The notes under the pieces: model-generated
What the model was told of the DNA's origin: nothing
What the model saw: the letters and a program-made list of their open reading frames with translations, nothing else
Databases searched by the model: none
Part shown: piece by piece, positions 1-59,278 of the stretch
Layout: every line of letters begins with the position of its first letter
Position numbering within the stretch: position 1 is the first letter of the stretch
Source: Bacteroidia bacterium
GTDB lineage: Bacteria; Bacteroidota; Bacteroidia; UBA4408
NCBI GenBank assembly: GCA_020845635.1
Contig: JADLFI010000011.1
Location: 1-59,278 of the forward strand
Length of the DNA stretch: 59,278 nucleotides
Direction of reading: 5' to 3'
Program-made: the position numbers and the translations under genes

Positions 1-78
1 CGCAGAGCCGAAACTGCGTGAACAAAGTCTGAGCGGAGCACCCAAAGGCTGTCGGGGTGTGGAGAATGTGCAGGACAG
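1..78 (+). promoter_or_regulatory. PK-Y leader module, copy 1
   Basis: The window opens with hairpin CGCAG/CTGCG (1-5 with 14-18). It is followed by an H-type pseudoknot: stem 1 CACCC (39-43) with GGGTG (55-59), and loop bases CTGTC (49-53) with GACAG (74-78). The same architecture recurs at 3100, 3544 and 6091 with different but still complementary bases in both stems. This copy is the most diverged and leads into a six-G/six-C hairpin (about 91-108) and a tRNA-like element rather than directly into a gene. Function unknown; a 5' leader or RNA-stability role is inferred. Confidence 0.6.
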
Positions 79-110
79 AGACTACAAAAGGGGGGCTTCG
101 TCCCCCCAAA

Positions 111-157
111 CTTCTTCTCTTGGAGATTAACACGGGTTCGATTCCTGTGGAAGAAGC
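111..157 (+). ncRNA. tRNA-like minihelix lacking D and anticodon arms (TLS-1)
   Basis: A 7-bp acceptor-like stem CTTCTTC (111-117) pairs with GAAGAAG (150-156). Between them lie a tiny TCT/AGA hairpin and a canonical T arm: CACGGG, T-loop TTCGATT (137-143), CCTGTG. There is no anticodon stem and no real D arm, so it cannot decode. Acceptor plus T arm is the known minimal substrate shape for RNase P and RNase Z, which makes a processing signal plausible. It lies 64 nt upstream of the next start codon. A decayed tRNA is the alternative. Confidence 0.6.
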
Positions 158-186
158 AATTTTTAACCGCGGCTATGCCGCACATT

Positions 187-212
187 CCTTGCCTGTTGTA
201 GGTCAAACAGGC
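187..212 (+). promoter_or_regulatory. PK-Z start-site pseudoknot, copy 1
   Basis: Stem 1 pairs CCT (187-189) with AGG (200-202). Stem 2 pairs GCCTGTT (191-197) with AACAGGC (206-212). The stems cross, giving an H-type pseudoknot that ends 9 nt before the ATG at 222, where a Shine-Dalgarno sequence would normally sit; none is present. Stem 2 differs in sequence from the other copies (for example GCAGTT/AACTGC) but stays complementary. A role in ribosome recruitment or translational control is inferred. Confidence 0.65.
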
Positions 213-221
213 ACCAAAACC

Positions 222-647
222 ATGGCTAATACCAACACCTCAGAAGCATTGTTTCTTTCTAAAAACAAGGCTTACCGAACAAAAAAAGGCTTTAACAAGC
301 TTTTGGAGGGAAATCCTTCTATGGACTTTGTAATCCGTATTGTGGAGGGTACGCCCTCGTTGCACACCCCGGAGACTTTAACCCAACTATTGTCCCATTA
401 CCGGGTCATGTACCACCTCAAAAAAATTATGCGTTTGCCATTTGCACAGGTGCAACAAACAATTGACGAATTATTGTATGTTTACCCCGCGCTGTCCGCT
501 TGGGGCATACTATTAATTTTATGGGAATTTTCATTCACAAGAACGCCCGAAGTATTCGGGGCGTTCATAGCCGCCAACCCCGATGAATATGAGGCACAGC
601 TCTTGCCAGAGCTGTGTCCTGAGTATGCTGCGTGGTTGGCAGCATAG
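222..647 (+). CDS. Helical-repeat protein of the NP-repeat family (141 aa)
   Basis: No function recognised. The ATG at 222 is chosen over the upstream ATG at 57 because the upstream part overlaps the tRNA-like element and PK-Z1 and translates into low-quality sequence. The product contains at least two copies of a roughly 30-residue unit with core F-x-x-(L/F)-x-x-x-NP-(x)5-9-(L/I)-(L/I), for example FNKLLEGNP and FGAFIAANP. This unit recurs in four other left-end proteins (5485, 6602, 7470, 8341), so the gene belongs to a local paralogous family, probably an alpha-solenoid used for binding. No signal peptide or membrane segment. The stop codon lies in an 8-bp hairpin (624-646) and PK-X follows. 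Confidence 0.7.
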   Translation: MANTNTSEALFLSKNKAYRTKKGFNKLLEGNPSMDFVIRIVEGTPSLHTPETLTQLLSHYRVMYHLKKIMRLPFAQVQQTIDELLYVYPALSAWGILLILWEFSFTRTPEVFGAFIAANPDEYEAQLLPELCPEYAAWLAA

Positions 648-660
648 ACTTTACACCCGA

Positions 661-698
661 AAACTCGCCAACGGAGTTTAGGGTTATACACAGCTGGT
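661..698 (+). ncRNA. PK-X pseudoknot after stop codon, copy A
   Basis: Stem 1 pairs AAACTC (661-666) with GAGTTT (674-679). Loop GCCAAC (667-672) pairs imperfectly (5 of 6) with the GCTGGT region (693-698). It starts 13 nt after the stop of the preceding gene. Related copies follow the genes ending at 1990, 5847, 7090 and 9814, and one lies near the gene ending at 3940. This is the weakest copy of the second stem. Confidence 0.5.
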
Positions 699-724
699 TA
701 GAGAGGGCTATATTGCCCCCATAC

Positions 725-797
725 AAGGCTAAGGATCGATCTTCTCGTAAAAGTGAGGTATTTACCCACGAAGAGATTAAGATCGATCCTAAGCCTT
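725..797 (+). ncRNA. Long hairpin LH, copy A
   Basis: A near-perfect inverted repeat: outer arms AAGGCT/AGCCTT, middle arms AGGATCGATCTT/AAGATCGATCCT, and an apical GTGaGGTA/TACCCAC stem. Three related hairpins occur at 4068, 5937 and 7167, each immediately upstream of a tRNA or tRNA-like element. Bases differ between copies while pairing is mostly kept. It may be a double-strand processing site or an RNA protection element. In this copy no tRNA-like element is recognisable downstream. Confidence 0.6.
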
Positions 798-1203
798 CTT
801 TAACGCCTTTCCATATAATGAGGATTGCGACAACTTCATTTCTTTTAGGAAGCCTCACAGCTTCCTATGAGATTCATTCCTGTTATAGTCAGGAATTTTC
901 TGTGAGTACAAACACAGATAGGCTACGTCGGGAGTAACGCCCCGCACGGAAGATATAACTTACAGGTGTTGTTCCACCTGTGGTATTCTCTTGGAGAATG
1001 GGTTATAATCTAGGCGACCCTAAGAGGTTGATAGTAGCTGAGTAGATGTAGCTAAATATGGCGGGCTACATCGAGGCACAGGAACAACGGCACAAGCTGA
1101 TGCCGATGACAAAAAGGAGAAGTCTCCACAGCAGCCATCAGGAATTTCCCCATAGTACTATAATATGGAGAAAGGAAATTCCTTTATTTCTTCACAAAAA
1201 AAA
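798..1203 (+). ncRNA. Hairpin-rich region without a convincing gene
   Basis: About 400 nt with no credible coding frame but a dense series of hairpins. Examples are GGAAGC/GCTTCC, ATTCCTG/CAGGAAT, TCTGTG/CACAGA, ACAGGTG/CACCTGT, ATTCTC/GAGAAT, GATGTAGC/GCTACATC, CGGCA/TGCCG and GGAATTTCC/GGAAATTCC. Such stacking suggests one large folded RNA, perhaps together with the PK-X and LH copies just upstream. Phages carry large ornate RNAs (GOLLD, ROOL) near tRNA genes, but I cannot establish homology by eye. Confidence 0.45.
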
Positions 1204-1204
1204 A

Positions 1205-1231
1205 ACTCAAGGCAAGAGTATAAAATGCTTT
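1205..1231 (+). promoter_or_regulatory. Small pseudoknot PK-W, copy 1
   Basis: ACTC (1205-1208) can pair with GAGT (1216-1219), and loop bases AAGGC with downstream GCTTT (1227-1231), giving a small H-type pseudoknot. A nearly identical element lies at 10091-10117, 6 nt before the ATG of the gene at 10124. Here the end of the element is 6 nt before a TTG at 1238 in frame with the next gene, leaving that alternative start open. Confidence 0.45.
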
Positions 1232-1291
1232 TAAATTTTGTCCCAGAAAATTTTAAATTCTGGGCGGCTTTGTAATAGGGGTGTCATAGCT

Positions 1292-1354
1292 AACACCCTA
1301 ATATTCTCCAAAACCCGCATTGTCCTGTTCACAGGGCAAAAGGTGGTGGAGAAT
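1292..1354 (+). promoter_or_regulatory. Start-site pseudoknot abutting the ATG at 1355
   Basis: AACACC (1292-1297) pairs with GGTGGT (1342-1347), and ATTCTCC (1303-1309) pairs with GGAGAAT (1348-1354). The helices cross, and an inner hairpin GTCCTG/CAGGGC lies between. The order is the same as in PK-Z (two 5' strands, then two 3' strands), but this element touches the start codon directly. A TTG start at 1238 would make it coding, so the call depends on the start. Confidence 0.45.
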
Positions 1355-1990
1355 ATGTTCGTTTCTACTCCCCATTCCTACGACAAGAATGGGAAATGGA
1401 GTTACAGTACTTACACTGTGACTCTAAATGAGGGGGTAGAGACGACTGACATTGCGACCATTCCCTACACCGGGGGTCATTACTGCAAGGACATTTCGTC
1501 CTTGGCGGCAATGTCCAAGGAGTTAGGGATTGAGTCCACTACCCCCGCCGCCCAGAAAAAATTTTTCCAAGAGGTATTGCCCAAAGAGTGGGCACGCCAC
1601 TTGGAATACCTACAAAAACTCGACACTCTATATGCGGAGGGTGTTGAGGATACCGTCCGCATAGAATTTTTTGGAGATTATCGCAACCGCCGTTGTGGTA
1701 ATCTCCACCTCCTTCTAAATGGGGAAGTGTACCACCACCTTCACAACCCCATGCCCGAACTGGTCGTGCTGGAAAGCATGGACCGCGTTCCCGGCTACGG
1801 AGGGGGTCACGAAAATTACACCATCGTTGTCCCAGCGGACACTTTGGTGGAAGAGCTTTACGAGAGCAATTACGGCGGAGATGCTCTCGATACACGCGGC
1901 TATGTCTACAACCGCGACACCCAACGATGGAAACAGCAAGACGGCAGCGAGGGTAATACACCCTTCGCAGACTTGCTGAAAGGGTTGTAG
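1355..1990 (+). CDS. Hypothetical protein (211 aa)
   Basis: I do not recognise this protein. The ATG at 1355 is preferred because the upstream in-frame stretch from TTG 1238 overlaps hairpins and reads as unstructured, Arg/Cys-rich sequence. The product is soluble, rich in Tyr, Glu and Gly, with no signal peptide or membrane helix. It looks like a single mixed alpha/beta domain: an early beta-like stretch around SYSTYTVTLNEG and a Gly-rich GYGGGHEN segment near residue 150. It is flanked by a start-site pseudoknot and by PK-X copy F after the stop, so it is packaged like the other left-end cassettes. Confidence 0.65.
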   Translation: MFVSTPHSYDKNGKWSYSTYTVTLNEGVETTDIATIPYTGGHYCKDISSLAAMSKELGIESTTPAAQKKFFQEVLPKEWARHLEYLQKLDTLYAEGVEDTVRIEFFGDYRNRRCGNLHLLLNGEVYHHLHNPMPELVVLESMDRVPGYGGGHENYTIVVPADTLVEELYESNYGGDALDTRGYVYNRDTQRWKQQDGSEGNTPFADLLKGL

Positions 1991-1999
1991 ACGTAGCTT

Positions 2000-2045
2000 C
2001 CCCCCAACTCGACAGCGGAGTTGATTAAGGGGGTTGACAGCTGTT
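2000..2045 (+). ncRNA. PK-X pseudoknot after stop codon, copy F
   Basis: Stem 1 pairs CAACTC (2005-2010) with GAGTTG (2018-2023), with an extra CCCCC/GGGGG closing helix (2000-2004 with 2029-2033). Loop GACAGC (2011-2016) pairs with GCTGTT (2040-2045). In most other copies the loop is GCCAAC pairing GTTGGT, so both partners changed together. It begins 9 nt after the stop at 1990. Confidence 0.65.
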
Positions 2046-2598
2046 GCACACTGGCTCTGCATAAACCAGATACTTTCACCCCTGCATTTTGCTTGAGGTA
2101 CTTAACTAGGGCTATATGCCCACTTACCGCGCAGTTTCGAGCTTCTGCGCTCCCAAATTAAAAAGCATCTTTTGGAGTTAGCAATCTCCGCCAAAAAATC
2201 CCTGCCAAAGGACAGGAAAATTGCAACAGGGATTTATCCCCACCTTACCATGTACTAAGAAATTGCGCGAGGCTAACCGCGCCGTATAAATAGTTAATAG
2301 GGACATCAGCAATCCCGCCAAAACTGAATTGTCCTTGAAGATTCCGAATTGCTTATTGTGAGGTAGTAGGATTTCAAGGACAAAGGTGCACTGCCAGAGA
2401 AGTCAACTGAGCCGCGATACTTTAAGGCGGCAACTTTTCGGCAGGTAATATCCCTACAGTTATGGATTCTGTAGGTGGAAAAAGAAAAAATCCAAAAGCA
2501 AGCTGGCTCTGCTTAAACCAGCCCTTTCCAAAACACCCAACAAGTTGCGCGGGTTGGTGTGTGGACATAGCGCGTCCCTGTTTTCATGCAGGGCTTTT
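2046..2598 (+). ncRNA. Candidate large structured RNA (about 550 nt, no gene)
   Basis: There is no plausible gene here but many strong helices. Examples are GCGCAG/CTGCGC (about 2139-2152), AAATCCCTG/CAGGGATTT enclosing smaller stems, GCGCG/CGCGC, an 11-bp TTGTCCTTGAA/TTCAAGGACAA, CTGCC/GGCAG enclosing CCGC/GCGG, and CTACAG/CTGTAG. A hairpin built on CTGGCTCTGC with a TAAACCAG 3' side occurs twice, near 2050 and near 2503. The region lies between PK-X copy F and a tRNA-like element. Size and setting recall GOLLD/ROOL-type phage RNAs, but this is not established. Confidence 0.55.
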
Positions 2599-2647
2599 TG
2601 CTGCCATCACGTTCGGGTGGTTAAGAGTTCGACTCTCTTTGGCAGCA
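2599..2647 (+). ncRNA. tRNA-like element without anticodon arm (TLS-2)
   Basis: Acceptor-like TGCTGCC (2599-2605) pairs with GGCAGCA (2641-2647). Inside are one short arm ATCAC/GTGGT and a T-type arm AAGAG, loop TTCGACT (2628-2634), CTCTT. One unpaired T precedes the 3' acceptor strand. There is no anticodon arm. It is followed by a GGGG/CCCC hairpin (about 2654-2666) and the ATG at 2684. Confidence 0.55.
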
Positions 2648-2683
2648 CTCACCGGGGGTAAAACCCCACAATTTATTTTTGTC

Positions 2684-3034
2684 ATGTTTATTAACATATC
2701 AAATCACCCTACGTCCAAATGGGGTGATGAGCAGCTAAAAGCTGCTCAGGAGTTCGGGGAACTCCTTGATAAACAATTCCCCAACATTCTTCCGCACGCC
2801 TCAGCTGAGGACGTGCAAGCCATGGCTGCGAACATGGCTGAGGAAGTAACTGAAAATGGCACCAACGCAGTGGTGCACGTCATGGGCGAAATGGGTTATA
2901 CCCATGCCCTCGTTACAACCTTGAAAGCAGCTGGCGTTCGCTGCTTTCACAGCACAACGGAACGCAAAGTAACCGAGAATGCGGACGGTTCAAAAACAGT
3001 AGTTTTTGAATTTGTCCAATTCAGAAGCTACTAA
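2684..3034 (+). CDS. Small NHP-motif protein, possibly Csx15-like (116 aa)
   Basis: The start at ATG 2684 is chosen because the longer upstream frame overlaps the tRNA-like element. The N-terminus (N-I-S-NHP, then W, then QLKAAQEFGE) and the C-terminal STTER...VFEFVQFRSY pattern recall a family of small Rossmann-like proteins annotated near CRISPR loci as Csx15. I recognise the pattern from memory only. Mid-protein VVHVMGEMGYTHALVTTLKAAG would be the nucleotide-binding-like beta-alpha unit. There is no CRISPR array or cas gene in the window, so any CRISPR role is unsupported. A ligand-binding or counter-defence role is possible. Confidence 0.6.
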   Translation: MFINISNHPTSKWGDEQLKAAQEFGELLDKQFPNILPHASAEDVQAMAANMAEEVTENGTNAVVHVMGEMGYTHALVTTLKAAGVRCFHSTTERKVTENADGSKTVVFEFVQFRSY

Positions 3035-3099
3035 AATTTTCCCCTAATCGTAGGGGTGTGCCCTCATATAATGATTCTTATGAAAGAGGGAATTTTTAT

Positions 3100-3259
3100 C
3101 GCAGAAAACTCTAAACTGCGTGAACAAATGTTGAGTCGAACTATCTTAGTCCATTGAGATAGGGGATTGTGAATGATGGACACGTACAGAGCCTAAAAAA
3201 CTCTTATGTAAGTTACCTTTCTTGAATCCTACCAAATAAACCCTAGGAGAGGGTATAAT
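3100..3259 (+). promoter_or_regulatory. PK-Y leader module, copy 2
   Basis: Hairpin CGCAG (3100-3104)/CTGCG (3116-3120) is followed by an H-type pseudoknot. Stem 1 is CTATCT (3141-3146)/AGATAG (3157-3162), and loop GTCCAT (3149-3154) pairs with ATGGAC (3176-3181). Then come a GAG/CTC hairpin and, just before the gene, ACCCT-AGGAG-AGGGT (3240-3254), which holds a Shine-Dalgarno sequence in its loop. The second pseudoknot helix differs from copies 3 and 4 but is complementary in each. An RNA switch or translational leader is inferred. Confidence 0.7.
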
Positions 3260-3535
3260 ATGGTAAATTTCCGCCTCATGAGGTTGAGCAACCTCCCAGC
3301 AGCGGTCACCTCCCACGTGGAGCATGACCGACAAGGGAGTGCTATCACCTCCACCACCATTCATGCGCAGGGCGTGAATGGTGAGATTTTCACTAAAACA
3401 CTCGCCATCGGCGAGGTGTTCCGCCCTGCTTCCATCGGCTTTGAGTTGATGTGGTGTTTCGTAAGTGCGCACGTCACCGTGACGGCGCACGGCACTGCGC
3501 CAACTCAAAGTTTCCAGACCACCTACTTCGACTAG
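3260..3535 (+). CDS. Small beta-rich protein, leader-linked family member 1 (91 aa)
   Basis: Function unknown. It is a short, Thr/His/Val-rich protein with alternating hydrophobic pattern, so probably all-beta. Its outline (strand, then GxxF, a hydrophobic VxVxxxVTV stretch, and a C-terminal polar tail ending in Y-F-D) roughly matches the proteins at 6253 and 8983, which end TTVYQ and TKIYY. They may form a divergent local family. It is preceded by PK-Y copy 2. The stop codon opens the 3' arm of a 7-bp hairpin CCACCTA/TAGGTGG (3519-3539). Confidence 0.6.
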   Translation: MVNFRLMRLSNLPAAVTSHVEHDRQGSAITSTTIHAQGVNGEIFTKTLAIGEVFRPASIGFELMWCFVSAHVTVTAHGTAPTQSFQTTYFD

Positions 3536-3543
3536 GTGGCTGG

Positions 3544-3697
3544 CGCAGAGCCGAAACTGCGTGAACAAAGTCCGTGCGAACTATCTTAGTTATCGAGATA
3601 GGGGAATGTGAATGATAACATGTGCAGAGCCTAACCAGCTCTTACGTACCTTACATTTTTTTAATTTCCTTTATAACTCCCTAGGAGAGGAGAAAAA
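3544..3697 (+). promoter_or_regulatory. PK-Y leader module, copy 3
   Basis: Hairpin CGCAG (3544-3548)/CTGCG (3557-3561), then a pseudoknot with stem 1 CTATCT (3581-3586)/AGATAG (3596-3601) and loop GTTATC (3589-3594) pairing GATAAC (3614-3619). Next are a GAGC/GCTC hairpin and a purine-rich AGGAGAGGAG site, partly paired with CTCC, 6 nt upstream of the ATG at 3698. The changed GTTATC/GATAAC helix is the clearest compensatory change in the family. Confidence 0.7.
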
Positions 3698-3940
3698 ATG
3701 GAATTGAAAAGGGACAAAAAAGTTCCCAAGTTCATCGGCTGGGACGCCAATGAATTGGGGTACATAACTGTCCCCAACGGCGAACCAAAGTCGCCGTCTT
3801 CGCCATTCAAAAAACTGGTATCTTATATGCCAGTAACAAATGATGAAGACGGCGACTTGGACAGCTTCTGCCTTGAAGTAGTTGATATAGACGATAAAAT
3901 TCGTCTAATCAACATCCTAACAGGGCAGTATGTTGATTAA
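3698..3940 (+). CDS. Hypothetical protein (80 aa)
   Basis: Unrecognised small acidic protein without signal peptide or membrane helix. It has a basic N-terminus (residues 1-11) and a strongly acidic second half (NDEDGDLDS, then VVDIDDK), which suggests a compact beta-rich domain. The start is supported by the AGGAG-rich site in the PK-Y leader. A separate strong pseudoknot (3949-3993) follows the stop almost immediately, and PK-X copy B follows that. Confidence 0.6.
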   Translation: MELKRDKKVPKFIGWDANELGYITVPNGEPKSPSSPFKKLVSYMPVTNDEDGDLDSFCLEVVDIDDKIRLINILTGQYVD

Positions 3941-3948
3941 TCGCTGTC

Positions 3949-3993
3949 CCACTACTTGTACTGCCGAAGTAGTGGAGGCATAATTCAGGCAGT
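3949..3993 (+). ncRNA. H-type pseudoknot directly after stop codon
   Basis: Stem 1 is a 9-bp helix CCACTACTT (3949-3957)/AAGTAGTGG (3967-3975). Loop bases ACTGCC (3960-3965) pair with GGCAGT (3988-3993). It begins 8 nt after the stop at 3940. It is single copy, so there is no covariation, but the helix lengths make chance unlikely. Confidence 0.6.
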
Positions 3994-3996
3994 AAA

Positions 3997-4039
3997 CTTT
4001 AAATTCGCCAACGGAGTTTAAAGTTAATACACAGTTGGT
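3997..4039 (+). ncRNA. PK-X pseudoknot, copy B
   Basis: Stem 1 pairs CTTTAAATTC (3997-4006) with GAGTTTAAAG (4014-4023), 10 bp including a G-T wobble. Loop GCCAAC (4007-4012) pairs with GTTGGT (4034-4039). It is followed by hairpin ATGGC/GCCAT (4045-4060) and long hairpin LH-B. Confidence 0.7.
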
Positions 4040-4067
4040 GAGAAATGGCTGAATTGCCATCACAGAA

Positions 4068-4136
4068 GCCTTAGAATCGATTTTCTTTTAAAAGTGGTAT
4101 CTTACCACCAAAAAGAATAAGAATCGATTCTAAGGC
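4068..4136 (+). ncRNA. Long hairpin LH, copy B
   Basis: Arms GCCTTAGAATCGATT and AATCGATTCTAAGGC (15 bp) are extended by a T-rich/A-rich helix and topped by GTGGTA/TACCAC. It lies 8 nt upstream of tRNA-like element TLS-B, the same order as in copies C and D. Confidence 0.7.
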
Positions 4137-4144
4137 ATTTATAT

Positions 4145-4204
4145 CGCTTTCTTAGCTCAGTGGGCATACTTTAAAAAACAGACTGATAGTTTTTGGGAAA
4201 GTGA
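4145..4204 (+). ncRNA. Degenerate tRNA-like element (TLS-B)
   Basis: CGCTTTC (4145-4151) pairs with GAAAGTG (4197-4203) through one wobble. The TTAGCTCAGTGG start matches the tRNA D-arm motif, with GCTC pairing GGGC over a very short loop. A T-position arm AAAAAC/GTTTTT follows but lacks the TTCGATT loop. There is no anticodon arm. It occupies the tRNA slot of the LH-tRNA-PK-Z module. It may instead be a tRNA 5' half damaged when the adjacent ATPase gene arrived. Confidence 0.4.
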
Positions 4205-4276
4205 TAAAGCCTATACACAGCAAAATCTAATAGAGCGTTTTCAAAAAATGAAACAGCTAATCAAAAACCTAACAAC

Positions 4277-5410
4277 ATGATTAAACAAATAACCGTAAAA
4301 AATTATAAAATAGTGCAAGACCAAGCACTAAATATTACTAACTTAAACCTACTGACTGGTATTAACAGCACAGGAAAAAGTTCGTTTATCCAAGCACTAT
4401 TATTGCTCCGACAGTCTTATGAACAGGGCTACCTAAGCGGCAGAACCAAAAGGATTTATTTGGGCGAAGAGGGGCGAAGTTTTTTGGTGCGCCCCGGCAA
4501 CGTAGCCGATGTATTCAATTGGAATGCCCAAAAAAATGATAGCATTGCTTTTCATATTACAGACCAGCAAGGGGCTGAATATGGTTTTAAAAGTAAAAAA
4601 TATATTTTAAATGATGCCGATAATCTTGCTTTTGCGGGAACTTTTACAAGCCCTGCAAATATAAGCGATACGCCTTTATTTAACGACCGGTTTCAGTATT
4701 TAGGGGCAAATCGGATAGAACCACAAGAAAGGTATCCCGTATTTGTTACAAATACCCAAAAAGATTTGGGCACCGACGGACGCTTTGCGCCTGCTTATTT
4801 AGAAGCCTATGGGCAAGAGGATATTGCCATTGATGCCCTACGACATCGCGACTCAAAATCTAAAACACTTAAAGAACAAGTAGCAAAATGGCTAAACCTT
4901 ATTAGTGCTGATATTGACCTAAGCGTAAAAAAAATAGGCAACTCACATATAGAACTTAATTATTCGTATTTTAACGACCCTACTTTTAATATTAAACCCC
5001 AAAATATGGGTTTTGGTGTGGTCTACGCGCTGCCCATTGTTGTAGCCCTGCTTGCCGCCAAGCCCGGTGATTTAATCCTGATTGAAAACCCCGAAACCCA
5101 CCTACACCCCTACGGACAAGCCAAACTCGCCGAGCTAATGGCACTTGCCGCCCAAAACGGCGTGCAACTACTCATAGAAACGCATAGCGACCATATTGTA
5201 AATGGCACTTTGGTGGCTTGCAAACGATTTGAAAAGGATAATACCAAAGGTATAGATAAACGAAATGTAAGTATTTACTACTTTGAACGCGCAGGCATTA
5301 ACAGCCGTGTTACGCAAATATCTGTATTGGCGGGGGGGAAGATAGATGTAGAACCAAATGGGTTTTTTGACCAAATTAAGTCAGACTTAGAAATAATAAT
5401 GGGGTTTTAA
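4277..5410 (+). CDS. AAA ATPase of the OLD/RecF-like (DUF3696-type) family (377 aa)
   Basis: An SMC/RecF-type P-loop ATPase. Walker A is GINSTGKSS (about residues 29-37). The signature region is followed by Walker B and catalytic Glu in LILIENPETHLHP (about residues 263-275), then the His switch in LLIETHSDHIVNG. Such proteins are often found in defence or anti-phage modules, usually with a nuclease partner; none is adjacent. The gene sits between a tRNA-like element and PK-Z copy 2, a gap of only 4 nt in the two sister modules, so it looks inserted. It is followed directly by the leader of the next native gene. Role unknown: superinfection exclusion is one possibility. Confidence 0.85.
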   Translation: MIKQITVKNYKIVQDQALNITNLNLLTGINSTGKSSFIQALLLLRQSYEQGYLSGRTKRIYLGEEGRSFLVRPGNVADVFNWNAQKNDSIAFHITDQQGAEYGFKSKKYILNDADNLAFAGTFTSPANISDTPLFNDRFQYLGANRIEPQERYPVFVTNTQKDLGTDGRFAPAYLEAYGQEDIAIDALRHRDSKSKTLKEQVAKWLNLISADIDLSVKKIGNSHIELNYSYFNDPTFNIKPQNMGFGVVYALPIVVALLAAKPGDLILIENPETHLHPYGQAKLAELMALAAQNGVQLLIETHSDHIVNGTLVACKRFEKDNTKGIDKRNVSIYYFERAGINSRVTQISVLAGGKIDVEPNGFFDQIKSDLEIIMGF

Positions 5411-5448
5411 AATTCTATCTTTTTGAAAAAACAAATTCATAACCACAA

Positions 5449-5476
5449 ACCTTTGGCAGTTGTATGGTCAAACTGC
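5449..5476 (+). promoter_or_regulatory. PK-Z start-site pseudoknot, copy 2
   Basis: ACC (5449-5451) pairs with GGT (5466-5468), crossing GCAGTT (5456-5461) with AACTGC (5471-5476). The structure ends 8 nt before the ATG at 5485, and there is no Shine-Dalgarno sequence in between. Confidence 0.65.
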
Positions 5477-5484
5477 ACTAAAAA

Positions 5485-5847
5485 ATGAGAAATGAATTGG
5501 TCGGAGATTCTTGCGAGCTCGCAGCAGCATACGCCCTGCTAAATCGCTCCAAAAAGAGATTTTTGGAAAGTGCCCAAGCGTGGGACTTTCCATACTTCTT
5601 TCGGGACATGCCCGACATAGCATGTAACGAGGAAGTAGTAAGAAAATTTCTAGGAACTCAACCATGCCATGAGTTCCTGCGCACAGCTCTCGAGATGTGC
5701 GTTCACCCAATCATGCTAAAAGTCTTCGAGGCATGGCTCGAAGGCAAGCCCTCCGAAAAGGAGGTGAAATGGTTAAAAGAGTATTGCAAAGACTTTTTAG
5801 CTGCCTACCCAGAGGCGGCTGAAAAAGTTAACAGTCTCCCACAATAA
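5485..5847 (+). CDS. NP-repeat helical protein (120 aa)
   Basis: A member of the local repeat family, entirely alpha-helical by residue pattern. Recognisable repeat cores are VVRKFLGTQP and VFEAWLEGKPSEKEVKWL. It is shorter than its relatives at 6602 and 7470. No signal peptide or membrane segment. PK-Z copy 2 lies 8 nt upstream of the ATG and PK-X copy C begins 7 nt after the stop, so the gene is bracketed by both RNA families. Function unknown; protein binding is the usual role of such solenoids. Confidence 0.7.
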   Translation: MRNELVGDSCELAAAYALLNRSKKRFLESAQAWDFPYFFRDMPDIACNEEVVRKFLGTQPCHEFLRTALEMCVHPIMLKVFEAWLEGKPSEKEVKWLKEYCKDFLAAYPEAAEKVNSLPQ

Positions 5848-5854
5848 GCAACGC

Positions 5855-5898
5855 ATCTACACACTCGCCAACGGAGTGTGTAGATTAAGGACAGTTGG
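5855..5898 (+). ncRNA. PK-X pseudoknot after stop codon, copy C
   Basis: Stem 1 is a 12-bp perfect helix: ATCTACACACTC (5855-5866) with its complement (5874-5885). Loop GCCAAC (5867-5872) pairs with GTTGG (5894-5898). Stem 1 bases differ from every other copy while remaining fully paired. Confidence 0.75.
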
Positions 5899-5936
5899 AA
5901 TGCTGACATGTGCAGGGCTTAAAAGCCCTTAAAATC

Positions 5937-6005
5937 GCCTTAGAATCGATTTTCTTTTGAGAGTGGTATATTACCATCAAAAAGAATAAGAATCGATTCT
6001 AAGGC
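5937..6005 (+). ncRNA. Long hairpin LH, copy C
   Basis: Arms GCCTTAGAATCGATT/AATCGATTCTAAGGC with a T-rich/A-rich extension and an apical GTGGTA/TACCAT pair. It is preceded by hairpin AGGGCTT/AAGCCCT (5914-5929). It ends 8 nt before the intact tRNA at 6014, which anchors the module order. Confidence 0.7.
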
Positions 6006-6013
6006 ATTTATAC

Positions 6014-6086
6014 GCCCTTTTAGCTCAATTGGTAGAGCAGGACACTCATAATGTTCAGGTCACAGGTTCGATTCCTGTAAGGGGCA
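6014..6086 (+). tRNA. tRNA with CAU anticodon (Met or Ile2)
   Basis: A complete 73-nt cloverleaf: acceptor GCCCTTT/AAGGGGC, D arm GCTC/GAGC, anticodon stem GGACA/TGTTC with loop CTCATAA (anticodon CAT), five-base variable loop, T arm ACAGG/CCTGT with loop TTCGATT, discriminator A. CCA is not encoded. Elongator Met and lysidine-modified Ile2 cannot be told apart by eye. It is the only intact tRNA I see, and its D and T arms closely match TLS-D at 7243. Confidence 0.93.
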
Positions 6087-6090
6087 CTAA

Positions 6091-6252
6091 AACCTTGTGC
6101 AGTTGTATAGGTTAAACTGCATGAACAAAAACTGTGCGAACTATCTTAGTCTATTGAGATAGGGAGAAAGTGAATGATAGACACGTGCAGAACTTAACAA
6201 GTTCTTATGTAAGTTACATTTTTTTAAATTTCATTAGCCTCAAAAAGAGAAA
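6091..6252 (+). promoter_or_regulatory. Fused PK-Z (copy 3) and PK-Y (copy 4) leader
   Basis: PK-Z: AACCT (6091-6095)/AGGTT (6109-6113) crossing GCAGTT (6099-6104)/AACTGC (6115-6120), starting 4 nt after the tRNA. PK-Y: CTATCT (6141-6146)/AGATAG (6157-6162) with loop GTCTAT (6149-6154)/ATAGAC (6177-6182), then hairpin GAACTT/AAGTTC. The GCAG/CTGC helix of PK-Z takes the place of the CGCAG/CTGCG hairpin that opens the other PK-Y copies, so the two families may share an origin. Confidence 0.7.
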
Positions 6253-6495
6253 ATGAAAAGTCTAAAAATCCGTAATACTCACTATGGCGATGAGTATTAC
6301 TGGGAACATACTCGCCATACCATCTATGCAACAGATGGAAATAATAATGAGACCGTAGAGTTGCAGGACGGTCAAGAGTTCGATAGCTCCAAGTTGGCTT
6401 TTAAGCCGACAAAGATAGTTGTCGAGGCTATCACTCGAATCATCACCCCAGATGATTCTGGTGACCAAAAACCTCAAACTACTGTTTATCAGTAG
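6253..6495 (+). CDS. Small beta-rich protein, leader-linked family member 2 (80 aa)
   Basis: Unknown function. The middle segment (NNNETVELQDGQEF, then LAFKPTKIVVEAITRII, then TTVYQ at the end) aligns by eye with the protein at 8983 (NENEEILITLKKGEKF, LPFKPKVVIVETILRRI, TKIYY), so the two are paralogues. The shared core FKPxxxxVExIxRI suggests a small beta-sandwich or ferredoxin-like fold. Preceded by the fused PK-Z/PK-Y leader; a long pseudoknot starts 2 nt after the stop. Confidence 0.7.
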   Translation: MKSLKIRNTHYGDEYYWEHTRHTIYATDGNNNETVELQDGQEFDSSKLAFKPTKIVVEAITRIITPDDSGDQKPQTTVYQ

Positions 6496-6496
6496 T

Positions 6497-6532
6497 TTGT
6501 CTGTGTAATTCCGAGACAAGCGGGAATTACAC
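6497..6532 (+). ncRNA. Compact pseudoknot directly after stop codon
   Basis: Stem 1 TTGTCT (6497-6502)/AGACAA (6514-6519). Loop GTGTAATTCC (6503-6512) pairs over 10 bp with GGAATTACAC (6523-6532). The two helices are contiguous, ideal for coaxial stacking. It is single copy and begins 2 nt after the stop codon. Confidence 0.65.
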
Positions 6533-6564
6533 AATAAGAACAGCTGCAATATTTTCAAACTTCA

Positions 6565-6594
6565 AACCTTTGGCGTTAGTATGGTTAAATCGCT
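6565..6594 (+). promoter_or_regulatory. PK-Z start-site pseudoknot, copy 4
   Basis: AACC (6565-6568)/GGTT (6583-6586) crosses GGCG (6572-6575)/CGCT (6591-6594). The second helix is GGCG/CGCT here versus GCAGTT/AACTGC elsewhere. It ends 7 nt before the ATG at 6602. An ATG inside the element (6581) is in frame, but the spacing rule of the other copies favours 6602. Confidence 0.65.
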
Positions 6595-6601
6595 TGAAAA
6601 G

Positions 6602-7090
6602 ATGAACTCACAAGTCATCTATTTTGAAATGCTGGAAAACCCAGCACTTGCCCCCTCAATGGTGGGCGAATTTCTCAAACTCTCCCCAGAGGATTGGGAA
6701 ATCGCAGAAGCTCTTGAAAACTTCGGCAACAATGTCGAGTTCATGCAAGAGTTTCTTGCAAACCTGCCAACAATTGAAACACTTCTTGAAGTGTTTCAAG
6801 ATTATCGAAGCATTCCCGCATGTTTCGAGGAATTAAAAGCGTTGGTTCTGGCGAAAGCCAACGCAGAAGAGATTTATCTCTTCATGCAGAGTGCAAACGG
6901 TTTCGCCACCGAGGACGTAATGGCAGCATTCTTCGCCGCCAACCCCGACATCGAAACTTTGAGAGTTGCTGCTAGGTCAGCTATAGGAACTCTCGAAATA
7001 TCTTGCACATTAAGGAATGCTTTCTTTGCTGCTAAACCCAGTAAAAAGCAGCTCAAGCTCTTTGAGTTTGAGAACTCCTATCGCGACTAA
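6602..7090 (+). CDS. NP-repeat helical protein (162 aa)
   Basis: All-helical repeat protein of the local family. Repeat cores visible in order include MVGEFLKLSPEDWEIAEAL, MQEFLANLPTIETLLEVF, MAAFFAANPDIETLRVA and FFAAKPSKKQLKLF, spaced roughly 30-35 residues apart. The start at 6602 is chosen because the upstream in-frame ATG lies inside PK-Z copy 4. No export signal. It is bracketed by PK-Z upstream and PK-X copy D, which begins 8 nt after the stop. Function unknown; a binding scaffold is inferred. Confidence 0.72.
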   Translation: MNSQVIYFEMLENPALAPSMVGEFLKLSPEDWEIAEALENFGNNVEFMQEFLANLPTIETLLEVFQDYRSIPACFEELKALVLAKANAEEIYLFMQSANGFATEDVMAAFFAANPDIETLRVAARSAIGTLEISCTLRNAFFAAKPSKKQLKLFEFENSYRD

Positions 7091-7097
7091 AAAAACT

Positions 7098-7140
7098 CCC
7101 TAAATTCGCCTGCGGAATTTAGGGTTACTACACAGCAGGC
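7098..7140 (+). ncRNA. PK-X pseudoknot after stop codon, copy D
   Basis: Stem 1 CCCTAAATTC (7098-7107)/GAATTTAGGG (7115-7124). Loop GCCTGC (7108-7113) pairs with GCAGGC (7135-7140). Relative to the usual GCCAAC/GTTGGT, two positions changed on each side. Hairpin GATGGC/GCCATC (about 7145-7162) follows. Confidence 0.78.
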
Positions 7141-7166
7141 AAGAGATGGCTGAATTGCCATCATAC

Positions 7167-7238
7167 AAGGCTTAGAATCAATTTTCTTTTAAAAGCGGGT
7201 ACAACCCTTAAAAAGAATAATAATCAATTCTAAGCCTT
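7167..7238 (+). ncRNA. Long hairpin LH, copy D
   Basis: Outer arms AAGGCTTAG/CTAAGCCTT, T-rich/A-rich inner helix and an apical GGGT/ACCC. Both arms carry AATCAATT where copies B and C carry the palindrome AATCGATT, so the change gives two mismatches instead of a compensated pair. It ends 4 nt before TLS-D. Confidence 0.68.
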
Positions 7239-7242
7239 ATAT

Positions 7243-7299
7243 ACCCTTTTAGCTCAATGGTAGAGCATAAAGATGTAGGTTCGATTCCTACAAAGGGTA
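7243..7299 (+). ncRNA. tRNA-like element with no anticodon arm (TLS-D)
   Basis: 57 nt: acceptor ACCCTTT/AAAGGGT, D arm GCTC/GAGC with loop AATGGTA, then only eight bases, then T arm GTAGG/CCTAC with loop TTCGATT, discriminator A. Apart from the missing anticodon arm it matches the intact tRNA at 6014 closely. It cannot be a decoding tRNA. All remaining stems pair perfectly, unlike a randomly decaying pseudogene. A processing signal or an aminoacylation mimic is possible. Confidence 0.75.
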
Positions 7300-7303
7300 C
7301 TAT

Positions 7304-7333
7304 AACCTTTGGCAGTTGTATAGGTTAAACTGT
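7304..7333 (+). promoter_or_regulatory. PK-Z start-site pseudoknot, copy 5
   Basis: AACCT (7304-7308)/AGGTT (7322-7326) crosses GCAGTT (7312-7317)/AACTGT (7328-7333). It starts 4 nt after TLS-D and ends 8 nt before the ATG of a 28-codon frame at 7342, keeping the family's spacing even though the next long gene starts at 7470. Confidence 0.65.
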
Positions 7334-7341
7334 ATTGTATC

Positions 7342-7428
7342 ATGAGAACTTCTGTGAGAATTTTAGTGTGTGCAAATGATTTCAATCGCCCATTTTGCTC
7401 ATCTTACGACCATTTGAAAAATGTATAA
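7342..7428 (+). CDS. Possible small peptide (28 aa)
   Basis: A 28-codon frame starting MRTSVRILVC and ending at the TAA at 7426-7428. The only reason to call it is position: its ATG lies 8 nt after PK-Z copy 5, exactly where the other PK-Z copies place start codons. It could be a short gene, a leader peptide for the gene at 7470, or the remnant of a larger gene. Composition alone gives no support. Confidence 0.35.
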   Translation: MRTSVRILVCANDFNRPFCSSYDHLKNV

Positions 7429-7469
7429 CAAAAAATTCATAATAAAATCCCACAAGGAGATGGGGCACC

Positions 7470-8291
7470 ATGAAAAATATAATTTTTAGTAGCATAGGTG
7501 TTGCTACAAGAACACTTGTAGAAATGGTAAGAACTTTTAAGGAGTTGCGAACTCAGGATATGCTAAAAATATTTCTCGAAAGGGAAATGACAGCAAGAGA
7601 GTTCCTAATCTTTATGCAGTTCTACCCAGAATATCATAACCAAGACAATTTACACAAATTCTTATCTTTGCAACCAACTGCAAAAGAAATAAAAGAACTG
7701 TGTGTATGGACAGGGTTTGAATATACGCCAATAGTTGAAGAAGCATTTTTAAATGCTGCCCCAACAGTTGATGATGTGGGCGAGTTATTAGCGCGCCTAA
7801 AAAATGTTAACAAAAAAAAGTTATGGGAAAAATTCTTTGTCTTAAATCCCAATCCTAAAAAATTGGAGTTTCTTATGGCAAATTATCCAGTATTGCAAAT
7901 TGATAAAGTCTTAGACTTGTTCTTAAAAGGCAATCCAACCTTAGAAGAAGTTGAAAGACTTATTAATACATTCTGGAATTATTGTCCAGAGAAATTAATA
8001 AACAGGTTCTTTGAATTAGAACCAACAGAAAATGATATTTTTAAGCTTTTATGCGGCTATGATTGGGCACGTACCTCATGTATCATAGAAAAAATAGAAG
8101 TTGAAAAAGTAAGTGCAAAATTCTGGTTACACATGACAAATCTCTACCATTGTAAAGGTAATCCAGCAATCATAACAGCATTTTTCAAAGCAAACCCAAC
8201 AAAAGAACAGTTGGATGAGTTTTGGAAAGATGCTTCCCTTGAAAAGAAATTATTAGCAGAGACTATACTAAAACAATTAAAAGAAAAATAA
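7470..8291 (+). CDS. NP-repeat alpha-solenoid protein (273 aa)
   Basis: The longest and clearest member of the repeat family, with about eight units of near 30 residues. Cores include FLSLQPTAKEIKEL, FLNAAPTVDDVGELL, FFVLNPNPKKLEFL, FLKGNPTLEEVERLI, FFELEPTENDIFKLL and FFKANPTKEQLDEFW. The pattern is two helices per unit with a conserved F-(L/F)-x3-P-T turn. Codon and base use are AT-rich, unlike the GC-richer relatives to the left. An AGGAG in the loop of hairpin CCCA/TGGG (7449-7464) precedes the ATG. No catalytic motif; a scaffold or inhibitor that binds a partner protein is inferred. Confidence 0.8.
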   Translation: MKNIIFSSIGVATRTLVEMVRTFKELRTQDMLKIFLEREMTAREFLIFMQFYPEYHNQDNLHKFLSLQPTAKEIKELCVWTGFEYTPIVEEAFLNAAPTVDDVGELLARLKNVNKKKLWEKFFVLNPNPKKLEFLMANYPVLQIDKVLDLFLKGNPTLEEVERLINTFWNYCPEKLINRFFELEPTENDIFKLLCGYDWARTSCIIEKIEVEKVSAKFWLHMTNLYHCKGNPAIITAFFKANPTKEQLDEFWKDASLEKKLLAETILKQLKEK

Positions 8292-8296
8292 CTAAA

Positions 8297-8327
8297 TTTA
8301 GGGACTGCTTCTGAGGCAGTCCCTAAA
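8297..8327 (+). terminator. Strong hairpin between repeat genes
   Basis: TTTAGGGACTGC (8297-8308) pairs with GCAGTCCCTAAA (8316-8327), 12 bp with a seven-base loop, then CTTTTC. It looks like an intrinsic terminator or mRNA 3'-end stabiliser, although the T-run is short. It lies 6 nt after the stop at 8291. Confidence 0.6.
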
Positions 8328-8340
8328 CTTTTCATAATAC

Positions 8341-8865
8341 ATGAACTATACAATAACACAAGTAGAAAAGATGTCTTTTAAAGATATGATATATTTAGTA
8401 CGTAAGTATAAAACATTTCGTACACAAGAGTTTATGGAGGTATTTTTAGATAAAAGTCCCAAATTTAAGCATGTGTTTAAACTTCTGTTCTATTGTAAAA
8501 AGTTCAGAACAGAACAAATGCTAGATTTTATGCTTACATTTGATTTGTACCCAATTCAAATAATAAACATTTCTAAGATTTTAAAATATACATTCACAAA
8601 TAAATTAGAAAAAGCCTTTTTTAAGGCTGAACCTAATATACATAATATAGTGATGTTATTGCAAAATTGTGCAGATGCTCGTAAGCCAAAAATTATTCAA
8701 ATTCTTCTGTCTTTTAATCCAACATCGTGTTTTTTATGCGACTTGATTAATAGCCAAGAATGGGCACAAATTCCAGAAATAATTCAAGCCTTTTTTGACA
8801 GTACTCCCTCAAAAAAGGAAATAAATATAATTAAGAAATTAGACATTCCTAAAAAAAATAATTAA
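8341..8865 (+). CDS. NP-repeat helical protein, divergent (174 aa)
   Basis: A diverged repeat-family member directly following the 7470 gene. Repeat cores are weaker but present: FMEVFLDKSPKFKHVFKLL, KAFFKAEPNIHNIVMLL, ILLSFNPTSCFLCDLI and QAFFDSTPSKKEINII. Very AT-rich and Lys-rich. The N-terminal FRTQEFMEVFL resembles LRTQDMLKIFL of the 7470 protein, which supports tandem duplication. No signal peptide. It is followed by a weak hairpin-containing spacer rather than PK-X. Confidence 0.75.
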   Translation: MNYTITQVEKMSFKDMIYLVRKYKTFRTQEFMEVFLDKSPKFKHVFKLLFYCKKFRTEQMLDFMLTFDLYPIQIINISKILKYTFTNKLEKAFFKAEPNIHNIVMLLQNCADARKPKIIQILLSFNPTSCFLCDLINSQEWAQIPEIIQAFFDSTPSKKEINIIKKLDIPKKNN

Positions 8866-8982
8866 CCACCCGAAAGGGTTTTGAGTGTAGACAAACTCAT
8901 GTAAAATTAAGGAAACAACAGAAAGAGAAAAACAATTACAAAATTTTATTAACAATCATATTCACCCTTCACCATACAAAGC

Positions 8983-9246
8983 ATGAAATTTTACAGCCTC
9001 GCCGACCTTCCAGAAGAGTTTGTAACATTCTCTCGAGAGTTTCCAAATCGTAAAGAATACTCAAAAAAGAGAATCTTTGCGCAAAATGAGAATGAAGAAA
9101 TTCTCATAACTCTTAAAAAAGGAGAAAAATTTGGTTTAGATTTTTTACCCTTTAAGCCAAAAGTAGTAATTGTGGAAACTATTCTACGAAGAATTTCCAA
9201 CAATAAGAACATAGAAGTAAAAACAGATACAAAAATTTACTATTAA
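8983..9246 (+). CDS. Small beta-rich protein, family member 3 (87 aa)
   Basis: Paralogue of the 6253 product. Shared features are NE-x-E-I-L-I-T-L-KKGEKF, LPFKPKVVIVETILRRI and a terminal TKIYY. Unlike its relative it is AT-rich and has no PK-Y upstream. The 117-nt spacer holds only weak hairpins such as ACCC/GGGT and TGAGT/ACTCA. Function unknown. Confidence 0.7.
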   Translation: MKFYSLADLPEEFVTFSREFPNRKEYSKKRIFAQNENEEILITLKKGEKFGLDFLPFKPKVVIVETILRRISNNKNIEVKTDTKIYY

Positions 9247-9271
9247 TGCCCCAATTTTCTTACCTTAAAAA

Positions 9272-9296
9272 CCTTGGCGATGATTTAGGAAATCGC
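9272..9296 (+). promoter_or_regulatory. PK-Z start-site pseudoknot, copy 6
   Basis: CCT (9272-9274) pairs with AGG (9287-9289), crossing GCGAT (9277-9281)/ATCGC (9292-9296). It ends 8 nt before the ATG at 9305. The GCGAT/ATCGC helix is a third sequence version of the same helix. Confidence 0.6.
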
Positions 9297-9304
9297 TTTT
9301 AACT

Positions 9305-9814
9305 ATGGAGTATAAACTCTTTTCGGACATAGTTAGCACCGAAAGAGTACTGCGAGAAATGGAGGAAAAAAGCCTTCTCCTCATTGCTGCTTGTGAGCAG
9401 TTTAAAACAATGGGGGAAAGAGCTTTGGCAAAATCCACTGTTCTTATGGCGAAAAGAAACTTCGCTAAAACAGAGGAGGAAGTCAACAAACTCCAGATGT
9501 ATCTTGATGTGTATCGATTTCGAGACCATATCAAGAAAGCAGACTCAGAAATGTCAAAAGACTTCATGCGCACGGACATTCTGTCTGCTGCAAAAAGAAG
9601 TCTTGCTGCCAAAAGGATAGTAAATCTGTATGGCAGACCACAACAAAAAGAAGCCATGAATTTGATTACTTCGGCAATTAATGAAACGGCAGATTTTACC
9701 ACTGAGGAGACATTAAAAGCAAATGCTCTCAATGTTCTTGACTTAACTCTTAAAATGCAGTTGGTTCTTGCAACTGTTGCTTTTGAGACAACAACTCAGA
9801 TGGTATTTGAATAA
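9305..9814 (+). CDS. Alpha-helical hypothetical protein (169 aa)
   Basis: Unrecognised, predicted almost entirely helical, Ala/Lys/Glu-rich, no membrane segment. It lacks the NP-repeat core, although the segment GRPQQKEAMNLI weakly resembles AKPQQKEILQKL in the protein at 11331, so the two may be distant relatives. It is bracketed by PK-Z copy 6 (8 nt upstream) and PK-X copy E (6 nt downstream), like the repeat-family genes. Confidence 0.65.
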   Translation: MEYKLFSDIVSTERVLREMEEKSLLLIAACEQFKTMGERALAKSTVLMAKRNFAKTEEEVNKLQMYLDVYRFRDHIKKADSEMSKDFMRTDILSAAKRSLAAKRIVNLYGRPQQKEAMNLITSAINETADFTTEETLKANALNVLDLTLKMQLVLATVAFETTTQMVFE

Positions 9815-9820
9815 AAAAAC

Positions 9821-9863
9821 ATCTCAATTTTGCCAACGGAAATTGAGATTACACACAGTTGGT
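9821..9863 (+). ncRNA. PK-X pseudoknot after stop codon, copy E
   Basis: Stem 1 ATCTCAATTT (9821-9830)/AAATTGAGAT (9840-9849), 10 bp. Loop GCCAAC (9832-9837) pairs with GTTGGT (9858-9863). Directly downstream lies a truncated macrodomain, so this may be a recombination junction. Confidence 0.72.
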
Positions 9864-9872
9864 GAGAAGGGG

Positions 9873-10001
9873 CTAGGTCTTCCTTATAAAATAGGCTGTG
9901 GACTAGGCGGAGGAGATTGGAACAAGGTGAAAGAAATAATTGAGAATTTTGCATTAAATCACCCAAACATAAATATAATAATTTATGAACCGTTACAATG
10001 A
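9873..10001 (+). pseudogene. C-terminal remnant of a macrodomain gene
   Basis: The frame reads GLPYKIGCGLGGGDWNKV (about residues 2-19 of the fragment), then helix EIIENFALNHP and a final beta strand INIIIYEP. LPY-KIGCGLxGGDW is the signature near the end of phage and bacterial macrodomain (ADP-ribose-binding) proteins. The first two thirds of the domain and any start codon are missing: upstream sequence is PK-X copy E. It is therefore a deletion remnant. Intact or near-intact macrodomain genes occur at 41075 and 35383. Confidence 0.7.
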
Positions 10002-10086
10002 GGACTTAGATCCTTCAATAATGCCAAGAATTTGGCTCATCATCATCGTATTAACCATTACAGCTATATTGCTGTGTCTCAACTAA
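9985..10086 (+). CDS. Small single-span membrane protein (33 aa)
   Basis: A 33-codon frame beginning MNRYNEDLDP with a membrane helix IWLIIIVLTITAILLC (about residues 17-32). It overlaps the end of the macrodomain remnant by 17 nt. The charged N-terminus plus C-terminal hydrophobic anchor is typical of small phage membrane peptides. No visible ribosome site. Role unknown; a holin-like or signalling function cannot be judged. Confidence 0.55.
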   Translation: MNRYNEDLDPSIMPRIWLIIIVLTITAILLCLN

Positions 10087-10090
10087 TTAA

Positions 10091-10117
10091 ACTCAAGGCG
10101 AGAGTATAAAATGCTTT
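10091..10117 (+). promoter_or_regulatory. Small pseudoknot PK-W, copy 2
   Basis: ACTC (10091-10094) with GAGT (10101-10104 region) and loop AAGGC with GCTTT (10113-10117). It is almost identical to 1205-1231 and ends 6 nt before the ATG at 10124. Two copies with one changed loop base give no covariation, so the fold is tentative, but the repeat itself is certain. Confidence 0.5.
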
Positions 10118-10123
10118 TTTATC

Positions 10124-10486
10124 ATGGTATTTGTATTTAATCACACTACAAACCAACAAAGAACCGAAGAGGAAATAAAAGTTCTAAAATCTATGTTTCC
10201 TAAAAAGCAGTTGGTAATGAGAAACTATCCCTTACCAAAAATTGACAATTCCATGACAATTGAAGAAATTGCTAAGGATTTTGCGAAAATCCTTTTAATC
10301 AACAAAGGTCATGCTGTTTTGATTGTCAATCCTAATGATGAATATACAAGATATATAAGCCATATAGCTGTATCTCTCAATATTCCCTTAGTTAAGGACG
10401 GTCAAGCAAGATTATTGCGATTTTACTCTTCACACCCTTCTCTAACACAGGCAGAGAATACAAAAAAAGCAAGTTCAAATGAATAG
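10124..10486 (+). CDS. Hypothetical protein (120 aa)
   Basis: Not recognised. Layout suggests a Rossmann-like alpha/beta protein: a first strand VFVFNHTT, helix EEEIKVLKSMF, central strand HAVLIVNPNDEYTRYI, then SLNIPLVKDGQARLLRFYSSHPS. The strand-NHT start and small size are distantly reminiscent of the protein at 2684. It overlaps the next gene by 8 nt. PK-W copy 2 precedes it. Confidence 0.7.
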   Translation: MVFVFNHTTNQQRTEEEIKVLKSMFPKKQLVMRNYPLPKIDNSMTIEEIAKDFAKILLINKGHAVLIVNPNDEYTRYISHIAVSLNIPLVKDGQARLLRFYSSHPSLTQAENTKKASSNE

Positions 10487-10799
10487 GCTAATCCCAATCC
10501 AACGTAGCAACGAAACTTACCTCGGCTTTTATGCAAACAATATGATATTTCATAGCTTTGAAAAAGCTACGCAATTTGGTGAGGTTTCAGCAGTCGTCTT
10601 AAAATTTAAGGGTTTTCGACTTACTTATTTAAGCACACTTGCAAAATTTAAGAATAATGAATTTCCAATTTGGCGCACAAGCCGAAAGAAATTCCTTACT
10701 TACGAAGATGCCATGCAACCCAATAAGAGAACAGCTTTGTTAAAATCATCTTATGATGATCCAAACAAAGTTATATACATAATTAATACAAATAAATAA
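10479..10799 (+). CDS. Hypothetical protein (106 aa)
   Basis: Unrecognised soluble protein, basic, no export signal. It starts inside the end of the preceding gene (8-nt overlap), so translational coupling is likely. A strong GC-rich hairpin (10804-10823) directly after the stop probably ends or stabilises the transcript. Confidence 0.65.
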   Translation: MNRLIPIQRSNETYLGFYANNMIFHSFEKATQFGEVSAVVLKFKGFRLTYLSTLAKFKNNEFPIWRTSRKKFLTYEDAMQPNKRTALLKSSYDDPNKVIYIINTNK

Positions 10800-10803
10800 C
10801 CTT

Positions 10804-10823
10804 AGCCCCGCTATTGCGGGGCT
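10804..10823 (+). terminator. GC-rich intrinsic-terminator-like hairpin
   Basis: AGCCCCGC/GCGGGGCT, 8 bp with loop TATT, in otherwise AT-rich DNA. It follows the stop at 10799 by 4 nt. The downstream T-run is poor (TCAAACATC), so an mRNA-stabilising role is also possible. Confidence 0.6.
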
Positions 10824-10838
10824 TCAAACATCTTTAAA

Positions 10839-11114
10839 ATGAAAAAGGTAGTAAAAGCCTTAACCAAGATTGACAAGAAAATTCATAAATTCCTCTTAAA
10901 GGAAATGATAATTCTTGAAGAAATTGAGCAGGAAAAAGCTAAAAATTTGCCTATTACTAAAAAACAAGAAAAGAAATTAAACAAAGTTTCTAAGAAGTTG
11001 AATAAGGCGCATAATGACTTTATAGCCTTTAAAGACACCCTTTTAATCATCACCTCTAAAAAAAGGGGAAACCCTAAATGTAGAGCATTAGAAAAATTTT
11101 TAAACTCGCTTTGA
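10839..11114 (+). CDS. Lys-rich coiled-coil protein (91 aa)
   Basis: A highly basic, helical protein with a central KKQEKKLNKVSKKLNKAH heptad-like segment. It may bind nucleic acid, but no motif identifies it. First gene of a tightly packed run (10839-16199) in which most genes overlap or abut. Confidence 0.65.
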   Translation: MKKVVKALTKIDKKIHKFLLKEMIILEEIEQEKAKNLPITKKQEKKLNKVSKKLNKAHNDFIAFKDTLLIITSKKRGNPKCRALEKFLNSL

Positions 11115-11115
11115 C

Positions 11116-11334
11116 ATGTATACAATAGCTTTAAGTACAAACCGCCTCCTACAATTTGAAACCTTTCCTGACGGAGAAAGATTTCTACTCTCCGATGTAG
11201 AGGGCAATCCAATTACACAATACATTTTTAAAAAAGTTCTAAGTGTCTACATTGAATTTCCACTCACCGTCATGGACATCAATGGTACTGTTGGCATCTT
11301 AGATACAAACTCAGGTCAATTTAATCCATCATGA
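11116..11334 (+). CDS. Small beta-rich hypothetical protein (72 aa)
   Basis: 72 residues, predicted mostly beta strand (YTIALST, ERFLLSDVEG, VLSVYIEFPLTV, GTVGILDT). Because the conjugation cassette downstream lacks an obvious ubiquitin-like partner, small beta-grasp-sized proteins such as this deserve a look, but nothing here shows a Ubl fold or a Gly-Gly tail. Its 3' end overlaps the next gene by 4 nt (ATGA). Confidence 0.6.
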   Translation: MYTIALSTNRLLQFETFPDGERFLLSDVEGNPITQYIFKKVLSVYIEFPLTVMDINGTVGILDTNSGQFNPS

Positions 11335-11642
11335 GAACTTGTTTAGACATCTGGAGATTTGGAGATAAGATCTCTGAATTAGACTTTTTTGCGAAACCGC
11401 AACAAAAGGAAATTCTCCAAAAATTAGAAACCTTTAAAACTCTCTTTAAAGAGAAGCAACAAGAATTAAAGGCATCACAAGACAGGTATGAAATAGCTGC
11501 AATAAGAAGGTTAAACATTGATCTTACTGAAAGCTATGCAATCTTTGTGCAGTACATTGAAAGTAATTACGAACGTAAGGAACTTAATCCTCTCATTCTT
11601 TCTATCATCATAGAAATAAACACCCTAATTACTTACCTATGA
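11331..11642 (+). CDS. Helical hypothetical protein (103 aa)
   Basis: All-helical, Lys/Glu-rich. The segment AKPQQKEILQKL resembles GRPQQKEAMNLI in the 9305 product, hinting at a shared ancestor. No membrane segment. Overlaps both neighbours by 4 nt. Confidence 0.65.
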   Translation: MRTCLDIWRFGDKISELDFFAKPQQKEILQKLETFKTLFKEKQQELKASQDRYEIAAIRRLNIDLTESYAIFVQYIESNYERKELNPLILSIIIEINTLITYL

Positions 11643-12103
11643 ATGTAACAAAGACTACAGTACTTATCTTATTTCTCAACAGCTTAATTATATTAGGCTT
11701 AATATTAAGAAATGAGGTAAATGAATACAGTTATCAAAAGGACATCTTAAAATCCTATAATGAAACTGTAATTTTTGATACCATTTACTTAAAAGTGAAA
11801 GGTAAATCACAGAAAGTTGCATTCTTCATTTCTTGGGAAAAGGGCAAAGAGTTTACAGTTGAAGAACCTTTATTCAGTAAAACTGTAATTCTTAAAAATG
11901 ACTTCCGAATCTATTATGAATTTGACACTTTCCAAAATCTGACAAAAGAAGAAATAGATGAGGTTAATAAGCAACTTACACACGAGTTTCTTGAACCCTA
12001 TGTTGGCGAACTGCTATTACAAAAATGGGCGATAGAACTTTCTTTTAAAGACCAAATCACTAATCAGGGAAAAACTCCCATAATAATCCCCTTTAAACAA
12101 TGA
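11639..12103 (+). CDS. Membrane-anchored hypothetical protein (154 aa)
   Basis: An N-terminal hydrophobic segment TVLILFLNSLIILGLIL (about residues 7-23) acts as a signal anchor. The rest is an extracytoplasmic or cytoplasmic soluble domain with beta-rich pattern (VIFDTIYLKVKGK, KVAFFISWEKGKEF). No family recognised. Confidence 0.65.
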   Translation: MNVTKTTVLILFLNSLIILGLILRNEVNEYSYQKDILKSYNETVIFDTIYLKVKGKSQKVAFFISWEKGKEFTVEEPLFSKTVILKNDFRIYYEFDTFQNLTKEEIDEVNKQLTHEFLEPYVGELLLQKWAIELSFKDQITNQGKTPIIIPFKQ

Positions 12104-12504
12104 AAGGTTTTGAAGTTTTAGGCTATCCTCTATGGAATCACATTCATCATGGCTTTAATAATCCTGATTCTTATGTTAAATATGCTTACGGCAATTTTAA
12201 CAATGGTTGTATGGATTGTGATGGAAGCGAAGACTACGTGGTATTTCAAACAAATACAGCTAAATTTATGACTAATTTGGCTGCTTATATAGAAAAAATA
12301 AATCCAAACACTCCAAATTTTGACAATACATTAATGCTAAAACTTTTTGATTTGGTAGATAACCATGTAGAAAGTCATGTATTAAGTAGTATTAATGCAG
12401 AAAAACAAGTAGTGAATTATATTCAAAGTGTTTACACACGAGAAATTGGAGAAAAAATATTAGAAGTTTTACATCAAATTCATCTCACCATTAAAAATCA
12501 CTGA
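12100..12504 (+). CDS. Hypothetical protein (134 aa)
   Basis: Unrecognised soluble protein. The N-terminal third contains HIHHG and GCMDCDG, a His/Cys arrangement that could bind a metal. The remainder is helical. It overlaps the preceding gene by 4 nt. A 10-bp hairpin overlaps its stop region. Confidence 0.6.
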   Translation: MKGFEVLGYPLWNHIHHGFNNPDSYVKYAYGNFNNGCMDCDGSEDYVVFQTNTAKFMTNLAAYIEKINPNTPNFDNTLMLKLFDLVDNHVESHVLSSINAEKQVVNYIQSVYTREIGEKILEVLHQIHLTIKNH

Positions 12505-12526
12505 GAGCCGAGTTCGCTCGGCTCTC
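12503..12526 (+). terminator. 10-bp hairpin with TTCG tetraloop
   Basis: GAGAGCCGAG (12503-12512), loop TTCG, CTCGGCTCTC (12517-12526): a perfect, very stable hairpin at the stop codon of the preceding gene. No strong T-run follows. A transcript-end stabiliser or weak terminator. Confidence 0.65.
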
Positions 12527-12536
12527 TCCTCCTATT

Positions 12537-12950
12537 ATGATTAAATTCTTTGTTTATCAGGTATATGGGTATGTTAATTCCTATATGGGAATAGCAAAAA
12601 CTTTTGGTTTGTATCAAAATCAAGAAGATGCCCAAGAAAGGTGTAATAAGTTAGAAAAAAGATATGAAAAACTAAGGAAATTGCAGGATTTAAAAGATGA
12701 ATATTATTATGACCTTAATCAACGAAATGATGTAATTTCTTTTATAAGCGGTTTTAAAAACCTTAAATTTGCTTATGAAAATGCTGTAAAAAAAGAAGAT
12801 AGAGACATTATAAACCTAAAAAAAGAAATTTTAAAATCCAAAATAGAGAAGGAAATTGGAATTTCCTATAAAGAATTTAAAAGAGTAAGAAGACTTGCAA
12901 AACCTATTCCAGACATTTCATTTCAAATTAAACCAATTCCCGTAAAATGA
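12537..12950 (+). CDS. Coiled-coil hypothetical protein (137 aa)
   Basis: N-terminal FFVYQVYGYVNSYMGIAKTFG is followed by long charged helices (NKLEKRYEKLRKLQDLKDEY and a later KEILKSKIEKE). Basic Pro-containing C-terminus. Not recognised. Overlaps the next gene by 4 nt. Confidence 0.65.
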   Translation: MIKFFVYQVYGYVNSYMGIAKTFGLYQNQEDAQERCNKLEKRYEKLRKLQDLKDEYYYDLNQRNDVISFISGFKNLKFAYENAVKKEDRDIINLKKEILKSKIEKEIGISYKEFKRVRRLAKPIPDISFQIKPIPVK

Positions 12951-13348
12951 AAAAAATCATTAATTCCGTAAATGAGAAATTTGAGGCATTAATACTAAAA
13001 TACAAAGACAGTATTGATGAAGCTAATAATAAAATTGTTGGGGAGCTAAATGCACAGCATAAAAGACTCCAAAACATTCAAAACAAAATTCAAGAACTAT
13101 CAATTGATTATAGAAATCTTGAACAAGCAATCCTCAAAGATAAGAATGAAGACATAGTGCCGTCTTTGAAGGACTTAAAAAGGAGTTGCAGCGAAAAGCT
13201 AAAACTTTCTGAGGAAATAAAAAAAGATATTCTCTTCATTATAGAGAATTTACACAAAGAAATTAGAAGCAACAATAAAGAATTTAGATTATTTAAAGAA
13301 AAAATCCAAACAATTCAAAACTCTTTTACAGACTTATGCAAGAATTAA
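12947..13348 (+). CDS. Coiled-coil protein next to SMC-like gene (133 aa)
   Basis: Almost entirely coiled coil, with heptads such as LQNIQNKIQELSIDYRNLEQAIL. It overlaps the next gene, a degenerate SMC/RecF-like protein, by 13 nt, so the pair may act together as SMC-like head and arm partner. That link is inference. Confidence 0.65.
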   Translation: MKKIINSVNEKFEALILKYKDSIDEANNKIVGELNAQHKRLQNIQNKIQELSIDYRNLEQAILKDKNEDIVPSLKDLKRSCSEKLKLSEEIKKDILFIIENLHKEIRSNNKEFRLFKEKIQTIQNSFTDLCKN

Positions 13349-14184
13349 TTGTAGAAAATTATGGTTCAATAAATGCAGACTTTAAATGCAAAAAATTAAC
13401 AATTATTGAAGGTAAAGAAAAGGAAACAATTCTACGCCTTCTCTATCTTTTTCAGAAAACTGCTTCTAAAATAAAAGCAGATTCAGATTTAGATAAATTA
13501 TCTGTTAATTTTTGGAAGAATTGGAAAAGATTAGGACTTTCTCAATCAGAAGGTTTTATACAGTGGAAATCCAATTCTGTCGAAATTACCGTAAAAGACG
13601 AAGCTGTAAAATTTACTGTGCATGATGAAGAAATAGATAAAAAAGCTATATTCTTACCAAAAAGTAGAATTTACACCTTCGAGTATACAAAGAAAGAAAA
13701 TAAAGACGAAATATTTTTAGATTTTCTAGATGAGAAAATTGTAGACACCATTGTCGAAGCAATAAGAGAGGACAACAGATCTACTATCATCGGCGGAGAA
13801 TTAGCAGTTGAATACGGCATATTCTACTTTAATGACGGTGGTGGATTTGAAGACTTAATGGATTTGCCTGAATTTTATCACAAAGTATTACCCACTGAAT
13901 ATTTATTTAACTATGTTACTTATCGTGACAAAGTTATTTTCCTTGAAAAATTCGGCGTGGAAAACACTTTTGATGAGAAATTTGAGGCATTAACCAAACA
14001 ATTATTGCAAATTTGCAAGAATACCCAAGTCATCATGACTTTAAATAATCCAAGTTTAATAGACTTTATTAATGATCCTATAACAATAGGAAATAAAATA
14101 GGTTTATTAACCATGTTAGAAACCAAACTTTTCACCGAGACTCTATACCTTTATGAAAATGAAGTCTCACAAATCTATATCTAA
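13336..14184 (+). CDS. Degenerate RecF/SMC-like P-loop protein (282 aa)
   Basis: The N-terminus has the order typical of RecF/SMC heads (LIVENYGSINADF, then LTIIEGKEKETILRLLYLF), but the P-loop GxNxxGKS/T is replaced by EGKEKETI, lacking the lysine/serine pair. The C-terminal TQVIMTLNNPSLIDFI corresponds to the strand preceding the His-switch region of OLD-type ATPases, also altered. It therefore probably cannot hydrolyse ATP in the usual way. It could be a decoy or regulatory head paired with the upstream coiled-coil protein. Confidence 0.6.
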   Translation: MQELIVENYGSINADFKCKKLTIIEGKEKETILRLLYLFQKTASKIKADSDLDKLSVNFWKNWKRLGLSQSEGFIQWKSNSVEITVKDEAVKFTVHDEEIDKKAIFLPKSRIYTFEYTKKENKDEIFLDFLDEKIVDTIVEAIREDNRSTIIGGELAVEYGIFYFNDGGGFEDLMDLPEFYHKVLPTEYLFNYVTYRDKVIFLEKFGVENTFDEKFEALTKQLLQICKNTQVIMTLNNPSLIDFINDPITIGNKIGLLTMLETKLFTETLYLYENEVSQIYI

Positions 14185-14186
14185 TT

Positions 14187-14852
14187 ATGAATACTGTTTT
14201 GCCAACTACCCACGAAAGTGAATTAATCCTAAGAGGAAAACTTTACAAACTCAATGAGGTTGAAAAAGCACTCCGAGATCTACTTGATCCTGAAATCCTC
14301 GAACACTTCACACATGAGTACAGGATTCCTCTTGACATCTTGACAGAATTTTGTGCAAGACAAATTAACCCAAGTATAGAACCACAGTACAGGAAGGAAG
14401 ATTACGACAAAGCCCTAATGTATATGGGTTTATTCGCACTTACTGCACCATTGACTTTGGGAGGTTTGGGAGTTAAATTTGTTGCTAAAAATGGCAATGA
14501 ATACCCCAATACCACACCATTAAATTTAAACAAATATGCACAGGAAATTATCTTCACTTCTGTTGCAGAGAAATTAAAAGTACCGAGAAAAAATGGAAAT
14601 GCTGTAAAAGTTTTCCAATTAACTGAAAATGCCAGAAATCATGTAACAGGCGAAATTAATATTACTTTACAGCATTTCCTAAATCCCAAACTTAACAAGT
14701 TAAGGGACGAATTAGACCTGATTCCTATTTCTATGAGACAAGCTGCCTTAGAACTGATGAGAACAACTGATGAAGTAATTGCGAATACTTCACTCGACAC
14801 AGACAAAAAAGAAAGAACCCATATTAAAAAACCAATAAAAGTAATTGTATGA
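14187..14852 (+). CDS. Hypothetical protein (221 aa)
   Basis: Not recognised. The N-terminal half has a helical region and a hydrophobic stretch YMGLFALTAPLTLGGLG (about residues 92-108), which is too Gly/Pro-rich for a confident membrane helix. C-terminus helical and basic. It starts 2 nt after the previous stop and overlaps the lipoprotein gene by 4 nt. Confidence 0.65.
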   Translation: MNTVLPTTHESELILRGKLYKLNEVEKALRDLLDPEILEHFTHEYRIPLDILTEFCARQINPSIEPQYRKEDYDKALMYMGLFALTAPLTLGGLGVKFVAKNGNEYPNTTPLNLNKYAQEIIFTSVAEKLKVPRKNGNAVKVFQLTENARNHVTGEINITLQHFLNPKLNKLRDELDLIPISMRQAALELMRTTDEVIANTSLDTDKKERTHIKKPIKVIV

Positions 14853-15088
14853 AGTACTTAATTTGCCTTTTATTCTTCTCTTCCTGCGTAACTATGAAAC
14901 CTGTGTATAGTGAGTACTATACTCAAAGTGAAATGTTCGCAGCAAGCACTGACCCAATTCCAATTCCTAAAAGATTTGACCCCGCAAAAACCAAAAGATT
15001 TATTGTCTTAGGAGAAAAGGGCATCTACGAAATCTTGATGGAAAAATCTCTTCACTTAAAATATTATCCAAACCCATGCGAAAATTAA
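14849..15088 (+). CDS. Small lipoprotein (79 aa)
   Basis: Signal peptide MKYLICLLFFSSC with a lipobox cysteine at residue 13 (F-S-S-C), followed by a soluble tail. Lipoproteins are unusual in phages except in lysis (Rz1/spanin-like) or superinfection exclusion. With the secreted protein overlapping downstream it could form part of an envelope-acting pair. Overlap with the next gene is 13 nt. Confidence 0.7.
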   Translation: MKYLICLLFFSSCVTMKPVYSEYYTQSEMFAASTDPIPIPKRFDPAKTKRFIVLGEKGIYEILMEKSLHLKYYPNPCEN

Positions 15089-15414
15089 TCTTTTTGGCTT
15101 TGCTTCTTTGTAGCCTTTGCACATTTGCACAAAACAGAGAATTTGTATCAGCTTTGTACTATAAGGAATTTGTTCTTGAAAAGTACGTTGAAGATAAAGA
15201 GTTTAAGTACGAATTTGAATCTGTCAAGAAAGTCAAATATAAAAGATTTAAGGGCAGCAAGGACTACATGGCTTTACTCTATACCAAGCAAGGCAATGTC
15301 TACGTAATAGCCTTGGGTCACAAGACAAAAAAATCGCATTTGAAATTTTTCTTGAGAGTTGGTTACAGAAGTCCTATACTTATGAAAACTTCCTTGCATG
15401 GTAACAATAATTAG
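15076..15414 (+). CDS. Exported hypothetical protein (112 aa)
   Basis: N-terminal signal peptide (MRKLIFLALLLCSLCTFAQN) with a TFA-Q cleavage site typical of Bacteroidetes exports. The mature part is short, basic and beta-rich. Adjacent to the lipoprotein at 14849; both probably act in the host envelope, perhaps in exclusion or lysis. Confidence 0.7.
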   Translation: MRKLIFLALLLCSLCTFAQNREFVSALYYKEFVLEKYVEDKEFKYEFESVKKVKYKRFKGSKDYMALLYTKQGNVYVIALGHKTKKSHLKFFLRVGYRSPILMKTSLHGNNN

Positions 15415-15718
15415 GGACGGCATTATTCCATTTTACCAAAGAGAGTTTTTAAAAGAAAGAAATTTCTCTATGACCCCTTTGGTAAAATTGGAATATAAAA
15501 GTAAGCCAAATAAACCTGCTTACGTGTGGACTAATTTCTATGGTACACAAGAAGACTTTAACAAGTTACCAATTTCTAAACAAAAAAGTTATATTGTTAA
15601 AATGCGAACTTACCAAATAAAGAAATTAGCAAGAGTTACGCCATTTCACGCTAAGAACTTAGCTCACGACTTTAACGGAAAAATATACCATGAAAATTTC
15701 ACAAGAAATACTCAATGA
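15398..15718 (+). CDS. Hypothetical protein (106 aa)
   Basis: Unrecognised basic protein (many Lys, Arg, Tyr), no export signal. Overlaps both neighbours (17 nt upstream, 29 nt downstream), so it is co-translated within the packed run. Confidence 0.6.
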   Translation: MVTIIRDGIIPFYQREFLKERNFSMTPLVKLEYKSKPNKPAYVWTNFYGTQEDFNKLPISKQKSYIVKMRTYQIKKLARVTPFHAKNLAHDFNGKIYHENFTRNTQ

Positions 15719-16199
15719 GTATATCGAAATGAAAGTTAGAGATAAGATGCCAAAAGAAGAAAAACCTGAGCCACCGAAAGGTGGCTCTAACTTTTGGTTT
15801 GTCTATTTTATCGCTGCTTTGATTGGATTATACTTTGGATTGAGTACAATTGCGGTAAAAAATTCTATCAAGAGAATTACCATCATTAGGGCAGTAGATT
15901 GTAAAGACCCAAAAGATTGTCAAGATTTTGTATTATCTGCAAATATTAATGGAAGAAATACAAAAGAAATCAAATGGGATATTACTATTGGCAATGACAC
16001 TCTTATAGAACACAGACAAAATAAAGAACAGATTGTTATTGCAATCTCTGATACTTTACCAGAAACTATCTCAACTTTGCAAAATACTTTGGGAAAAATG
16101 TATGGTAAATATAATGCTGATATATATATAAATCTTGAAAGTCCACGTATTACTAACCTAATTGAATTATCTCTTTATGGACAAAAATCATGGTTTTAA
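15690..16199 (+). CDS. Single-span membrane protein (169 aa)
   Basis: A charged, Pro-rich N-terminal tail (about residues 1-33), then one membrane helix FVYFIAALIGLYFGLSTIA (about residues 37-55), then a soluble domain with two nearby cysteines (VDCKDPKDCQDF). The last 38 nt overlap the next gene, first of the conjugation-like block. Confidence 0.7.
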   Translation: MKISQEILNEYIEMKVRDKMPKEEKPEPPKGGSNFWFVYFIAALIGLYFGLSTIAVKNSIKRITIIRAVDCKDPKDCQDFVLSANINGRNTKEIKWDITIGNDTLIEHRQNKEQIVIAISDTLPETISTLQNTLGKMYGKYNADIYINLESPRITNLIELSLYGQKSWF

Positions 16200-17265
16200 A
16201 ATAACAGCGCAAAAAAATAGAGTAAAAAAATCAAATGGGGAAGTAAACACCATTAAAATAGAAGCTGGAAAGTACGTTTGGGAAGATATAGATGAATGTG
16301 GTTTATTTATCATTATTCCAAAAGTAAAGAAAAATGTCACTATTAAAAATGGTGTTCCTAAAACTATTGTAACAAGAAAGGGATTATTGCAAATTTTACC
16401 CATTAATCAAGTAATAAAACTATGGACTAATGAAATAAAGGTATTAAGTCCTAATCTTTCCTGCACATATTTTGAAAATCATATCGTTGTAGAGGCAGAA
16501 TATATTATTACTGAATTAGGCGAAACTTGCATTTATGGAAATGAGATATTAGCGAAATCACATTTAGAAGATTCTAAAATCCTCTTAAATTTAAAAGCTC
16601 CTCAGAACATATTCAATTCCATTGAAATTATTCAGAATCCTTTGGGCTTATTAACCGAACCTGTAAAAAATAAAAATGTTCCTGTCAAGGAATGGGCAAA
16701 TTTATTTTATTTTCTCAGGGATTCAGAAGTACCTGTTAAAGACATAAGACCAGAATCTGCTCCTCTTAAAAAGAATTTAAAGGCAATAAGAGATTTTATA
16801 AAATCCTACCCCTCAAATCAAGAAGCAGAAGAATTTAAAACCAAAATTGAGAAAGAAGAAAAAGAACAAAGAGAAGAATTAATTTCTCAAATTCAAGAAT
16901 TTAAAGAATTTTATATGGATCATTTTAGATATTATAGCGATGTAATACAATTGCCATTGCCTATATATTCTGACATGATGCAAAGAATTTCAGTTGCAAT
17001 TAGAAATCATATAATTGATCATCAGTATTTATATTTAATTTTACCCAACTTTAAAAATGCCTTAGACCTTAATAATGAATTGCTTTTATTCATTGAGAAA
17101 GCTCTAATTACCCACTTTATCGTTGATAAAAAATATAAAAACACGAGGGAAAAAGAAACCACAGTATTTATTATATCTTACTCAAAAGATATAGTAACTA
17201 CTCGCACTTATGAAACCACATTTTCTAACGGCAAATTAACAGTCAATGCTAAATTACACCATTAA
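16162..17265 (+). CDS. Hypothetical protein at the head of the conjugation cassette (367 aa)
   Basis: Not recognised. The first 180 residues look beta-rich; residues about 205-260 form a charged coiled coil; the C-terminus is again mixed. ATG 16177 is an alternative start. It overlaps the VWA gene by 20 nt and lies directly upstream of VWA, E2-like, JAMM and E1-like genes, so it may be the cassette's specific partner. PRTRC-type systems include several proteins of unknown fold, and this could be one of them. Confidence 0.6.
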   Translation: MNYLFMDKNHGFKITAQKNRVKKSNGEVNTIKIEAGKYVWEDIDECGLFIIIPKVKKNVTIKNGVPKTIVTRKGLLQILPINQVIKLWTNEIKVLSPNLSCTYFENHIVVEAEYIITELGETCIYGNEILAKSHLEDSKILLNLKAPQNIFNSIEIIQNPLGLLTEPVKNKNVPVKEWANLFYFLRDSEVPVKDIRPESAPLKKNLKAIRDFIKSYPSNQEAEEFKTKIEKEEKEQREELISQIQEFKEFYMDHFRYYSDVIQLPLPIYSDMMQRISVAIRNHIIDHQYLYLILPNFKNALDLNNELLLFIEKALITHFIVDKKYKNTREKETTVFIISYSKDIVTTRTYETTFSNGKLTVNAKLHH

Positions 17266-18382
17266 TGATTTTTTCGTAGAGGCACAAAGGACTCTTGAAA
17301 ACTTTTCAAAAGAAGACTTACGAACTCGAATAGAAGAAGTAAGAAATAAATATACCGATAGTTCTAATGATCCAAAACCCTTAACTCCTTATGCTTTCTT
17401 AGAGGGAGAAAATTCAGAGTTAACAGCTCTTGACATTAAAAGGAATAATCCTAACATAAATGAAAGATTACAAGCACTTGTAAATTTAGGTTTGGATTTA
17501 GCAGAACTTAGTGTTGCGCACAATTTATTAAAAGATATACCTATAAAGCCTCATAACGGCTCTGCATTAATAATTGACATGTCAGGTTCAATGCGAGATA
17601 ATGGAAAGAATGAGGTTTCTACTATGGAGGAAGTAGCTGCTGTCAAGCCTATTAGGTACAGAAATGGTACTATCAATAGCATCGCTTCTAATTTAGTAGT
17701 AGGTACGGAATTAACAATGAGAGGAGAAACTATAAAACTACAATTTAATCCCACAGATATTTTTACGTTTAATAACGAGGCTTATAATTGGGGGATATTT
17801 AGAAAAAATCCGATTCCTAACTTTTCCACGCATATTAAAGAGGCTTTAAATCTTGCCGCTGCTCTGGGATATGAAAATTTAATAACCATTTCAGATGGAG
17901 AAGATGACTATTTTAGAACAGGTGAGCCAATAGTTAATTGGTTTGATGGAAATAGGATTTACAAAGACAATAACGTAAAAGAGGTTTTAGACCCACTAAT
18001 TAACCAAGGAGTTAGAATTTCCCCTATCTTTTTATCTCCCGGAAACACCGAAAATGAAGAATTTTATGCTTTCTGCAATACTATTGGGACGGATTTGCAA
18101 AAACTTGTGGAAGTAATAAAAGAAGACAGGTTTTATAAAGTAATGGCACAAGGAATTGATAAAATTTACAGTGTATACCAAGTAACAGCTTTGCTTACAG
18201 GAGGTATTGCTTCCTTTGGAGAGAAAGGAAAGAAAGGAATTGTAAACATAGAAGAACAAGCAAAGGAAATGGATAATTTAGCAACAAAGTTATTAGCTTT
18301 TATAGCAATAGCTTTGCAAAGAAAAAATACAAAATTAACTTCTAAATTCAATTTAACCTCATTTCTAAATGGAAGGAAATAA
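17246..18382 (+). CDS. VWA-domain protein of the ubiquitin-like cassette (378 aa)
   Basis: A von Willebrand A domain with a complete MIDAS start, ALIIDMSGSM (Asp111 is the first D of DxSxS), and a later ITISDGEDD strand. The A domain spans roughly residues 103-290. Such proteins bind ligands through a divalent metal and act as assembly factors. The C-terminal 80 residues are helical with TALLTGGIASFG. Overlaps the E2-like gene by 14 nt, implying a single operon. PRTRC-like clusters and related bacterial conjugation loci are the closest parallel I know. No signal peptide, so cytoplasmic. Confidence 0.85.
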   Translation: MLNYTINDFFVEAQRTLENFSKEDLRTRIEEVRNKYTDSSNDPKPLTPYAFLEGENSELTALDIKRNNPNINERLQALVNLGLDLAELSVAHNLLKDIPIKPHNGSALIIDMSGSMRDNGKNEVSTMEEVAAVKPIRYRNGTINSIASNLVVGTELTMRGETIKLQFNPTDIFTFNNEAYNWGIFRKNPIPNFSTHIKEALNLAAALGYENLITISDGEDDYFRTGEPIVNWFDGNRIYKDNNVKEVLDPLINQGVRISPIFLSPGNTENEEFYAFCNTIGTDLQKLVEVIKEDRFYKVMAQGIDKIYSVYQVTALLTGGIASFGEKGKKGIVNIEEQAKEMDNLATKLLAFIAIALQRKNTKLTSKFNLTSFLNGRK

Positions 18383-19430
18383 TCTCGACTTTGAAAGGAT
18401 ACTAAATAGTCCAACTTATGACCCTAATTTTGGTATCACGGAGAAAGAAACACTTTCTGTAAGAACTTTAAACACTTTAAAAAGTAGATATAGTTATGAA
18501 AGTAAGCCTACAGCTTTCTTTATCCCTATTGTGGCTTTGGCATATAACGAAGTAATTAAGCAATATTTAGAATACTTATCCTCATTCTTACCTGTAATTG
18601 TCATTATAAATGGCGGGGATATTCCAGATTCTTTTGATAAAGTTTTCTTTAAAAAAGGAGATTCTAAAACAAAAGAGGAGCTTCTAATAGAATGCGGAAT
18701 AGTTAAAAAAGAAGATTTTATAATTTCTAAAATGGGAATTTTAAAAGAATTTGTAAAAGAAAAGCTACAATATAAATACAATGATGAAATAGACCAATTT
18801 AACAGTCAGTTGGAAAAATTAAAAAGAGAAAAAGATAAAATTCTCAGTAGCCTTGTTCATGTCACAGAATTGTCAGAAGCCATTAAAAAAACTTCTAAAA
18901 CAAAGGTTGCAGTTCAAGGCGTTGAAAAATTAGAAGTTACGAAAGGCTACGCAGAAATTATATTAGAACACTTTTTAGTAAAGGATTTTATTCCTTATAA
19001 TGCAGAAAAAGATATTTATTTCCTTTGTCCTCAATTAAAAGTAACATTCTTTTATAAGGACTTTGTAATAAATGTGAATGCGGCTAACACAGATTTTAAC
19101 AATCGATTAAAAGCATATTTAAAAAGTTTTCTAAAAGAAACTTTTCCAGAAGGAACAAAGGAAGAGCATGAGAAATTTACAAGTTTCAAAATAGCTCACC
19201 CGCACAATTACGCAGAACACTTAGAAGGCGGGAATTTCTGCTTTGGGAAAGTGAATGAAAAAAAAATACTAGACCTATTTCAAAAAAATAGAATAGAAGA
19301 AATGATAAAATACATTTTATCATGCTTAAAAACTTGTTGCTCTTCTGACCATAATGCAGTCTTTGCATCAGATCACTTTATATCAGGAACAGAAACAGAA
19401 TTAATCGATTTCTTAAACTTAATGCCATAA
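18369..19430 (+). CDS. E2-like (PRTRC-B type) ubiquitin-conjugation protein (353 aa)
   Basis: The C-terminal third carries an E2-fold pattern: FKIAHPHNYAEHLEGGNFCFG, in which His277-Pro-His is followed by Cys291 at the position of the E2 catalytic cysteine (compare HPN...G-x-C in eukaryotic E2 and the H-C pairing in bacterial PRTRC-B). A coiled coil lies at about residues 135-165. The N-terminal half is of unknown fold. The gene is sandwiched between VWA and JAMM genes, with E1 next, so context strongly supports the E2 assignment. No RING or HECT ligase is visible. Confidence 0.7.
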   Translation: MEGNNLDFERILNSPTYDPNFGITEKETLSVRTLNTLKSRYSYESKPTAFFIPIVALAYNEVIKQYLEYLSSFLPVIVIINGGDIPDSFDKVFFKKGDSKTKEELLIECGIVKKEDFIISKMGILKEFVKEKLQYKYNDEIDQFNSQLEKLKREKDKILSSLVHVTELSEAIKKTSKTKVAVQGVEKLEVTKGYAEIILEHFLVKDFIPYNAEKDIYFLCPQLKVTFFYKDFVINVNAANTDFNNRLKAYLKSFLKETFPEGTKEEHEKFTSFKIAHPHNYAEHLEGGNFCFGKVNEKKILDLFQKNRIEEMIKYILSCLKTCCSSDHNAVFASDHFISGTETELIDFLNLMP

Positions 19431-20632
19431 TGAAAATACCCCTAATTATATCCCATAGAGCCGCTATAACGCTACTTGCAGGCTTCAAAGCTACAACACT
19501 TACCAAAAAGGCTTACGAGGTCTCCTATCAAGGTATTCTTGTAATGACTGAACAGAAAGATAGTTTATCAGGAGAATCAATTAAGAAGGCTTATATTCCT
19601 GACTTAATTATTACTGAAATTACTACAAAGCCTGACTTCATTGAAGAAATGCCCTTGAGTGACATCTTAGCTTGTATGCAAAATTCTTCTATTTTAAATT
19701 CCTATTTAAATAAGAACAATACAATAAAAGATGATGAAGTAACCATTGAAAGTGGTGTTGTAATCACAAAGCAATATTATTACCTTCAAATACACACCCA
19801 CCCCTACATGCCTGAATATGGCGTTATACCATCAGCTGTTGATATAAAGTGTAGAGAACAATTGGCTGCCTATACTGACAAAGTATGTACTTTAATAGTG
19901 AATGAATCGATGTTGAAAATTGAAGAAAGGTTATTTACATCTTCTCTTTTCTCTGAAAAAAGCCTCGTTCCATTAGATACATTTGAAGTCAGTGCTTGGT
20001 TTAATGATAAAAACATTTGTCATGGAAAAGTCAAGGAAACAGTAGTAACTCAAGGAGAATTAGGCACATTCATTCTTTATGAAGATGGAGAGGTTCTCTT
20101 TGTAGAAGGTGATAGAGAAGATGATTACGCCATTAGGTCTTTAAAGGCAGGAAAGTTTGCACACTTTGTAATGAAAGAACAGATTTTCACACCAGAAGAA
20201 ATTCTAATTGATGACGAACTGTTTGAAATTTATGAATTGAATCCAAATATTCAGCAATTAGGATTACTCAATCCTTACAACACAGACCGAAGTGACGACG
20301 ATTTAGAAGAAATGGTAAATTTAATTTATCCGAGTAATTTCTCTTTTATTCCTTTAAAAACTAATGTTACTGGTTTACCTGATAAAGAAATAACAGGAAA
20401 AGATAAAATAGTAAAAGGCAATTCATTAGTTTCTGTTTACTTGGAATCCTGTGATGAAGGAGAATTTAAGAGGATTTTAAAAGAGAAAAGTGAATTTTAT
20501 TTAGAAAGCGTCAACAATTTTAACGACTTAGTTAAAGCTGTTGGCAAGCTAATAAAAATGGAAGCACCAAAACCTACAGTACAAAAGCCAATTATCCCCC
20601 TTAACTTACTATTTAAAAATGATAAATACTGA
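19430..20632 (+). CDS. JAMM/JAB metallopeptidase, PRTRC-A-like (400 aa)
   Basis: The zinc-peptidase motif is H122-T-H124-P, ten residues, then S135-x-x-D138, a JAMM motif with a loop about three residues longer than the usual seven. The MPN domain occupies roughly residues 1-170; the rest is a beta-rich extension of unknown role. In ubiquitin-like systems JAMM enzymes trim the modifier precursor or remove it from targets. The start overlaps the last base of the E2-like stop, and it overlaps the E1 gene by 14 nt. Confidence 0.85.
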   Translation: MKIPLIISHRAAITLLAGFKATTLTKKAYEVSYQGILVMTEQKDSLSGESIKKAYIPDLIITEITTKPDFIEEMPLSDILACMQNSSILNSYLNKNNTIKDDEVTIESGVVITKQYYYLQIHTHPYMPEYGVIPSAVDIKCREQLAAYTDKVCTLIVNESMLKIEERLFTSSLFSEKSLVPLDTFEVSAWFNDKNICHGKVKETVVTQGELGTFILYEDGEVLFVEGDREDDYAIRSLKAGKFAHFVMKEQIFTPEEILIDDELFEIYELNPNIQQLGLLNPYNTDRSDDDLEEMVNLIYPSNFSFIPLKTNVTGLPDKEITGKDKIVKGNSLVSVYLESCDEGEFKRILKEKSEFYLESVNNFNDLVKAVGKLIKMEAPKPTVQKPIIPLNLLFKNDKY

Positions 20633-21371
20633 TAGTATCAATTTAATTACTGACTTATATACTGATATTCCAGTTCATATTATTGGGTGTGGTGCGGTCG
20701 GTTCTTATTTCTTTCAAACTTTATTTCGTGCAGGATACCCACTAAACTTAATTACCTTGTGGGATTTTGATTATGTCGAAGAAGCTAACATTTCTAGCCA
20801 AACTTTTGTTCAGGCTGATGTAGGCAACTTAAAGACTGAAAGCCTCATAGATTTAGTTCACAGAACTCTTTTGAGTAATGATGAATTATTAATTTATCTA
20901 CAGGGTGGAGTAAGAACTTTCACGCAACTTCCCACCATAAAAGGAAAATACACTAATGAAAATCTTACAGGAATTGTTATCATTGCAGTTGATAGTTTAG
21001 AATCGAGAATTAAGATATTGGAAAAATGCAGAAGCTCTTATGAGGTTGTGCATATCTACACAATAGGGTTTCCAAACATCTTAAACTTATCTGATTTAAT
21101 TATCAGCTTCAACTCTATTCAAGGAGAAAATAAATCTGAAATTAACTCCTTGATAGAAATCTACAAACAAAAATTAGAAACTGAAAAGGAAGATAGAACA
21201 GAAATTATGAAGCAATTAGCTTTGAAAAAAGCCTGTAGAATGCCCAATATAGGAGCATTAAGTCAATGTGCAACAGCGCATTTGTTTTTTACCTTTATAG
21301 AAAATTTAGAATTAATAGCCTTTAATTTACCAACAAAACAATTCAACAAATTTATAAACCCTTTCCTATGA
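20619..21371 (+). CDS. ThiF/E1-like adenylating enzyme (250 aa)
   Basis: A Rossmann nucleotide-binding start VHIIGCGAVGS (GxGxxG at residues 23-28), then LWDFDYVEEANISSQ, matching the DxDxVxxxN..xQ segment that binds ATP-Mg in ThiF/MoeB/E1 proteins, and VIIAVDSLESR matching the D-x-x-x-x-R segment. It would activate the C-terminus of a ubiquitin-like protein. It is short and has no separate Cys domain; cysteines in KKACRMPN and SQCATAH are candidates for the thioester site. No Ubl gene is adjacent. Confidence 0.88.
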   Translation: MINTDSINLITDLYTDIPVHIIGCGAVGSYFFQTLFRAGYPLNLITLWDFDYVEEANISSQTFVQADVGNLKTESLIDLVHRTLLSNDELLIYLQGGVRTFTQLPTIKGKYTNENLTGIVIIAVDSLESRIKILEKCRSSYEVVHIYTIGFPNILNLSDLIISFNSIQGENKSEINSLIEIYKQKLETEKEDRTEIMKQLALKKACRMPNIGALSQCATAHLFFTFIENLELIAFNLPTKQFNKFINPFL

Positions 21372-22198
21372 ATTTCTTTCAAAGATCTAACGCACAAAAC
21401 ATTAGCCTTTTTCATGGTACTCCTTCTAATGTAGCTTTAAAAGGTGACGCACTCAATAGCTTGGCTACATGGTTCACTTATTATAACGCAGGAAGAGTAA
21501 GTACACAACAAATTACACCCGAAAATTTTAATTTTAGATTCACTTTAAAAGGTGAGCCGTTATTGGAAATAAATTCCGAAGAATGGAAAAATAGACCTTT
21601 GATTAGCTACACTACAGCTACACAAACAATCAAAATGACAGAAGTAATTCAAATTAAATTAGAACACAAACAAGGAAACAATGCTTCCGAAGAGAAAAAA
21701 ACAGGAGGTAAAAGATGGGCAGGAATTGCTTATGAAAGGATTCTATGCCAAATTTTATTTCCAGAAGAATCTCCTGAATTTAAAGAAGAGGCTAAAAGAG
21801 CAGCAGTTACATCTCTTTTTAACCTTGTAAACTTGATAAGAGGAAATAGTCACAGTATTGTAGAAGGAAAATCTTATAAAAACCCAATGCTTTCTTCACT
21901 AACTAATAGTTTACTCCATGTGCACAAAAATTTTATTGATGCTTACACTGTTCTCCCTGCTAATCCTGTCTTGTACCACGAAAGAAGAGAAGCTGCCCTA
22001 CTTCCAAATTCCGCAAATGGAGATTGCGGACACGCAGAAACTGCAAGTGCAAGTAGTGAACCTCCAAAAGACAGTGATGTACGAACATATCCAGAAGGAG
22101 AAAATTCCCTTGAAAATATCAGTACAGGGGACATCGGAGGAAGTCCTTCAGAAGAAGATAAAGGCTATCACACAACTTTTGGACAGTCTCTCCTTTAA
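21368..22198 (+). CDS. Hypothetical protein ending the conjugation block (276 aa)
   Basis: Overlaps the E1-like gene by 4 nt. Residues 1-185 look like a genuine folded domain of unknown family. After about residue 184 the sequence becomes Ser/Glu/Pro/Gly-rich and overlaps, in another frame, the first 281 nt of the LysM lipoprotein gene. Either the tail is an overprinted disordered extension, or a frameshift has joined or split genes. No terminal Gly-Gly is present (it ends in QSLL), so it is not an obvious ubiquitin-like precursor. Confidence 0.6.
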   Translation: MNFFQRSNAQNISLFHGTPSNVALKGDALNSLATWFTYYNAGRVSTQQITPENFNFRFTLKGEPLLEINSEEWKNRPLISYTTATQTIKMTEVIQIKLEHKQGNNASEEKKTGGKRWAGIAYERILCQILFPEESPEFKEEAKRAAVTSLFNLVNLIRGNSHSIVEGKSYKNPMLSSLTNSLLHVHKNFIDAYTVLPANPVLYHERREAALLPNSANGDCGHAETASASSEPPKDSDVRTYPEGENSLENISTGDIGGSPSEEDKGYHTTFGQSLL

Positions 22199-22538
22199 TG
22201 AATGTGCTATTGAAGAGGTAGAAAAAACATTTAACATAAATTTAGTGACAGGAGAAAGTTTTCAAGAGCCTTCTCCTAAACTAAACAAAGTTTCGACACC
22301 TCCAATAACAGCAAAAGAAACAACAAGGAAAGACAAAACCACAAAAAAAGAAGCAAAAACAACTAAAAAGAAGAAAGAAACCATAAAAATCTTCTATCAC
22401 ACAGTAACAACAGGAGATAATAGAACAGCAATTTCTAAGAAACATGCTATTACAATTGAAAAATTAACTTCTTTGAATCCCAAAGTAAATTGGAAGGATT
22501 TAAAGACAGGAGATAAAATCATTGTTAAAATTGAATAG
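21918..22538 (+). CDS. LysM-domain lipoprotein (206 aa)
   Basis: The signal peptide MCTKILLMLTLFSLLILSC has a lipobox cysteine at residue 19. A central Lys/Thr-rich linker (about 115-155) leads to a C-terminal LysM domain beginning FYHTVTTGDNRTAISKKH and ending LKTGDKIIVKIE. LysM binds peptidoglycan glycan chains, so the protein tethers the outer or inner membrane to the wall, most likely as part of lysis together with the glucosaminidase 24 nt downstream. Its first 281 nt overlap the preceding gene in another frame. The signal peptide makes this start convincing. Confidence 0.8.
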   Translation: MCTKILLMLTLFSLLILSCTTKEEKLPYFQIPQMEIADTQKLQVQVVNLQKTVMYEHIQKEKIPLKISVQGTSEEVLQKKIKAITQLLDSLSFNECAIEEVEKTFNINLVTGESFQEPSPKLNKVSTPPITAKETTRKDKTTKKEAKTTKKKKETIKIFYHTVTTGDNRTAISKKHAITIEKLTSLNPKVNWKDLKTGDKIIVKIE

Positions 22539-22562
22539 TATATTTGCGGAAATTATTAACTT

Positions 22563-23198
22563 ATGCAAACATTAAAATCAATCTTTATGAAATCAACTTT
22601 GATAATTCTATTAACCATTATTGGAGCATTTAGTGTTGCAGCTCCTTCTGTTAATGTGGCTTTCTATGTTAAAGAAAAGAAAGTTGTAGAGGAATTACCA
22701 ATTGACCACGATAACAAATTCATAAAGGAACTATCACCAAAGGTTTTAAAAATCTTAGCAGAGGAAAAAGAAAAGGGTATGCAAGTACCCTTACCCTCTG
22801 TGGTTTTGGCAATGGCTTATCACGAAACTGCACAAGGCAAGACTGCCTTAGCAAAGAAAGGAAATAATTACTTCGGTATTAAAGCCTCAAAAGCCTGCAA
22901 GAAAAACCCTAAGTGCTTAACTATGTCCCTTTATGATGATGATTATAGAGTAATAAAAGGAAAAAGGACAAAAGTCAAATCTAAGTTTCAAACTTATAAA
23001 ACCTTAGATGACAATTTAAGGCATTATGTTGAAAAACTAAATGGCAATTTATATGTTAAAGCTCTGTCAAAGAAAACATCAAAAGAGCAAATTCATATTA
23101 TTGCCAAGAATTGGGCTACTGATCCTCTATATACAACCAAAATTAATAACATTATTAAACATCATGACCTAAATGAATTTGATAAAGACTTTCTTTAA
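22563..23198 (+). CDS. Exported glucosaminidase (GH73-like) endolysin (211 aa)
   Basis: Peptidoglycan hydrolase. A signal peptide (about residues 10-30, LIILLTIIGAFSVAAPS) is followed by a GH73/FlgJ-type domain with catalytic Glu in LAMAYHETAQGKTALA and the typical NNYFGIKA and TYKTLDDNLRHYVEKL segments. It would cleave between GlcNAc and MurNAc to release progeny. A Sec signal on an endolysin removes the need for a classical pore-forming holin. ATG 22590 is an alternative start giving a tighter signal peptide. Confidence 0.87.
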   Translation: MQTLKSIFMKSTLIILLTIIGAFSVAAPSVNVAFYVKEKKVVEELPIDHDNKFIKELSPKVLKILAEEKEKGMQVPLPSVVLAMAYHETAQGKTALAKKGNNYFGIKASKACKKNPKCLTMSLYDDDYRVIKGKRTKVKSKFQTYKTLDDNLRHYVEKLNGNLYVKALSKKTSKEQIHIIAKNWATDPLYTTKINNIIKHHDLNEFDKDFL

Positions 23199-23466
23199 GC
23201 ATGTTATTTATGGTATCATAGTAATTAATACTATATTGGCAATTCAAGGTTATATAATGGCTTTTACAATAGAAAAGCCGTCTTTAACTGAGGACTATGT
23301 TAAAGAGATTTTAACCTTTGAAAACTACAACGAAATAAAAATAGGAAAAGAATTTTCTATTGGAGATAGAAATTTTGGTTTTGTAATCACCTTTAATCCT
23401 TCAAACTATGGCTTATTTAACAGAAATTGCAACCAAGACGCAAACAATTCCGACATTCCCGATTGA
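23173..23466 (+). CDS. Small membrane-anchored protein (97 aa)
   Basis: One N-terminal hydrophobic helix (HVIYGIIVINTILAIQGYIM, about residues 10-29), then a soluble beta-rich tail. It overlaps the endolysin gene by 26 nt, so it could be a holin- or spanin-like lysis partner, but there is no family match. Its end overlaps the next gene by 59 nt. Confidence 0.6.
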   Translation: MNLIKTFFKHVIYGIIVINTILAIQGYIMAFTIEKPSLTEDYVKEILTFENYNEIKIGKEFSIGDRNFGFVITFNPSNYGLFNRNCNQDANNSDIPD

Positions 23467-23989
23467 GGTCTGTGTTCAAACAGGAGATATTACTTATTTC
23501 AGGGTATCAAATGTAAGAAATTCCCTAACTTATTATTTAGGACACAAAGGGGAATTAACTAGACAAGCAAGCAAAGCTAAATTGTTTACGCACAAACCTT
23601 CCATAAATGAAATACTCTTAATGGAGGAATTTAGTTGCGAAACAATCGGTGATTTTTCTTCCTGCGACATATTAGACCCAAATAATTGGTATATAGACAA
23701 GGGAGAAAATGGCTACATAATTTCTTACCAAACAGGAGAAATGGTAAATTGCCTTTACTTGAATTGGCAAGGAAACTTAGGTGAAGAAATTACCGAATTT
23801 TCACACACTCCGTCTTTAACAGAAATATTTAATCTTATGAAATTGTACTATGAAACAGAAAGTATAAACACTTATACAGTGGAACATGTAGTAATTTCAG
23901 TAACAAAAATAGAATCTTTACATGAACAGCTTCCAAAAACTCCAAAGTTGGGGGAATTTATCCCAAATTGCCCTCGATACGGAATTTAG
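23408..23989 (+). CDS. Hypothetical protein (193 aa)
   Basis: Unrecognised soluble protein with mixed alpha/beta pattern and two similar motifs (KLFTHKPSINEILLMEEF and EFSHTPSLTEIFNLMKLY) about 80 residues apart, suggesting an internal duplication. A shared (H)xPSxxEI(L/F)xLM core also occurs in the upstream 23173 product (EKPSLTEDYVKEIL). Overlaps the polymerase gene by 68 nt. Confidence 0.65.
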   Translation: MAYLTEIATKTQTIPTFPIEVCVQTGDITYFRVSNVRNSLTYYLGHKGELTRQASKAKLFTHKPSINEILLMEEFSCETIGDFSSCDILDPNNWYIDKGENGYIISYQTGEMVNCLYLNWQGNLGEEITEFSHTPSLTEIFNLMKLYYETESINTYTVEHVVISVTKIESLHEQLPKTPKLGEFIPNCPRYGI

Positions 23990-25811
23990 TTCTTTAAACC
24001 CATTTCAATCAGAATTATATGCCGTGCAATTTGGGACAGAGGAAGAACAAATTGTTTTGGAATGGCATAAATTAACTCAACAACAGAAAGATTATGTAGC
24101 AGAGTTTATAAGCAATGATTCCATCTGTAAAGTTGGACATAACATAAAAGCAGATTTAAGTCAATTAGCTGTGTTGTTAAACATTTATCCTCAAAATGTA
24201 TACGACACAATGATTGGACATACTGTTTTATATAATGGCTTAGGAACTTCTGCTTCATTGTCTTCTGTTGTTGAAATTTATTGCGGCATCACATTAGAAA
24301 AGGAAGTTAGAAATAATTTCTTAAATAGGCAAAAAGACCAAGATTTTACAGAAGAAGAAATAGAGTACTGTAAGGACGATGTTAAATACCTTTTAAAAAT
24401 AAGGCAAATACAAGAAAATGAGATTAAACATTACAATTTAGAACATTGTAATCAACTCGAACAATCCCTTGTGCCTATACTTTGCGACATTGAATTGAGA
24501 GGAATTAACTTCGATTCTAAGAAGTGGTTAGAAAATAACGAGGAAAGGAAAAAGGAATTAATTCCTATTAAAGAAGAATTGTATGAACTTCTTGGAATGC
24601 TCTATATCCTTCGTCCTGAAATAGCAGAAATTAGCTACGTTAAAAAAGGCAAATTTTCTAACTTTCTTTCCGAATTTTCTGTCAATTCGCCCTTACAATT
24701 AAATGCTTTATTTGAGCATCTTATAAAGTTGCCAAACACTAATAGTAACACTATTAAATCTTGGCTACAAAAAGAGAAGCCAACTTCTGTATTAAAAGAA
24801 GTGATAATTAAATTCTTAACTGCCTTATTAGAATACAGAGGATTATCTAAATCCATTAGTACCTATGGAGAAAGGTTTCTTTCTTACTTAGGAAAGGATA
24901 TTAGGATAAGAACCTCGTTCAAACAGAATTTTATACCCACAGGAAGATTAAGCTCAGGAGATATTAAAAATAGAAAAATAAATACAAAGGGAACTATTAC
25001 AGAAAGTAGAGCAAACCTATATGTAAACTTTCAAAATATTCCCTCCGAATCTTCTTACAGAAATTGCTTTCTTGCCGATGAAGGTTATCTATTTGGAACT
25101 TGTGATTTAAGTGGTTGTGAATTGAGGATTATTGCTGGATTAAGTCAAGATCCTCTTCTCATAGGAGCTGTAATGAATAATGAAGACTTACACAGTAAAT
25201 TAGCAACAGCTTCTTTTCGTATTATCACAGGAGATCCAAACTACATAGTAAGTTCATCAGTAAATAAAGATAAGAGAACCTTACACAAACCTGTCTTATT
25301 TGGGCTTTTATACGGTGCTGCTGCGCCTAATATTTCAGCTATACTAAATATACCGGTCAGTACAGGAAAACTCGTCTATGAGGCTATTAGAGAGCTTTTA
25401 AAGCCTTGTTTTGAATACTTAGATTGGTATAGTAAAAAATGTATAAAACAAGGTTTTGCTATTGTCAATGATGTCACAAATAGAAGGCTTTGGTTAGGAG
25501 ATTATTTAAAGTATAGAAATCAAAATCTTCCTTATCCAAATATGGATAGATTAATTAGAACTCTATATAATGTAGGTATGCAAGGTACAAATGCAGATAT
25601 TATGAAGGAAATTTTAATAACAGTATCTAAGATTCCAGAGGTTATAGTTCTTGGAACAGTACATGATGAATTAAAGTTTCAAATTCCTGAAAATAAGCCT
25701 GAGCTTGCAACTACAGTGAAGGAAGTAATGGAAGAGATTGGTACAAAATATTTAAAAAACACCGTGACCATGAAAGCAGATTTACATTTAGAAAAGTTTT
25801 GGACAAAATAA
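23922..25811 (+). CDS. Family A DNA polymerase with proofreading domain
   Basis: Replicative polymerase, 629 aa. The 3'-5' exonuclease is at the N-terminus: ExoI ALDTEFSSL (D18/E20 region), ExoII GHNIKADL, ExoIII YCKDDVKYL, all catalytic acidic residues present. Polymerase motifs: A CDLSGCELRIIAG, B KPVLFGLLYGAAAPN, C GTVHDELKF. There is no 5'-nuclease domain, as usual for phage enzymes. The start overlaps the preceding gene. A PolA-type replicase is one of the two polymerase types found in crAss-like phages. Confidence 0.95.
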   Translation: MNSFQKLQSWGNLSQIALDTEFSSLNPFQSELYAVQFGTEEEQIVLEWHKLTQQQKDYVAEFISNDSICKVGHNIKADLSQLAVLLNIYPQNVYDTMIGHTVLYNGLGTSASLSSVVEIYCGITLEKEVRNNFLNRQKDQDFTEEEIEYCKDDVKYLLKIRQIQENEIKHYNLEHCNQLEQSLVPILCDIELRGINFDSKKWLENNEERKKELIPIKEELYELLGMLYILRPEIAEISYVKKGKFSNFLSEFSVNSPLQLNALFEHLIKLPNTNSNTIKSWLQKEKPTSVLKEVIIKFLTALLEYRGLSKSISTYGERFLSYLGKDIRIRTSFKQNFIPTGRLSSGDIKNRKINTKGTITESRANLYVNFQNIPSESSYRNCFLADEGYLFGTCDLSGCELRIIAGLSQDPLLIGAVMNNEDLHSKLATASFRIITGDPNYIVSSSVNKDKRTLHKPVLFGLLYGAAAPNISAILNIPVSTGKLVYEAIRELLKPCFEYLDWYSKKCIKQGFAIVNDVTNRRLWLGDYLKYRNQNLPYPNMDRLIRTLYNVGMQGTNADIMKEILITVSKIPEVIVLGTVHDELKFQIPENKPELATTVKEVMEEIGTKYLKNTVTMKADLHLEKFWTK

Positions 25812-25826
25812 TTAAATTTTTAAACT

Positions 25827-27158
25827 ATGACACTTATTATCCTACTACTTTTAGTAGCCCTATTTGTTATTCCATATCTACTTTTAGTGTTTTCTACTGA
25901 TGAAAAAGCATTAAAAAGAGAAATTAAAATTCAAGATGGCATCGCCAAGTTATCTGAAATCCAATTAATCGCTGTGCCTGCTCTATTAATAGGAGCGAGT
26001 ATTTTCATGGTTTGGTATAAAGGACACACAAGTTCTGAAAAAGCCTTTGAAAGTTATGTGGCATACAGTAAAGCCTATTGCGATAGGTTCTGTGATGTTG
26101 CAAGCAGAGAGAATTTAGCTAAACTCACAGTAGACTTGGCTAATGTGAGTCATGAAGTTGCTATCAGAGAATTACATAATATCACAGGAGTTCCATATTT
26201 TGGACAGTCAGAGTTATTTCTAAGTATAGTAAATTTCATCAATACTCCGATTACATTGGCATTTTTCAGTCTTCTATTCTTTGTTTTGAGTGGTTATGGC
26301 ATGAGATACAATAGTAAGGTAATAGATGAGGTTAAAGCTACTGAAAAATTACTTACTTACGACATTTTTAAAGCAAAGAAATTCTGGGCATTATTAATTC
26401 TGACCTTTATTCTTACAGAAATAGCCTTATACACCTTTATTAGTAGCTTTGCCTTGTATTTAGCAGCATTTCTGGTCTCTTTGTACCTTTTCTTTATTAC
26501 TATTGTTTACAAATATAATAGAGAATGTACTCAAGCATCAGAAGTTTTAGTAGGAATTTGCTTTACTGCAGGTTTCATTGTACTTAGCATTTATGCAATG
26601 GACTTATATAATGACTACAAGTACACTATTGAAATCGGTCAACAAATTACTGATTACAAAGTTCAGCACTTGCAACAATTATTTCTAATTCAACAACAAG
26701 AATGGAAAACTATTGTAGAAACCAATGTAAAACTAACTCCAGAAATCCTGCAAAAATATTCCTGTGTATCTAAGGGCACATTATCTATGAATGAATGTCT
26801 GACTGCTTTTGTAAAAGCAGAAGATGGTAATTACATGAACAGCTTTATTGCGCAATTCTTAATTACCTTAGTGATGTTCTTAATTGAAAGTTTTGCTATC
26901 ATTTGGGGTGCAAGAACTGATAAAATCCAAAGATTAACTGAATATGCTCTAACAAGTGTTCAGAAAGAAGCTGCTTTGTTTGAGCAAGACATTAAAGACG
27001 ACGGAAAATTAAACCGTTCTAATCAACCACAGGCAAAAATTCAAACTCAACCTCAACCAAAACCACAAACTTATAATGCCGACAAAAGCACTATAATTGT
27101 AGATGACGATGATGATGAGGAAGAAAATCCCCCTTTAACAATAGGGAACTCCATTTAG
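25827..27158 (+). CDS. Multi-span membrane protein (443 aa)
   Basis: About seven hydrophobic helices: near residues 1-22, 48-66, 132-152, 185-203, 206-227, 238-257 and 345-365. A long extracytoplasmic loop contains paired cysteines (YCDRFCD). The C-terminal tail is Gln/Pro-rich and ends in an acidic run of six or more Asp/Glu. No family recognised. Located between polymerase and helicase genes, it might anchor replication to the membrane or modify host envelope properties. Confidence 0.75.
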   Translation: MTLIILLLLVALFVIPYLLLVFSTDEKALKREIKIQDGIAKLSEIQLIAVPALLIGASIFMVWYKGHTSSEKAFESYVAYSKAYCDRFCDVASRENLAKLTVDLANVSHEVAIRELHNITGVPYFGQSELFLSIVNFINTPITLAFFSLLFFVLSGYGMRYNSKVIDEVKATEKLLTYDIFKAKKFWALLILTFILTEIALYTFISSFALYLAAFLVSLYLFFITIVYKYNRECTQASEVLVGICFTAGFIVLSIYAMDLYNDYKYTIEIGQQITDYKVQHLQQLFLIQQQEWKTIVETNVKLTPEILQKYSCVSKGTLSMNECLTAFVKAEDGNYMNSFIAQFLITLVMFLIESFAIIWGARTDKIQRLTEYALTSVQKEAALFEQDIKDDGKLNRSNQPQAKIQTQPQPKPQTYNADKSTIIVDDDDDEEENPPLTIGNSI

Positions 27159-27238
27159 AAAGAGGTTTTGCAAAGATTGTTTTTGATGCGGTAAAGTTAA
27201 TAGTAGCTAAGTATAAAACCTTACAGGGGGAGTCTTTA

Positions 27239-28465
27239 ATGATTCCCCTTGTAAAAAATTATAAAAACAATCGTGCGAAATTTGTAGATAAATCAGAGTT
27301 CCCTAATTTAGATAGGGAGACAATGCGTATTATAGGAACATTGTTGAATGCAAATAATGTAGAACAACTTATTGATTCTTTTGAAGCATTCCCATTTTCT
27401 TTTCCTATTAGAAAGCCTTACGGATTAAATGATTTATTTTCTATTGAAAAGGCTTTTGTAATTTTAAGAAGCTATAAATTATTGACAGAGAAGGTAAAAA
27501 CACTACTTAAAGAGAAATTTAAATTAACTTTAAAGCAGGATTTATTTTTAAAAAATTTAGAAAATACTTTAAGTACGTTTGATTCTGCCGAAGAATTTGT
27601 AAAAAACTTATTAGCAGAAACTCCCACTTTAAAAACAATTACCTTACCAATGGAAAAATTGTCAAAACTTTGTGATAGAATTAAGGAGTTAGTAATTGAG
27701 CAAGAGAAAAGATTTGGTATTGTGTTCTTTAAGAGGAGGTCTTATGACGCAATTAGAGAACTCTTTATGACTAAATTACTTTCCTATGCAAAAGGTCTAG
27801 ATAATGCCTATGAACCGAAAGAAAAGACCTTAATTGCTTATGAAGGTTTAAAAGAACTCGTTGATAAAGGAGAAGAAATTTTAAAAAGTATTGTTCTCAA
27901 CGAAACACTTTTAACAGAATTTCCTCCCAATGATAGTTTTGCTCAAATACGAGATGAATTGTATAGCACAATTAAGACAATTAGAGATTTAAAACAAGAA
28001 CTAATAAATGAAGAAAAACTTTTGTATTCTAACACACCAAATCAAGGAAACTTGTCAAGACTTTCTTTCCTTGAAGTGCATTTAGCTCATGTTGATACAA
28101 AAGATTTATTAGAAAGTGTTCAATCTCCATTGGAGGAAAAAGAAGGAATTAGAAATTATGCTTTTAAATTGTTGACAAATAAAACTTCTCCACGAAAAGT
28201 TGTTCTTATCGAAACTCTAACTGAGAAAATAAAACAAGAAGAAGAGCATAAAAGCAAAATAGAGGAGAAGATAAAAGAAATGGATCATACAAAAAGCGAG
28301 ACAAACAGGCAGAGAATTGTTAAAAAATTAGAATTAGAAAATGAGAATTTCAAACAAAATATTTCAGCTTTACGTGATTTTCTAAGCAGCAGTTTAGGAT
28401 TAACAGTAAATAAAAAAGCTCAAAATCATGTTAATAGAATTAAAAACAATAATAGAGATAATTAA
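27239..28465 (+). CDS. Coiled-coil hypothetical protein (408 aa)
   Basis: Helical throughout, with a clear coiled coil near residues 320-380 (EKIKQEEEHKSKIEEKIKEM). The ATG lies in the loop of a short GGGGA/TCCCC hairpin. The 80-nt upstream spacer is the only gap of that size in this part of the operon and may hold a promoter, but I see no clear consensus. The 3' end overlaps the next gene by 38 nt. Possibly a replication accessory protein by position. Confidence 0.65.
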   Translation: MIPLVKNYKNNRAKFVDKSEFPNLDRETMRIIGTLLNANNVEQLIDSFEAFPFSFPIRKPYGLNDLFSIEKAFVILRSYKLLTEKVKTLLKEKFKLTLKQDLFLKNLENTLSTFDSAEEFVKNLLAETPTLKTITLPMEKLSKLCDRIKELVIEQEKRFGIVFFKRRSYDAIRELFMTKLLSYAKGLDNAYEPKEKTLIAYEGLKELVDKGEEILKSIVLNETLLTEFPPNDSFAQIRDELYSTIKTIRDLKQELINEEKLLYSNTPNQGNLSRLSFLEVHLAHVDTKDLLESVQSPLEEKEGIRNYAFKLLTNKTSPRKVVLIETLTEKIKQEEEHKSKIEEKIKEMDHTKSETNRQRIVKKLELENENFKQNISALRDFLSSSLGLTVNKKAQNHVNRIKNNNRDN

Positions 28466-28895
28466 AAATAACGTGGTAGCTCAGGAGGTTGCTTTTAACA
28501 CTTTAAAAGCCTTAGGATTAATAGATGAAAATTCAAAATTCTGTCAAAATAATGTAGATGAAATTGAAAATTTTGAAAGTTTCTTTGAATTATTCTTTAA
28601 TTTGTGGAACAATCTACCTAATGAATTATCTATTGGAAAAGGCAATAGAGAAAATGCTAAAAATAAATTAAAACAGTACTTACAACATACAGGGCATACA
28701 CATAAGCAAATTATTGAAGCCACTAAATCATACATAGAAGACTGTATTTATTATAAGCGCATTGCCAAATTTCCACAATATTTTATATTACCACAATATA
28801 AAAAATTTAATAATTTAATTACAGATAGTGATTTATACAGCAGTGTAACTAACCCAAAAGAAAATTTAGGAGATATTTTCACTGTGCATGTTTAA
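28428..28895 (+). CDS. Hypothetical protein before helicase (155 aa)
   Basis: No recognised domain. Helical, AT-rich; residues 75-115 (KNKLKQYLQHTGHTHKQIIEATKSYIEDCIYYKRIAKFP, quoted as a region only by its ends here: KNKLKQYL to IAKFP) resemble the short basic helical pair found in small phage replication accessory proteins. It overlaps the helicase by 8 nt, so a loader or helicase-binding role is possible by position only. Confidence 0.55.
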   Translation: MLIELKTIIEIIKNNVVAQEVAFNTLKALGLIDENSKFCQNNVDEIENFESFFELFFNLWNNLPNELSIGKGNRENAKNKLKQYLQHTGHTHKQIIEATKSYIEDCIYYKRIAKFPQYFILPQYKKFNNLITDSDLYSSVTNPKENLGDIFTVHV

Positions 28896-29928
28896 AGACC
28901 GTTTAAATCACTACAAAGTGAATAAGGTACGGAGGGAGCAAGGATTAAACAATTGTTTATCTTTTGCTCCTTTTCTGCCTCGATTAGCCAAAATAGTCCC
29001 CGGATTAATTAAAGGAACTTATTACGCAATAACAAGTTATACCAATGTAGGTAAAACTCCTTTTGCTAAGTTCCTTTTTGTATTAATCCCCTTATTTTGG
29101 GCAAGTAAGGGAATGAAAATTAAAATATTTTATTTCTGTTTAGAAGAGAGTAAAGAGCAATTCTATGACAGCATGATTACAGCAAAGCTATACAGAGATA
29201 AAAAGAAGGACTTTAATACAATGCAATTAAATTCCATGTTTGAAAATGGAAATATTGATGAGGAAACTTTAAAGGACATTGAGAATTTTGAAACTTACTT
29301 TGAATGGTTTGATAAACACGTTGAAATAATTACTCATATAAGTAATCCAACAGGCATATATAAATATGTAAAAGAGTACGCACAGAAAAATGGAAAATTC
29401 TTTTATAAAGGAAATGAAGTTCTTGATGGGGGTGATACTTATGTGCCTAATGATCCAGATGAATATGTAATTGTTTTAACTGACCACATCAATTTGTTAG
29501 ATACGGAAAGTGGTGCACCAACTCTTGCAGAAGCAATGCACCGTTTAAGTACTAAATACTGCTTAGACCGAATGATAAATGCGTATCAGTATATTGTGTG
29601 CAATGTGCATCAACAATCAACTGAAGGAGAAAATGCAGATTATAACAAATTTAACCAAAACCGCTGTAGTATTACTACTTTGGGAGACAACAAAAGAATT
29701 AGTAGGGATTATCAAGTATTATTTGCTTTGGACGCACCTCATAAATACAACATTACTAATGACAGAGGCTATGATGTAGCTCTTTGTGGAGGATTATTTT
29801 ATAGAGGTTTAACAGTTCTTAAAAATAGATTTGGTCCTGCAAATGTGCATGTAGGAGTACAAATAGTTCCTCATGGCTGTATGTTTTTTGAAGTAGAGAA
29901 GAATGGCAAAGTAAATAAAACATGTTAA
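28888..29928 (+). CDS. DnaB/RecA-fold replicative helicase (346 aa)
   Basis: A superfamily 4 helicase core without the DnaB N-terminal domain. Walker A variant TSYTNVGKTPFAK (about residues 49-61), a following KIFYFCLEES strand with the Glu typical of DnaB motif 1a, Walker B YVIVLTDHINLL (about residues 191-202), and a motif resembling H3, YIVCNVHQQS. Shorter than bacterial DnaB (about 450-470), like other phage helicases. It lies in one operon with ATPase and primase genes. Confidence 0.85.
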   Translation: MFKDRLNHYKVNKVRREQGLNNCLSFAPFLPRLAKIVPGLIKGTYYAITSYTNVGKTPFAKFLFVLIPLFWASKGMKIKIFYFCLEESKEQFYDSMITAKLYRDKKKDFNTMQLNSMFENGNIDEETLKDIENFETYFEWFDKHVEIITHISNPTGIYKYVKEYAQKNGKFFYKGNEVLDGGDTYVPNDPDEYVIVLTDHINLLDTESGAPTLAEAMHRLSTKYCLDRMINAYQYIVCNVHQQSTEGENADYNKFNQNRCSITTLGDNKRISRDYQVLFALDAPHKYNITNDRGYDVALCGGLFYRGLTVLKNRFGPANVHVGVQIVPHGCMFFEVEKNGKVNKTC

Positions 29929-30317
29929 CAGAAAGAAATTTAGCCGAAGATATAGCTTTGGCTGCTGCAGCAACAACTCACAATCAATTTGTAGTAACGC
30001 AGCAAAAAACAAAAGATTCAGTATTATCCCAACAACCCGTGAGTTATTTTACACAAGTTTGTTTTGACAAGATCACTGATGAATTATTGAAAAATATGGA
30101 TAAATACATCACTAAATCAGGAAAAATAGATGAAGATGGTGTCATTGAGTACACAAGGAATGCCACTTCTATTTTTTGGGTTACTTGGATTACATTAGTA
30201 AAAGTAAAAAGAGGTTTCACTACTAAGGCTTTTAAAGAACCAACGAAACCAAAAACTGAAAGTACACCCCCAAATACAAATCTTCACGAACTAAAAAACA
30301 GATTCTTTAAAAAATGA
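29922..30317 (+). CDS. Hypothetical protein in replication operon (131 aa)
   Basis: Unrecognised, mostly helical with a Pro/Thr-rich basic C-terminal tail (residues about 105-131). Overlaps helicase and P-loop ATPase genes by 7 and 4 nt. A possible helicase or ATPase partner by position. Confidence 0.6.
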   Translation: MLTERNLAEDIALAAAATTHNQFVVTQQKTKDSVLSQQPVSYFTQVCFDKITDELLKNMDKYITKSGKIDEDGVIEYTRNATSIFWVTWITLVKVKRGFTTKAFKEPTKPKTESTPPNTNLHELKNRFFKK

Positions 30318-31039
30318 ACATAGAAATTAAATCTATTGTAGTAGACACACTTAATACTATCCAAGACAATCAGTATACAGAAGATGCAAAATCTGTAATA
30401 CAGCAATCTACTTGGAAAGATTATGGCATAGAGTTAAATGGCTTTATTAACTTTTTAGTTAAGAGCGGGTTTGAATTAGTGTTTATTATTGGCGAACCGG
30501 GAACAGGCAAATCTTTTGGTATAAAAACTCTCAAACCAAAGGAATTTATTTGGTTTAATACAGACCATAAAAACAGTTCTTGGCAAATAACCAAAGAATT
30601 TTATGAGGCTTATGGAACAAGAACTGATCCAAAAGATTTCATGAGATTACCTACAACTTATAAAGAAATTACATCAACTATTACAGCACTTGCAAAAGGA
30701 GTTGACACAAAAGAAGGCAAAATTAAATTGTCTAATAGTCCTGTAGCCTTTCTATTAGGACACCCAGAAGAATATAGAGTCAATGAGCAAGTTAAAAGAA
30801 GATTACGTACACTAGGAAAACTATCTTCTAAGTTAGGATTAGAGGGGAAAAGTTTATACACTTTTTATACCCAAGTAGTTACTAACTTTAAAGGTGTTTC
30901 AGAATTTCTGTTGACAACACAAAACTCAGGTTTTGATACGGCACGTACTCCAGAAGGATTATTCCCGCCTTCTATTAAAAATGATTTTCAATTTATTCTT
31001 AATTCAATCCAAACTCGTAACCAAAATCCCTTTTCTTAA
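30314..31039 (+). CDS. P-loop ATPase of the replication/recombination module (241 aa)
   Basis: A clear Walker A in VFIIGEPGTGKSFGIKTL (about residues 55-72), followed by FIWFNTDHKNSSW. The pattern fits phage AAA/Sak4-like single-strand annealing or helicase-loading ATPases. A convincing Walker B is hard to place; FLLTTQNSGFD may be the sensor strand. The next gene could encode its single-strand DNA-binding partner. Confidence 0.78.
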   Translation: MNIEIKSIVVDTLNTIQDNQYTEDAKSVIQQSTWKDYGIELNGFINFLVKSGFELVFIIGEPGTGKSFGIKTLKPKEFIWFNTDHKNSSWQITKEFYEAYGTRTDPKDFMRLPTTYKEITSTITALAKGVDTKEGKIKLSNSPVAFLLGHPEEYRVNEQVKRRLRTLGKLSSKLGLEGKSLYTFYTQVVTNFKGVSEFLLTTQNSGFDTARTPEGLFPPSIKNDFQFILNSIQTRNQNPFS

Positions 31040-31041
31040 TC

Positions 31042-31806
31042 ATGGCAAATTTAACAGGTACAGAAAAAGTAACCGAAATCTTTAACACTCGCACCATTAT
31101 AACAGGTGTAGCAAAAGCAACTCCAATTGCTTGTAATCCCTCATCAGAAAAATTAGCTGAACTAACCAACGGCAGGGTTAAAAGAAATGAATTACCCACA
31201 GACAAAGATTATAGAATGCTTGAAATCTGGTTTGAAGTAGGATTTGATGTAGAGGAAGATAAACTTATTCAAAATCCCGACACCGTTGCTGGCATGGAAG
31301 AATATGTAAAGATTTCTATCTTTTTAAGAAATGAAGACCATGAAACTCAAAACGGTGCATGGTATGTTGATAGTAAAACTTGTGAAACTTCTTATGTAAA
31401 AACAGGAGAAAAAGCACCTATGGGGTATAAATTAGCAAAGAAAGGACAAGTAGAATTATATAACTTTCTTGCTGATTGGCTAAACATAATTGAAATTGAC
31501 TTTGAAACTCCATTCGCCGAATTGATGAGAGGAAATGTTGCAGAGATTAATGATGTCATTGAACAAAACTTGAATGCCTCTACAACAAAGCAAGTTACTT
31601 TGATGTTGGCTGCAAAATTAGGAGCTGGTGGTACGTATCAAGATGTTTACAAAAAAATCAAACGTGCAAACCAAAGTAATACTTTCTTTGCTTCAAAAGT
31701 AAAACAAGATTCTTTCTTCATGAATGATCATGTAATCTCGGAAGAATTGCAATTTTACAAAGAATCATTTGATATTATAGAAACTCCTAATGCAAATCCT
31801 TGGTAA
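31042..31806 (+). CDS. Hypothetical replication protein, possible SSB-like (254 aa)
   Basis: An N-terminal beta-rich half (FNTRTIITGVAKATP, YRMLEIWFEVGFDV, YVKISIFLRNED) and helical C-terminal half, ending in Asn/Pro-rich residues. The position between a P-loop ATPase and primase, abundant beta strands and an AGGT-free tight spacing (2 nt after the previous stop) fit a single-stranded DNA-binding protein, but there is no motif and no acidic tail. Unproven. Confidence 0.6.
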   Translation: MANLTGTEKVTEIFNTRTIITGVAKATPIACNPSSEKLAELTNGRVKRNELPTDKDYRMLEIWFEVGFDVEEDKLIQNPDTVAGMEEYVKISIFLRNEDHETQNGAWYVDSKTCETSYVKTGEKAPMGYKLAKKGQVELYNFLADWLNIIEIDFETPFAELMRGNVAEINDVIEQNLNASTTKQVTLMLAAKLGAGGTYQDVYKKIKRANQSNTFFASKVKQDSFFMNDHVISEELQFYKESFDIIETPNANPW

Positions 31807-32713
31807 AAAGAAATTTTTTTCCATAGTTGAGCAGTCTCAAATTCTAAGCAATTTAGGGTTTGAGATTGCCTTTTCCTCTTACATAAAAAATCCATTAAGA
31901 GAAGACACAAAACCAAATTGCAGATTAGTTTTAGAAGGAAATAAAATAATCTTCATAGACTACGGCTCAAATATTTATGGCGATTGTGTTTCTCTATACA
32001 GAAAATGGAAGAGTGTAAGTAGGCAAAAGGCAATAGAAGATCTTAACAAAATATTAGAAAATTCAGAAATCCCTGTCCCAGAAATAATAGAAACAAAAGA
32101 AAAGAATAATATTCCTGTAAATATTCAATATAATAGTTCCAAAGAAAAGGATTTATACTCTTATTTCTATGACTATTTTATTACGTATAAAACTTTACAG
32201 CAATATAAAGTTTTAGTTGGAATATTAGTTTTAGTAAAACAAAAAATTATAGAAACTTTTAGGCATACAGAAAAAGAACCTTGCTTTTTATATTTGACTT
32301 CTGAGGGAATTAAGATGTATCGTCCAAATAGTGTTAAAAAATGGAGAACAACTTCTTCTTTTATTCAAGGAATAGAACAATTAGACAAAAGAAGAAGTTA
32401 TGATTTCATCATTATTACTAAATCTTTAAAAGATGTAATGGTTCTTCATGAATTGGGATTTCCTGCAATTTCCTGTGGGTCAGAAACTACCAAAGTAAAT
32501 ATAGATTATTTAAATAGAATTTTTAAATGTGGGGAATTTATCATTCTTTATGACAATGATAATGCTGGCATAAAAGCAGCACAAGAATTTACAGAACAAA
32601 GGCATATTTTTATTCCTGCGGAAACGGGAAAAAAAGATATTTCTGATTACATAAAAGAATTTGGTATTGACAATTCTAAAATCCTAATAAATAATTTATT
32701 ATGCGCACATTAA
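31790..32713 (+). CDS. DnaG-type primase with Toprim domain
   Basis: 307 aa. The N-terminal region resembles a CHC2-like fold that has lost its zinc ligands (SSYIKNPLREDTKPNCRL, then IFIDYG). The Toprim domain has FIIITKSLKDVMVLHELG, where the usual catalytic Glu site reads T-K-S, a change I have seen in other phage primases, and IILYDNDNAGIKAAQEF with the DxD metal-binding pair. Likely synthesises primers for the PolA-type enzyme. Overlaps both neighbours. Confidence 0.85.
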   Translation: MQILGKKKFFSIVEQSQILSNLGFEIAFSSYIKNPLREDTKPNCRLVLEGNKIIFIDYGSNIYGDCVSLYRKWKSVSRQKAIEDLNKILENSEIPVPEIIETKEKNNIPVNIQYNSSKEKDLYSYFYDYFITYKTLQQYKVLVGILVLVKQKIIETFRHTEKEPCFLYLTSEGIKMYRPNSVKKWRTTSSFIQGIEQLDKRRSYDFIIITKSLKDVMVLHELGFPAISCGSETTKVNIDYLNRIFKCGEFIILYDNDNAGIKAAQEFTEQRHIFIPAETGKKDISDYIKEFGIDNSKILINNLLCAH

Positions 32714-33033
32714 AAATTCCATTATTTACCAATTACTTCTTAGGTATACGAGAAGAAGATGGAAAAAGGCTATTGAAAATTTATGAAAACTTCTGTATGA
32801 AACAACCGGGAACTTGGTTTGATGTGGATTTAAAAGGTTTTAATCTCCGTTATATATACAGCATTTCCCAATCTTGGATAGAGCCGTATGCCATAGAAAC
32901 TCCTATTACCTTTATCACAGATTTAAAAATACATGTAATAGTAGACAAAGGAAAAAAACCTAAATTCAAACTAATATTTAAAAACTCAAATGTTCCAGTA
33001 GAAAAGGAATATGAGATAAAATTATATGATTAA
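32701..33033 (+). CDS. Hypothetical protein (110 aa)
   Basis: Unrecognised beta-rich protein with no signal peptide. It lies between primase and a resolvase-like nuclease and overlaps both (13 and 8 nt), so it belongs to the replication operon. No function can be inferred beyond that. Confidence 0.6.
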   Translation: MRTLKIPLFTNYFLGIREEDGKRLLKIYENFCMKQPGTWFDVDLKGFNLRYIYSISQSWIEPYAIETPITFITDLKIHVIVDKGKKPKFKLIFKNSNVPVEKEYEIKLYD

Positions 33034-33478
33034 TGTAAGAACCAAAGGTCACAACTTAGAAAGAGAAGATGTAAAGATATTAAAAGAATTTTTCCCCAAT
33101 GCCATGACTACTCGTAACGGTTCAACTTATATGGATAATTGTGGCATTGATATTATGAACATACCAATAGCTTGGCAATGTAAGAATGGTTACACAAAAG
33201 GAATTAATTATCAAACTTTAATAGATAATATACAAGAATTACAAAAACAAAAGCTAAATACTGAATTGCCTGTTATTATTCATCATAAAAAGGGAAGAAA
33301 AAGGGAAGATAATTTTATTGTAATGTATTTAGAAGAATTTTTAAAGGTCTTTAAGCCGAAAGAATTGAAACTAACATTACATAAAAATCTTGTCAAAATT
33401 GAATACTTTACCTTCATTGAGCGATGCCTTAGACCAAAATATCGCAATACCGCAACAAAGCGAACAAAATTATCGTAG
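33026..33478 (+). CDS. PD-(D/E)xK nuclease, Holliday-junction-resolvase-like (150 aa)
   Basis: N-terminal KGHNLEREDVKILKEFFPNA with helix Glu, then SxYMDNCGIDIMNIPIAWQCKNG (about residues 35-56), the D...(E/Q)xK active-site pattern of archaeal-type resolvases and related phage nucleases, here QCK. Size fits the family. It probably resolves branched replication DNA before packaging. The 3' end overlaps the exonuclease gene by 89 nt. Confidence 0.78.
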   Translation: MINVRTKGHNLEREDVKILKEFFPNAMTTRNGSTYMDNCGIDIMNIPIAWQCKNGYTKGINYQTLIDNIQELQKQKLNTELPVIIHHKKGRKREDNFIVMYLEEFLKVFKPKELKLTLHKNLVKIEYFTFIERCLRPKYRNTATKRTKLS

Positions 33479-34544
33479 CGCACCGGGAATTTCCCAAAGT
33501 GAATTAAAAAACTTACAGTATGACCCCAACAAATTCTTTAACAAGGATTGGGATAAAAGTAGAAAAGAACACTTTGTATTAGGCTCTCTTGTAGATTGCT
33601 TACTTACAACACCTGATAAATTTGAAGATTTGTTTTTCTTCATTGAAGAAGAGAAAATACCTACACAAAAACTGATGAAAATGGCTGAAATATTCATAGA
33701 ACAAGGTATGGATATTACACTTGAAAATTTAGAAGTAGTAAGAACTCATGCAGGATACAACCCAACATGGGGAATTGCAGCAGTAGAGAAGTGGTTTAAC
33801 TCAAGTGCAAGGGAATATGTAGAATTATCTTTACTTAATCCCGATAAAACACTTGCTACTTTTAAACAAAAAGAAATAGCTGAAAAAATTGTTGAAAGTT
33901 TTAAAACAAACGAATTTACTAAATTGCATTTTGAAGAAAGAGAAAACATACTAAGGTTTTATCAAGTAGAAATATATTATAACGCCTTAGTAAAGAATCC
34001 TATAACTAATAGAACAGAAGAAGTAGCTTGTAAGGGAATGTTAGATATGGTTGAAGTAGATATTTTAAATAAAACTATCCTTCCCATCGATATTAAGACC
34101 ACAGGAAAGCCAACAAGACTATTTGGAGAAAGTCAAAAGAAATATAGGTATGATATACAAGCAGCTTCTTATACCTACGGATTACAAAAATTAATAGCTG
34201 GAGAAGCTGAATCAACTTTAAAATTAGATTTGAAAGAGTATACTATTTTACCCTTTCTTTTCTTAGTAGAAACAACAATAGAAGAAAATATTGGAACTCC
34301 CTTACCTTATAAAATGTCCGAAGCTGATATGCTCTGCGGCTATTATGGTACAAACAGTTTTCCAAAAAATGTGCCCGCTATATATTCTAATGGTGTAATG
34401 TTACAAATACCAGCATCACCGGGTTGGTTCACCTTATTAGAACAATATTTATGGCATAGAGAAACAGAAGTCTTTAACTATACACCAAAAGAATGGTATC
34501 AATTAAAACAACATGGGGCAATCATTTCCTCAATTTGGAACTAG
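33390..34544 (+). CDS. RecB/Cas4-like exonuclease (DUF3799/RecE-type) (384 aa)
   Basis: PD-(D/E)xK exonuclease: GISQSELKNLQYDPNKFF (N-terminal helix typical of this family), GSLVDCLL, then GMLDMVEVD, PIDIKTTGK and KYRYDIQAASYTYGL giving D, DxK and Q/Y motifs. It would degrade or recombine linear DNA, perhaps with the P-loop ATPase at 30314. TTG at 33390 is used because no ATG precedes the conserved N-terminal motif; this yields a long overlap with the resolvase gene and could be off by a few codons. Confidence 0.82.
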   Translation: MSKLNTLPSLSDALDQNIAIPQQSEQNYRSAPGISQSELKNLQYDPNKFFNKDWDKSRKEHFVLGSLVDCLLTTPDKFEDLFFFIEEEKIPTQKLMKMAEIFIEQGMDITLENLEVVRTHAGYNPTWGIAAVEKWFNSSAREYVELSLLNPDKTLATFKQKEIAEKIVESFKTNEFTKLHFEERENILRFYQVEIYYNALVKNPITNRTEEVACKGMLDMVEVDILNKTILPIDIKTTGKPTRLFGESQKKYRYDIQAASYTYGLQKLIAGEAESTLKLDLKEYTILPFLFLVETTIEENIGTPLPYKMSEADMLCGYYGTNSFPKNVPAIYSNGVMLQIPASPGWFTLLEQYLWHRETEVFNYTPKEWYQLKQHGAIISSIWN

Positions 34545-35067
34545 TTTAGAACAAGCATTTGACGCATCTCTGCACAGTTTATTAAAGGAGGGTACTGCAA
34601 AGATATTTTTGTATACTCTTCTTTATAATCTGGTATCTCCAAGATTTAAGGGGATAGGTTTTAAAGATGAATACGAATTGTATTATTTTTCCGAGGATAA
34701 GTTCTTAGGAAATTTTAAAATTCAATTGTTAGATAGCTATGGAATTAAGGAATATTTAAAAGAGAATTATAAATTACACGCCGTTACAAGTACAAACTTA
34801 GTCTTTGAGTTTCCAATAAAGGAAGAATATAGAGAGACTTTTAGATACATTATGAAAGGACAATACAGTAAAGCTCCGGGATTTAAAAATATTTATAACT
34901 CTCAACAATTAGCTTATTGGATATGTAATCATGACCACAATCTAAAAGATTATTTCGATAGATTAAGTGTATACTTAGATAGTGATGTTTTAACTTTGAA
35001 TAATACAGTAGAAGGCGAAATATTTTATCCTCCTATAAAAAGAGATTGGAAAATTCAGTTGTCATAA
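34513..35067 (+). CDS. Hypothetical protein (184 aa)
   Basis: Not recognised. Aromatic-rich and helical, with no membrane segment. It starts within the exonuclease gene (32-nt overlap) and ends within the next (22 nt). The downstream run of five similarly small, Asn/Ile-rich genes suggests fast-evolving accessory proteins. Confidence 0.6.
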   Translation: MGQSFPQFGTSLEQAFDASLHSLLKEGTAKIFLYTLLYNLVSPRFKGIGFKDEYELYYFSEDKFLGNFKIQLLDSYGIKEYLKENYKLHAVTSTNLVFEFPIKEEYRETFRYIMKGQYSKAPGFKNIYNSQQLAYWICNHDHNLKDYFDRLSVYLDSDVLTLNNTVEGEIFYPPIKRDWKIQLS

Positions 35068-35402
35068 TCACAGTAAATTTCATAACATTTAATTCAGTAC
35101 ACTTAAAAAAATTTATTTTTGACGGTGTGGTGTTTGGAACTCTAAATGACTTTTCTCAAAAGAATAAAATTGGATTCTTTCCATATTATTATTTAAGTTA
35201 TGCAGAAGAACCTGATTATAAAGAATATTTTATAACGGTGCTATTAATCATTAATGAAGAAAAAGATATTTTAGATAAAATATCCTTTCAAACATTGTGT
35301 GATGAGCTGAAAAATTATTTGAAAATCCTACTAAGATCTAAAAAAATAAACGTGGGAATAGTTAATTCCTTATTTGTAAAACATGAGCTGTCAAATTATT
35401 AA
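35046..35402 (+). CDS. Small accessory protein (118 aa)
   Basis: Unrecognised. It begins with a hydrophobic beta strand SVVIITVNFITFN, and has a central strand YFITVLLIINEE. The same strand-helix order (VxIIxxxxFxxxN at the start; hydrophobic strand near residue 65-70) appears in the proteins at 35808 and 36143, so the three may be diverged tandem duplicates. Confidence 0.6.
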   Translation: MENSVVIITVNFITFNSVHLKKFIFDGVVFGTLNDFSQKNKIGFFPYYYLSYAEEPDYKEYFITVLLIINEEKDILDKISFQTLCDELKNYLKILLRSKKINVGIVNSLFVKHELSNY

Positions 35403-35811
35403 AGACAAAAAAATACTTGATACAGAATGTCAAGTCATTGTAAATCCTGTAAATTGCGAAGGCATAATTGAAACACAATTACATCAGGATTTAAATAAAA
35501 TATACCCTGAATTAGAAGAAATTTATAAGCAAAAATGTGAAGAAGGCTTTATTACAATGGGAAGTATTCATTTATACAAGAATATTTTATTCTTTCCCAT
35601 AAAAGAAACGCAAAGAGAACCAACTAAATTAGAAAATTTGGAAAAGGCTTTAAAGTGTTTTATGAGAACTTATGAAGCATTGGAAATAAAAAGCATAGCT
35701 TTTCCAAATCTAACACACAAAATCTCAAAAGAACTTATAGCTTTAATACCTTCGTTAATGTTAACTTCTCTTAATCCATGTAAGGCTTTAACATTTATTT
35801 ATTTAGAATGA
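35383..35811 (+). CDS. Degenerate macrodomain protein (142 aa)
   Basis: The start (DTECQVIVNPVNCEGIIE) matches the macrodomain first strand and ADP-ribose loop (compare KCQTLVNPVNCVGVMG at 41075), and AIEIKSIAFPNL matches VLGIKSVAFPIL. The Gly-rich GAGTA segment that clamps ADP-ribose is replaced (IIETQLHQDL) and the final GxGxG loop is missing. It may bind a different nucleotide or have lost activity. A paralogue of the complete macrodomain at 41075; both could counter ADP-ribosylation-based defence. Confidence 0.75.
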   Translation: MSCQIIKDKKILDTECQVIVNPVNCEGIIETQLHQDLNKIYPELEEIYKQKCEEGFITMGSIHLYKNILFFPIKETQREPTKLENLEKALKCFMRTYEALEIKSIAFPNLTHKISKELIALIPSLMLTSLNPCKALTFIYLE

Positions 35812-36146
35812 ATTGTTGTATTGTATTTACTGCACAAGTTGTGGCAATAAATAATACTTTTAACAATTGGGCAGAATTACTATCCTTGAATGATGATAGT
35901 TTGGATTTAAGTTTTATAGATGTATCAAACCATCTATACTTTTCTTCTGTCATGGATTATACTGAGACTACATGCCTTGTTCTTTTAACATTAGTAATTT
36001 ATGCAGAGCTTGAATATAATTTTGATAAACAAAATCTTACCAAAACAATTTCTAAATTAACCGATGCCTTAGAACAAGAATTGCTATATAATAGGAATGT
36101 AATGGAAATATTATTTACAAAAACTAATACTTCTTTTATAAGATGA
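35808..36146 (+). CDS. Small accessory protein (112 aa)
   Basis: Unrecognised, mixed alpha/beta with initial strand CCIVFTAQVVAINNTF and central DYTETTCLVLLTLVIYAEL. Probably related to the neighbours at 35046 and 36143 by overall pattern. Overlaps both adjacent genes by 4 nt. Confidence 0.58.
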   Translation: MNCCIVFTAQVVAINNTFNNWAELLSLNDDSLDLSFIDVSNHLYFSSVMDYTETTCLVLLTLVIYAELEYNFDKQNLTKTISKLTDALEQELLYNRNVMEILFTKTNTSFIR

Positions 36147-36499
36147 ACGTAACGATAATATACAAAATTTCTTTTGAGACTTTAAACACCTTGAATAAAG
36201 AAGAATTACAAAGGTCTATTAATGATTTAAATAGTAGTAATCTTCATCACTTAGAAATTGATGATGACATTGTCTTCTTTAATTCTTTTTTACAAGAAAT
36301 TTTCTTTGAGAATAATGTTAATTTCTATGATTGGACAATCATTTTATCTATTGATACCGAAGATTACAAAAGAGTTGAAAGTATAATGTTAAAAGCTATG
36401 GAAGAATACACCTTAGACTTAGCAGTACTTTTAACTTCCTTAGAAAAAAACTACGAGCCTTCTTTTTATAACGAAACTTATAATTTTTCCTATCTATGA
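36143..36499 (+). CDS. Small accessory protein (118 aa)
   Basis: Third member of the possible tandem family: first strand VTIIYKISFETLNTLN, central FYDWTIILSIDTEDYKRVESIM, then a helical end. No function recognised. Its 4-nt overlaps with both neighbours indicate translational coupling. Confidence 0.58.
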   Translation: MNVTIIYKISFETLNTLNKEELQRSINDLNSSNLHHLEIDDDIVFFNSFLQEIFFENNVNFYDWTIILSIDTEDYKRVESIMLKAMEEYTLDLAVLLTSLEKNYEPSFYNETYNFSYL

Positions 36500-36696
36500 G
36501 CTGCGTAATAATTTTAAAAAATACAAACTCTGACACCGTTAGGTTATTAAAAGAGTCTTTAAAAATACTTAGGTTGCCTTTAAAACCTATCTTATTTACT
36601 TCCTCCACAATTCTTTTCTTTTTTCCAGAAAATGATATTGAATATATCAAAGAAATAGATTTTTCACCCGCTACCTTAGTGTGGCACAAATTATAA
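36496..36696 (+). CDS. Small accessory protein (66 aa)
   Basis: Unrecognised; begins CVIILKNTNSDTVRLLKESL, similar in layout to the first half of the 36143 protein, so possibly a shortened relative. No export signal. Overlaps the previous gene by 4 nt. Confidence 0.5.
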   Translation: MSCVIILKNTNSDTVRLLKESLKILRLPLKPILFTSSTILFFFPENDIEYIKEIDFSPATLVWHKL

Positions 36697-36700
36697 AACC

Positions 36701-36766
36701 ATGCCTGAACCCAGACCAATTAAAGAAATCATCGAAGAAATCTTAGGAGATTATGCAAAAAGTTAA
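36701..36766 (+). CDS. Possible 21-residue peptide
   Basis: ATG to TAA encoding a short amphipathic helix (MPEPRPIKEIIEEILGDYAK). It fills the only gap before the thymidylate synthase gene and overlaps its start by 14 nt, which would couple their translation. The acidic, well-formed helix and tight packing are the only support. Confidence 0.35.
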   Translation: MPEPRPIKEIIEEILGDYAKS

Positions 36767-37790
36767 ATTATTAGCCAAATCAACCAATTGGCTTAACTCC
36801 GAACTATCCACGGTGCTTGTAGAAGTACCTACTACAAAGATAGCACAACTAAGAACACACAGAACTCTGCATCAAACTGACTATATTGATGTAAGTGAAC
36901 ATTTACTTTCTATGAGTTCAAACTCTTCCCGTGCCATTCCCGTAGAAAAACATTTTACTAACCTAAGCGAGCATTATTTTATTCCTGAATGGACAGAAGC
37001 CGCAAAAGGAATGGTTGGAAAAAAAGTAACAGATGCAGAAACAATACACAGAGCAACAGAATTATGGAAAAAAGCAAAGAAGAATGCTGAAAAAATTACA
37101 AGGGACTTAATTGAATTAGGAATACATAAACAAGATGTATCTTTATTGTTAAGCCCCTTTACTTTTTCAAATGTAATACTAACAGGCGATGATAAAGCAT
37201 GGGAACAATTCTTTGAATTAAGATGCCCTAAATATAAAAATGAATCTGGAAATGTATTCTATTCTGCCGAAGCATTTGAAGAAAATAACAATCAAAGATT
37301 GCCTGTAAATACCTCAACTGCTTACCCAGCAATTCAAGAAGTTGCTGCTTCTATTTACAATACAATTAGAAAAGCCAAAAGTAACTTCTTAAATGAGGGG
37401 GAATGGCATCTTCCTTTTTCTGGAATGATTGATAAAATGCCTTATACAGAAAATTCAAGGGAAACTTTAAAAAATAAAATGTATCGGCAAAACAAAGTTG
37501 ACGAATACGAAAAAGTGGTTAAGCCAAAAATAAGTGCTTCTTTGTGTGCTAAAATAAGTTTTGATACTACTTTTGCTAATGACACATGGCAAAAACATTT
37601 AGACAGAGCAACAAGATTAATTCAAGATAAACATTTCAGTCCCTTTGAACATCAGTATAAAGTACCAAGTAAAGAAGAGCTTTCTAAAATGACTTCTACT
37701 TTTGCAAGTACTAATGGAAAAATCACATTTTCAATAAAACCATTTGCCTCAAACATTCCTAATTGGATTCAATTTCGTAAATTATTATGA
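36753..37790 (+). CDS. thyX: Flavin-dependent thymidylate synthase ThyX
   Basis: Converts dUMP to dTMP using FAD, NADPH and methylene-folate. Features: AQLRTHRTLHQTD (residues about 31-43), then SSNSSRAIP, the Arg/Ser residues of the ThyX nucleotide-binding motif, and the later AWEQFFELRCP and AYPAIQEVAASIY segments. At 345 aa it is longer than typical ThyX (about 220-250 aa), with inserts before and after the motif. With the class II RNR downstream it supplies dNTPs for phage DNA synthesis. Confidence 0.85.
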   Translation: MQKVKLLAKSTNWLNSELSTVLVEVPTTKIAQLRTHRTLHQTDYIDVSEHLLSMSSNSSRAIPVEKHFTNLSEHYFIPEWTEAAKGMVGKKVTDAETIHRATELWKKAKKNAEKITRDLIELGIHKQDVSLLLSPFTFSNVILTGDDKAWEQFFELRCPKYKNESGNVFYSAEAFEENNNQRLPVNTSTAYPAIQEVAASIYNTIRKAKSNFLNEGEWHLPFSGMIDKMPYTENSRETLKNKMYRQNKVDEYEKVVKPKISASLCAKISFDTTFANDTWQKHLDRATRLIQDKHFSPFEHQYKVPSKEELSKMTSTFASTNGKITFSIKPFASNIPNWIQFRKLL

Positions 37791-38200
37791 CTTTACAAGA
37801 TTTGTTACAGCACAAAGACCCCAAAGTAGTAAAGAGGGCAGTCATTGTAACATTATTATTAAATGGGTTATCCAAACAAATAATTGGAAGGATAGTTCGT
37901 ACCACTGCAAATTATATTAATGTAATTGCAAATAAGTATGACCCAGATAACCTAAGTTCTTTACTAACAGAGAAGCATAAAAAATTGCCTATTTTAGCAT
38001 CTGAAAAAATGGAAATATTCCTTTCTTGGCTAAATGGTTTTGAAACAATAAATAGCAAAGAAGTAAAAGCACAAATCAAAAATTTAGAAGGTAGAGTAAT
38101 AGTTAGAAAAACTTTTGCTTCTTTTATGGAAAGCTGCGGATATACTTGTATCCAAAACAATACCTCAAAAGGGGCAATTTGGCAAAAAATTCCTAAATAA
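37787..38200 (+). CDS. Helix-turn-helix-like hypothetical protein (137 aa)
   Basis: An N-terminal AVIVTLLLNGLSKQIIGRIVRTTANYINVI (described by its ends AVIVTL and YINVI) has the spacing of a helix-turn-helix of the transposase/sigma-like type (GLSKQIIGRIVRTT as turn and recognition helix). The rest is basic and helical. It could be a small regulator. Overlaps ThyX by 4 nt. Confidence 0.6.
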   Translation: MTLQDLLQHKDPKVVKRAVIVTLLLNGLSKQIIGRIVRTTANYINVIANKYDPDNLSSLLTEKHKKLPILASEKMEIFLSWLNGFETINSKEVKAQIKNLEGRVIVRKTFASFMESCGYTCIQNNTSKGAIWQKIPK

Positions 38201-38201
38201 A

Positions 38202-38492
38202 ATGTCAAAACTTCTCATCACTTTAACAGAGGAAATTATAGATCTTTATAAAGAAGTAAATTCCTTAAAAACTTTTGTTGAAATAGAACAAAAGAAATTA
38301 GTTAGCTTTCAACCACCAGAAATTAAAGACGATGAAGAATACATCGAAAATTTAATTTATTTAACAAGAACAATAAAAGAGAATTTAAAAAATATAAAAA
38401 TAGAATTATGTTATACACCTCATTTAAATTGTCAAAAGAATTTATCAATTCTTACAAGGATAAAAAGGTTAATTTCGGGTTTAATGGGTTAG
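38202..38492 (+). CDS. Hypothetical protein overlapping the RNR gene (96 aa)
   Basis: Start ATG 38202 is chosen since upstream in-frame codons fall inside the preceding gene. A short, acidic-then-basic helical protein. Its last 85 nt overlap the RNR gene in another frame, and that tail (CYTPHLNCQKNLSILTRIK) has shadow-like composition. Confidence 0.55.
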   Translation: MSKLLITLTEEIIDLYKEVNSLKTFVEIEQKKLVSFQPPEIKDDEEYIENLIYLTRTIKENLKNIKIELCYTPHLNCQKNLSILTRIKRLISGLMG

Positions 38493-40339
38493 GTGAACTA
38501 ACCTATTACAGAACTTACAGCAGATTAAAAGCTGATGGTACTAATGAGCATTACTTTGAAACAGTGGAAAGGGTAGTTAATACTATCTTTTCCATTTACT
38601 TGGAACATTTAGTTGCAAAAAACATATTGCACGATAAAAAATATATGAATGAACTTGCAGAAGAAATGTATGATGCCATTTTTACCTTTAAATTTACACC
38701 TTCTGGCAGAGGTTTTTGGGCATTAGTCCCTGAATTATTGGAAAAAGTAGGTGGTATGCCTCTACATAATTGCATGTTTGTATCTACTGTACCCAATGTT
38801 ACAAAAGCATTTTGCACTATGATGAATGCCTCTATGTTAGGAGTAGGTGTGGGATTTGATACTAAGGCAGAGAAAAAAATAAAAGTCAATGTTGCACCAA
38901 GTCCAACAAAGACCTATGTCATTCCAGACACACGAGAGGGTTGGGTTAAAAGTTTGAAACTTTTAATAAATAGCTATCTTTTGAAAGGATCTCCTTCCTA
39001 CAAGTTTGATTATAAAGACATTAGACCTGCTGGAACACCTATTAAAACCTTTGGGGGGATTGCTAGTGGGGCAGAACCACTTAAACAACTACACAAAGAA
39101 GTTGCAAAGACTTTAAGCCAAAATGCAGGTAAATTATTAACTGCAAGAACTATTGTAGATGTAATGAACCAGATTGGAAAATGTGTTGTATCTGGAAATG
39201 TAAGAAGGACTGCACAAATAGCTTTGGGAAAAGGCACAGATTTCTTGAATCTTAAAAACTATGAATTAAATCCTGAAAGAACCTCGTGGGGTTGGGCTTC
39301 TAACAATTCTTTACTAGCTGAATTAGGACAAGATTACTCCGAAGCAGCAAAGAGAACCGCCGAAAATGGCGAACCCGGATATTTTTGGATAGAAAATGCT
39401 CGTAAATTTGGGCGCATGGCTGATGTACCTAATTACAAAGACAAAAATATTTCTGGCACAAATCCCTGCGGAGAACAGTCCTTAGAAAGTTTTGAAGTTT
39501 GTACCTTAGTAGAAACTTTTCCTTGCAATTTTAAAAGTAAAGTAGATTATTTAGAGACATTAGAATTAGCCCATCTTTACGTAAAGATTTTAACCCTTGT
39601 TCCAATAAAAGAAAAGGAAATAAATGAAATTGTCCAAAGAAATAGACGTGTGGGAATTTCTATGTCTGGATTGGCACAACTTAAAATGTCAAAAGAAGAT
39701 TTTATTACTTTCTGTGAAATGGGCTATGACCATTTACAGTTTTGTGAGAAATTCTTAGAACCTCATATTTCCAAATCTATTAAGTTGACAACCATCAAGC
39801 CATCGGGGACAGTTTCCTTGCTCGCAGGAGCAACACCGGGTTTACATTTTCCAGAAAGTAATTTTTACGTAAGAAGAATTAATATTCCTGCAAATACTAG
39901 ACTTGCCGAAATAGTAAAACAAGCAGGGTATCCTTGGGAAATGAATGCCTATGGAGGAAATAGTATTTGTATAGAATTTCCAATAGCAATAGAAGGTGTA
40001 AAGACTATAAATGATGTGACAATACACGAACAAGTCGAAATGGCGGAACTTCTACAAAAATATTGGTCAGATAACCAAGTAAGTTGCACAGTTACGTTTA
40101 AACCCTCAGAGAAGCCCTACATTGAACGCATATTAGAAGATAAGCAGTATACCTTAAAAGGCATCTCCTTCCTTCCTAAGCTCGATTTGGGGGCTTATAA
40201 TCAAATGCCCTATGAAGAAATATCTTCTAAGGAATACAAGAAGAGGTTTAGTAGAATCCGACCATTAGACTTCTCTCTTTTAAATGAAGATGGGATTGGT
40301 GTTAAATTCTGTGAAAATGACACTTGCATTTTAGAATAA
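38408..40339 (+). CDS. nrdJ: Class II (B12-dependent) ribonucleotide reductase
   Basis: 643 aa; reduces ribonucleotides with adenosylcobalamin. Motifs: PLHNCMFVST (first redox Cys), GVGVGFDTK, GNVRRTAQIALG, and the catalytic NPCGEQSLESFEVC (N352-P-C354-G-E356), then TTIKPSGTVSLLAGATPGLHFP. The C-terminal CENDTC pair serves regeneration by thioredoxin. No ATP-cone is evident. Length fits the monomeric ribonucleotide reductases of the lactobacillar RTPR type. Class II enzymes act without oxygen and without a separate activase, suiting a gut anaerobe host. Overlaps its neighbours. Confidence 0.92.
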   Translation: MLYTSFKLSKEFINSYKDKKVNFGFNGLGELTYYRTYSRLKADGTNEHYFETVERVVNTIFSIYLEHLVAKNILHDKKYMNELAEEMYDAIFTFKFTPSGRGFWALVPELLEKVGGMPLHNCMFVSTVPNVTKAFCTMMNASMLGVGVGFDTKAEKKIKVNVAPSPTKTYVIPDTREGWVKSLKLLINSYLLKGSPSYKFDYKDIRPAGTPIKTFGGIASGAEPLKQLHKEVAKTLSQNAGKLLTARTIVDVMNQIGKCVVSGNVRRTAQIALGKGTDFLNLKNYELNPERTSWGWASNNSLLAELGQDYSEAAKRTAENGEPGYFWIENARKFGRMADVPNYKDKNISGTNPCGEQSLESFEVCTLVETFPCNFKSKVDYLETLELAHLYVKILTLVPIKEKEINEIVQRNRRVGISMSGLAQLKMSKEDFITFCEMGYDHLQFCEKFLEPHISKSIKLTTIKPSGTVSLLAGATPGLHFPESNFYVRRINIPANTRLAEIVKQAGYPWEMNAYGGNSICIEFPIAIEGVKTINDVTIHEQVEMAELLQKYWSDNQVSCTVTFKPSEKPYIERILEDKQYTLKGISFLPKLDLGAYNQMPYEEISSKEYKKRFSRIRPLDFSLLNEDGIGVKFCENDTCILE

Positions 40340-41202
40340 TGGATTCTATTATAATAGGAGGTCAACAATTATTTCATGCAGATTGTTTTGATATTTTCCC
40401 TTTAATAGGTGATAAAACAATCGATGCAATAATTGCTGATTTACCTTATGGTGTAACCAAACATAAGGAAGATGTTAGATTACCTTTTGATAAATTGTGG
40501 AAAGAATATGAAAGGATAATAAAAGATAATGGTGCTATTATATTATTTGGTCAAGGTATATTCTTTGCGGAATTAATCTGTTCTAATAAAAAACTTTTTA
40601 AGTATGATTTAGTTTGGGATAAAAAATTAGTTACAGGATTCTTAAATGCTAATAGATTACCTTTGAGAGTTCATGAAAACATTGCTATCTTTTATAAGAA
40701 ATTACCTGTATATAATCCGCAATTCACAGAAGGCAAGCCTCTGCATGAAAGTTCAAGAAAAGAAGATGAAAGAAATCAAAACTATGGAAAGTTTAAAAGA
40801 ACACCAGCCAAAAAAGGAAACACCAAAAAGTACCCAAGAAGTATTGTGTCTTTTCAAAAACCATCATCTTCTAAACAAGTTCATAGAACTGAGAAATCTT
40901 TGGAATTATTGGAATGGTTAGTGAAAACTTACACTATGGAAGGAGATTTAGTATTAGATAACACAATGGGTTCAGGAACTTGCGGACTTGCATCTATAAA
41001 AAACAACAGAAAGTTTATAGGAATAGAATTAAATAAAGATTATTACAATTTAACAATAAAAAGATTACAAAACTATGACGCAAATAAAACAATACATGGG
41101 CAGCCTATTCAAAGCCAAATGCCAAACTCTTGTGAACCCCGTCAACTGTGTGGGGGTGATGGGGGCGGGCACAGCCTTAGCATTCAAGTACAAGTATCCT
41201 GA
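40339..41202 (+). CDS. DNA N-methyltransferase, beta-class motif order (287 aa)
   Basis: Motif IV is DLPYG (residues 34-38), a DPPY variant, and precedes motif I (DNTMGSGTCGLAS) near the C-terminus, the order of beta-class amino-methyltransferases (adenine-N6 or cytosine-N4). FIGIEL follows motif I as expected. Start ATG 40339 overlaps the RNR stop (TAATG). The last 40 residues after the domain overlap the macrodomain gene by 128 nt and look overprinted. No matching restriction enzyme is present: it probably protects phage DNA. Confidence 0.87.
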   Translation: MDSIIIGGQQLFHADCFDIFPLIGDKTIDAIIADLPYGVTKHKEDVRLPFDKLWKEYERIIKDNGAIILFGQGIFFAELICSNKKLFKYDLVWDKKLVTGFLNANRLPLRVHENIAIFYKKLPVYNPQFTEGKPLHESSRKEDERNQNYGKFKRTPAKKGNTKKYPRSIVSFQKPSSSKQVHRTEKSLELLEWLVKTYTMEGDLVLDNTMGSGTCGLASIKNNRKFIGIELNKDYYNLTIKRLQNYDANKTIHGQPIQSQMPNSCEPRQLCGGDGGGHSLSIQVQVS

Positions 41203-41518
41203 AATGTTTGATAAATATGCCGAACTTTGCAAAGAAGAAAAATTAAAACTTGGAAATTTGTGGTTATATGATGTTCCCAACGGAAATAAAAAAGTACTTA
41301 ATGTGGCAATAAAAGAACATTGGAAACACCATGTAACCTATGATACTATAAATGAAATCCTTTTAAATTTTGTCTTTATGTATCAAGTATTAGGAATAAA
41401 ATCTGTGGCTTTTCCCATCTTAGGACAGGGAAATTTAAACAAGCAAAAGGTTTTAAACCTAATGTTTCAACACCTTGAAAAATGTAAAATACCCATTGAA
41501 ATATATGATTTTGCCTAA
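41075..41518 (+). CDS. Macrodomain ADP-ribose-processing protein (147 aa)
   Basis: A complete macrodomain of the DarG/TARG-like type: KCQTLVNPVNCVGVMGAGTALAF (quoted by parts: TLVNPVNC and GVMGAGTALAF), WLYDVPNGNKKVLNVAIKEHWKH, then VAFPILGQGNLN, the last ADP-ribose loop. The KxHW(K/R) element is characteristic of the DarG antitoxin group that removes ADP-ribose from DNA thymidine. In a phage it would most simply counter host DarT-type defence or NAD-based signalling. Starts inside the methyltransferase gene. Confidence 0.87.
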   Translation: MTQIKQYMGSLFKAKCQTLVNPVNCVGVMGAGTALAFKYKYPEMFDKYAELCKEEKLKLGNLWLYDVPNGNKKVLNVAIKEHWKHHVTYDTINEILLNFVFMYQVLGIKSVAFPILGQGNLNKQKVLNLMFQHLEKCKIPIEIYDFA

Positions 41519-41524
41519 ATGATG

Positions 41525-41566
41525 AATCCCCTGTGTACTTTACAGTATGCAGGGGATTTTTTTTTT
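41525..41566 (+). terminator. Intrinsic terminator between convergent operons
   Basis: AATCCCCTG/CAGGGGATT hairpin followed on the plus strand by at least nine T. It starts 7 nt after the stop of the macrodomain gene and ends 10 nt before the stop of the minus-strand giant gene. On the minus strand the hairpin is preceded by an A-run but has no T-run after it, so it mainly ends plus-strand transcription. Confidence 0.85.
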
Positions 41567-41575
41567 GTTCAGGGT

Positions 41576-44500
41576 TTATCTAAAACTAAGATCCTCAGTA
41601 AAGTATTCTAACCAAGTTTGGTCTCCCGTCATTTCATTATTTTCAAAGAATTTAAGCGTGGTGTAAGCACCAGCTAAACCGGGTATTCCCTTGATGGTTT
41701 GCACTGTACCTTTAATTTTTCCGTCGGCTGTGAGGTAATCTCCTCCTGTTGAATAATTAATAGGTGAAAGTAAAAATAATTGAATTACACCTAATCCTGT
41801 ATCCCAAGTTTTACTAAAAGCGGCTGGAGATTGTCTCAATGTTCTAGCCCAATCTATGAAGTTATAATGCTGTGACATATTTTCTACAATTCTCAAATAG
41901 GCTTTTTTAGATTCATCGTCATCATCGTCTCCATATAAAGCTCCTGCTGCAAAATAGCACATTATAAAGAGAAGAATTGTAAACATAGCTTCAATCAATT
42001 CCTTTTTGTCATGGTCTGTTAAATTCTCCCAATTTTTCTTTCCTTTTAAAGTGATAATATCTCTTAATAATTTGGCTAAAAGTCTATATCTACCTTCAAT
42101 TTCAGTAGATTGCCATTCTAAAATAGGCTTCCCATCAGCAGCTTTTCCAATCTCGACATATCGTCCTGTAGTCATGTCTATATGCCTAGAACCAAATGCG
42201 CCTGTGAGTGAGCTGGTGATATACTTTTTAAATTGCATGAGTATTCTTCCCCACATATATGCCTCAGCAGCTACTTTTTCTTCATGCCTGTAACCACCAT
42301 TCATTCTTTCATAGACTCTTTTTAAAGCTGTAAGCTCTTTTGAAGTTATTGCTCCAACAGGTACTTCTTTACCATTGACCATTTCGTAACCTCGAATTGG
42401 ACCTTTCCATTCAACAGTGTCATAATTCACAATACCGTCGTTTTTAGTAACTACCTCATAATTATCAAATATTGATGTTCCATCTGCTAATTTCATGGCT
42501 TTTAATTGAGCTATTAAAGTTATTGCAGCATTGGCATTTTCCCAAAAGGTGTGTGTTAAATACAGAGTTCCCATATTTAACAGCGGATTTTTTTCAATTA
42601 CTGCATTATTTTGATTAAATTCAAATGGCAAATCACTAGTTAAATAATTCATTTGCTTTACTAATAACCACATTTTATTAGTTTCTAAGTTTCCCATGCC
42701 TCTATCTTTTAACATATCTAAATAAAGAGCTGAGGCTGCAAGCCAATCCTTTTCTTGGAACTCTATGCCTCTAACACCCAAAATCTTTGCTGATATAGTG
42801 TTTGCTATACCTTTTTTAAAGCCTATTACAAATGGAGTTATACCCCCAGAGATAAGACCATGCACAGGTTTTACTGCCATTAATACTAGGGAAACCCATT
42901 GTCTCCATAAGGATTCAATTTTCTTTACATCTACATTTCCTAAATTTTCAGACCATTTTTCATCAAAAGTAGTTTTTTCATAGTCCATAACAATCTTAGC
43001 TTTAACGAACTCTAAAAGGTTAGGTTGTGTAACTACTTCTTTTCCTTCTACATTCTTTGTAGTTGATTCAAGAATTTTTTGGTAGCCTATCATTGAAGCA
43101 TAGACAGGGTCAAGGTATTTCTTTTCTAAGGCTACTCTTGCAAAAGCCTGAAATCCAGAAGCTAAATTGTAGCTGTAATAGTCAGAATGGTGATTCATGT
43201 ATTTTAAAGGCAAACCAATATCTCCTGACTTTGTATGTGGGTCTTTCAAGAATGTATTCTTTACATTTGCCCAAGTTCTGTGCAGTGTGTTTTTACTAAA
43301 AATTCCTTCTCTTTCTCTGTATTCATTTTCAGTAATTGGAATTTTAGCAAAGAATCCTTTTGAAAGAGATTTAGTTTTTCCTTCTGTATGGATTATTCCT
43401 GTATAGTTGTATTGGTCTGGATTAAACATAATATCCATGAGGGTTTGTTTTTGATTCTCATAAACTGTAAATTCTCTTGTCAACATATCCCCAACTAAAT
43501 GTGTGTAATTTCCTTGCAAGAACAGCAAAAACTTTCTTTTTGGTTTTGATAAATTAGACCATTCCTTATCTTCTGGTGTTATTAAAACCTCAACATTTTG
43601 AGCATTCTTTTTAAATAAAGGGGAAAATAATTCAGTAACATTAATAAAATTTAAATAGCCTTTTGTCAAGAAGCTAAAAGCTGCAACAATAGCATGTTCA
43701 CTTTTATATTCATCAATAAGATCTTTTGAGGCTTTTTCTAATCTACCATTTAATTCCTGCACTTCAGCTTCTATTTTCTGTTTCGCACTTTCATATTGAG
43801 CTTTCATAGATTGTAATTCATAAGAATTTATATCCCCATATTGTCCAAAATAAGCCTTAAATTTGCCTATATCTTCTCCCTTAGAACCCATAGTACCCAT
43901 GCCCGGAAGTCTTTCATATTCAGCAAGCATCTTTGTTAACTCTTTAAGTTTGGTTACAATAGGAGCTTCTACCCAAACACCATTGATTTGAGTCTTTGTA
44001 GAGTATCCTTTTTGTGTTTGGTAATCTAATGCCCATTTAGTATCAACTATTTCCTTTCTTAAATATTCTACAAATTCATGGTCAGAATCAAATTTTAAAG
44101 CAACTTTTTGTAACGCAGTTTTCTGATTTACACTTACATAAGCCTCTACACTAAAAATATCTGGAGTCTTAGCAATCATGGCAGCATACTTTGCAGGTTC
44201 ATTTCTTCTCAGGTAGTTTTCCAAAGTTTTCAAGAACAATGGGACATCTACATCACCTTCTGGATCTATGTGCTTTAATTGCCAATCATTCTTAACTTGT
44301 AAAACTGAAAGCCTTTTAAACTTTATATCTTTGTTTTGTAATCTCACCATTACTGCTCTCAACATAACTTCCATCTTAGCCCTATTCTTAGGAGTATCTT
44401 TTATTGAATCCATTAAAGCTCCAGAATAAGAGAAGTCTAATCTTGAAGAAGTTTTCCAGTCAAACATACTGTATCTTCCATCAAAGTGAGAAACCATTAA

Positions 44501-45808
44501 GTCAATAGTTGTACCAATTCCTAAAATATCTGATACAATAGATAGTTCAGAGGATAGAATATCTTCTAAGGCAGGGGGAATTATTGCCTTTGCTCTATTG
44601 AAAGCATTATGATAAATCCCAAGATTTTCCATAAATGCAGCAATATCTTTCTCATTTATCCAAGCGTAACTTCCGCCTGCTTGCTCTTGGTATTTTAAGA
44701 TGTCTTTATCTACTTCTGTTGTGGATTCCCCTATGTGACCTTTTATTACCTTGTCAACAGTGCTGTGAAAGAGATTACCTTTAATTGAGCCCGCTGTTCT
44801 GTAATTTATAAAGGCTTTAATATATGCTGCTTTATTTAGTAGTAAGGTCGTATTGTCAAAAGTTAATCCATCTATTTTTAAAACTTCGGTATCAGGTTTT
44901 CCGTTCCACAGTTTATTAGCTGTATCATTAGCCTCTAATTCAGGATCTCCATAAAATCGTTTTTTATTTGTACTACTTGAAGTTTGAATTACATAGTTAG
45001 TTAATCTCTCAAATTTAGTGGGATTACCAAGAATTTCGTAATGGTCTTTATTTACTACTCTTATTTGAGTAGCTTCATTTTTCAAAGCATTAATGTTTGT
45101 GTCTTTCCTTGTATTAAATAATAAGGAAGGGATGGGAACATTAATGCCATTTACTTGCAAACTTGTATTACTAGAAAGTAATTGTATCGAAAGATTTTTT
45201 ATTTTGTCATCAAAAGAAACAGGAAATCCTAACCATTTAGAAATATATTCAATGATTTTATTCATGATTCTTTCAATAGTAGATTCATTTATAATGTTCT
45301 TTCCTTGTAAGCCTATTAATTTAGTAATAGCTTCCTGCTCATGTTCTTCCTCGGTATAGTGTTTATTTACATTCATTGATTCTATCATATATTCACGAGC
45401 CAATTTATTATCGTACAAGTCATCTATTAACTCTGCATATAATTCAGGATTTGTTCGTTGAATTACTTTTAAATAAATGTGTGCATATTCGTGAACAGCG
45501 TCTTCTTCATTAAATAATTCTTTAACAAAGTAAATTTTTCCGTCTTTAATAAAGGCGGAATTAAAGTCTTGTAAATTTACAAGACTTTGTGCTTCCTTAA
45601 AAGAAATAAATTCATAGGAAAATCCGCTTCTTCTTTTTAAATCTTCAAGCAATGACCTCATACTTCTTTCTTTTTGCATAGAAAGGTGTTCATAATTACT
45701 TTTAAATTTCTCCTTTAATTTTTCTAAATACTCTGCCATTACTCCCATTTCCTTTGTAATAGCACCTTTGGGAAATATTTGATTTTTATATTTTACTTTA
45801 CAGCTCAT
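41576..45808 (-). CDS. Giant virion protein with metallopeptidase and nuclease motifs (1,410 aa)
   Basis: The start at ATG 45808 is chosen since AGGAG lies 8 nt upstream, and an upstream codon would overlap the giant gene. A zincin motif HEYAH (about residues 100-105) lies near the N-terminus. A RecB/Cas4-like PD-(D/E)xK segment follows: GNLFHSTVDK, then GTTIDLM and FDWKTSS. The middle is coiled coil. Near the C-terminus is one hydrophobic helix FTILLFIMCYFAAGAL before an Asp run. It lies immediately downstream of the RNA-polymerase giant, 2 nt apart, as in crAss-like phages, where such giants are packaged and ejected with the polymerase. Confidence 0.8.
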   Translation of the reverse strand: MSCKVKYKNQIFPKGAITKEMGVMAEYLEKLKEKFKSNYEHLSMQKERSMRSLLEDLKRRSGFSYEFISFKEAQSLVNLQDFNSAFIKDGKIYFVKELFNEEDAVHEYAHIYLKVIQRTNPELYAELIDDLYDNKLAREYMIESMNVNKHYTEEEHEQEAITKLIGLQGKNIINESTIERIMNKIIEYISKWLGFPVSFDDKIKNLSIQLLSSNTSLQVNGINVPIPSLLFNTRKDTNINALKNEATQIRVVNKDHYEILGNPTKFERLTNYVIQTSSSTNKKRFYGDPELEANDTANKLWNGKPDTEVLKIDGLTFDNTTLLLNKAAYIKAFINYRTAGSIKGNLFHSTVDKVIKGHIGESTTEVDKDILKYQEQAGGSYAWINEKDIAAFMENLGIYHNAFNRAKAIIPPALEDILSSELSIVSDILGIGTTIDLMVSHFDGRYSMFDWKTSSRLDFSYSGALMDSIKDTPKNRAKMEVMLRAVMVRLQNKDIKFKRLSVLQVKNDWQLKHIDPEGDVDVPLFLKTLENYLRRNEPAKYAAMIAKTPDIFSVEAYVSVNQKTALQKVALKFDSDHEFVEYLRKEIVDTKWALDYQTQKGYSTKTQINGVWVEAPIVTKLKELTKMLAEYERLPGMGTMGSKGEDIGKFKAYFGQYGDINSYELQSMKAQYESAKQKIEAEVQELNGRLEKASKDLIDEYKSEHAIVAAFSFLTKGYLNFINVTELFSPLFKKNAQNVEVLITPEDKEWSNLSKPKRKFLLFLQGNYTHLVGDMLTREFTVYENQKQTLMDIMFNPDQYNYTGIIHTEGKTKSLSKGFFAKIPITENEYREREGIFSKNTLHRTWANVKNTFLKDPHTKSGDIGLPLKYMNHHSDYYSYNLASGFQAFARVALEKKYLDPVYASMIGYQKILESTTKNVEGKEVVTQPNLLEFVKAKIVMDYEKTTFDEKWSENLGNVDVKKIESLWRQWVSLVLMAVKPVHGLISGGITPFVIGFKKGIANTISAKILGVRGIEFQEKDWLAASALYLDMLKDRGMGNLETNKMWLLVKQMNYLTSDLPFEFNQNNAVIEKNPLLNMGTLYLTHTFWENANAAITLIAQLKAMKLADGTSIFDNYEVVTKNDGIVNYDTVEWKGPIRGYEMVNGKEVPVGAITSKELTALKRVYERMNGGYRHEEKVAAEAYMWGRILMQFKKYITSSLTGAFGSRHIDMTTGRYVEIGKAADGKPILEWQSTEIEGRYRLLAKLLRDIITLKGKKNWENLTDHDKKELIEAMFTILLFIMCYFAAGALYGDDDDDESKKAYLRIVENMSQHYNFIDWARTLRQSPAAFSKTWDTGLGVIQLFLLSPINYSTGGDYLTADGKIKGTVQTIKGIPGLAGAYTTLKFFENNEMTGDQTWLEYFTEDLSFR

Positions 45809-45810
45809 TT

Positions 45811-48800
45811 TTATTCTCCTTGACAATCTTCTTCTGTGTCCGCATTTTCCTCTGTTTGTTCTTGATTAAGAGCACTATTTAAAAATACTCTACTAAATAA
45901 TGAAAATTTATCTAAACCTTCTTTTGGTAATTGAAAATCTGTTACTTCAATAGTTTTAAATGCCTCTCTATCAACAACTACATCTTTTAATCTTATTATA
46001 CCCATTGCAGGATTAGATTCTTTTGTTTCTGTGTTATAAAATACTACACCTATTTTTTTTAATTCTTCATTAAGAAGTGTTACAAGACCTTCATAAGCAG
46101 CAAACTCTTCTTTTTTTATAAGTTTATTTTCTTTTTTTGAAAAAAGAAGGTGTTCAAGTTCTGCCTCTAATTGATACTTAAAACTTTCGGTAATAACAAG
46201 AGCAGGCTTTTCTGAAATTTTAAATTTTTCACCAACTTTTTCAACTAAAATCCTATCTGTATTATCAGGGACACTGTTCTTACTTAAAAAGAAAGTATCT
46301 GCATAGGCTTGCTCTTTAATTTTAGCACTGTAAATTGTAACAAAACCATCTGAATCCACGGAAAAGGCATCTTCTTTAAAATAAGGCACATCGGTTCTAA
46401 AATATTCCTCTTGTGTAAATAGAGTATCACCAATTGGTGCAACTTCTTCTACTTTATTTATGTTGAAAAGTCTATTCTTAGGTAGTTTTTTATAGTAAGC
46501 AAAGTTTTTTGGTTTAGTACCTTCTTCGCCATTTGTGCTATGAGAAAAGATTAAAACGTATGCAGTTTTATATTTTCCTGTTTGGATAAATCTTGGCATA
46601 CTATCTATATCTTTTACTTCAAAAGACAGGTCATAATGGAAGTTCACAGTTTTATCCTCAGTAGTAAAAATCCCATCATAAATCCTGTTTGTGTCACCCG
46701 TAGCACTCGCAACTTCTGTGAATTGAAGTGTTCCCATATTTTTTGTCACAAAGGGTAAGGCGTGAGGGTACTTAGCAGCTAAGTGGAAAAGAAATCTTTC
46801 AGCCTCTGCTCTGAATTTCTCAGGATTTTCTTTAAGAGTCTTTAATCTATTACCTAAATGTATAGATGCTTCTTTATGCAAGATAGTCGGTAATCCTTTG
46901 TTAAAGGTATTTTGACCAGCACTCATACCATTTGTGATTACACTTATATGGAACAATTTTTTCATTAGTTCAGGACTAGTAATAGTAGAAGCAAATTCTT
47001 TTGTCTCTGGATTCCAACCTGTTGGTATTGCATTAACAGCCTCTTTTAATTGAGCTACACTTATGTCAGTAAGATTTACCCCCAAAGTGAACCTAACATT
47101 GTAAGAACCATAAATGTTTTGACTTATTTCTAATCCTTCTAATAAGAAATTAGTTTTAAAAGGAACCTTGTCTTGTTCAGCTTGTTTTTTTGCTGCTGTG
47201 TAATCATTTTTTATTTTTAACAATTCCTCAGAAACTAAATATGTATAAGCTGCTGTTCCTGTGTAAGTCTTATGGATTTCATTTTGTCCACTTTTAAATG
47301 TAACAGTAATTTGCAAAGGTTTTGACTCTCCTTCTGGTGTTTCATAGACATTTGAAAGTTCATTTGTCAGAGCATAATTAAAAAATTCATTTGACACTAA
47401 GGATTCATCTATAATAGTATCGCTACTATTTAGTTTTATTCCCTCTGCTCTTACTCTCCTTACTATTTCTTCTTTAAAGATTTTGGAAAATCTATAAAAA
47501 TACTTTTCAAAAACTTCTGAATTTAAGGTTGATAAAACATTAGTAGCAGCTTTAACGTGAGGTAAAGTTTCATAAATATCTTCACCAAGAAGTTCTTTGT
47601 TATTTCTAAATTTCTCCATGTTCTCTAACATTCTTTGTACTTTTATAGCATCGGCAGGAATTGATTTTAAAGAGCCAATTGCAAGAGCAAGTGAATTTAT
47701 ATCACTCCCAATTTTAGCAAGTTTTGAAAATAGCATAAGAACTTTTAATCTAAATAAAGGAGTTCCTTCTTTGCCAAAATTATCTTCCAATTCTTGCACA
47801 GTTAAGAATGGGAATTTTCTTCCCTTTTCTTCTTTTTCTCTTTGTTCACTTGATTTCATTTTACCAAAAAGAGCAGTGTTATTATCTAATAGTTCCAAAA
47901 TATCAACTTCATTTTCTCTCTCGTCAACTTCCTCTGGAACTACATTTTCACCATCTTGTGTATTTGACACATCAGCAGAAACTTTTACTATTTCAGTAGC
48001 AATTAATCTTTCTGTTTCTTCTGTTCTTTCTACTTTATTAACAGGGGATTTCTCTACCTCTTCAAAATAAGTCTCCATTATACCAACTATGTTAGAATCA
48101 ACATTAGCTTCTTTCATACTTTTTATTAACCCTTCATAAGCCTCTTTTCCTACCTGTTTTATCAACATGGCTTTTAAAGCAGAAGAATGTTGGAATTGCA
48201 ATGCTTTTATTATATCTTGGTTAAATATTAAAGCTGTAGTATTAATATCTAAGCCTAGAGCTACGCTTGCAGCTATTGCTTCCGCTGTAATTTTATTTGC
48301 ATTAATAATAGAAAGAATTTGTTCTTTCAAGTTATCTATTGCAGCATTTACAAGTGAGTCAATAACTTCCCAAACTTTTAATTCATCAGTTAAACCTACT
48401 AATTGAGTAGTATCAATCCCCAAGAAAGACTTAATAGTTGGGGCAGTTCTTACATGATCTTTATCTAATTCAAAGAATCTTCTTTCAAAGGTAGTCAAGG
48501 TAGCTTCCTCATCTGTACTTTTGACATTAGCTAAAACTAAATCAATGTGATTTCTTACAATAGATAATCTTTTTCTCAAAAGTTTATCGGGAACTTTTTC
48601 TCTTTTTAATTGTTTAGACAATTCAGTTATTAATTCCGATTCTAATTCTAATAATTTTGACAAATACTCAGTTTGTATTTTATTTAAAGAGACATTAAAA
48701 GTTCCTATTTTTGTTGAAGTTCCAATAGCCAGACCGCTTCTAATTTCATAAGCAAGACTTTTTGCGAAGTTGGCAAAGATACCTGTTAAGTCTGCACCAT

Positions 48801-51800
48801 CAAACACTGACCTATAAGCTCTTGCTTTATCCAAGGGATTTGATAAATCATATTCTTTTAATAAAGTAGTAATTTTCTTTATAGTTGCTGCGTCTATATC
48901 TTCTCTATTTAAGCCCTTATCTTTTAAAAATTGGTTTAATTTCAAGTCTTGTATATACCTATTAACAGTACCCTCTGCATAAAGACCGTCATTTTTAAAG
49001 TTTTCTCCTTTCTTATTGAAAGCATCAGTAGAAATAGGAGATAACATTCTTCCTCTTGTTTGCGGTTTTTGTAGTACTTGCATGTAATTAACAAAGATTT
49101 TATTTTTCAACATCACTTTTAATTTAGACTTTAATAATTTTTTTAGAACTTCATCACTGGTCTCTGAAATCTCTTGTTTTAATGCACTTAAAGCTGCTTC
49201 ATCAAAGGTCTTTCTTTTGTTCTCATCTACTATTATACCTGCAAAATTTGAAGGTAAGTTCTTAATGCCCTCGATTAGTTCATTTACAGGTGTTTCAAAT
49301 AGGGCATTTCTATTTTTTATAGTTCTTTTTAATTCATTTTCAATTTTTTTACCACGCCCTTGTTCTAATGTCTTTTCGAGATTTTCTATCTTTTCATCGT
49401 AAGTTGTAACTTCAGAAATAGAATTTTTAAACATTTCTATTATCTCTGCTTTTGTTTTTTCAAGTTCCAAGTCTAACTGTGCAAGAGAAGTTGACATGAA
49501 GGTTTTACTTTTATTTTTCCAATTAAAAACTCTTGTGTATCTTCTATCTTCACCTCCTTCTGGAGTAGCGTCTTTATAACCCTGTAAATTCATTAATTCT
49601 TCTTTGTTCCTTTCAATTGTAAGCAAAGTAAATGCTGCCTTTTCAAGGTTTTTCCAATTATCTGCAAGTTGTTCTTTGTAAGAACTAAATTTTTGATGTA
49701 AAAGCAATCTTAATCCTGCTCTATCAGAAATAGATTCTGGTCTTATTACAAACATACTATCCACGTCAAAGTCAGCACCTGTAACTTTAATCAATTCGTA
49801 AGGAACAACAATACCATTTGTGCCATTATTGTCATAGAATCCCACTATTCTTAAAGGCGTAGCACTGTGTATTTCTGTGGTAGGTATCCTAACTCCAAAA
49901 ATGTCCCCTAGATGCACATATTTCTCCATATAGCGAGGCAAAAGAGCTTCGTAGTATAACAGTCCCTTATCATCTATAACGGGCTTTAAACGACGCTTCT
50001 TTTTATCAACTCTTCTTTCAATTCCTAAATCAGGAACAAGTACCATTTTACCTCCAGAGAATTTTAACTCCACAGTAGATTTTGAAAAGGAGGCAATTGC
50101 ATTATTCAAAGTTCTAACTCCTATCATAGGATAATTAATATCTGCACCTGAATTTAACAACTCGATGTAGTCAGAAGCATTATTACCTTTTACTTTCTTG
50201 ATAACTTGTGCTTTTATCTTTTCTAAATCGCTAAATTTTGGTAAGGTTTCCTCTAAGGATAAATCATACAACTCAGCCATAGACTCATAAATTGCACCTG
50301 CCTCTTCAACTGATTGTTCCATAATATTCAAAAAGTAGGGAAGCTGTGAGGGATTTGTAATAGCTTCTTCTGTTACATGCACGGGATCTAATTGTATTTT
50401 ATACTCGTCATTAGACAAAGTTAAAACAGAAGTTTGTGAAAAGTCTTGGATTTCTTTTTCAGTCAATCTACCATTTAATAATTTAGCAATTGGAATGGGC
50501 TTCCTTTCTCCAATTTTTAATGATGATGGGGGTATTGCCTCATCTACTCCCAATGCTCTAAGATTAGCAACAAAGTTTTTTAATTTCTCTCGTACTATAT
50601 CTTCTCCCGGCATGTTTTTTGCCTCTACAAATGCTTTGCTTAGAACAGTTGTGTTGGATTTTACCATTATGATTTCTTTTTCTCTTATTTCATAATGAGC
50701 ACTTTTTACTAGACTTGTAGGTTGAGAGGCTTCACCAAACATTCTTTGCAACATTTCTAATCTTTCTGGCAACATAAAAGCTGATCCATCAAGAGCGTCA
50801 ACAGGACTTACCCCATCTTTAACAGGGTATTTCCCAAGTTTTTCAAATTCTTCAAGTGCAGAAAAAATGTTTCCTTGTAATTCCTCCATTACAGCAACTT
50901 TATAAGTTTTTGGAGCATGAAAATCTGAACTAATCAAACCAACTGAACCCGGAGCATGAGAACCACCCAGCCTTTTTAACCTGTCTTGGCTACTCTTAGT
51001 ATGAGCTACATCTCCCGAAATTAATTGTTGAGCTAAATAATTATGGGGATAAGCATGTCTTAGCCACAGTTTCACTATGTCAGTCAAAGCATTATGTAAG
51101 GCAATAACATCAGGACTTTCAAAATTTAATGCCTCTCCATAAGTTCTTTTTATTCTAAAAGAATCTCCGTCTCTGTCTCCTCCTCTATCAAAATAATTTA
51201 TAGCTTCTTGTGATAATCCATATTTTTCTAAATGTTTAGTTAAGGTTTGCATATTTCCCGGTAAATCAAATTTACTAGCCATTAACATTTCCTTAGCAAT
51301 AGCAGCAGCATCTTCCTCAAACATAACCATTAAGTATTCAGCCATAACTTTGTACTCCTTATCAGTTAATTCCGCAAAATTACTTCCCTCTTTATTTTTA
51401 AATTTGTTAATGATGGCTTGTATATCATAGTTATTTACAAGGAATGACTCCTGCTCGGTTACTTTCTTTTTTAAATCCTCTAAGAGGTCTTTGTCTGCAT
51501 TTAATAAAGTTTCAAGTTTTTCTAGATTGATTAAGCTCTTACTATTATATACAGTTGATGTTGGTAATTTTTCAGGGCGTAGAGTCAATTGATGCAATAA
51601 ACCTGCATAAAGATTTTTTAATTGTTCCTCATTTAGCATATTGAATCTAAGTGCAATTAAACTTGGTCTATCCTCAGCAGGGTCTAAAAATTCTACTACC
51701 TCTGCTCTATCTGAAAATAAAGTAGATAGAAAACCACCAACAAAATTCCTTTCCCAATACTGAGAAATGGTTTCACTTTTGTATTCAGTATGCCTGTCTT

Positions 51801-54800
51801 TTTCTCTGCTTTTATCATGTTCTTGCATAGCTATCGGTCTAAACATATCCTTTTGTAAGGGGTTTGCTTTATAAAAAGGAAAATCAAAGTGTTTTGGAAG
51901 AGGGAAATTCTCCGCTGTTCTTGGTATTAAAGCTCTTGCATTTCTGTGTGCTGACGAAGACAAGGTAAAATTATAGTTCTTCTTACCATCAGAACCTCTA
52001 TATGTTGATTCCCTTATGAAATCATTTGACTTGGATAATACTCTTGCTAATCTATTTAAATCCTGCGCATGATTTCGAGATAATTGCACTGTTATTAATT
52101 CAGGAAATTCTTCTGTATCTTCCTCTGTTTCAAAGTTTATAATCCCTTCTCCATTTTCTACATTTTGTCCTGTAATCTTTTCATTGCTTTCCTCCTCTAC
52201 TGCAGAAGTTGAGGATTTTTTAGACTTTTTATTCTTTTTAAAAGTTTTTTCTGTTAATACTTTCGGTGCTGTTTGTCTTTCATCACTTTCTTGGGAATAG
52301 GTTCTTATAAGAGAAAATCCAAAAAAACTTATCTTATCTACATCTTCCGCAGTAAATACAGGATCAGAAAAACCTAACAATCTTACTAACATTTCTGGAA
52401 GCATTTGACTATATGAGATAGAAGGCGCACCAGCTCCAAGTTCTGTTACATATTTTGTAGCTTTTTCAAGAGCAGGAATTGTTAAGGGAATTGTCTTTCC
52501 CTTTATTGATAAATAAGCTAAGTTCGCTTTGGCTAAGAATTTTAAAGCATTAAGGTCTACTTTTCTCATCTCCTCAAACTTTGCTTCTAATAAGCTATTA
52601 TTTGTAACTTTTGGCATCAAGTGTTTTACAAACCCTTTAATCCTCTTTTCAATTTTGGTTTTAGCTATTACTTCTTTCTCTGTAAGTCCCGTATCTTTTT
52701 TCAAAAGTTCATGGGATTTTATTTCATCTTCCATAGCTTTTTTAAAACCCGCTTTTATATAGGATTCAAAGGTTGTCTTTTCTCTTTGCTCTAATGGAAG
52801 TGAGTCTACATAAGCATTAAACTTTTCTTGTGTTGCTAATTCATTTAATACAGAAGAGGCAAAGTAATAAGTGCTATTACGATTTTTTTGATGCTCTTCA
52901 TTGCTTTTTCCAAACATAGTAGCATCTGCAAAATCAGCTAATACCAAGGCATTACCAAAAACATCTCTAAAGGCTTCACTTAATGCCGCTCTTTTTTCAA
53001 CATCTGCAAATAAATTTTTTATATCTTCTTTTATTCTTTGATCCACAGAAAGCATCACTGTTGGAAAATACTTTAAAACGGCAACTCCATAATTCTTTTC
53101 TTTTACATAGGTGTAAGGGGCACGCTCTCTTAAAGAGACTAAACTGACATGCAGAGAAGCTAACAAATCTCTATTCCAAGCACGTTGGAAATCTTTTTTT
53201 GCACTTTCGGCATCAAGAATATTAGTTCCCACATCTTGAAAGAAATCTGCATAAGTCCTGCCCGCCCTTCTATTAATATGAAACAAAGTAACTCTTTTTC
53301 CATTAGGCAATTCTAATTGCCTTCTAAGTAGTTCAGTTTCAGTTTTTAATATGTTTTGTCCGTCTACAATTTTAAACCTTTCTTCATAAGCTATTTCTTC
53401 AAACTTAAGGAAAAGTTCTTCTGCTTCCTTCTCTGAATACTCACTATCATTTAAAAAAGCAGATATAGCATCATAGTTAGGAAGAGCTGCTGTATTAGGA
53501 TTTAAGAAAACAACAGGGCTTTCCGGAGCAACAGGGGTAGAGGCTTTTTTAATAATTATTTTTATCCTTTCGCCAATTGCTTTGGTCAAAGCATTATTTC
53601 CTTCCTTAATTACTGCCGCATCGATTTGAGCAGATAAGAACTCCTCAAAACTTCTTGTATCCGAATTTTGCTGATTAAAGTTTAGACCATTTAAAATCTG
53701 TACCGATTTAACATAGGCAAAGTTTGGTTCTACTAAAATCTTCCTTCCATTTGAACTTACAAAAACAAAGGTATTTAAAAATATTTTTGTTAAGATATTT
53801 GCTGAGTCTTCATAGCTTATATTTTCTTTCCTTTCAATATGGGATTTTAAACCCTTTGAAGTTTCTAATTCCGTGTCAATAGTAACTTCCTCTTCTTCTC
53901 CCATTACTTCCTGTGTTGAGGCTGCAATTGCTTGTGCAGAAGAAAAAGGTAATTGAAAATCTGGAATAAAGACCCTCATCATTGATGTGAATAATCTTTG
54001 TTCTTCCTGATTTTCCTTTTTGTTAAGTTTAAAACCTTTAAATTTCTCTCTTAATATTTTAAAACCTTCATCTTGATTATTTTCATCTCTTATATGAGTT
54101 ATTACTTTTACAAATAATTCTTCATTTGATAAATTTCCAAGATTAGACTCAGTTCCACTTAATTGAACAAATTCACCTAGTCGATTAACCTTAATAATAT
54201 TTCCTGTTAGTTCAGCTATAAAGTAATGTAAGGATCTTTTTGCTGCCATAAAAGTTTCTACTGTGCCATAGTCTTTTTGAATATCACCTTCATAAAATCT
54301 TGGTTCTTCTCTTGAAGATCCCCAAAAACTTTCCTCTGGAGATAATATAACACTGTGTTTTCCTTGCTCAATTTCCGTAAATAATTTATTAATTTCATAA
54401 TCGTAGTCATTAATTAGATTAAGAAACTTCATAACTTTAAGGTACAATCTATATAAGAAATTTTTAGGTCTGGATTTTAAATCAGGAAAAGTTTGAAATT
54501 TTCTAGCGAGAATTTCCTCCCATTCCATTCTAGAAGGAGTTTCACCGTATAATTCTACATAGGCTTCATATAAACGCTGTTTATCTACACCTTGAAGATA
54601 ATACCCAAATATTCTGTGGAATAACTCATGCTTTACAACATTAGCTCTAACCTTACCATCTTCCAATTCAACAAAGACATCTAATCCTCTAACCATACCT
54701 CGAACAGACACACCACCAGCTAATTCTTGTAATATGTCCTGATGTAAAGCATGTAGTTGCTCATCACTAATGTCGGGCATATATCTTTTAGCTCTTGCTT

Positions 54801-57800
54801 TAAATTCCTCTAATGTAATCAATTCACCAACAGGCAATTCTACATCAGCACGAAGCATTTTTGGATTGTTAAATTCATCTATAAATTCATTTACTTCATT
54901 GGCTAAATCAACAGGTCTTCCTCTTTTTAAAACAGTAAAAACCCCATTTTCAAAAGAGTAATTTTGGTATTTACTTCCTATTTTTCCAATAACATGATTG
55001 AATACAGCAACTATACTTGATGATGCCGCTGCTTTTGGAAAATTAGCTAAGAATTGTTTTTGTTCCTCTGTTAAATCTTCTTTTCCTACTTCTACGTTAG
55101 CAGTTTCTATTTCTTCATAAGAAGTTACAACATCTTGAGATGAGGGGACTATTACTTCTGCATTCTCCCCAACTTCATTTTCCTCACTTACTACTTCTGT
55201 ATTTTGTGCTTCTTGAAAAGGGGTAACTACATCAGTGACAACATTAGAATCATCTTCTTTTAAGGTTATCCGTGTTGGTAAAATCTCTTCAAAAGAAGTT
55301 CGCATTCTTATCTTGTTAGATACTTCTTTAAATTCTTCTTCCTGTGCTTTTTTATTAGCATAGAGGTTATTTAATTTTTCTACACCTTTTAAGAATTGGC
55401 TTTTTCTTATTTGTACTACTATTGGAGGATTTGTGTTATCTTCAAAGAAATCAATTAAAAGAGCAATATCTTCAAAACTTAAAGGTGTACTTGAATATCC
55501 TTTATCACTATTTTTACTAGCCAATTGAGAAAGGACAATTTCAACATTAACTTTAAGCTGTGTTAATAAAGCTCTATCTTCTGGAGTTCTTTCTGTTGCT
55601 AATAAAGCAATTGTTTCTCTTTGTATGTTAAGGAGTTTATTTTCTAAGGCGTTATAATTTATTCTTTCTTCGACTGAAAGATTAACTGTAATTCCTGTAT
55701 TATACCCTGCTTCTAATTTCTTTTGTATTTCCCTAATACCCTCAATAGCATACCCCAATAAACTTTTTGCTTTTAGCAAGTTAGACAAAGCGGCTGCATT
55801 TTTTCCTTTTATATCTTCTCTTATAGTTAGAAAAGTTCTTTGGAAACCTAACAATCTTTTTCTATTAGCATTAGCAATTCTTATAAAGGTTTTAGGAGCA
55901 ATGCCCTGAGCAGCTTTTATTTTCTGAACAAAGCTATATGTTTTCTTTTTATTTTCAGCGATATGATAAAATTTAACTTCTCCTCTTAAATTAGTCTCCG
56001 TATTCCACTCATTACCATCTTTTTCCAATTCTGTTTTTCTTGCTTCTACTCTTTCTTGGAATTGTTCTGCTGTTTCCTTACTGCTTTTTTTGAGAATATC
56101 AAAAACGCTGTCTTCTCCATAATATAAATCTATAATGCGTAAAACTGTTTTTAGAAACTCCCCTGCTTCTTTCTTTTTTGTTTCATCTTTCGATTTAAGA
56201 TCTTCTTCTATCTGTACTATAAGTTCCCTAAAATTTTTCATTTGCGCTGCTTCTAAGGGACTAGTCTTTGTATTTTTACTAGTTTCTCTTGCTCTTTCTG
56301 CTTTTCTCGCTGCTTCTTTCTTTTTTTCTTCATCGAAAGCACTTGCTAATTTTATACAATCTTCGGGAGTAGTATTAACAGCATCATTACCTAATGTTTT
56401 AGCCTTAGCTAAGGCATGAACAAAGACAGACAAAGCATTCTTATATCCATCAAATTGTTTTTTTTCTTTTTCCGTTAAAAATTGTTTCTTTACAATAAAA
56501 CTTAAAAAGAATTTTTCATGCCATGTTAATTCTTTAAGTGTAGTTTTTCCCTGTGCTGTCCATTTTAAGATTTGTTCTTTTAAAAGCTTTGCAAAGGCTT
56601 CTTCTTTTCTAAACTCTTTCATAGTACTATAATCTTTCAATATGTCCATTAGTTCTTTATCAGGATTTCTAACTAAAGAGCTTATATAATTAGACATAGC
56701 CTCAAGACCAGCAGGAGAAATCACTCTTGATAATATTCTTATTTGGAATTGGTACAGTTGAGTTTCCCAATCTTTTATAGGTTCAAATTCCTCATCGGTC
56801 ATTTTATCCCCTGATAACTTAATAATCATAGGCTTAATAGGAAAAGTCCTCTCCACACCGTCTTTATCTTTATAAGTCTTGTATATATTAGATATAATTA
56901 AATATGGGAATCCTTTATTAAAAGTATAATTCATATCAGGCAATCCCATTTTTGTCAATTCATTTTCTTCATTTGTTGTTGGTAAAAAGAATCTAATATG
57001 CAAGTTCTCAGCTTGTTCTGGAGTTAGAGATAATCCCTCTTCAAATTTTTTCCTTATATCAGAAAGATTTACCTCATTTAATTCTTTTGAATAAGCAAAA
57101 GTTAATTTTCTTGCTGTGGCTAATTTATAAGGACTTTGTAACTGTACCGAAGTGTTTAGAAGATTCTTTTTCTTAGTTTCATTATGACCAAAACTCACAC
57201 TCTCCTTATCTAATTCATTTATATTTATGTTTACATCATGTCTTTGTAAGCCTAAGATTTGATACTTACCTGTTGTACGTGTTTCTCTTACAGCATAAAT
57301 ATCTCCTTTTTCTTCCCCTTTAATTCTAACATAATAAACTTTATCATAGCGTGTTCCATCACCATCAGTTAAAAAGCCATCAACAGTCTTAGTAACTGTA
57401 TTATCAGGGTATTCTAATACATGACTGCCCTCTTCAATATCTAAATTAGCTAAAATTCTTTTTAACTCTTTAAAATCCTCAATGGTTATTTCCTCTTCTG
57501 TTTCCGCTTCGTCTTCTTCTGTAAGGTAATAATAATCATCATTTTCTGGTGTGATGTGTTCATTAAAATAATCATTAGGAGACTCAAGAACTTCTTTTGC
57601 TTTTTCTTTTATTTTCTTTTTTTCAGCTGCCAAATCTGAAAATTTAGCATCTATTGCTGTTAGTAATTGTTTTTGCCCATCTAATTTTTTACCGTTTAGT
57701 GCAAGTTCCGCCTCTACAATATCTTTATCTATTTTAGATTTTTGCGTTCTTGCCTTATTTTGTAATTTCTTAATTTCAGCCTCTATCTCTTTTCCTCTCT

Positions 57801-59278
57801 TAATTACTACCTCCCTAAATTCTTTAAGTTGTTCGGGATCATCAGGCAAATTATCTGTTCCTACTTTCTCTTCAACAGCACGATATTGTTTTAAAAGCTC
57901 CTCTTTCTCTTCTTCTTTTTTTGTTGCTCTATTTCGTTGTTCTTGTTTTTTTCTATTTTTTTCTTCTGCTGCTTGTTTTTTTGCCTCGTTATCAAGCATT
58001 GCTTGTTTTTGTCTTTTTTTCTCTTCCTCTTCTTCTGCTTTTCTAGCAGCTTCTTCTAAGGCATTCTCGTAATATTCCCTGTCATTTTGAATATCGAGTT
58101 GAAAACTTTTATTTAAATCACCTAATTCTTCATCAGTATAATCACCATTTTCAATTCTTTCTAAGTCAAGAAGTTTTTTAAAACCCTCTTCGTATTCCTC
58201 ATTTTGAAGAAGTTCGTTAAATTCAGCATTGAATTGCTCCTCTCTTTTATCTTCTATTTCTTTCTTTTTCGCTAATGCTTTATTTAAACTATCTTCTAAC
58301 TTTAAAAGGATTTCTTCTAATTTAGGAATAATAATAGTTAATTTGTTGCGATTATTTATAAACTGAACTTTTGTTTCTATTTCCAAAGGTTCTTTTATAG
58401 CCTCAGCAAGATTTATGCTTGTTTTTTCAATTTCCCCTAAAAGACCGTTTATATCGTGCATTTTAGTTTTTAACTTTTCAATGTTTAATTCTATTTCAGA
58501 AAGATCTACAAGGTCTTCTATATGAAAAGAAAGATCTTTTACAGCAGTTTCAAAAAACCCAAGACTAAAACTAACATCATTATGTAAATCACGTAACTTT
58601 TGCTGTTTTTCAGCTTCTGCTTCTGCTGCTTTTTCTTGCTCTTTTTGTGCTTCCTCTATTGCTATTAATCGATTTAATTCCTCCTCCTGTCTTTTAATTT
58701 CTTGACGTTTATTCTCCTCTTTTTGAAGATTTTCCTGTTGTTGTCCTAATGCTTTTAGTTCTGCATCATATTTAGTGTCATTTCTTAACCATCCATCGTT
58801 TGAACCAAGAATACCAATTAATCCCCATGGGTTATCTTTTTCATCCCTAACAGCTTTACCATCCCAAATACCTTTTCTTTCTTTTTCAGCAAAAAAAGTT
58901 ATCTTGTCTCCTATTGATAGAGTAGATTCTACTTTTTTGGTATCTATAACTTCACTTCCTTTTTTAGCCAAAGCTGTACCTTCAGAAATTGTTTTTAAGT
59001 CTTTTCTTGTAAAAGTGTTTCTTCTTTCTATATCAGCTTTTTTAGCTTCAGCGGCTAATTCAGCATCGTATTTAGCGTTGATTTTATCTATATGTGTTTG
59101 GTTAGGGTTTTCATCTACATTGGTTGATTGAGGTGTAGAACTTACCCAATTTTTAAATCCTTCTATATCTTGTTTAGAACCTAGTATATGAATTTGTTCT
59201 GGTTCAAATACTACAATTTGATTTTCACCAGCATCATATATCCTATTATCTGATTGCTTTCCTCCTTTCAACAAAAGA
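45811..59278 (-). CDS. Giant polyprotein-like virion RNA polymerase, 5' end beyond the window
   Basis: At least 4,487 residues; the frame is open to the right edge, so the true start lies outside. Order from the visible N-terminus: charged coiled-coil blocks (about 60-620); mixed region; zincin-like VVKHELFHRIFGYY near residue 1545; long helical regions; then the polymerase core: HSATPLRIVGFYD, IVVPYELIKVTGADFDVDSMFVIRPE near residue 3165, which matches the beta'-type barrel with the DxDxD metal-binding loop of crAss-like virion RNA polymerases (cellular enzymes have DFDGD). About 1,300 more residues follow. Expected to be packaged and injected to transcribe early genes. It may be cut into pieces, perhaps by its own zincin domain. 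Confidence 0.85.
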   Translation of the reverse strand, partial: LLLKGGKQSDNRIYDAGENQIVVFEPEQIHILGSKQDIEGFKNWVSSTPQSTNVDENPNQTHIDKINAKYDAELAAEAKKADIERRNTFTRKDLKTISEGTALAKKGSEVIDTKKVESTLSIGDKITFFAEKERKGIWDGKAVRDEKDNPWGLIGILGSNDGWLRNDTKYDAELKALGQQQENLQKEENKRQEIKRQEEELNRLIAIEEAQKEQEKAAEAEAEKQQKLRDLHNDVSFSLGFFETAVKDLSFHIEDLVDLSEIELNIEKLKTKMHDINGLLGEIEKTSINLAEAIKEPLEIETKVQFINNRNKLTIIIPKLEEILLKLEDSLNKALAKKKEIEDKREEQFNAEFNELLQNEEYEEGFKKLLDLERIENGDYTDEELGDLNKSFQLDIQNDREYYENALEEAARKAEEEEEKKRQKQAMLDNEAKKQAAEEKNRKKQEQRNRATKKEEEKEELLKQYRAVEEKVGTDNLPDDPEQLKEFREVVIKRGKEIEAEIKKLQNKARTQKSKIDKDIVEAELALNGKKLDGQKQLLTAIDAKFSDLAAEKKKIKEKAKEVLESPNDYFNEHITPENDDYYYLTEEDEAETEEEITIEDFKELKRILANLDIEEGSHVLEYPDNTVTKTVDGFLTDGDGTRYDKVYYVRIKGEEKGDIYAVRETRTTGKYQILGLQRHDVNININELDKESVSFGHNETKKKNLLNTSVQLQSPYKLATARKLTFAYSKELNEVNLSDIRKKFEEGLSLTPEQAENLHIRFFLPTTNEENELTKMGLPDMNYTFNKGFPYLIISNIYKTYKDKDGVERTFPIKPMIIKLSGDKMTDEEFEPIKDWETQLYQFQIRILSRVISPAGLEAMSNYISSLVRNPDKELMDILKDYSTMKEFRKEEAFAKLLKEQILKWTAQGKTTLKELTWHEKFFLSFIVKKQFLTEKEKKQFDGYKNALSVFVHALAKAKTLGNDAVNTTPEDCIKLASAFDEEKKKEAARKAERARETSKNTKTSPLEAAQMKNFRELIVQIEEDLKSKDETKKKEAGEFLKTVLRIIDLYYGEDSVFDILKKSSKETAEQFQERVEARKTELEKDGNEWNTETNLRGEVKFYHIAENKKKTYSFVQKIKAAQGIAPKTFIRIANANRKRLLGFQRTFLTIREDIKGKNAAALSNLLKAKSLLGYAIEGIREIQKKLEAGYNTGITVNLSVEERINYNALENKLLNIQRETIALLATERTPEDRALLTQLKVNVEIVLSQLASKNSDKGYSSTPLSFEDIALLIDFFEDNTNPPIVVQIRKSQFLKGVEKLNNLYANKKAQEEEFKEVSNKIRMRTSFEEILPTRITLKEDDSNVVTDVVTPFQEAQNTEVVSEENEVGENAEVIVPSSQDVVTSYEEIETANVEVGKEDLTEEQKQFLANFPKAAASSSIVAVFNHVIGKIGSKYQNYSFENGVFTVLKRGRPVDLANEVNEFIDEFNNPKMLRADVELPVGELITLEEFKARAKRYMPDISDEQLHALHQDILQELAGGVSVRGMVRGLDVFVELEDGKVRANVVKHELFHRIFGYYLQGVDKQRLYEAYVELYGETPSRMEWEEILARKFQTFPDLKSRPKNFLYRLYLKVMKFLNLINDYDYEINKLFTEIEQGKHSVILSPEESFWGSSREEPRFYEGDIQKDYGTVETFMAAKRSLHYFIAELTGNIIKVNRLGEFVQLSGTESNLGNLSNEELFVKVITHIRDENNQDEGFKILREKFKGFKLNKKENQEEQRLFTSMMRVFIPDFQLPFSSAQAIAASTQEVMGEEEEVTIDTELETSKGLKSHIERKENISYEDSANILTKIFLNTFVFVSSNGRKILVEPNFAYVKSVQILNGLNFNQQNSDTRSFEEFLSAQIDAAVIKEGNNALTKAIGERIKIIIKKASTPVAPESPVVFLNPNTAALPNYDAISAFLNDSEYSEKEAEELFLKFEEIAYEERFKIVDGQNILKTETELLRRQLELPNGKRVTLFHINRRAGRTYADFFQDVGTNILDAESAKKDFQRAWNRDLLASLHVSLVSLRERAPYTYVKEKNYGVAVLKYFPTVMLSVDQRIKEDIKNLFADVEKRAALSEAFRDVFGNALVLADFADATMFGKSNEEHQKNRNSTYYFASSVLNELATQEKFNAYVDSLPLEQREKTTFESYIKAGFKKAMEDEIKSHELLKKDTGLTEKEVIAKTKIEKRIKGFVKHLMPKVTNNSLLEAKFEEMRKVDLNALKFLAKANLAYLSIKGKTIPLTIPALEKATKYVTELGAGAPSISYSQMLPEMLVRLLGFSDPVFTAEDVDKISFFGFSLIRTYSQESDERQTAPKVLTEKTFKKNKKSKKSSTSAVEEESNEKITGQNVENGEGIINFETEEDTEEFPELITVQLSRNHAQDLNRLARVLSKSNDFIRESTYRGSDGKKNYNFTLSSSAHRNARALIPRTAENFPLPKHFDFPFYKANPLQKDMFRPIAMQEHDKSREKDRHTEYKSETISQYWERNFVGGFLSTLFSDRAEVVEFLDPAEDRPSLIALRFNMLNEEQLKNLYAGLLHQLTLRPEKLPTSTVYNSKSLINLEKLETLLNADKDLLEDLKKKVTEQESFLVNNYDIQAIINKFKNKEGSNFAELTDKEYKVMAEYLMVMFEEDAAAIAKEMLMASKFDLPGNMQTLTKHLEKYGLSQEAINYFDRGGDRDGDSFRIKRTYGEALNFESPDVIALHNALTDIVKLWLRHAYPHNYLAQQLISGDVAHTKSSQDRLKRLGGSHAPGSVGLISSDFHAPKTYKVAVMEELQGNIFSALEEFEKLGKYPVKDGVSPVDALDGSAFMLPERLEMLQRMFGEASQPTSLVKSAHYEIREKEIIMVKSNTTVLSKAFVEAKNMPGEDIVREKLKNFVANLRALGVDEAIPPSSLKIGERKPIPIAKLLNGRLTEKEIQDFSQTSVLTLSNDEYKIQLDPVHVTEEAITNPSQLPYFLNIMEQSVEEAGAIYESMAELYDLSLEETLPKFSDLEKIKAQVIKKVKGNNASDYIELLNSGADINYPMIGVRTLNNAIASFSKSTVELKFSGGKMVLVPDLGIERRVDKKKRRLKPVIDDKGLLYYEALLPRYMEKYVHLGDIFGVRIPTTEIHSATPLRIVGFYDNNGTNGIVVPYELIKVTGADFDVDSMFVIRPESISDRAGLRLLLHQKFSSYKEQLADNWKNLEKAAFTLLTIERNKEELMNLQGYKDATPEGGEDRRYTRVFNWKNKSKTFMSTSLAQLDLELEKTKAEIIEMFKNSISEVTTYDEKIENLEKTLEQGRGKKIENELKRTIKNRNALFETPVNELIEGIKNLPSNFAGIIVDENKRKTFDEAALSALKQEISETSDEVLKKLLKSKLKVMLKNKIFVNYMQVLQKPQTRGRMLSPISTDAFNKKGENFKNDGLYAEGTVNRYIQDLKLNQFLKDKGLNREDIDAATIKKITTLLKEYDLSNPLDKARAYRSVFDGADLTGIFANFAKSLAYEIRSGLAIGTSTKIGTFNVSLNKIQTEYLSKLLELESELITELSKQLKREKVPDKLLRKRLSIVRNHIDLVLANVKSTDEEATLTTFERRFFELDKDHVRTAPTIKSFLGIDTTQLVGLTDELKVWEVIDSLVNAAIDNLKEQILSIINANKITAEAIAASVALGLDINTTALIFNQDIIKALQFQHSSALKAMLIKQVGKEAYEGLIKSMKEANVDSNIVGIMETYFEEVEKSPVNKVERTEETERLIATEIVKVSADVSNTQDGENVVPEEVDERENEVDILELLDNNTALFGKMKSSEQREKEEKGRKFPFLTVQELEDNFGKEGTPLFRLKVLMLFSKLAKIGSDINSLALAIGSLKSIPADAIKVQRMLENMEKFRNNKELLGEDIYETLPHVKAATNVLSTLNSEVFEKYFYRFSKIFKEEIVRRVRAEGIKLNSSDTIIDESLVSNEFFNYALTNELSNVYETPEGESKPLQITVTFKSGQNEIHKTYTGTAAYTYLVSEELLKIKNDYTAAKKQAEQDKVPFKTNFLLEGLEISQNIYGSYNVRFTLGVNLTDISVAQLKEAVNAIPTGWNPETKEFASTITSPELMKKLFHISVITNGMSAGQNTFNKGLPTILHKEASIHLGNRLKTLKENPEKFRAEAERFLFHLAAKYPHALPFVTKNMGTLQFTEVASATGDTNRIYDGIFTTEDKTVNFHYDLSFEVKDIDSMPRFIQTGKYKTAYVLIFSHSTNGEEGTKPKNFAYYKKLPKNRLFNINKVEEVAPIGDTLFTQEEYFRTDVPYFKEDAFSVDSDGFVTIYSAKIKEQAYADTFFLSKNSVPDNTDRILVEKVGEKFKISEKPALVITESFKYQLEAELEHLLFSKKENKLIKKEEFAAYEGLVTLLNEELKKIGVVFYNTETKESNPAMGIIRLKDVVVDREAFKTIEVTDFQLPKEGLDKFSLFSRVFLNSALNQEQTEENADTEEDCQGE

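What the first reader, a model, noticed from the sequence alone, without database searches (positions are those of the whole stretch)
1..10120. A 10-kb block of small genes separated by repeated pseudoknot modules
Reading complementary segments by eye, I find at least 17 pseudoknots in 10 kb. They fall into four multi-copy families (PK-X x6, PK-Y x4, PK-Z x6, PK-W x2) plus three single-copy ones. Each family differs in bases between copies but, apart from the near-identical PK-W pair, keeps complementarity in both crossing helices. They occur only around small orphan genes and stop abruptly at about 10.1 kb. I know no described phage system with this arrangement. Function (mRNA capping, processing, translation) is inference.
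Basis: seen in the sequence. Interest (0 to 1): 0.92.

Follow-up and report, generated by a model that had tools for sequence, protein, structure and literature searches.

The report
Phage genes bracketed by RNA pseudoknots
In one virus of bacteria, a 10-kb block of small genes is laid out so that the messenger RNA is folded almost everywhere, with recurring knot-like folds just before start codons and just after stop codons and shrunken tRNA look-alikes between genes; one of these knots also sits in front of tRNA genes in unrelated viruses, and it matches no family in the public RNA library.

Summary
The core observation is real. Both crossing helices covary. Pattern search found it in 12 IMG/VR phage contigs with no detectable protein similarity to this phage over the stretches held, always 4-9 nt upstream of a tRNA gene. 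A model built only from those copies ranks four window copies as its four best window hits. Rfam 15 has no match. PK-Y is larger than claimed (about 10 copies) and lies 7-9 nt before an ATG in up to five cases. PK-Z has 4 clear copies, not 6. PK-W is a near-identical pair, better read as a hairpin start or promoter element. Compact pseudoknots number 14-15 in the block against about 1 in shuffles.

Beyond the finding: three anticodon-less mini-tRNAs and one tRNA-Met punctuate the block. The coding sequences are also folded far beyond synonymous-codon shuffles, except one acquired ATPase gene. Four ORFs carry the same bracket: PK-Y, ORF, PK-X.

Most likely reading (inference): early transcripts of a crAss-like phage are cut at tRNA and hairpin signals, and pseudoknots protect each messenger's ends. 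A translational role for PK-Y is the main rival. Nothing here tests function directly.

The parts
653..700 (+). PK-X copy 1, 7 nt after the stop of ORF 222-647; one A.C mismatch in helix 2
1998..2052 (+). PK-X copy 2 (helix 2 ACAGC/GCUGU), 9 nt after the stop of ORF 1355-1990
3949..3994 (+). single-copy pseudoknot directly upstream of PK-X copy 3, the same order as pseudoknot plus PK-X in IMG/VR loci
3993..4046 (+). PK-X copy 3
5853..5901 (+). PK-X copy 4, 7 nt after the stop of ORF 5485-5847; best hit of the IMG/VR-only model (E 3e-6)
7094..7147 (+). PK-X copy 5 (helix 2 CCUGC/GCAGG), 6 nt after the stop of ORF 6581-7090
9818..9868 (+). PK-X copy 6, 5 nt after the stop of ORF 9305-9814
187..212 (+). 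PK-Y copy, 9 nt before ATG 222
2045..2069 (+). PK-Y-type pseudoknot
2496..2522 (+). PK-Y-type pseudoknot, same CUC/AAA loops as 2045
3085..3120 (+). PK-Y-type pseudoknot upstream of PK-Z
3538..3561 (+). PK-Y-type pseudoknot upstream of PK-Z; its 3' part is repeated at window position 1
5449..5476 (+). PK-Y copy, 8 nt before ATG 5485
6091..6120 (+). PK-Y copy, directly after tRNA-Met
6565..6594 (+). PK-Y copy, 7 nt before in-frame ATG 6602
7304..7333 (+). PK-Y copy, directly after mini-tRNA; 8 nt before ATG 7342 of a 28-codon ORF
9272..9296 (+). PK-Y copy, 8 nt before ATG 9305
38..78 (+). PK-Z copy (both helices differ from the others)
3141..3181 (+). PK-Z copy in leader of ORF 3260
3581..3619 (+). 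PK-Z copy in leader of ORF 3698; one base pair deleted on both sides
6141..6182 (+). PK-Z copy in leader of ORF 6253
111..157 (+). tRNA-like element: 7-bp acceptor and T arm, no anticodon arm
   Evidence: the minimum-energy fold does not show the T arm
2600..2646 (+). tRNA-like element, 47 nt, no anticodon arm
7243..7299 (+). mini-tRNA: acceptor, D and T arms, no anticodon arm; Rfam tRNA 55.4 bits
6014..6087 (+). complete tRNA-Met (CAU)
725..795 (+). long hairpin copy 1 (z -7.4)
4066..4138 (+). long hairpin copy 2 (z about -9)
5935..6007 (+). long hairpin copy 3, just before tRNA-Met (z about -8)
7166..7238 (+). long hairpin copy 4, just before mini-tRNA (z about -7)
1203..1232 (+). PK-W copy 1: hairpin then TATAAAATG; start or promoter element rather than a proven pseudoknot
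10089..10118 (+). PK-W copy 2, at the edge of the block
222..647 (+). ORF of a small paralogue family; PK-Y and PK-X on its two sides
5485..5847 (+). paralogous ORF, PK-Y and PK-X on its two sides; coding structure z -4.9
6581..7090 (+). paralogous ORF, PK-Y and PK-X on its two sides; coding structure z -5.6
9305..9814 (+). ORF with PK-Y and PK-X on its two sides; coding structure z -7.1
4277..5410 (+). AAA ATPase (PADLOC NsnB-like), apparent later insertion; its coding sequence has no excess structure (z -0.7)

Best explanation
The block is the early + strand region of a crAss-like phage whose transcript is folded nearly everywhere. Each small cistron is a separable messenger with a pseudoknot at its 5' side (PK-Y, in some cases PK-Y then PK-Z plus hairpins) and another at its 3' side (PK-X, then a hairpin). 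Between cistrons lie long hairpins and tRNA or anticodon-less tRNA-like elements. Proposed mechanism: the host's tRNA-processing enzymes (RNase P at the 5' edge, RNase Z at the 3' edge) and probably RNase III at the long hairpins cut the primary transcript; PK-X then shields the new 3' end and PK-Y/PK-Z the new 5' end against exonucleases and 5'-end-dependent nucleases; base-paired coding sequence adds resistance in between. Shown: the elements, their order, covariation of PK-X and the long hairpin, the spacing to start and stop codons, excess folding of coding sequence, and PK-X in front of tRNA genes elsewhere. Inferred: that the region is transcribed as one RNA, that the tRNA-like elements are cut, that the pseudoknots protect ends.
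For: PK-X: covariation; recovery by a model made only from IMG/VR copies; all 12 IMG/VR copies 4-9 nt upstream of a tRNA gene. tRNA-like elements: exactly four on the block's + strand, none on its - strand or on either strand of the other 49 kb; the mini-tRNA reaches Rfam's tRNA threshold without an anticodon arm. Long hairpins: z -7 to -9 with compensatory pairs, two of four directly before a tRNA or mini-tRNA. Spacing: PK-X starts 5-9 nt after five stop codons, PK-Y ends 7-9 nt before up to five ATGs. Coding structure: native block ORFs mean z -4.9 and 35% excess over synonymous shuffles, against 18% in the rest of this phage's + operon, 12% in phi14:2 and 4% in T7. The inserted ATPase gene lacks it, an internal control. 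The + strand folds better than the - strand (p 0.003).
Against: No transcript data. Two PK-X copies (655, 9820) have no tRNA-like element close downstream. The copy at 2000 is 550 nt from the next one, and the copy at 3995 is followed only by a truncated tRNA-like start. In IMG/VR phages PK-X does not follow an ORF, so its tie to stop codons is peculiar to this phage. PK-Y spacing to ATG fits translation as well. The 44-nt element does not fold as a tRNA-like shape by minimum energy alone.
Confidence: 0.42

Rival explanations
1. Translation control: PK-Y is a ribosome-facing initiation element taking the place of a Shine-Dalgarno sequence, much as pseudoknot PK1 of tmRNA sits just upstream of the resume codon; PK-X acts on the terminating ribosome.
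For: PK-Y ends 7-9 nt before ATG in 5 of 6 strict copies (chance about 2.5e-6; three unambiguous cases if only clear ORF starts count). Topology and A-rich third loop resemble tmRNA PK1 (from memory). PK-X starts 5-9 nt after five stop codons.
Against: The PK-Y copy at 6091 and those before PK-Z are not followed by an ORF start at that distance; PK-X in IMG/VR phages is next to tRNAs, not ORFs.
Confidence: 0.28
2. The pseudoknot units are themselves the product: small RNAs released by tRNA processing that bind a host or phage factor, akin to other ornate phage RNAs near tRNA islands such as GOLLD and ROOL.
For: In L017 and L024 the unit pseudoknot plus PK-X lies between two tRNA genes with no ORF; one PK-X phage also carries GOLLD; two ~540-nt non-coding stretches of the block are strongly structured (z -4.3 and -5.7).
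Against: In the window the units flank ORFs at near-fixed distances; no Rfam match.
Confidence: 0.14
3. DNA-level cause: hairpins arise or are perfected by template switching, or act in DNA (promoters, recombination), without RNA function.
For: PK-W is nearly identical and looks like a promoter or start motif; inverted repeats are dense on both strands.
Against: Near-fixed spacing to start and stop codons; compensatory change in crossing helices; G.U pairs that work only on the + strand; + strand folds better; tRNA-like elements only on +.
Confidence: 0.08
4. PK-Y is a self-cleaving ribozyme at tRNA 3' ends, as HDV-like theta ribozymes are.
For: Two copies begin just after tRNA or mini-tRNA 3' ends in a phage of a Bacteroidota-like host, the setting of theta ribozymes (PMC10879173).
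Against: No P3 stem and no conserved cytosine before the last strand; no Rfam HDV-type hit.
Confidence: 0.04

Closest known systems
Phage T7 early region cut by RNase III into separate messengers (from established knowledge, not tested here)
   Same: early phage messengers separated by processing hairpins
   Different: no pseudoknots or tRNA-like elements known there; T7 genes show little excess coding structure in the same test
tRNA punctuation of mitochondrial transcripts, and MALAT1 mascRNA (from memory)
   Same: tRNA or tRNA-like shapes between or after RNAs could direct RNase P and RNase Z cutting
   Different: here in a phage, with pseudoknots on both sides; cutting not shown
Theta ribozymes (PMC10879173)
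   Same: small pseudoknotted RNA at tRNA 3' ends in phages of Bacteroidota
   Different: PK-Y lacks P3 and the catalytic cytosine; PK-X lies 5' of tRNAs, not 3'
GOLLD and ROOL RNAs (PMC12286853)
   Same: structured phage RNAs near tRNA islands; GOLLD found in one PK-X phage
   Different: PK-X is about 45 nt, repeated, and has no Rfam match
tmRNA
   Same: anticodon-less tRNA-like part plus H-type pseudoknots; phi14:2 carries a predicted tmRNA in its early region
   Different: no tmRNA found in the window; ORFs are proteins of 80-273 aa
Genome-scale ordered RNA structure of RNA viruses (from memory)
   Same: coding sequence folded beyond synonymous shuffles
   Different: a dsDNA phage, and strongest in one block

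Membership tests
PK-X family (defined here) | S1 hairpin with loop U-Y-G-(S2a)-G-G-A, and S2 closing with a downstream strand preceded by ACA | tested here: met
   six window and 12 IMG/VR copies
PK-X family (defined here) | recognised without use of window sequences | tested here: met
   the four best window hits of the IMG/VR-only model are PK-X copies; only the best (E 3e-6) is significant alone
Theta (HDV-like) ribozyme | P3 stem nested inside the P1/P2 pseudoknot | tested here: not met
   the span between S2a and S1b is 0-7 nt in PK-Y
Theta (HDV-like) ribozyme | catalytic cytosine at the start of J4/2 | tested here: not met
   third loops are A, AA, AAA, GAAA, UAAA, UCA, CA, AAAU; no conserved C
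Theta (HDV-like) ribozyme | self-cleavage | not testable with these tools
   needs an in vitro assay
tmRNA | match to tmRNA models | tested here: not met
GOLLD / ROOL | match to Rfam model | tested here: not met
   (window)
tRNA (element 7243-7299) | acceptor, D and T arms | tested here: met
   55.4 bits
tRNA (elements 111, 2600, 7243) | anticodon arm | tested here: not met
   44-57 nt, anticodon arm absent
Crassvirales (the phage) | giant virion RNA polymerase with DFDxD signature beside a g065-like protein | tested here: met
   ADFDVDS motif; neighbour 22.7% identical to phi14:2 g065 over 28% of its length, E 3e-4; same plan as phi14:2. The RNAP itself gave no database hit
Crassvirales (the phage) | capsid, portal and terminase of the order | not tested
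   not in the window

The most novel reading that the evidence does not exclude
A phage early region organised as RNA-armoured, tRNA-punctuated cistrons: messengers are bracketed by two dedicated pseudoknot families that set their ends and ribosome landing site, anticodon-less mini-tRNAs serve only as cutting signals, and the coding sequence itself is selected for folding, perhaps against RNA-cutting host defences. PK-X would be a tRNA-linked end-protection module shared across unrelated phages.
Probability: 0.25. Interest if true: 0.9.

Novelty: new variant of a known kind. Interest (0 to 1): 0.72.

Why it matters
PK-X is a covariation-supported RNA family absent from Rfam 15 that links a crAss-like phage block to tRNA arrays of other phages. 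If the processing-and-protection reading is right, it would show a DNA phage building RNA-virus-like structure into its early messengers and using tRNA mimics as punctuation; that is directly testable by end mapping and chemical probing, and it bears on how phage messengers survive host nucleases and RNA-targeting defences.

Tried and rejected
A free H-type pseudoknot scan is uninformative (112 hits in 10 kb). A PK-Z pattern hit in IMG/VR (L006) lies inside a coding gene with no other module: chance. The PK-Z near-match on contig C41 lies in a protease-like gene: chance. Protein searches for relatives of the early and DNA polymerase genes found none close; the bacterial-genome search hit cellular PolI. 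The PK-X pattern in GTDB gave 3 chance coding hits without S1 or tRNA. A relaxed pattern with purine/pyrimidine freedom in helix 2 gave about 90 further IMG/VR stretches; of the 81 matches read, none had a good S1 plus a tRNA. PK-X is therefore rare, and this attempt to find new helix-2 variants failed. None in 148 related genomes. Not in phi14:2, whose corresponding early region is not unusually folded. Model R1 was built with a mistyped structure and was not used. No Bacteroidota -33/-7 promoters in the block; sigma-70-like hits are at chance level.
Full report
Setting. The window is contig C11 of a 3.05-Mb, 60-contig assembly. Positions 10-41 kb are a compact + strand operon (DNA polymerase, helicase, primase, thymidylate synthase, ribonucleotide reductase); 41.6-59.3 kb is on the - strand and holds a 1416-aa protein similar to phi14:2 g065 (E 3e-4) beside a 4488-aa protein with TGADFDVDS. 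Cellulophaga phage phi14:2 (Crassvirales) has the same plan. The 10-kb block therefore corresponds by position to the early region of a crAss-like phage. That it is transcribed early, by the virion RNA polymerase, is inference.

Check of the observation. A naive pseudoknot search means little. Under tight geometry (short loops, A before the last strand) the block has 14-15 compact H-type pseudoknots against 0-1 in shuffles and 0.6 per 10 kb downstream. Families: PK-X six copies; PK-Y about ten by plan, five or six by sequence; PK-Z four; PK-W two near-identical copies plus a hairpin relative at 3239.

PK-X is a real and wider family. The pattern CGCCAACGGA-N8-24-CACAGTTGG, taken from the window, matched ten IMG/VR loci, and a second pattern added two. 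All twelve have a paired S1 in the same columns, which the first pattern does not require, and all lie 4-9 nt upstream of a tRNA gene (in L021 and L022 the tRNA is recognised by eye, not by ARAGORN, and L022 ends inside it). L025 and L026 carry compensatory changes in both helices (UCAAC/GUUGA and ACUC/GAGU). On 17 copies the covariation score exceeds all 500 shuffles and all slides. Caveats: the first pattern fixed helix 2 in ten of the IMG/VR copies, so helix-2 variation comes from window copies and L025/L026; related copies inflate cell counts; R-scape was not available. A model from ten IMG/VR copies alone ranks four window PK-X copies first (best 28.8 bits, E 3e-6; the other three at E 0.26-1). 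No protein similarity (tblastn E<1e-3) was found between 45 window proteins and 160 kb of these loci. In L025 and L026 a TTGACA-17-TATACT promoter-like sequence lies just upstream of pseudoknot, PK-X and tRNA-Thr (read by eye), so there the unit would lead a tRNA operon.

Anatomy in the window. PK-X starts 5-9 nt after five stop codons. PK-Y ends 9, 8, 7, 8 and 8 nt before ATGs at 222, 5485, 6602, 7342 and 9305; 6602 is a later in-frame ATG of its ORF and 7342 starts only a 28-codon ORF, so three cases are unambiguous. Four ORFs (222, 5485, 6581, 9305) have PK-Y before and PK-X after; the first three are paralogues, so part of the repetition is cassette duplication. A long hairpin with compensatory pairs recurs four times, twice directly before a tRNA or mini-tRNA. 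tRNA-like elements occur exactly four times on the block's + strand and nowhere else in the window on either strand: one complete tRNA-Met and three of 44-57 nt without an anticodon arm. The element at 7243 passes the Rfam tRNA threshold. PK-Y follows tRNA-Met and the 7243 element directly.

Structure inside genes. In 120-nt windows the block folds better than shuffles (mean z -2.09; rest of the + operon -0.61). Against synonymous-codon shuffles the twelve native ORFs average z -4.9 and 35% excess; 25 ORFs downstream average z -2.6 and 18%; phi14:2 12%; T7 4%. The ATPase gene at 4277-5410, an NsnB-like defence-type gene that appears to interrupt a tRNA-like element at about 4145, shows none (z -0.7). 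The + strand folds better than the - strand (p 0.003).

Interpretation. The order 3' pseudoknot, hairpins, tRNA-like cut site, 5' pseudoknot, ORF fits processing of a long early transcript into protected single-gene messengers. Translation control by PK-Y is the strongest rival and is compatible with it. Theta ribozymes (PMC10879173) and tmRNA were tested and not met. GOLLD and ROOL are relatives in setting only (PMC12286853). I found no paper in the library describing this arrangement, but the library is partial.

Confidence. That PK-X is a real RNA family shared with tRNA arrays: about 0.93. That PK-Y and PK-Z form as drawn: about 0.8. That anticodon-less elements are processing signals: about 0.5. 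The whole mechanism: about 0.4.

Noticed in passing
L141 4031-4500 (NC_021806.1, phi14:2): ARAGORN predicts a tmRNA (tag GSSVQKLAMVA) in a non-coding stretch of the early region of phi14:2; no tmRNA is annotated there in the record.
   Followed up: partly
L017 578-830 and L024 (reverse strand): A roughly 250-nt RNA framed by a perfect 7-bp tRNA acceptor stem and a T arm, like a tRNA with a giant insert, in phage tRNA arrays.
   Followed up: no
window 796-1330 and 2053-2598: Two non-coding stretches of about 540 nt with strong predicted structure (z -5.7 and -4.3) and no Rfam match.
   Followed up: partly
window 4145-5440: An NsnB-like AAA ATPase gene seems inserted in a tRNA-like element, removing its 3' half.
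   Followed up: partly
window 1204, 3239, 10090: Small hairpin followed by TATAA(A/T)ATG; candidate promoter or start element.
   Followed up: partly
window 1-35: The contig begins inside a copy of the repeat at 3544, so the block may extend beyond the assembled end.
   Followed up: no
L015 5247-5710: A GOLLD RNA lies in the same phage tRNA array as a PK-X copy.
   Followed up: no
window 20619-21371: ThiF/E1-like protein encoded in the + strand operon.
   Followed up: no

Follow-up and report, generated by a model that had tools for sequence, protein, structure and literature searches.

Enzymes of a putative ubiquitin-like conjugation system on a crAss-like phage

The genes at positions 18369-21371 of the window, which is the whole 59,278 bp contig analysed here, probably encode the core enzymes of a ubiquitin-like conjugation system that belongs to a crAss-like phage, with a modifier relay drawn by analogy with related phages. 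The enzyme motifs and their conservation, the clustering of the genes, and the modifier-like (Ubl-like) genes in related phage cassettes are observed directly, and they support the phage-borne conjugation system put forward in a preliminary description of this DNA. Moreover, sequence comparisons indicate that the cassette belongs to a broad phage family, of which we found no description in the open literature. In particular, the open-access literature (a set that excludes most subscription papers and preprints outside PMC) does not describe the cassette of crAss-like phages as ubiquitin-like, and we found in the open literature no experiment on any member of this phage family.

Enzymes of the six-gene run

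Six consecutive, overlapping open reading frames (ORFs) occupy the + strand upstream of the endolysin and PolA genes (Table 1). The overlap of the cassette genes, noted in the preliminary description, is thus confirmed. Pfam has no match for the JAMM, E2-like or VWA-like proteins of the window, which are assigned by their motifs and, for the JAMM and E2-like proteins, additionally by family alignments. No variation is seen across the alignments of relatives at Cys291 and Gly293 of the E2-like protein, at the ligand positions of JAMM or at the adenylation residues of E1. Of the four domains initially called, the E2-like cysteine, the JAMM motif and the ThiF/E1 domain are thus borne out by conservation and, for the last, by the Pfam match; the VWA domain is called from its motif.

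Table 1. Genes of the run at positions 16162-22198 of the window.
Feature	Position	Strand	Description
First gene of run	16162..17265	+	367 aa; no relative found
VWA-like protein	17246..18382	+	378 aa; motif only
E2-like protein	18369..19430	+	353 aa; HPH 277-279 (19197-19205), Cys291 (19239-19241)
JAMM metalloprotease-like protein	19430..20632	+	400 aa; H122, H124, S135, D138 (19793-19843)
E1/ThiF adenylation protein	20619..21371	+	250 aa; Pfam ThiF 1e-11
Last gene of run	21368..22198	+	276 aa; no family match

The E2-like protein has a long coiled coil followed by an E2-like core. Its Cys291 and Gly293 are the only invariant columns in alignments of 14, 24 and 30 E2-like sequences (the larger ones from diverse phages), where part of the two larger sets was picked by the HxH...CxG motif itself. 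An AlphaFold model of the protein, calculated with 24 aligned sequences, has a pLDDT of 52 and orders its strands and helices as in the UBC fold, and a second model, of the E2 core alone, has a pLDDT of 51. The first two PDB matches of the model in Foldseek are UbcH7 and UBE2S, though with E > 1, and VIA-align returns Z scores of 4-5.7, mostly to UBC/RWD folds mixed with coiled-coil and unrelated chains. Overall, the models lean towards an E2 (UBC) fold and do not prove it: the proposed fold is favoured by the ubiquitin-conjugating enzymes at the top of the matches, but the pLDDT of 52 and the E values above 1 make this support weak. Pfam E2-family models match none of the 24 E2-like proteins, and the E2 family profile finds no relevant PDB sequence. 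In 395 genomes from the class, the E2 profile recovers only the window; viral contigs searched with the single sequences of the window's E1, E2 and PolA proteins yield no relative. An hhalign score between the profile A2 and the window E2 was rejected as circular, as the window sequence is included in that profile.

In the JAMM protein, the invariant columns among 14 sequences are Met1, H122, H124, S135 and D138, which include the complete motif that had been proposed, and Glu30, judged by eye, is the probable catalytic glutamate. Its family profile matches the PDB sequence of Pyrococcus JAMM1 (2.2e-4) and, more weakly, CSN5. The conserved residues of the window E1 are G23, G25, G28, S29, D49, D51, N57, Q61, K72 and D125; its active-site cysteine is possibly C206, a position whose register in the window is uncertain. 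The best match of the E1 family profile among PDB sequences is UBA5 (3e-18), with Cap2 and BubCD also found.

The VWA-like protein carries a MIDAS motif, found by eye and by regular expression, at residues 111-115 (D111-M-S113-G-S115; 17576-17590), with SDGED farther on. Neither Pfam nor the PDB sequences give it a match, even at E <= 10, a single-sequence scan of viral contigs finds no homologue, and it is not a conserved part of the relatives' cassettes. The one parallel in a viral locus is a DUF2828/DUF7788 protein of L042 with a similar DxSGS motif, located upstream of the cassette. The first gene of the run, for which the ATG at 16177 is the likelier start, precedes the enzyme genes and so stands where relatives carry their Ubl; its protein has no family match and no detected similarity to a Ubl, and a phmmer search of 100 fetched loci gives no other hit. 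The last protein of the run contains KKTGG, with no Ubl fold demonstrated; it has no profile match and is not detectably related to the product of the gene after E1 in crAss001.

The carrier phage and its contigs

The window belongs to a bin of 60 contigs (3.05 Mb). A second contig of this bin (C32; 46,247 bp) encodes a TerL that is 37% identical to the terminase of Cellulophaga phage phi14:2. It also has further large ORFs in a row, placed as would be expected of portal, capsid and tail genes. Within the window, a 1416-aa protein resembles the RNA polymerase (RNAP)-associated protein of phi14:2 (3e-4), and crAss-like phages are among the matches of its PolA. Two marks of Crassvirales, a crAss-like terminase and an RNAP-associated protein, are therefore present, and they are the grounds on which the phage is identified as crAss-like. 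The two contigs add up to about 105 kb, which agrees with the genome size of crAss-like phages, and by their gene content we take the window (59 kb) and C32 (46 kb) to be parts of one such phage. An ORF of 4487 aa on the - strand (45811-59274) runs to the end of the window and has no PHROG match; judged from where it lies, it may encode a giant virion RNA polymerase protein of the crAss type, which may continue on C32.

Positions 12619-29374 of the window are 99.6% identical over 16.7 kb to a second assembly (L202; QCWD01000004.1), a phage with an identical terminase that is filed in a bin labelled Nitrososphaeraceae archaeon. As one phage is found in two bins, of which the other is archaeal, at least one bin assignment must be wrong, and the host is not given by the bin.

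A 97-nt repeat whose ends are complementary occurs at four intergenic places in the window (706-802, 4047-4143, 5916-6012 and 7148-7244), both in its GC-richer first 6 kb and in the remainder. A tRNA-Met gene is located at 6014-6087, and its 3' part occurs again, in degenerate form, at 7277-7335.

Related cassettes and the modifier

Cassettes with the same enzymes are widespread in phages. The E1 of the crAss-like phage cr111 matches 77 phage records, and the 211-aa Ubl-like protein encoded upstream of it matches 76, in the same phage groups. The gene order Ubl-like, E2-like, JAMM, E1 and one more gene is found in crAss001, cr phages, DAC15, bajarodcaudo virus and others, and also in Fpv1, where an endonuclease gene splits the JAMM gene. 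GenBank mostly labels two of these genes as metalloprotease-domain and thiamine-biosynthesis proteins; one record, PQ006092, labels its E1 an 'E1 enzyme family protein'.

Clustering was quantified across 80 viral loci from IMG/VR, which were gathered by the E1 profile alone. A JAMM gene lies within 2.5 kb of E1 in 31 of the 80 loci with the original profile and in 67 with the iterated profile. The HxH(6-28)CxG motif occurs in 23 ORFs, compared to 2.3 expected by shuffling, and 22 of these 23 are beside E1/JAMM (p = 1.2e-9). One viral contig, L034, has two E2-E1 units in tandem (4663-9968), which suggests a duplication of the conjugation relay.

These loci bear on a different chemistry, in which E1 and JAMM process a ThiS-like protein for thiocarboxylate formation, and thus for nucleotide or cofactor modification instead of conjugation. 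The E1 does belong to the ThiF family, some phage modifiers resemble ThiS, and many viral loci have E1 and JAMM with no recognised E2. However, the window and the crAss-type cassettes place an E2-like protein with an invariant cysteine beside E1 and JAMM, and no sulfur-transfer gene is recognised among the six-gene run, making a sulfur carrier or small-molecule function quite improbable.

The modifier-like gene of the relatives is mostly upstream of the E2 gene. Its product either ends in Gly-Gly, at times with a few residues more, or carries a conserved K-x-S-G with an extension behind it. In many viral contigs, small ORFs with Gly-Gly tails (VKGGNK, IKGGL, RNKTGG, MQGGR and others) are located beside E1/JAMM, an enrichment with p = 0.0014; several match Pfam ThiS (2.4e-5) or Ub-Mut7C (1.3e-5), two of them above the curated cut-off. 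In the crAss-type Ubl-like protein, the N-terminal region is conserved as far as K-x-S-G, after which comes a variable tail. Its profile has no significant PDB sequence match, and the pattern of its residues is what points to a beta-grasp fold. In the crAss-like record G400 the Ubl ends in KSGR, whereas in others KxSG is internal, a difference that fits C-terminal processing; the glycine of K-x-S-G may accordingly be the conjugated end that JAMM would expose.

No Ubl was detected in the window or C32 with the crAss-type, ThiS-like and other Ubl profiles, the Ubl of L007, or PRTRC-C. The small proteins at 11116 and 10479, which had been named for a beta-grasp check, likewise have no Ubl profile match. 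Control searches between Ubl groups failed as well, so divergent Ubls would be missed by these searches. The cassette had been described as lacking an evident modifier, which holds for the window phage at this low sensitivity; a modifier-like gene is, however, frequent in the cassettes of related phages. Most likely, the modifier of the window phage is a divergent protein that escaped recognition.

The same result enters into two other explanations. Decay of the cassette, with the enzymes as a remnant left after loss of the modifier, would also account for the failure to find one, and the pN/pS of 1.03 between the two assemblies comes from 15 changes, too few to show selection; yet none of the six ORFs is truncated or disrupted in either assembly, the motif residues are intact, and we regard decay as very unlikely. 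The second explanation is counter-defence, where a cassette without its own modifier would strip or hijack a Ubl modifier of the host (for example, of the Bil or CBASS type), with JAMM taking tags off phage proteins while E1/E2 compete with the enzymes of the host. The presence of a JAMM protein and of a ThiS-family protein elsewhere in the bin agrees with this explanation, as does the failure to find a phage modifier. On the other hand, the host of the phage is fixed by neither bin, and in related cassettes E1 and E2 stay linked to a modifier-like gene, a set that pure de-conjugation or sabotage would not need. Counter-defence is therefore unlikely, and conjugation with a phage modifier remains the preferred reading.

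Known systems and proposed function

The closest comparison is crAss001 (Steigviridae), whose genes gp79-gp75 are annotated as hypothetical, hypothetical, metalloprotease domain, thiamine biosynthesis ThiF and hypothetical. Both phages are crAss-like, and their E2-like, JAMM and E1 genes agree in order and in the conserved residues of the products. In crAss001, the Ubl-like gene comes first and the cassette is located between primase and uracil-DNA glycosylase (UDG), whereas the window cassette precedes endolysin and PolA, includes a VWA-like protein, and has its E1 elsewhere in the tree. In particular, the window E1 groups with the E1 of L007 and the second E1 of L083 (support 0.93). In this tree, which has long branches and a midpoint root, its grouping with L007 and with other non-Steigviridae loci has supports of 0.93 and 0.84, and the E1s of crAss001 and PRTRC are distant from it. 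The distance from the Steigviridae E1s suggests repeated acquisition of such cassettes by crAss-like phages. L007 (MT835544.1), a human gut phage contig, also has the order E2-JAMM-E1; it differs by a 78-aa Ubl-like ORF without Gly-Gly upstream of E2.

The PRTRC clusters of plasmids similarly combine a small C protein, an E2-like B protein, a JAB protein (A) and ThiF, and the PRTRC proteins share with the crAss proteins both the C-x-G pattern at the E2 Cys and a JAMM motif of the FFSxTD type. The early remark was that the window cassette resembles PRTRC, but membership is not supported: the window E1 matches TIGR03736 (PRTRC_ThiF) at 2.8e-9 with 36.7 bits, compared to a cut-off of 144.75, none of the six cassette proteins matches the NCBIfam models of PRTRC proteins A, B, C, E, F or ParB at E <= 1, and the E1s are distant in the tree. 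Iyer et al. (2006) list in their row 6d a set of Ub-like, JAB, E1-like and E2-like genes, which appears to be the PRTRC group, with an E2 that lacks the classical His upstream of its Cys (PMC1779556); unlike that E2, the window E2-like protein has HPH.

Bil (BilABCD), CBASS Cap2/Cap3 and Bub share the E1/E2/JAMM logic of bacterial ubiquitin-like conjugation. These are bacterial operons studied mainly as anti-phage defence, whereas the window genes are carried by a phage, and only their E1 domain matches the defence models, which are generic E1-E2 models. The role of CBASS as an anti-phage defence has been described (PMC10097602).

In phi14:2 (L101), the slot from primase to UDG (22025-27669) contains GGCT, ATP-grasp, COOH.NH2 ligase, Gn_AT and amidoligase genes. 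This amidoligase/ATP-grasp set stands exactly where crAss001 carries its Ubl cassette, and three other crAss-like viral records have an amidoligase. Across 24 crAss-like records, E1 and amidoligase occur in four each with no overlap, an outcome that chance alone gives in about 46% of cases by our own calculation. The arrangement is a possible clue that the slot serves covalent protein modification by either chemistry.

For the window phage, we infer the chemistry and the direction in which the modifier moves, as well as the substrates and what the VWA-like protein does. A small beta-grasp modifier would be activated by the E1-like protein through adenylation of its C-terminal glycine, then move to Cys291 of the E2-like protein, and from there be joined to protein substrates. 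The JAMM protein would process the precursor of the modifier, remove the tag, or both, making the modification reversible during infection. The VWA-like protein and the first protein of the run may serve as regulators or as adaptors for substrates, and the targets would probably be phage or host proteins of the takeover and replication stage.

We put forward a wider proposal more tentatively, as one that could well be wrong: crAss-like phages would run full ubiquitin-like conjugation, acquired at least twice (by the Steigviridae and the window types), with JAMM freeing the modifier from a K-x-S-G precursor, and with a slot for covalent modification that an amidoligase set fills in phi14:2. Cultured members exist (crAss001, DAC15 and Fpv1), so the claim is open to laboratory test. 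The crAss-like phages are among the most abundant phages of the human gut. If the proposal is true, the use of ubiquitin-like conjugation by phages would reverse the logic of bacterial systems that have been studied mainly as host defence, and the 'thiamine biosynthesis' genes of abundant human gut phages would gain a function.
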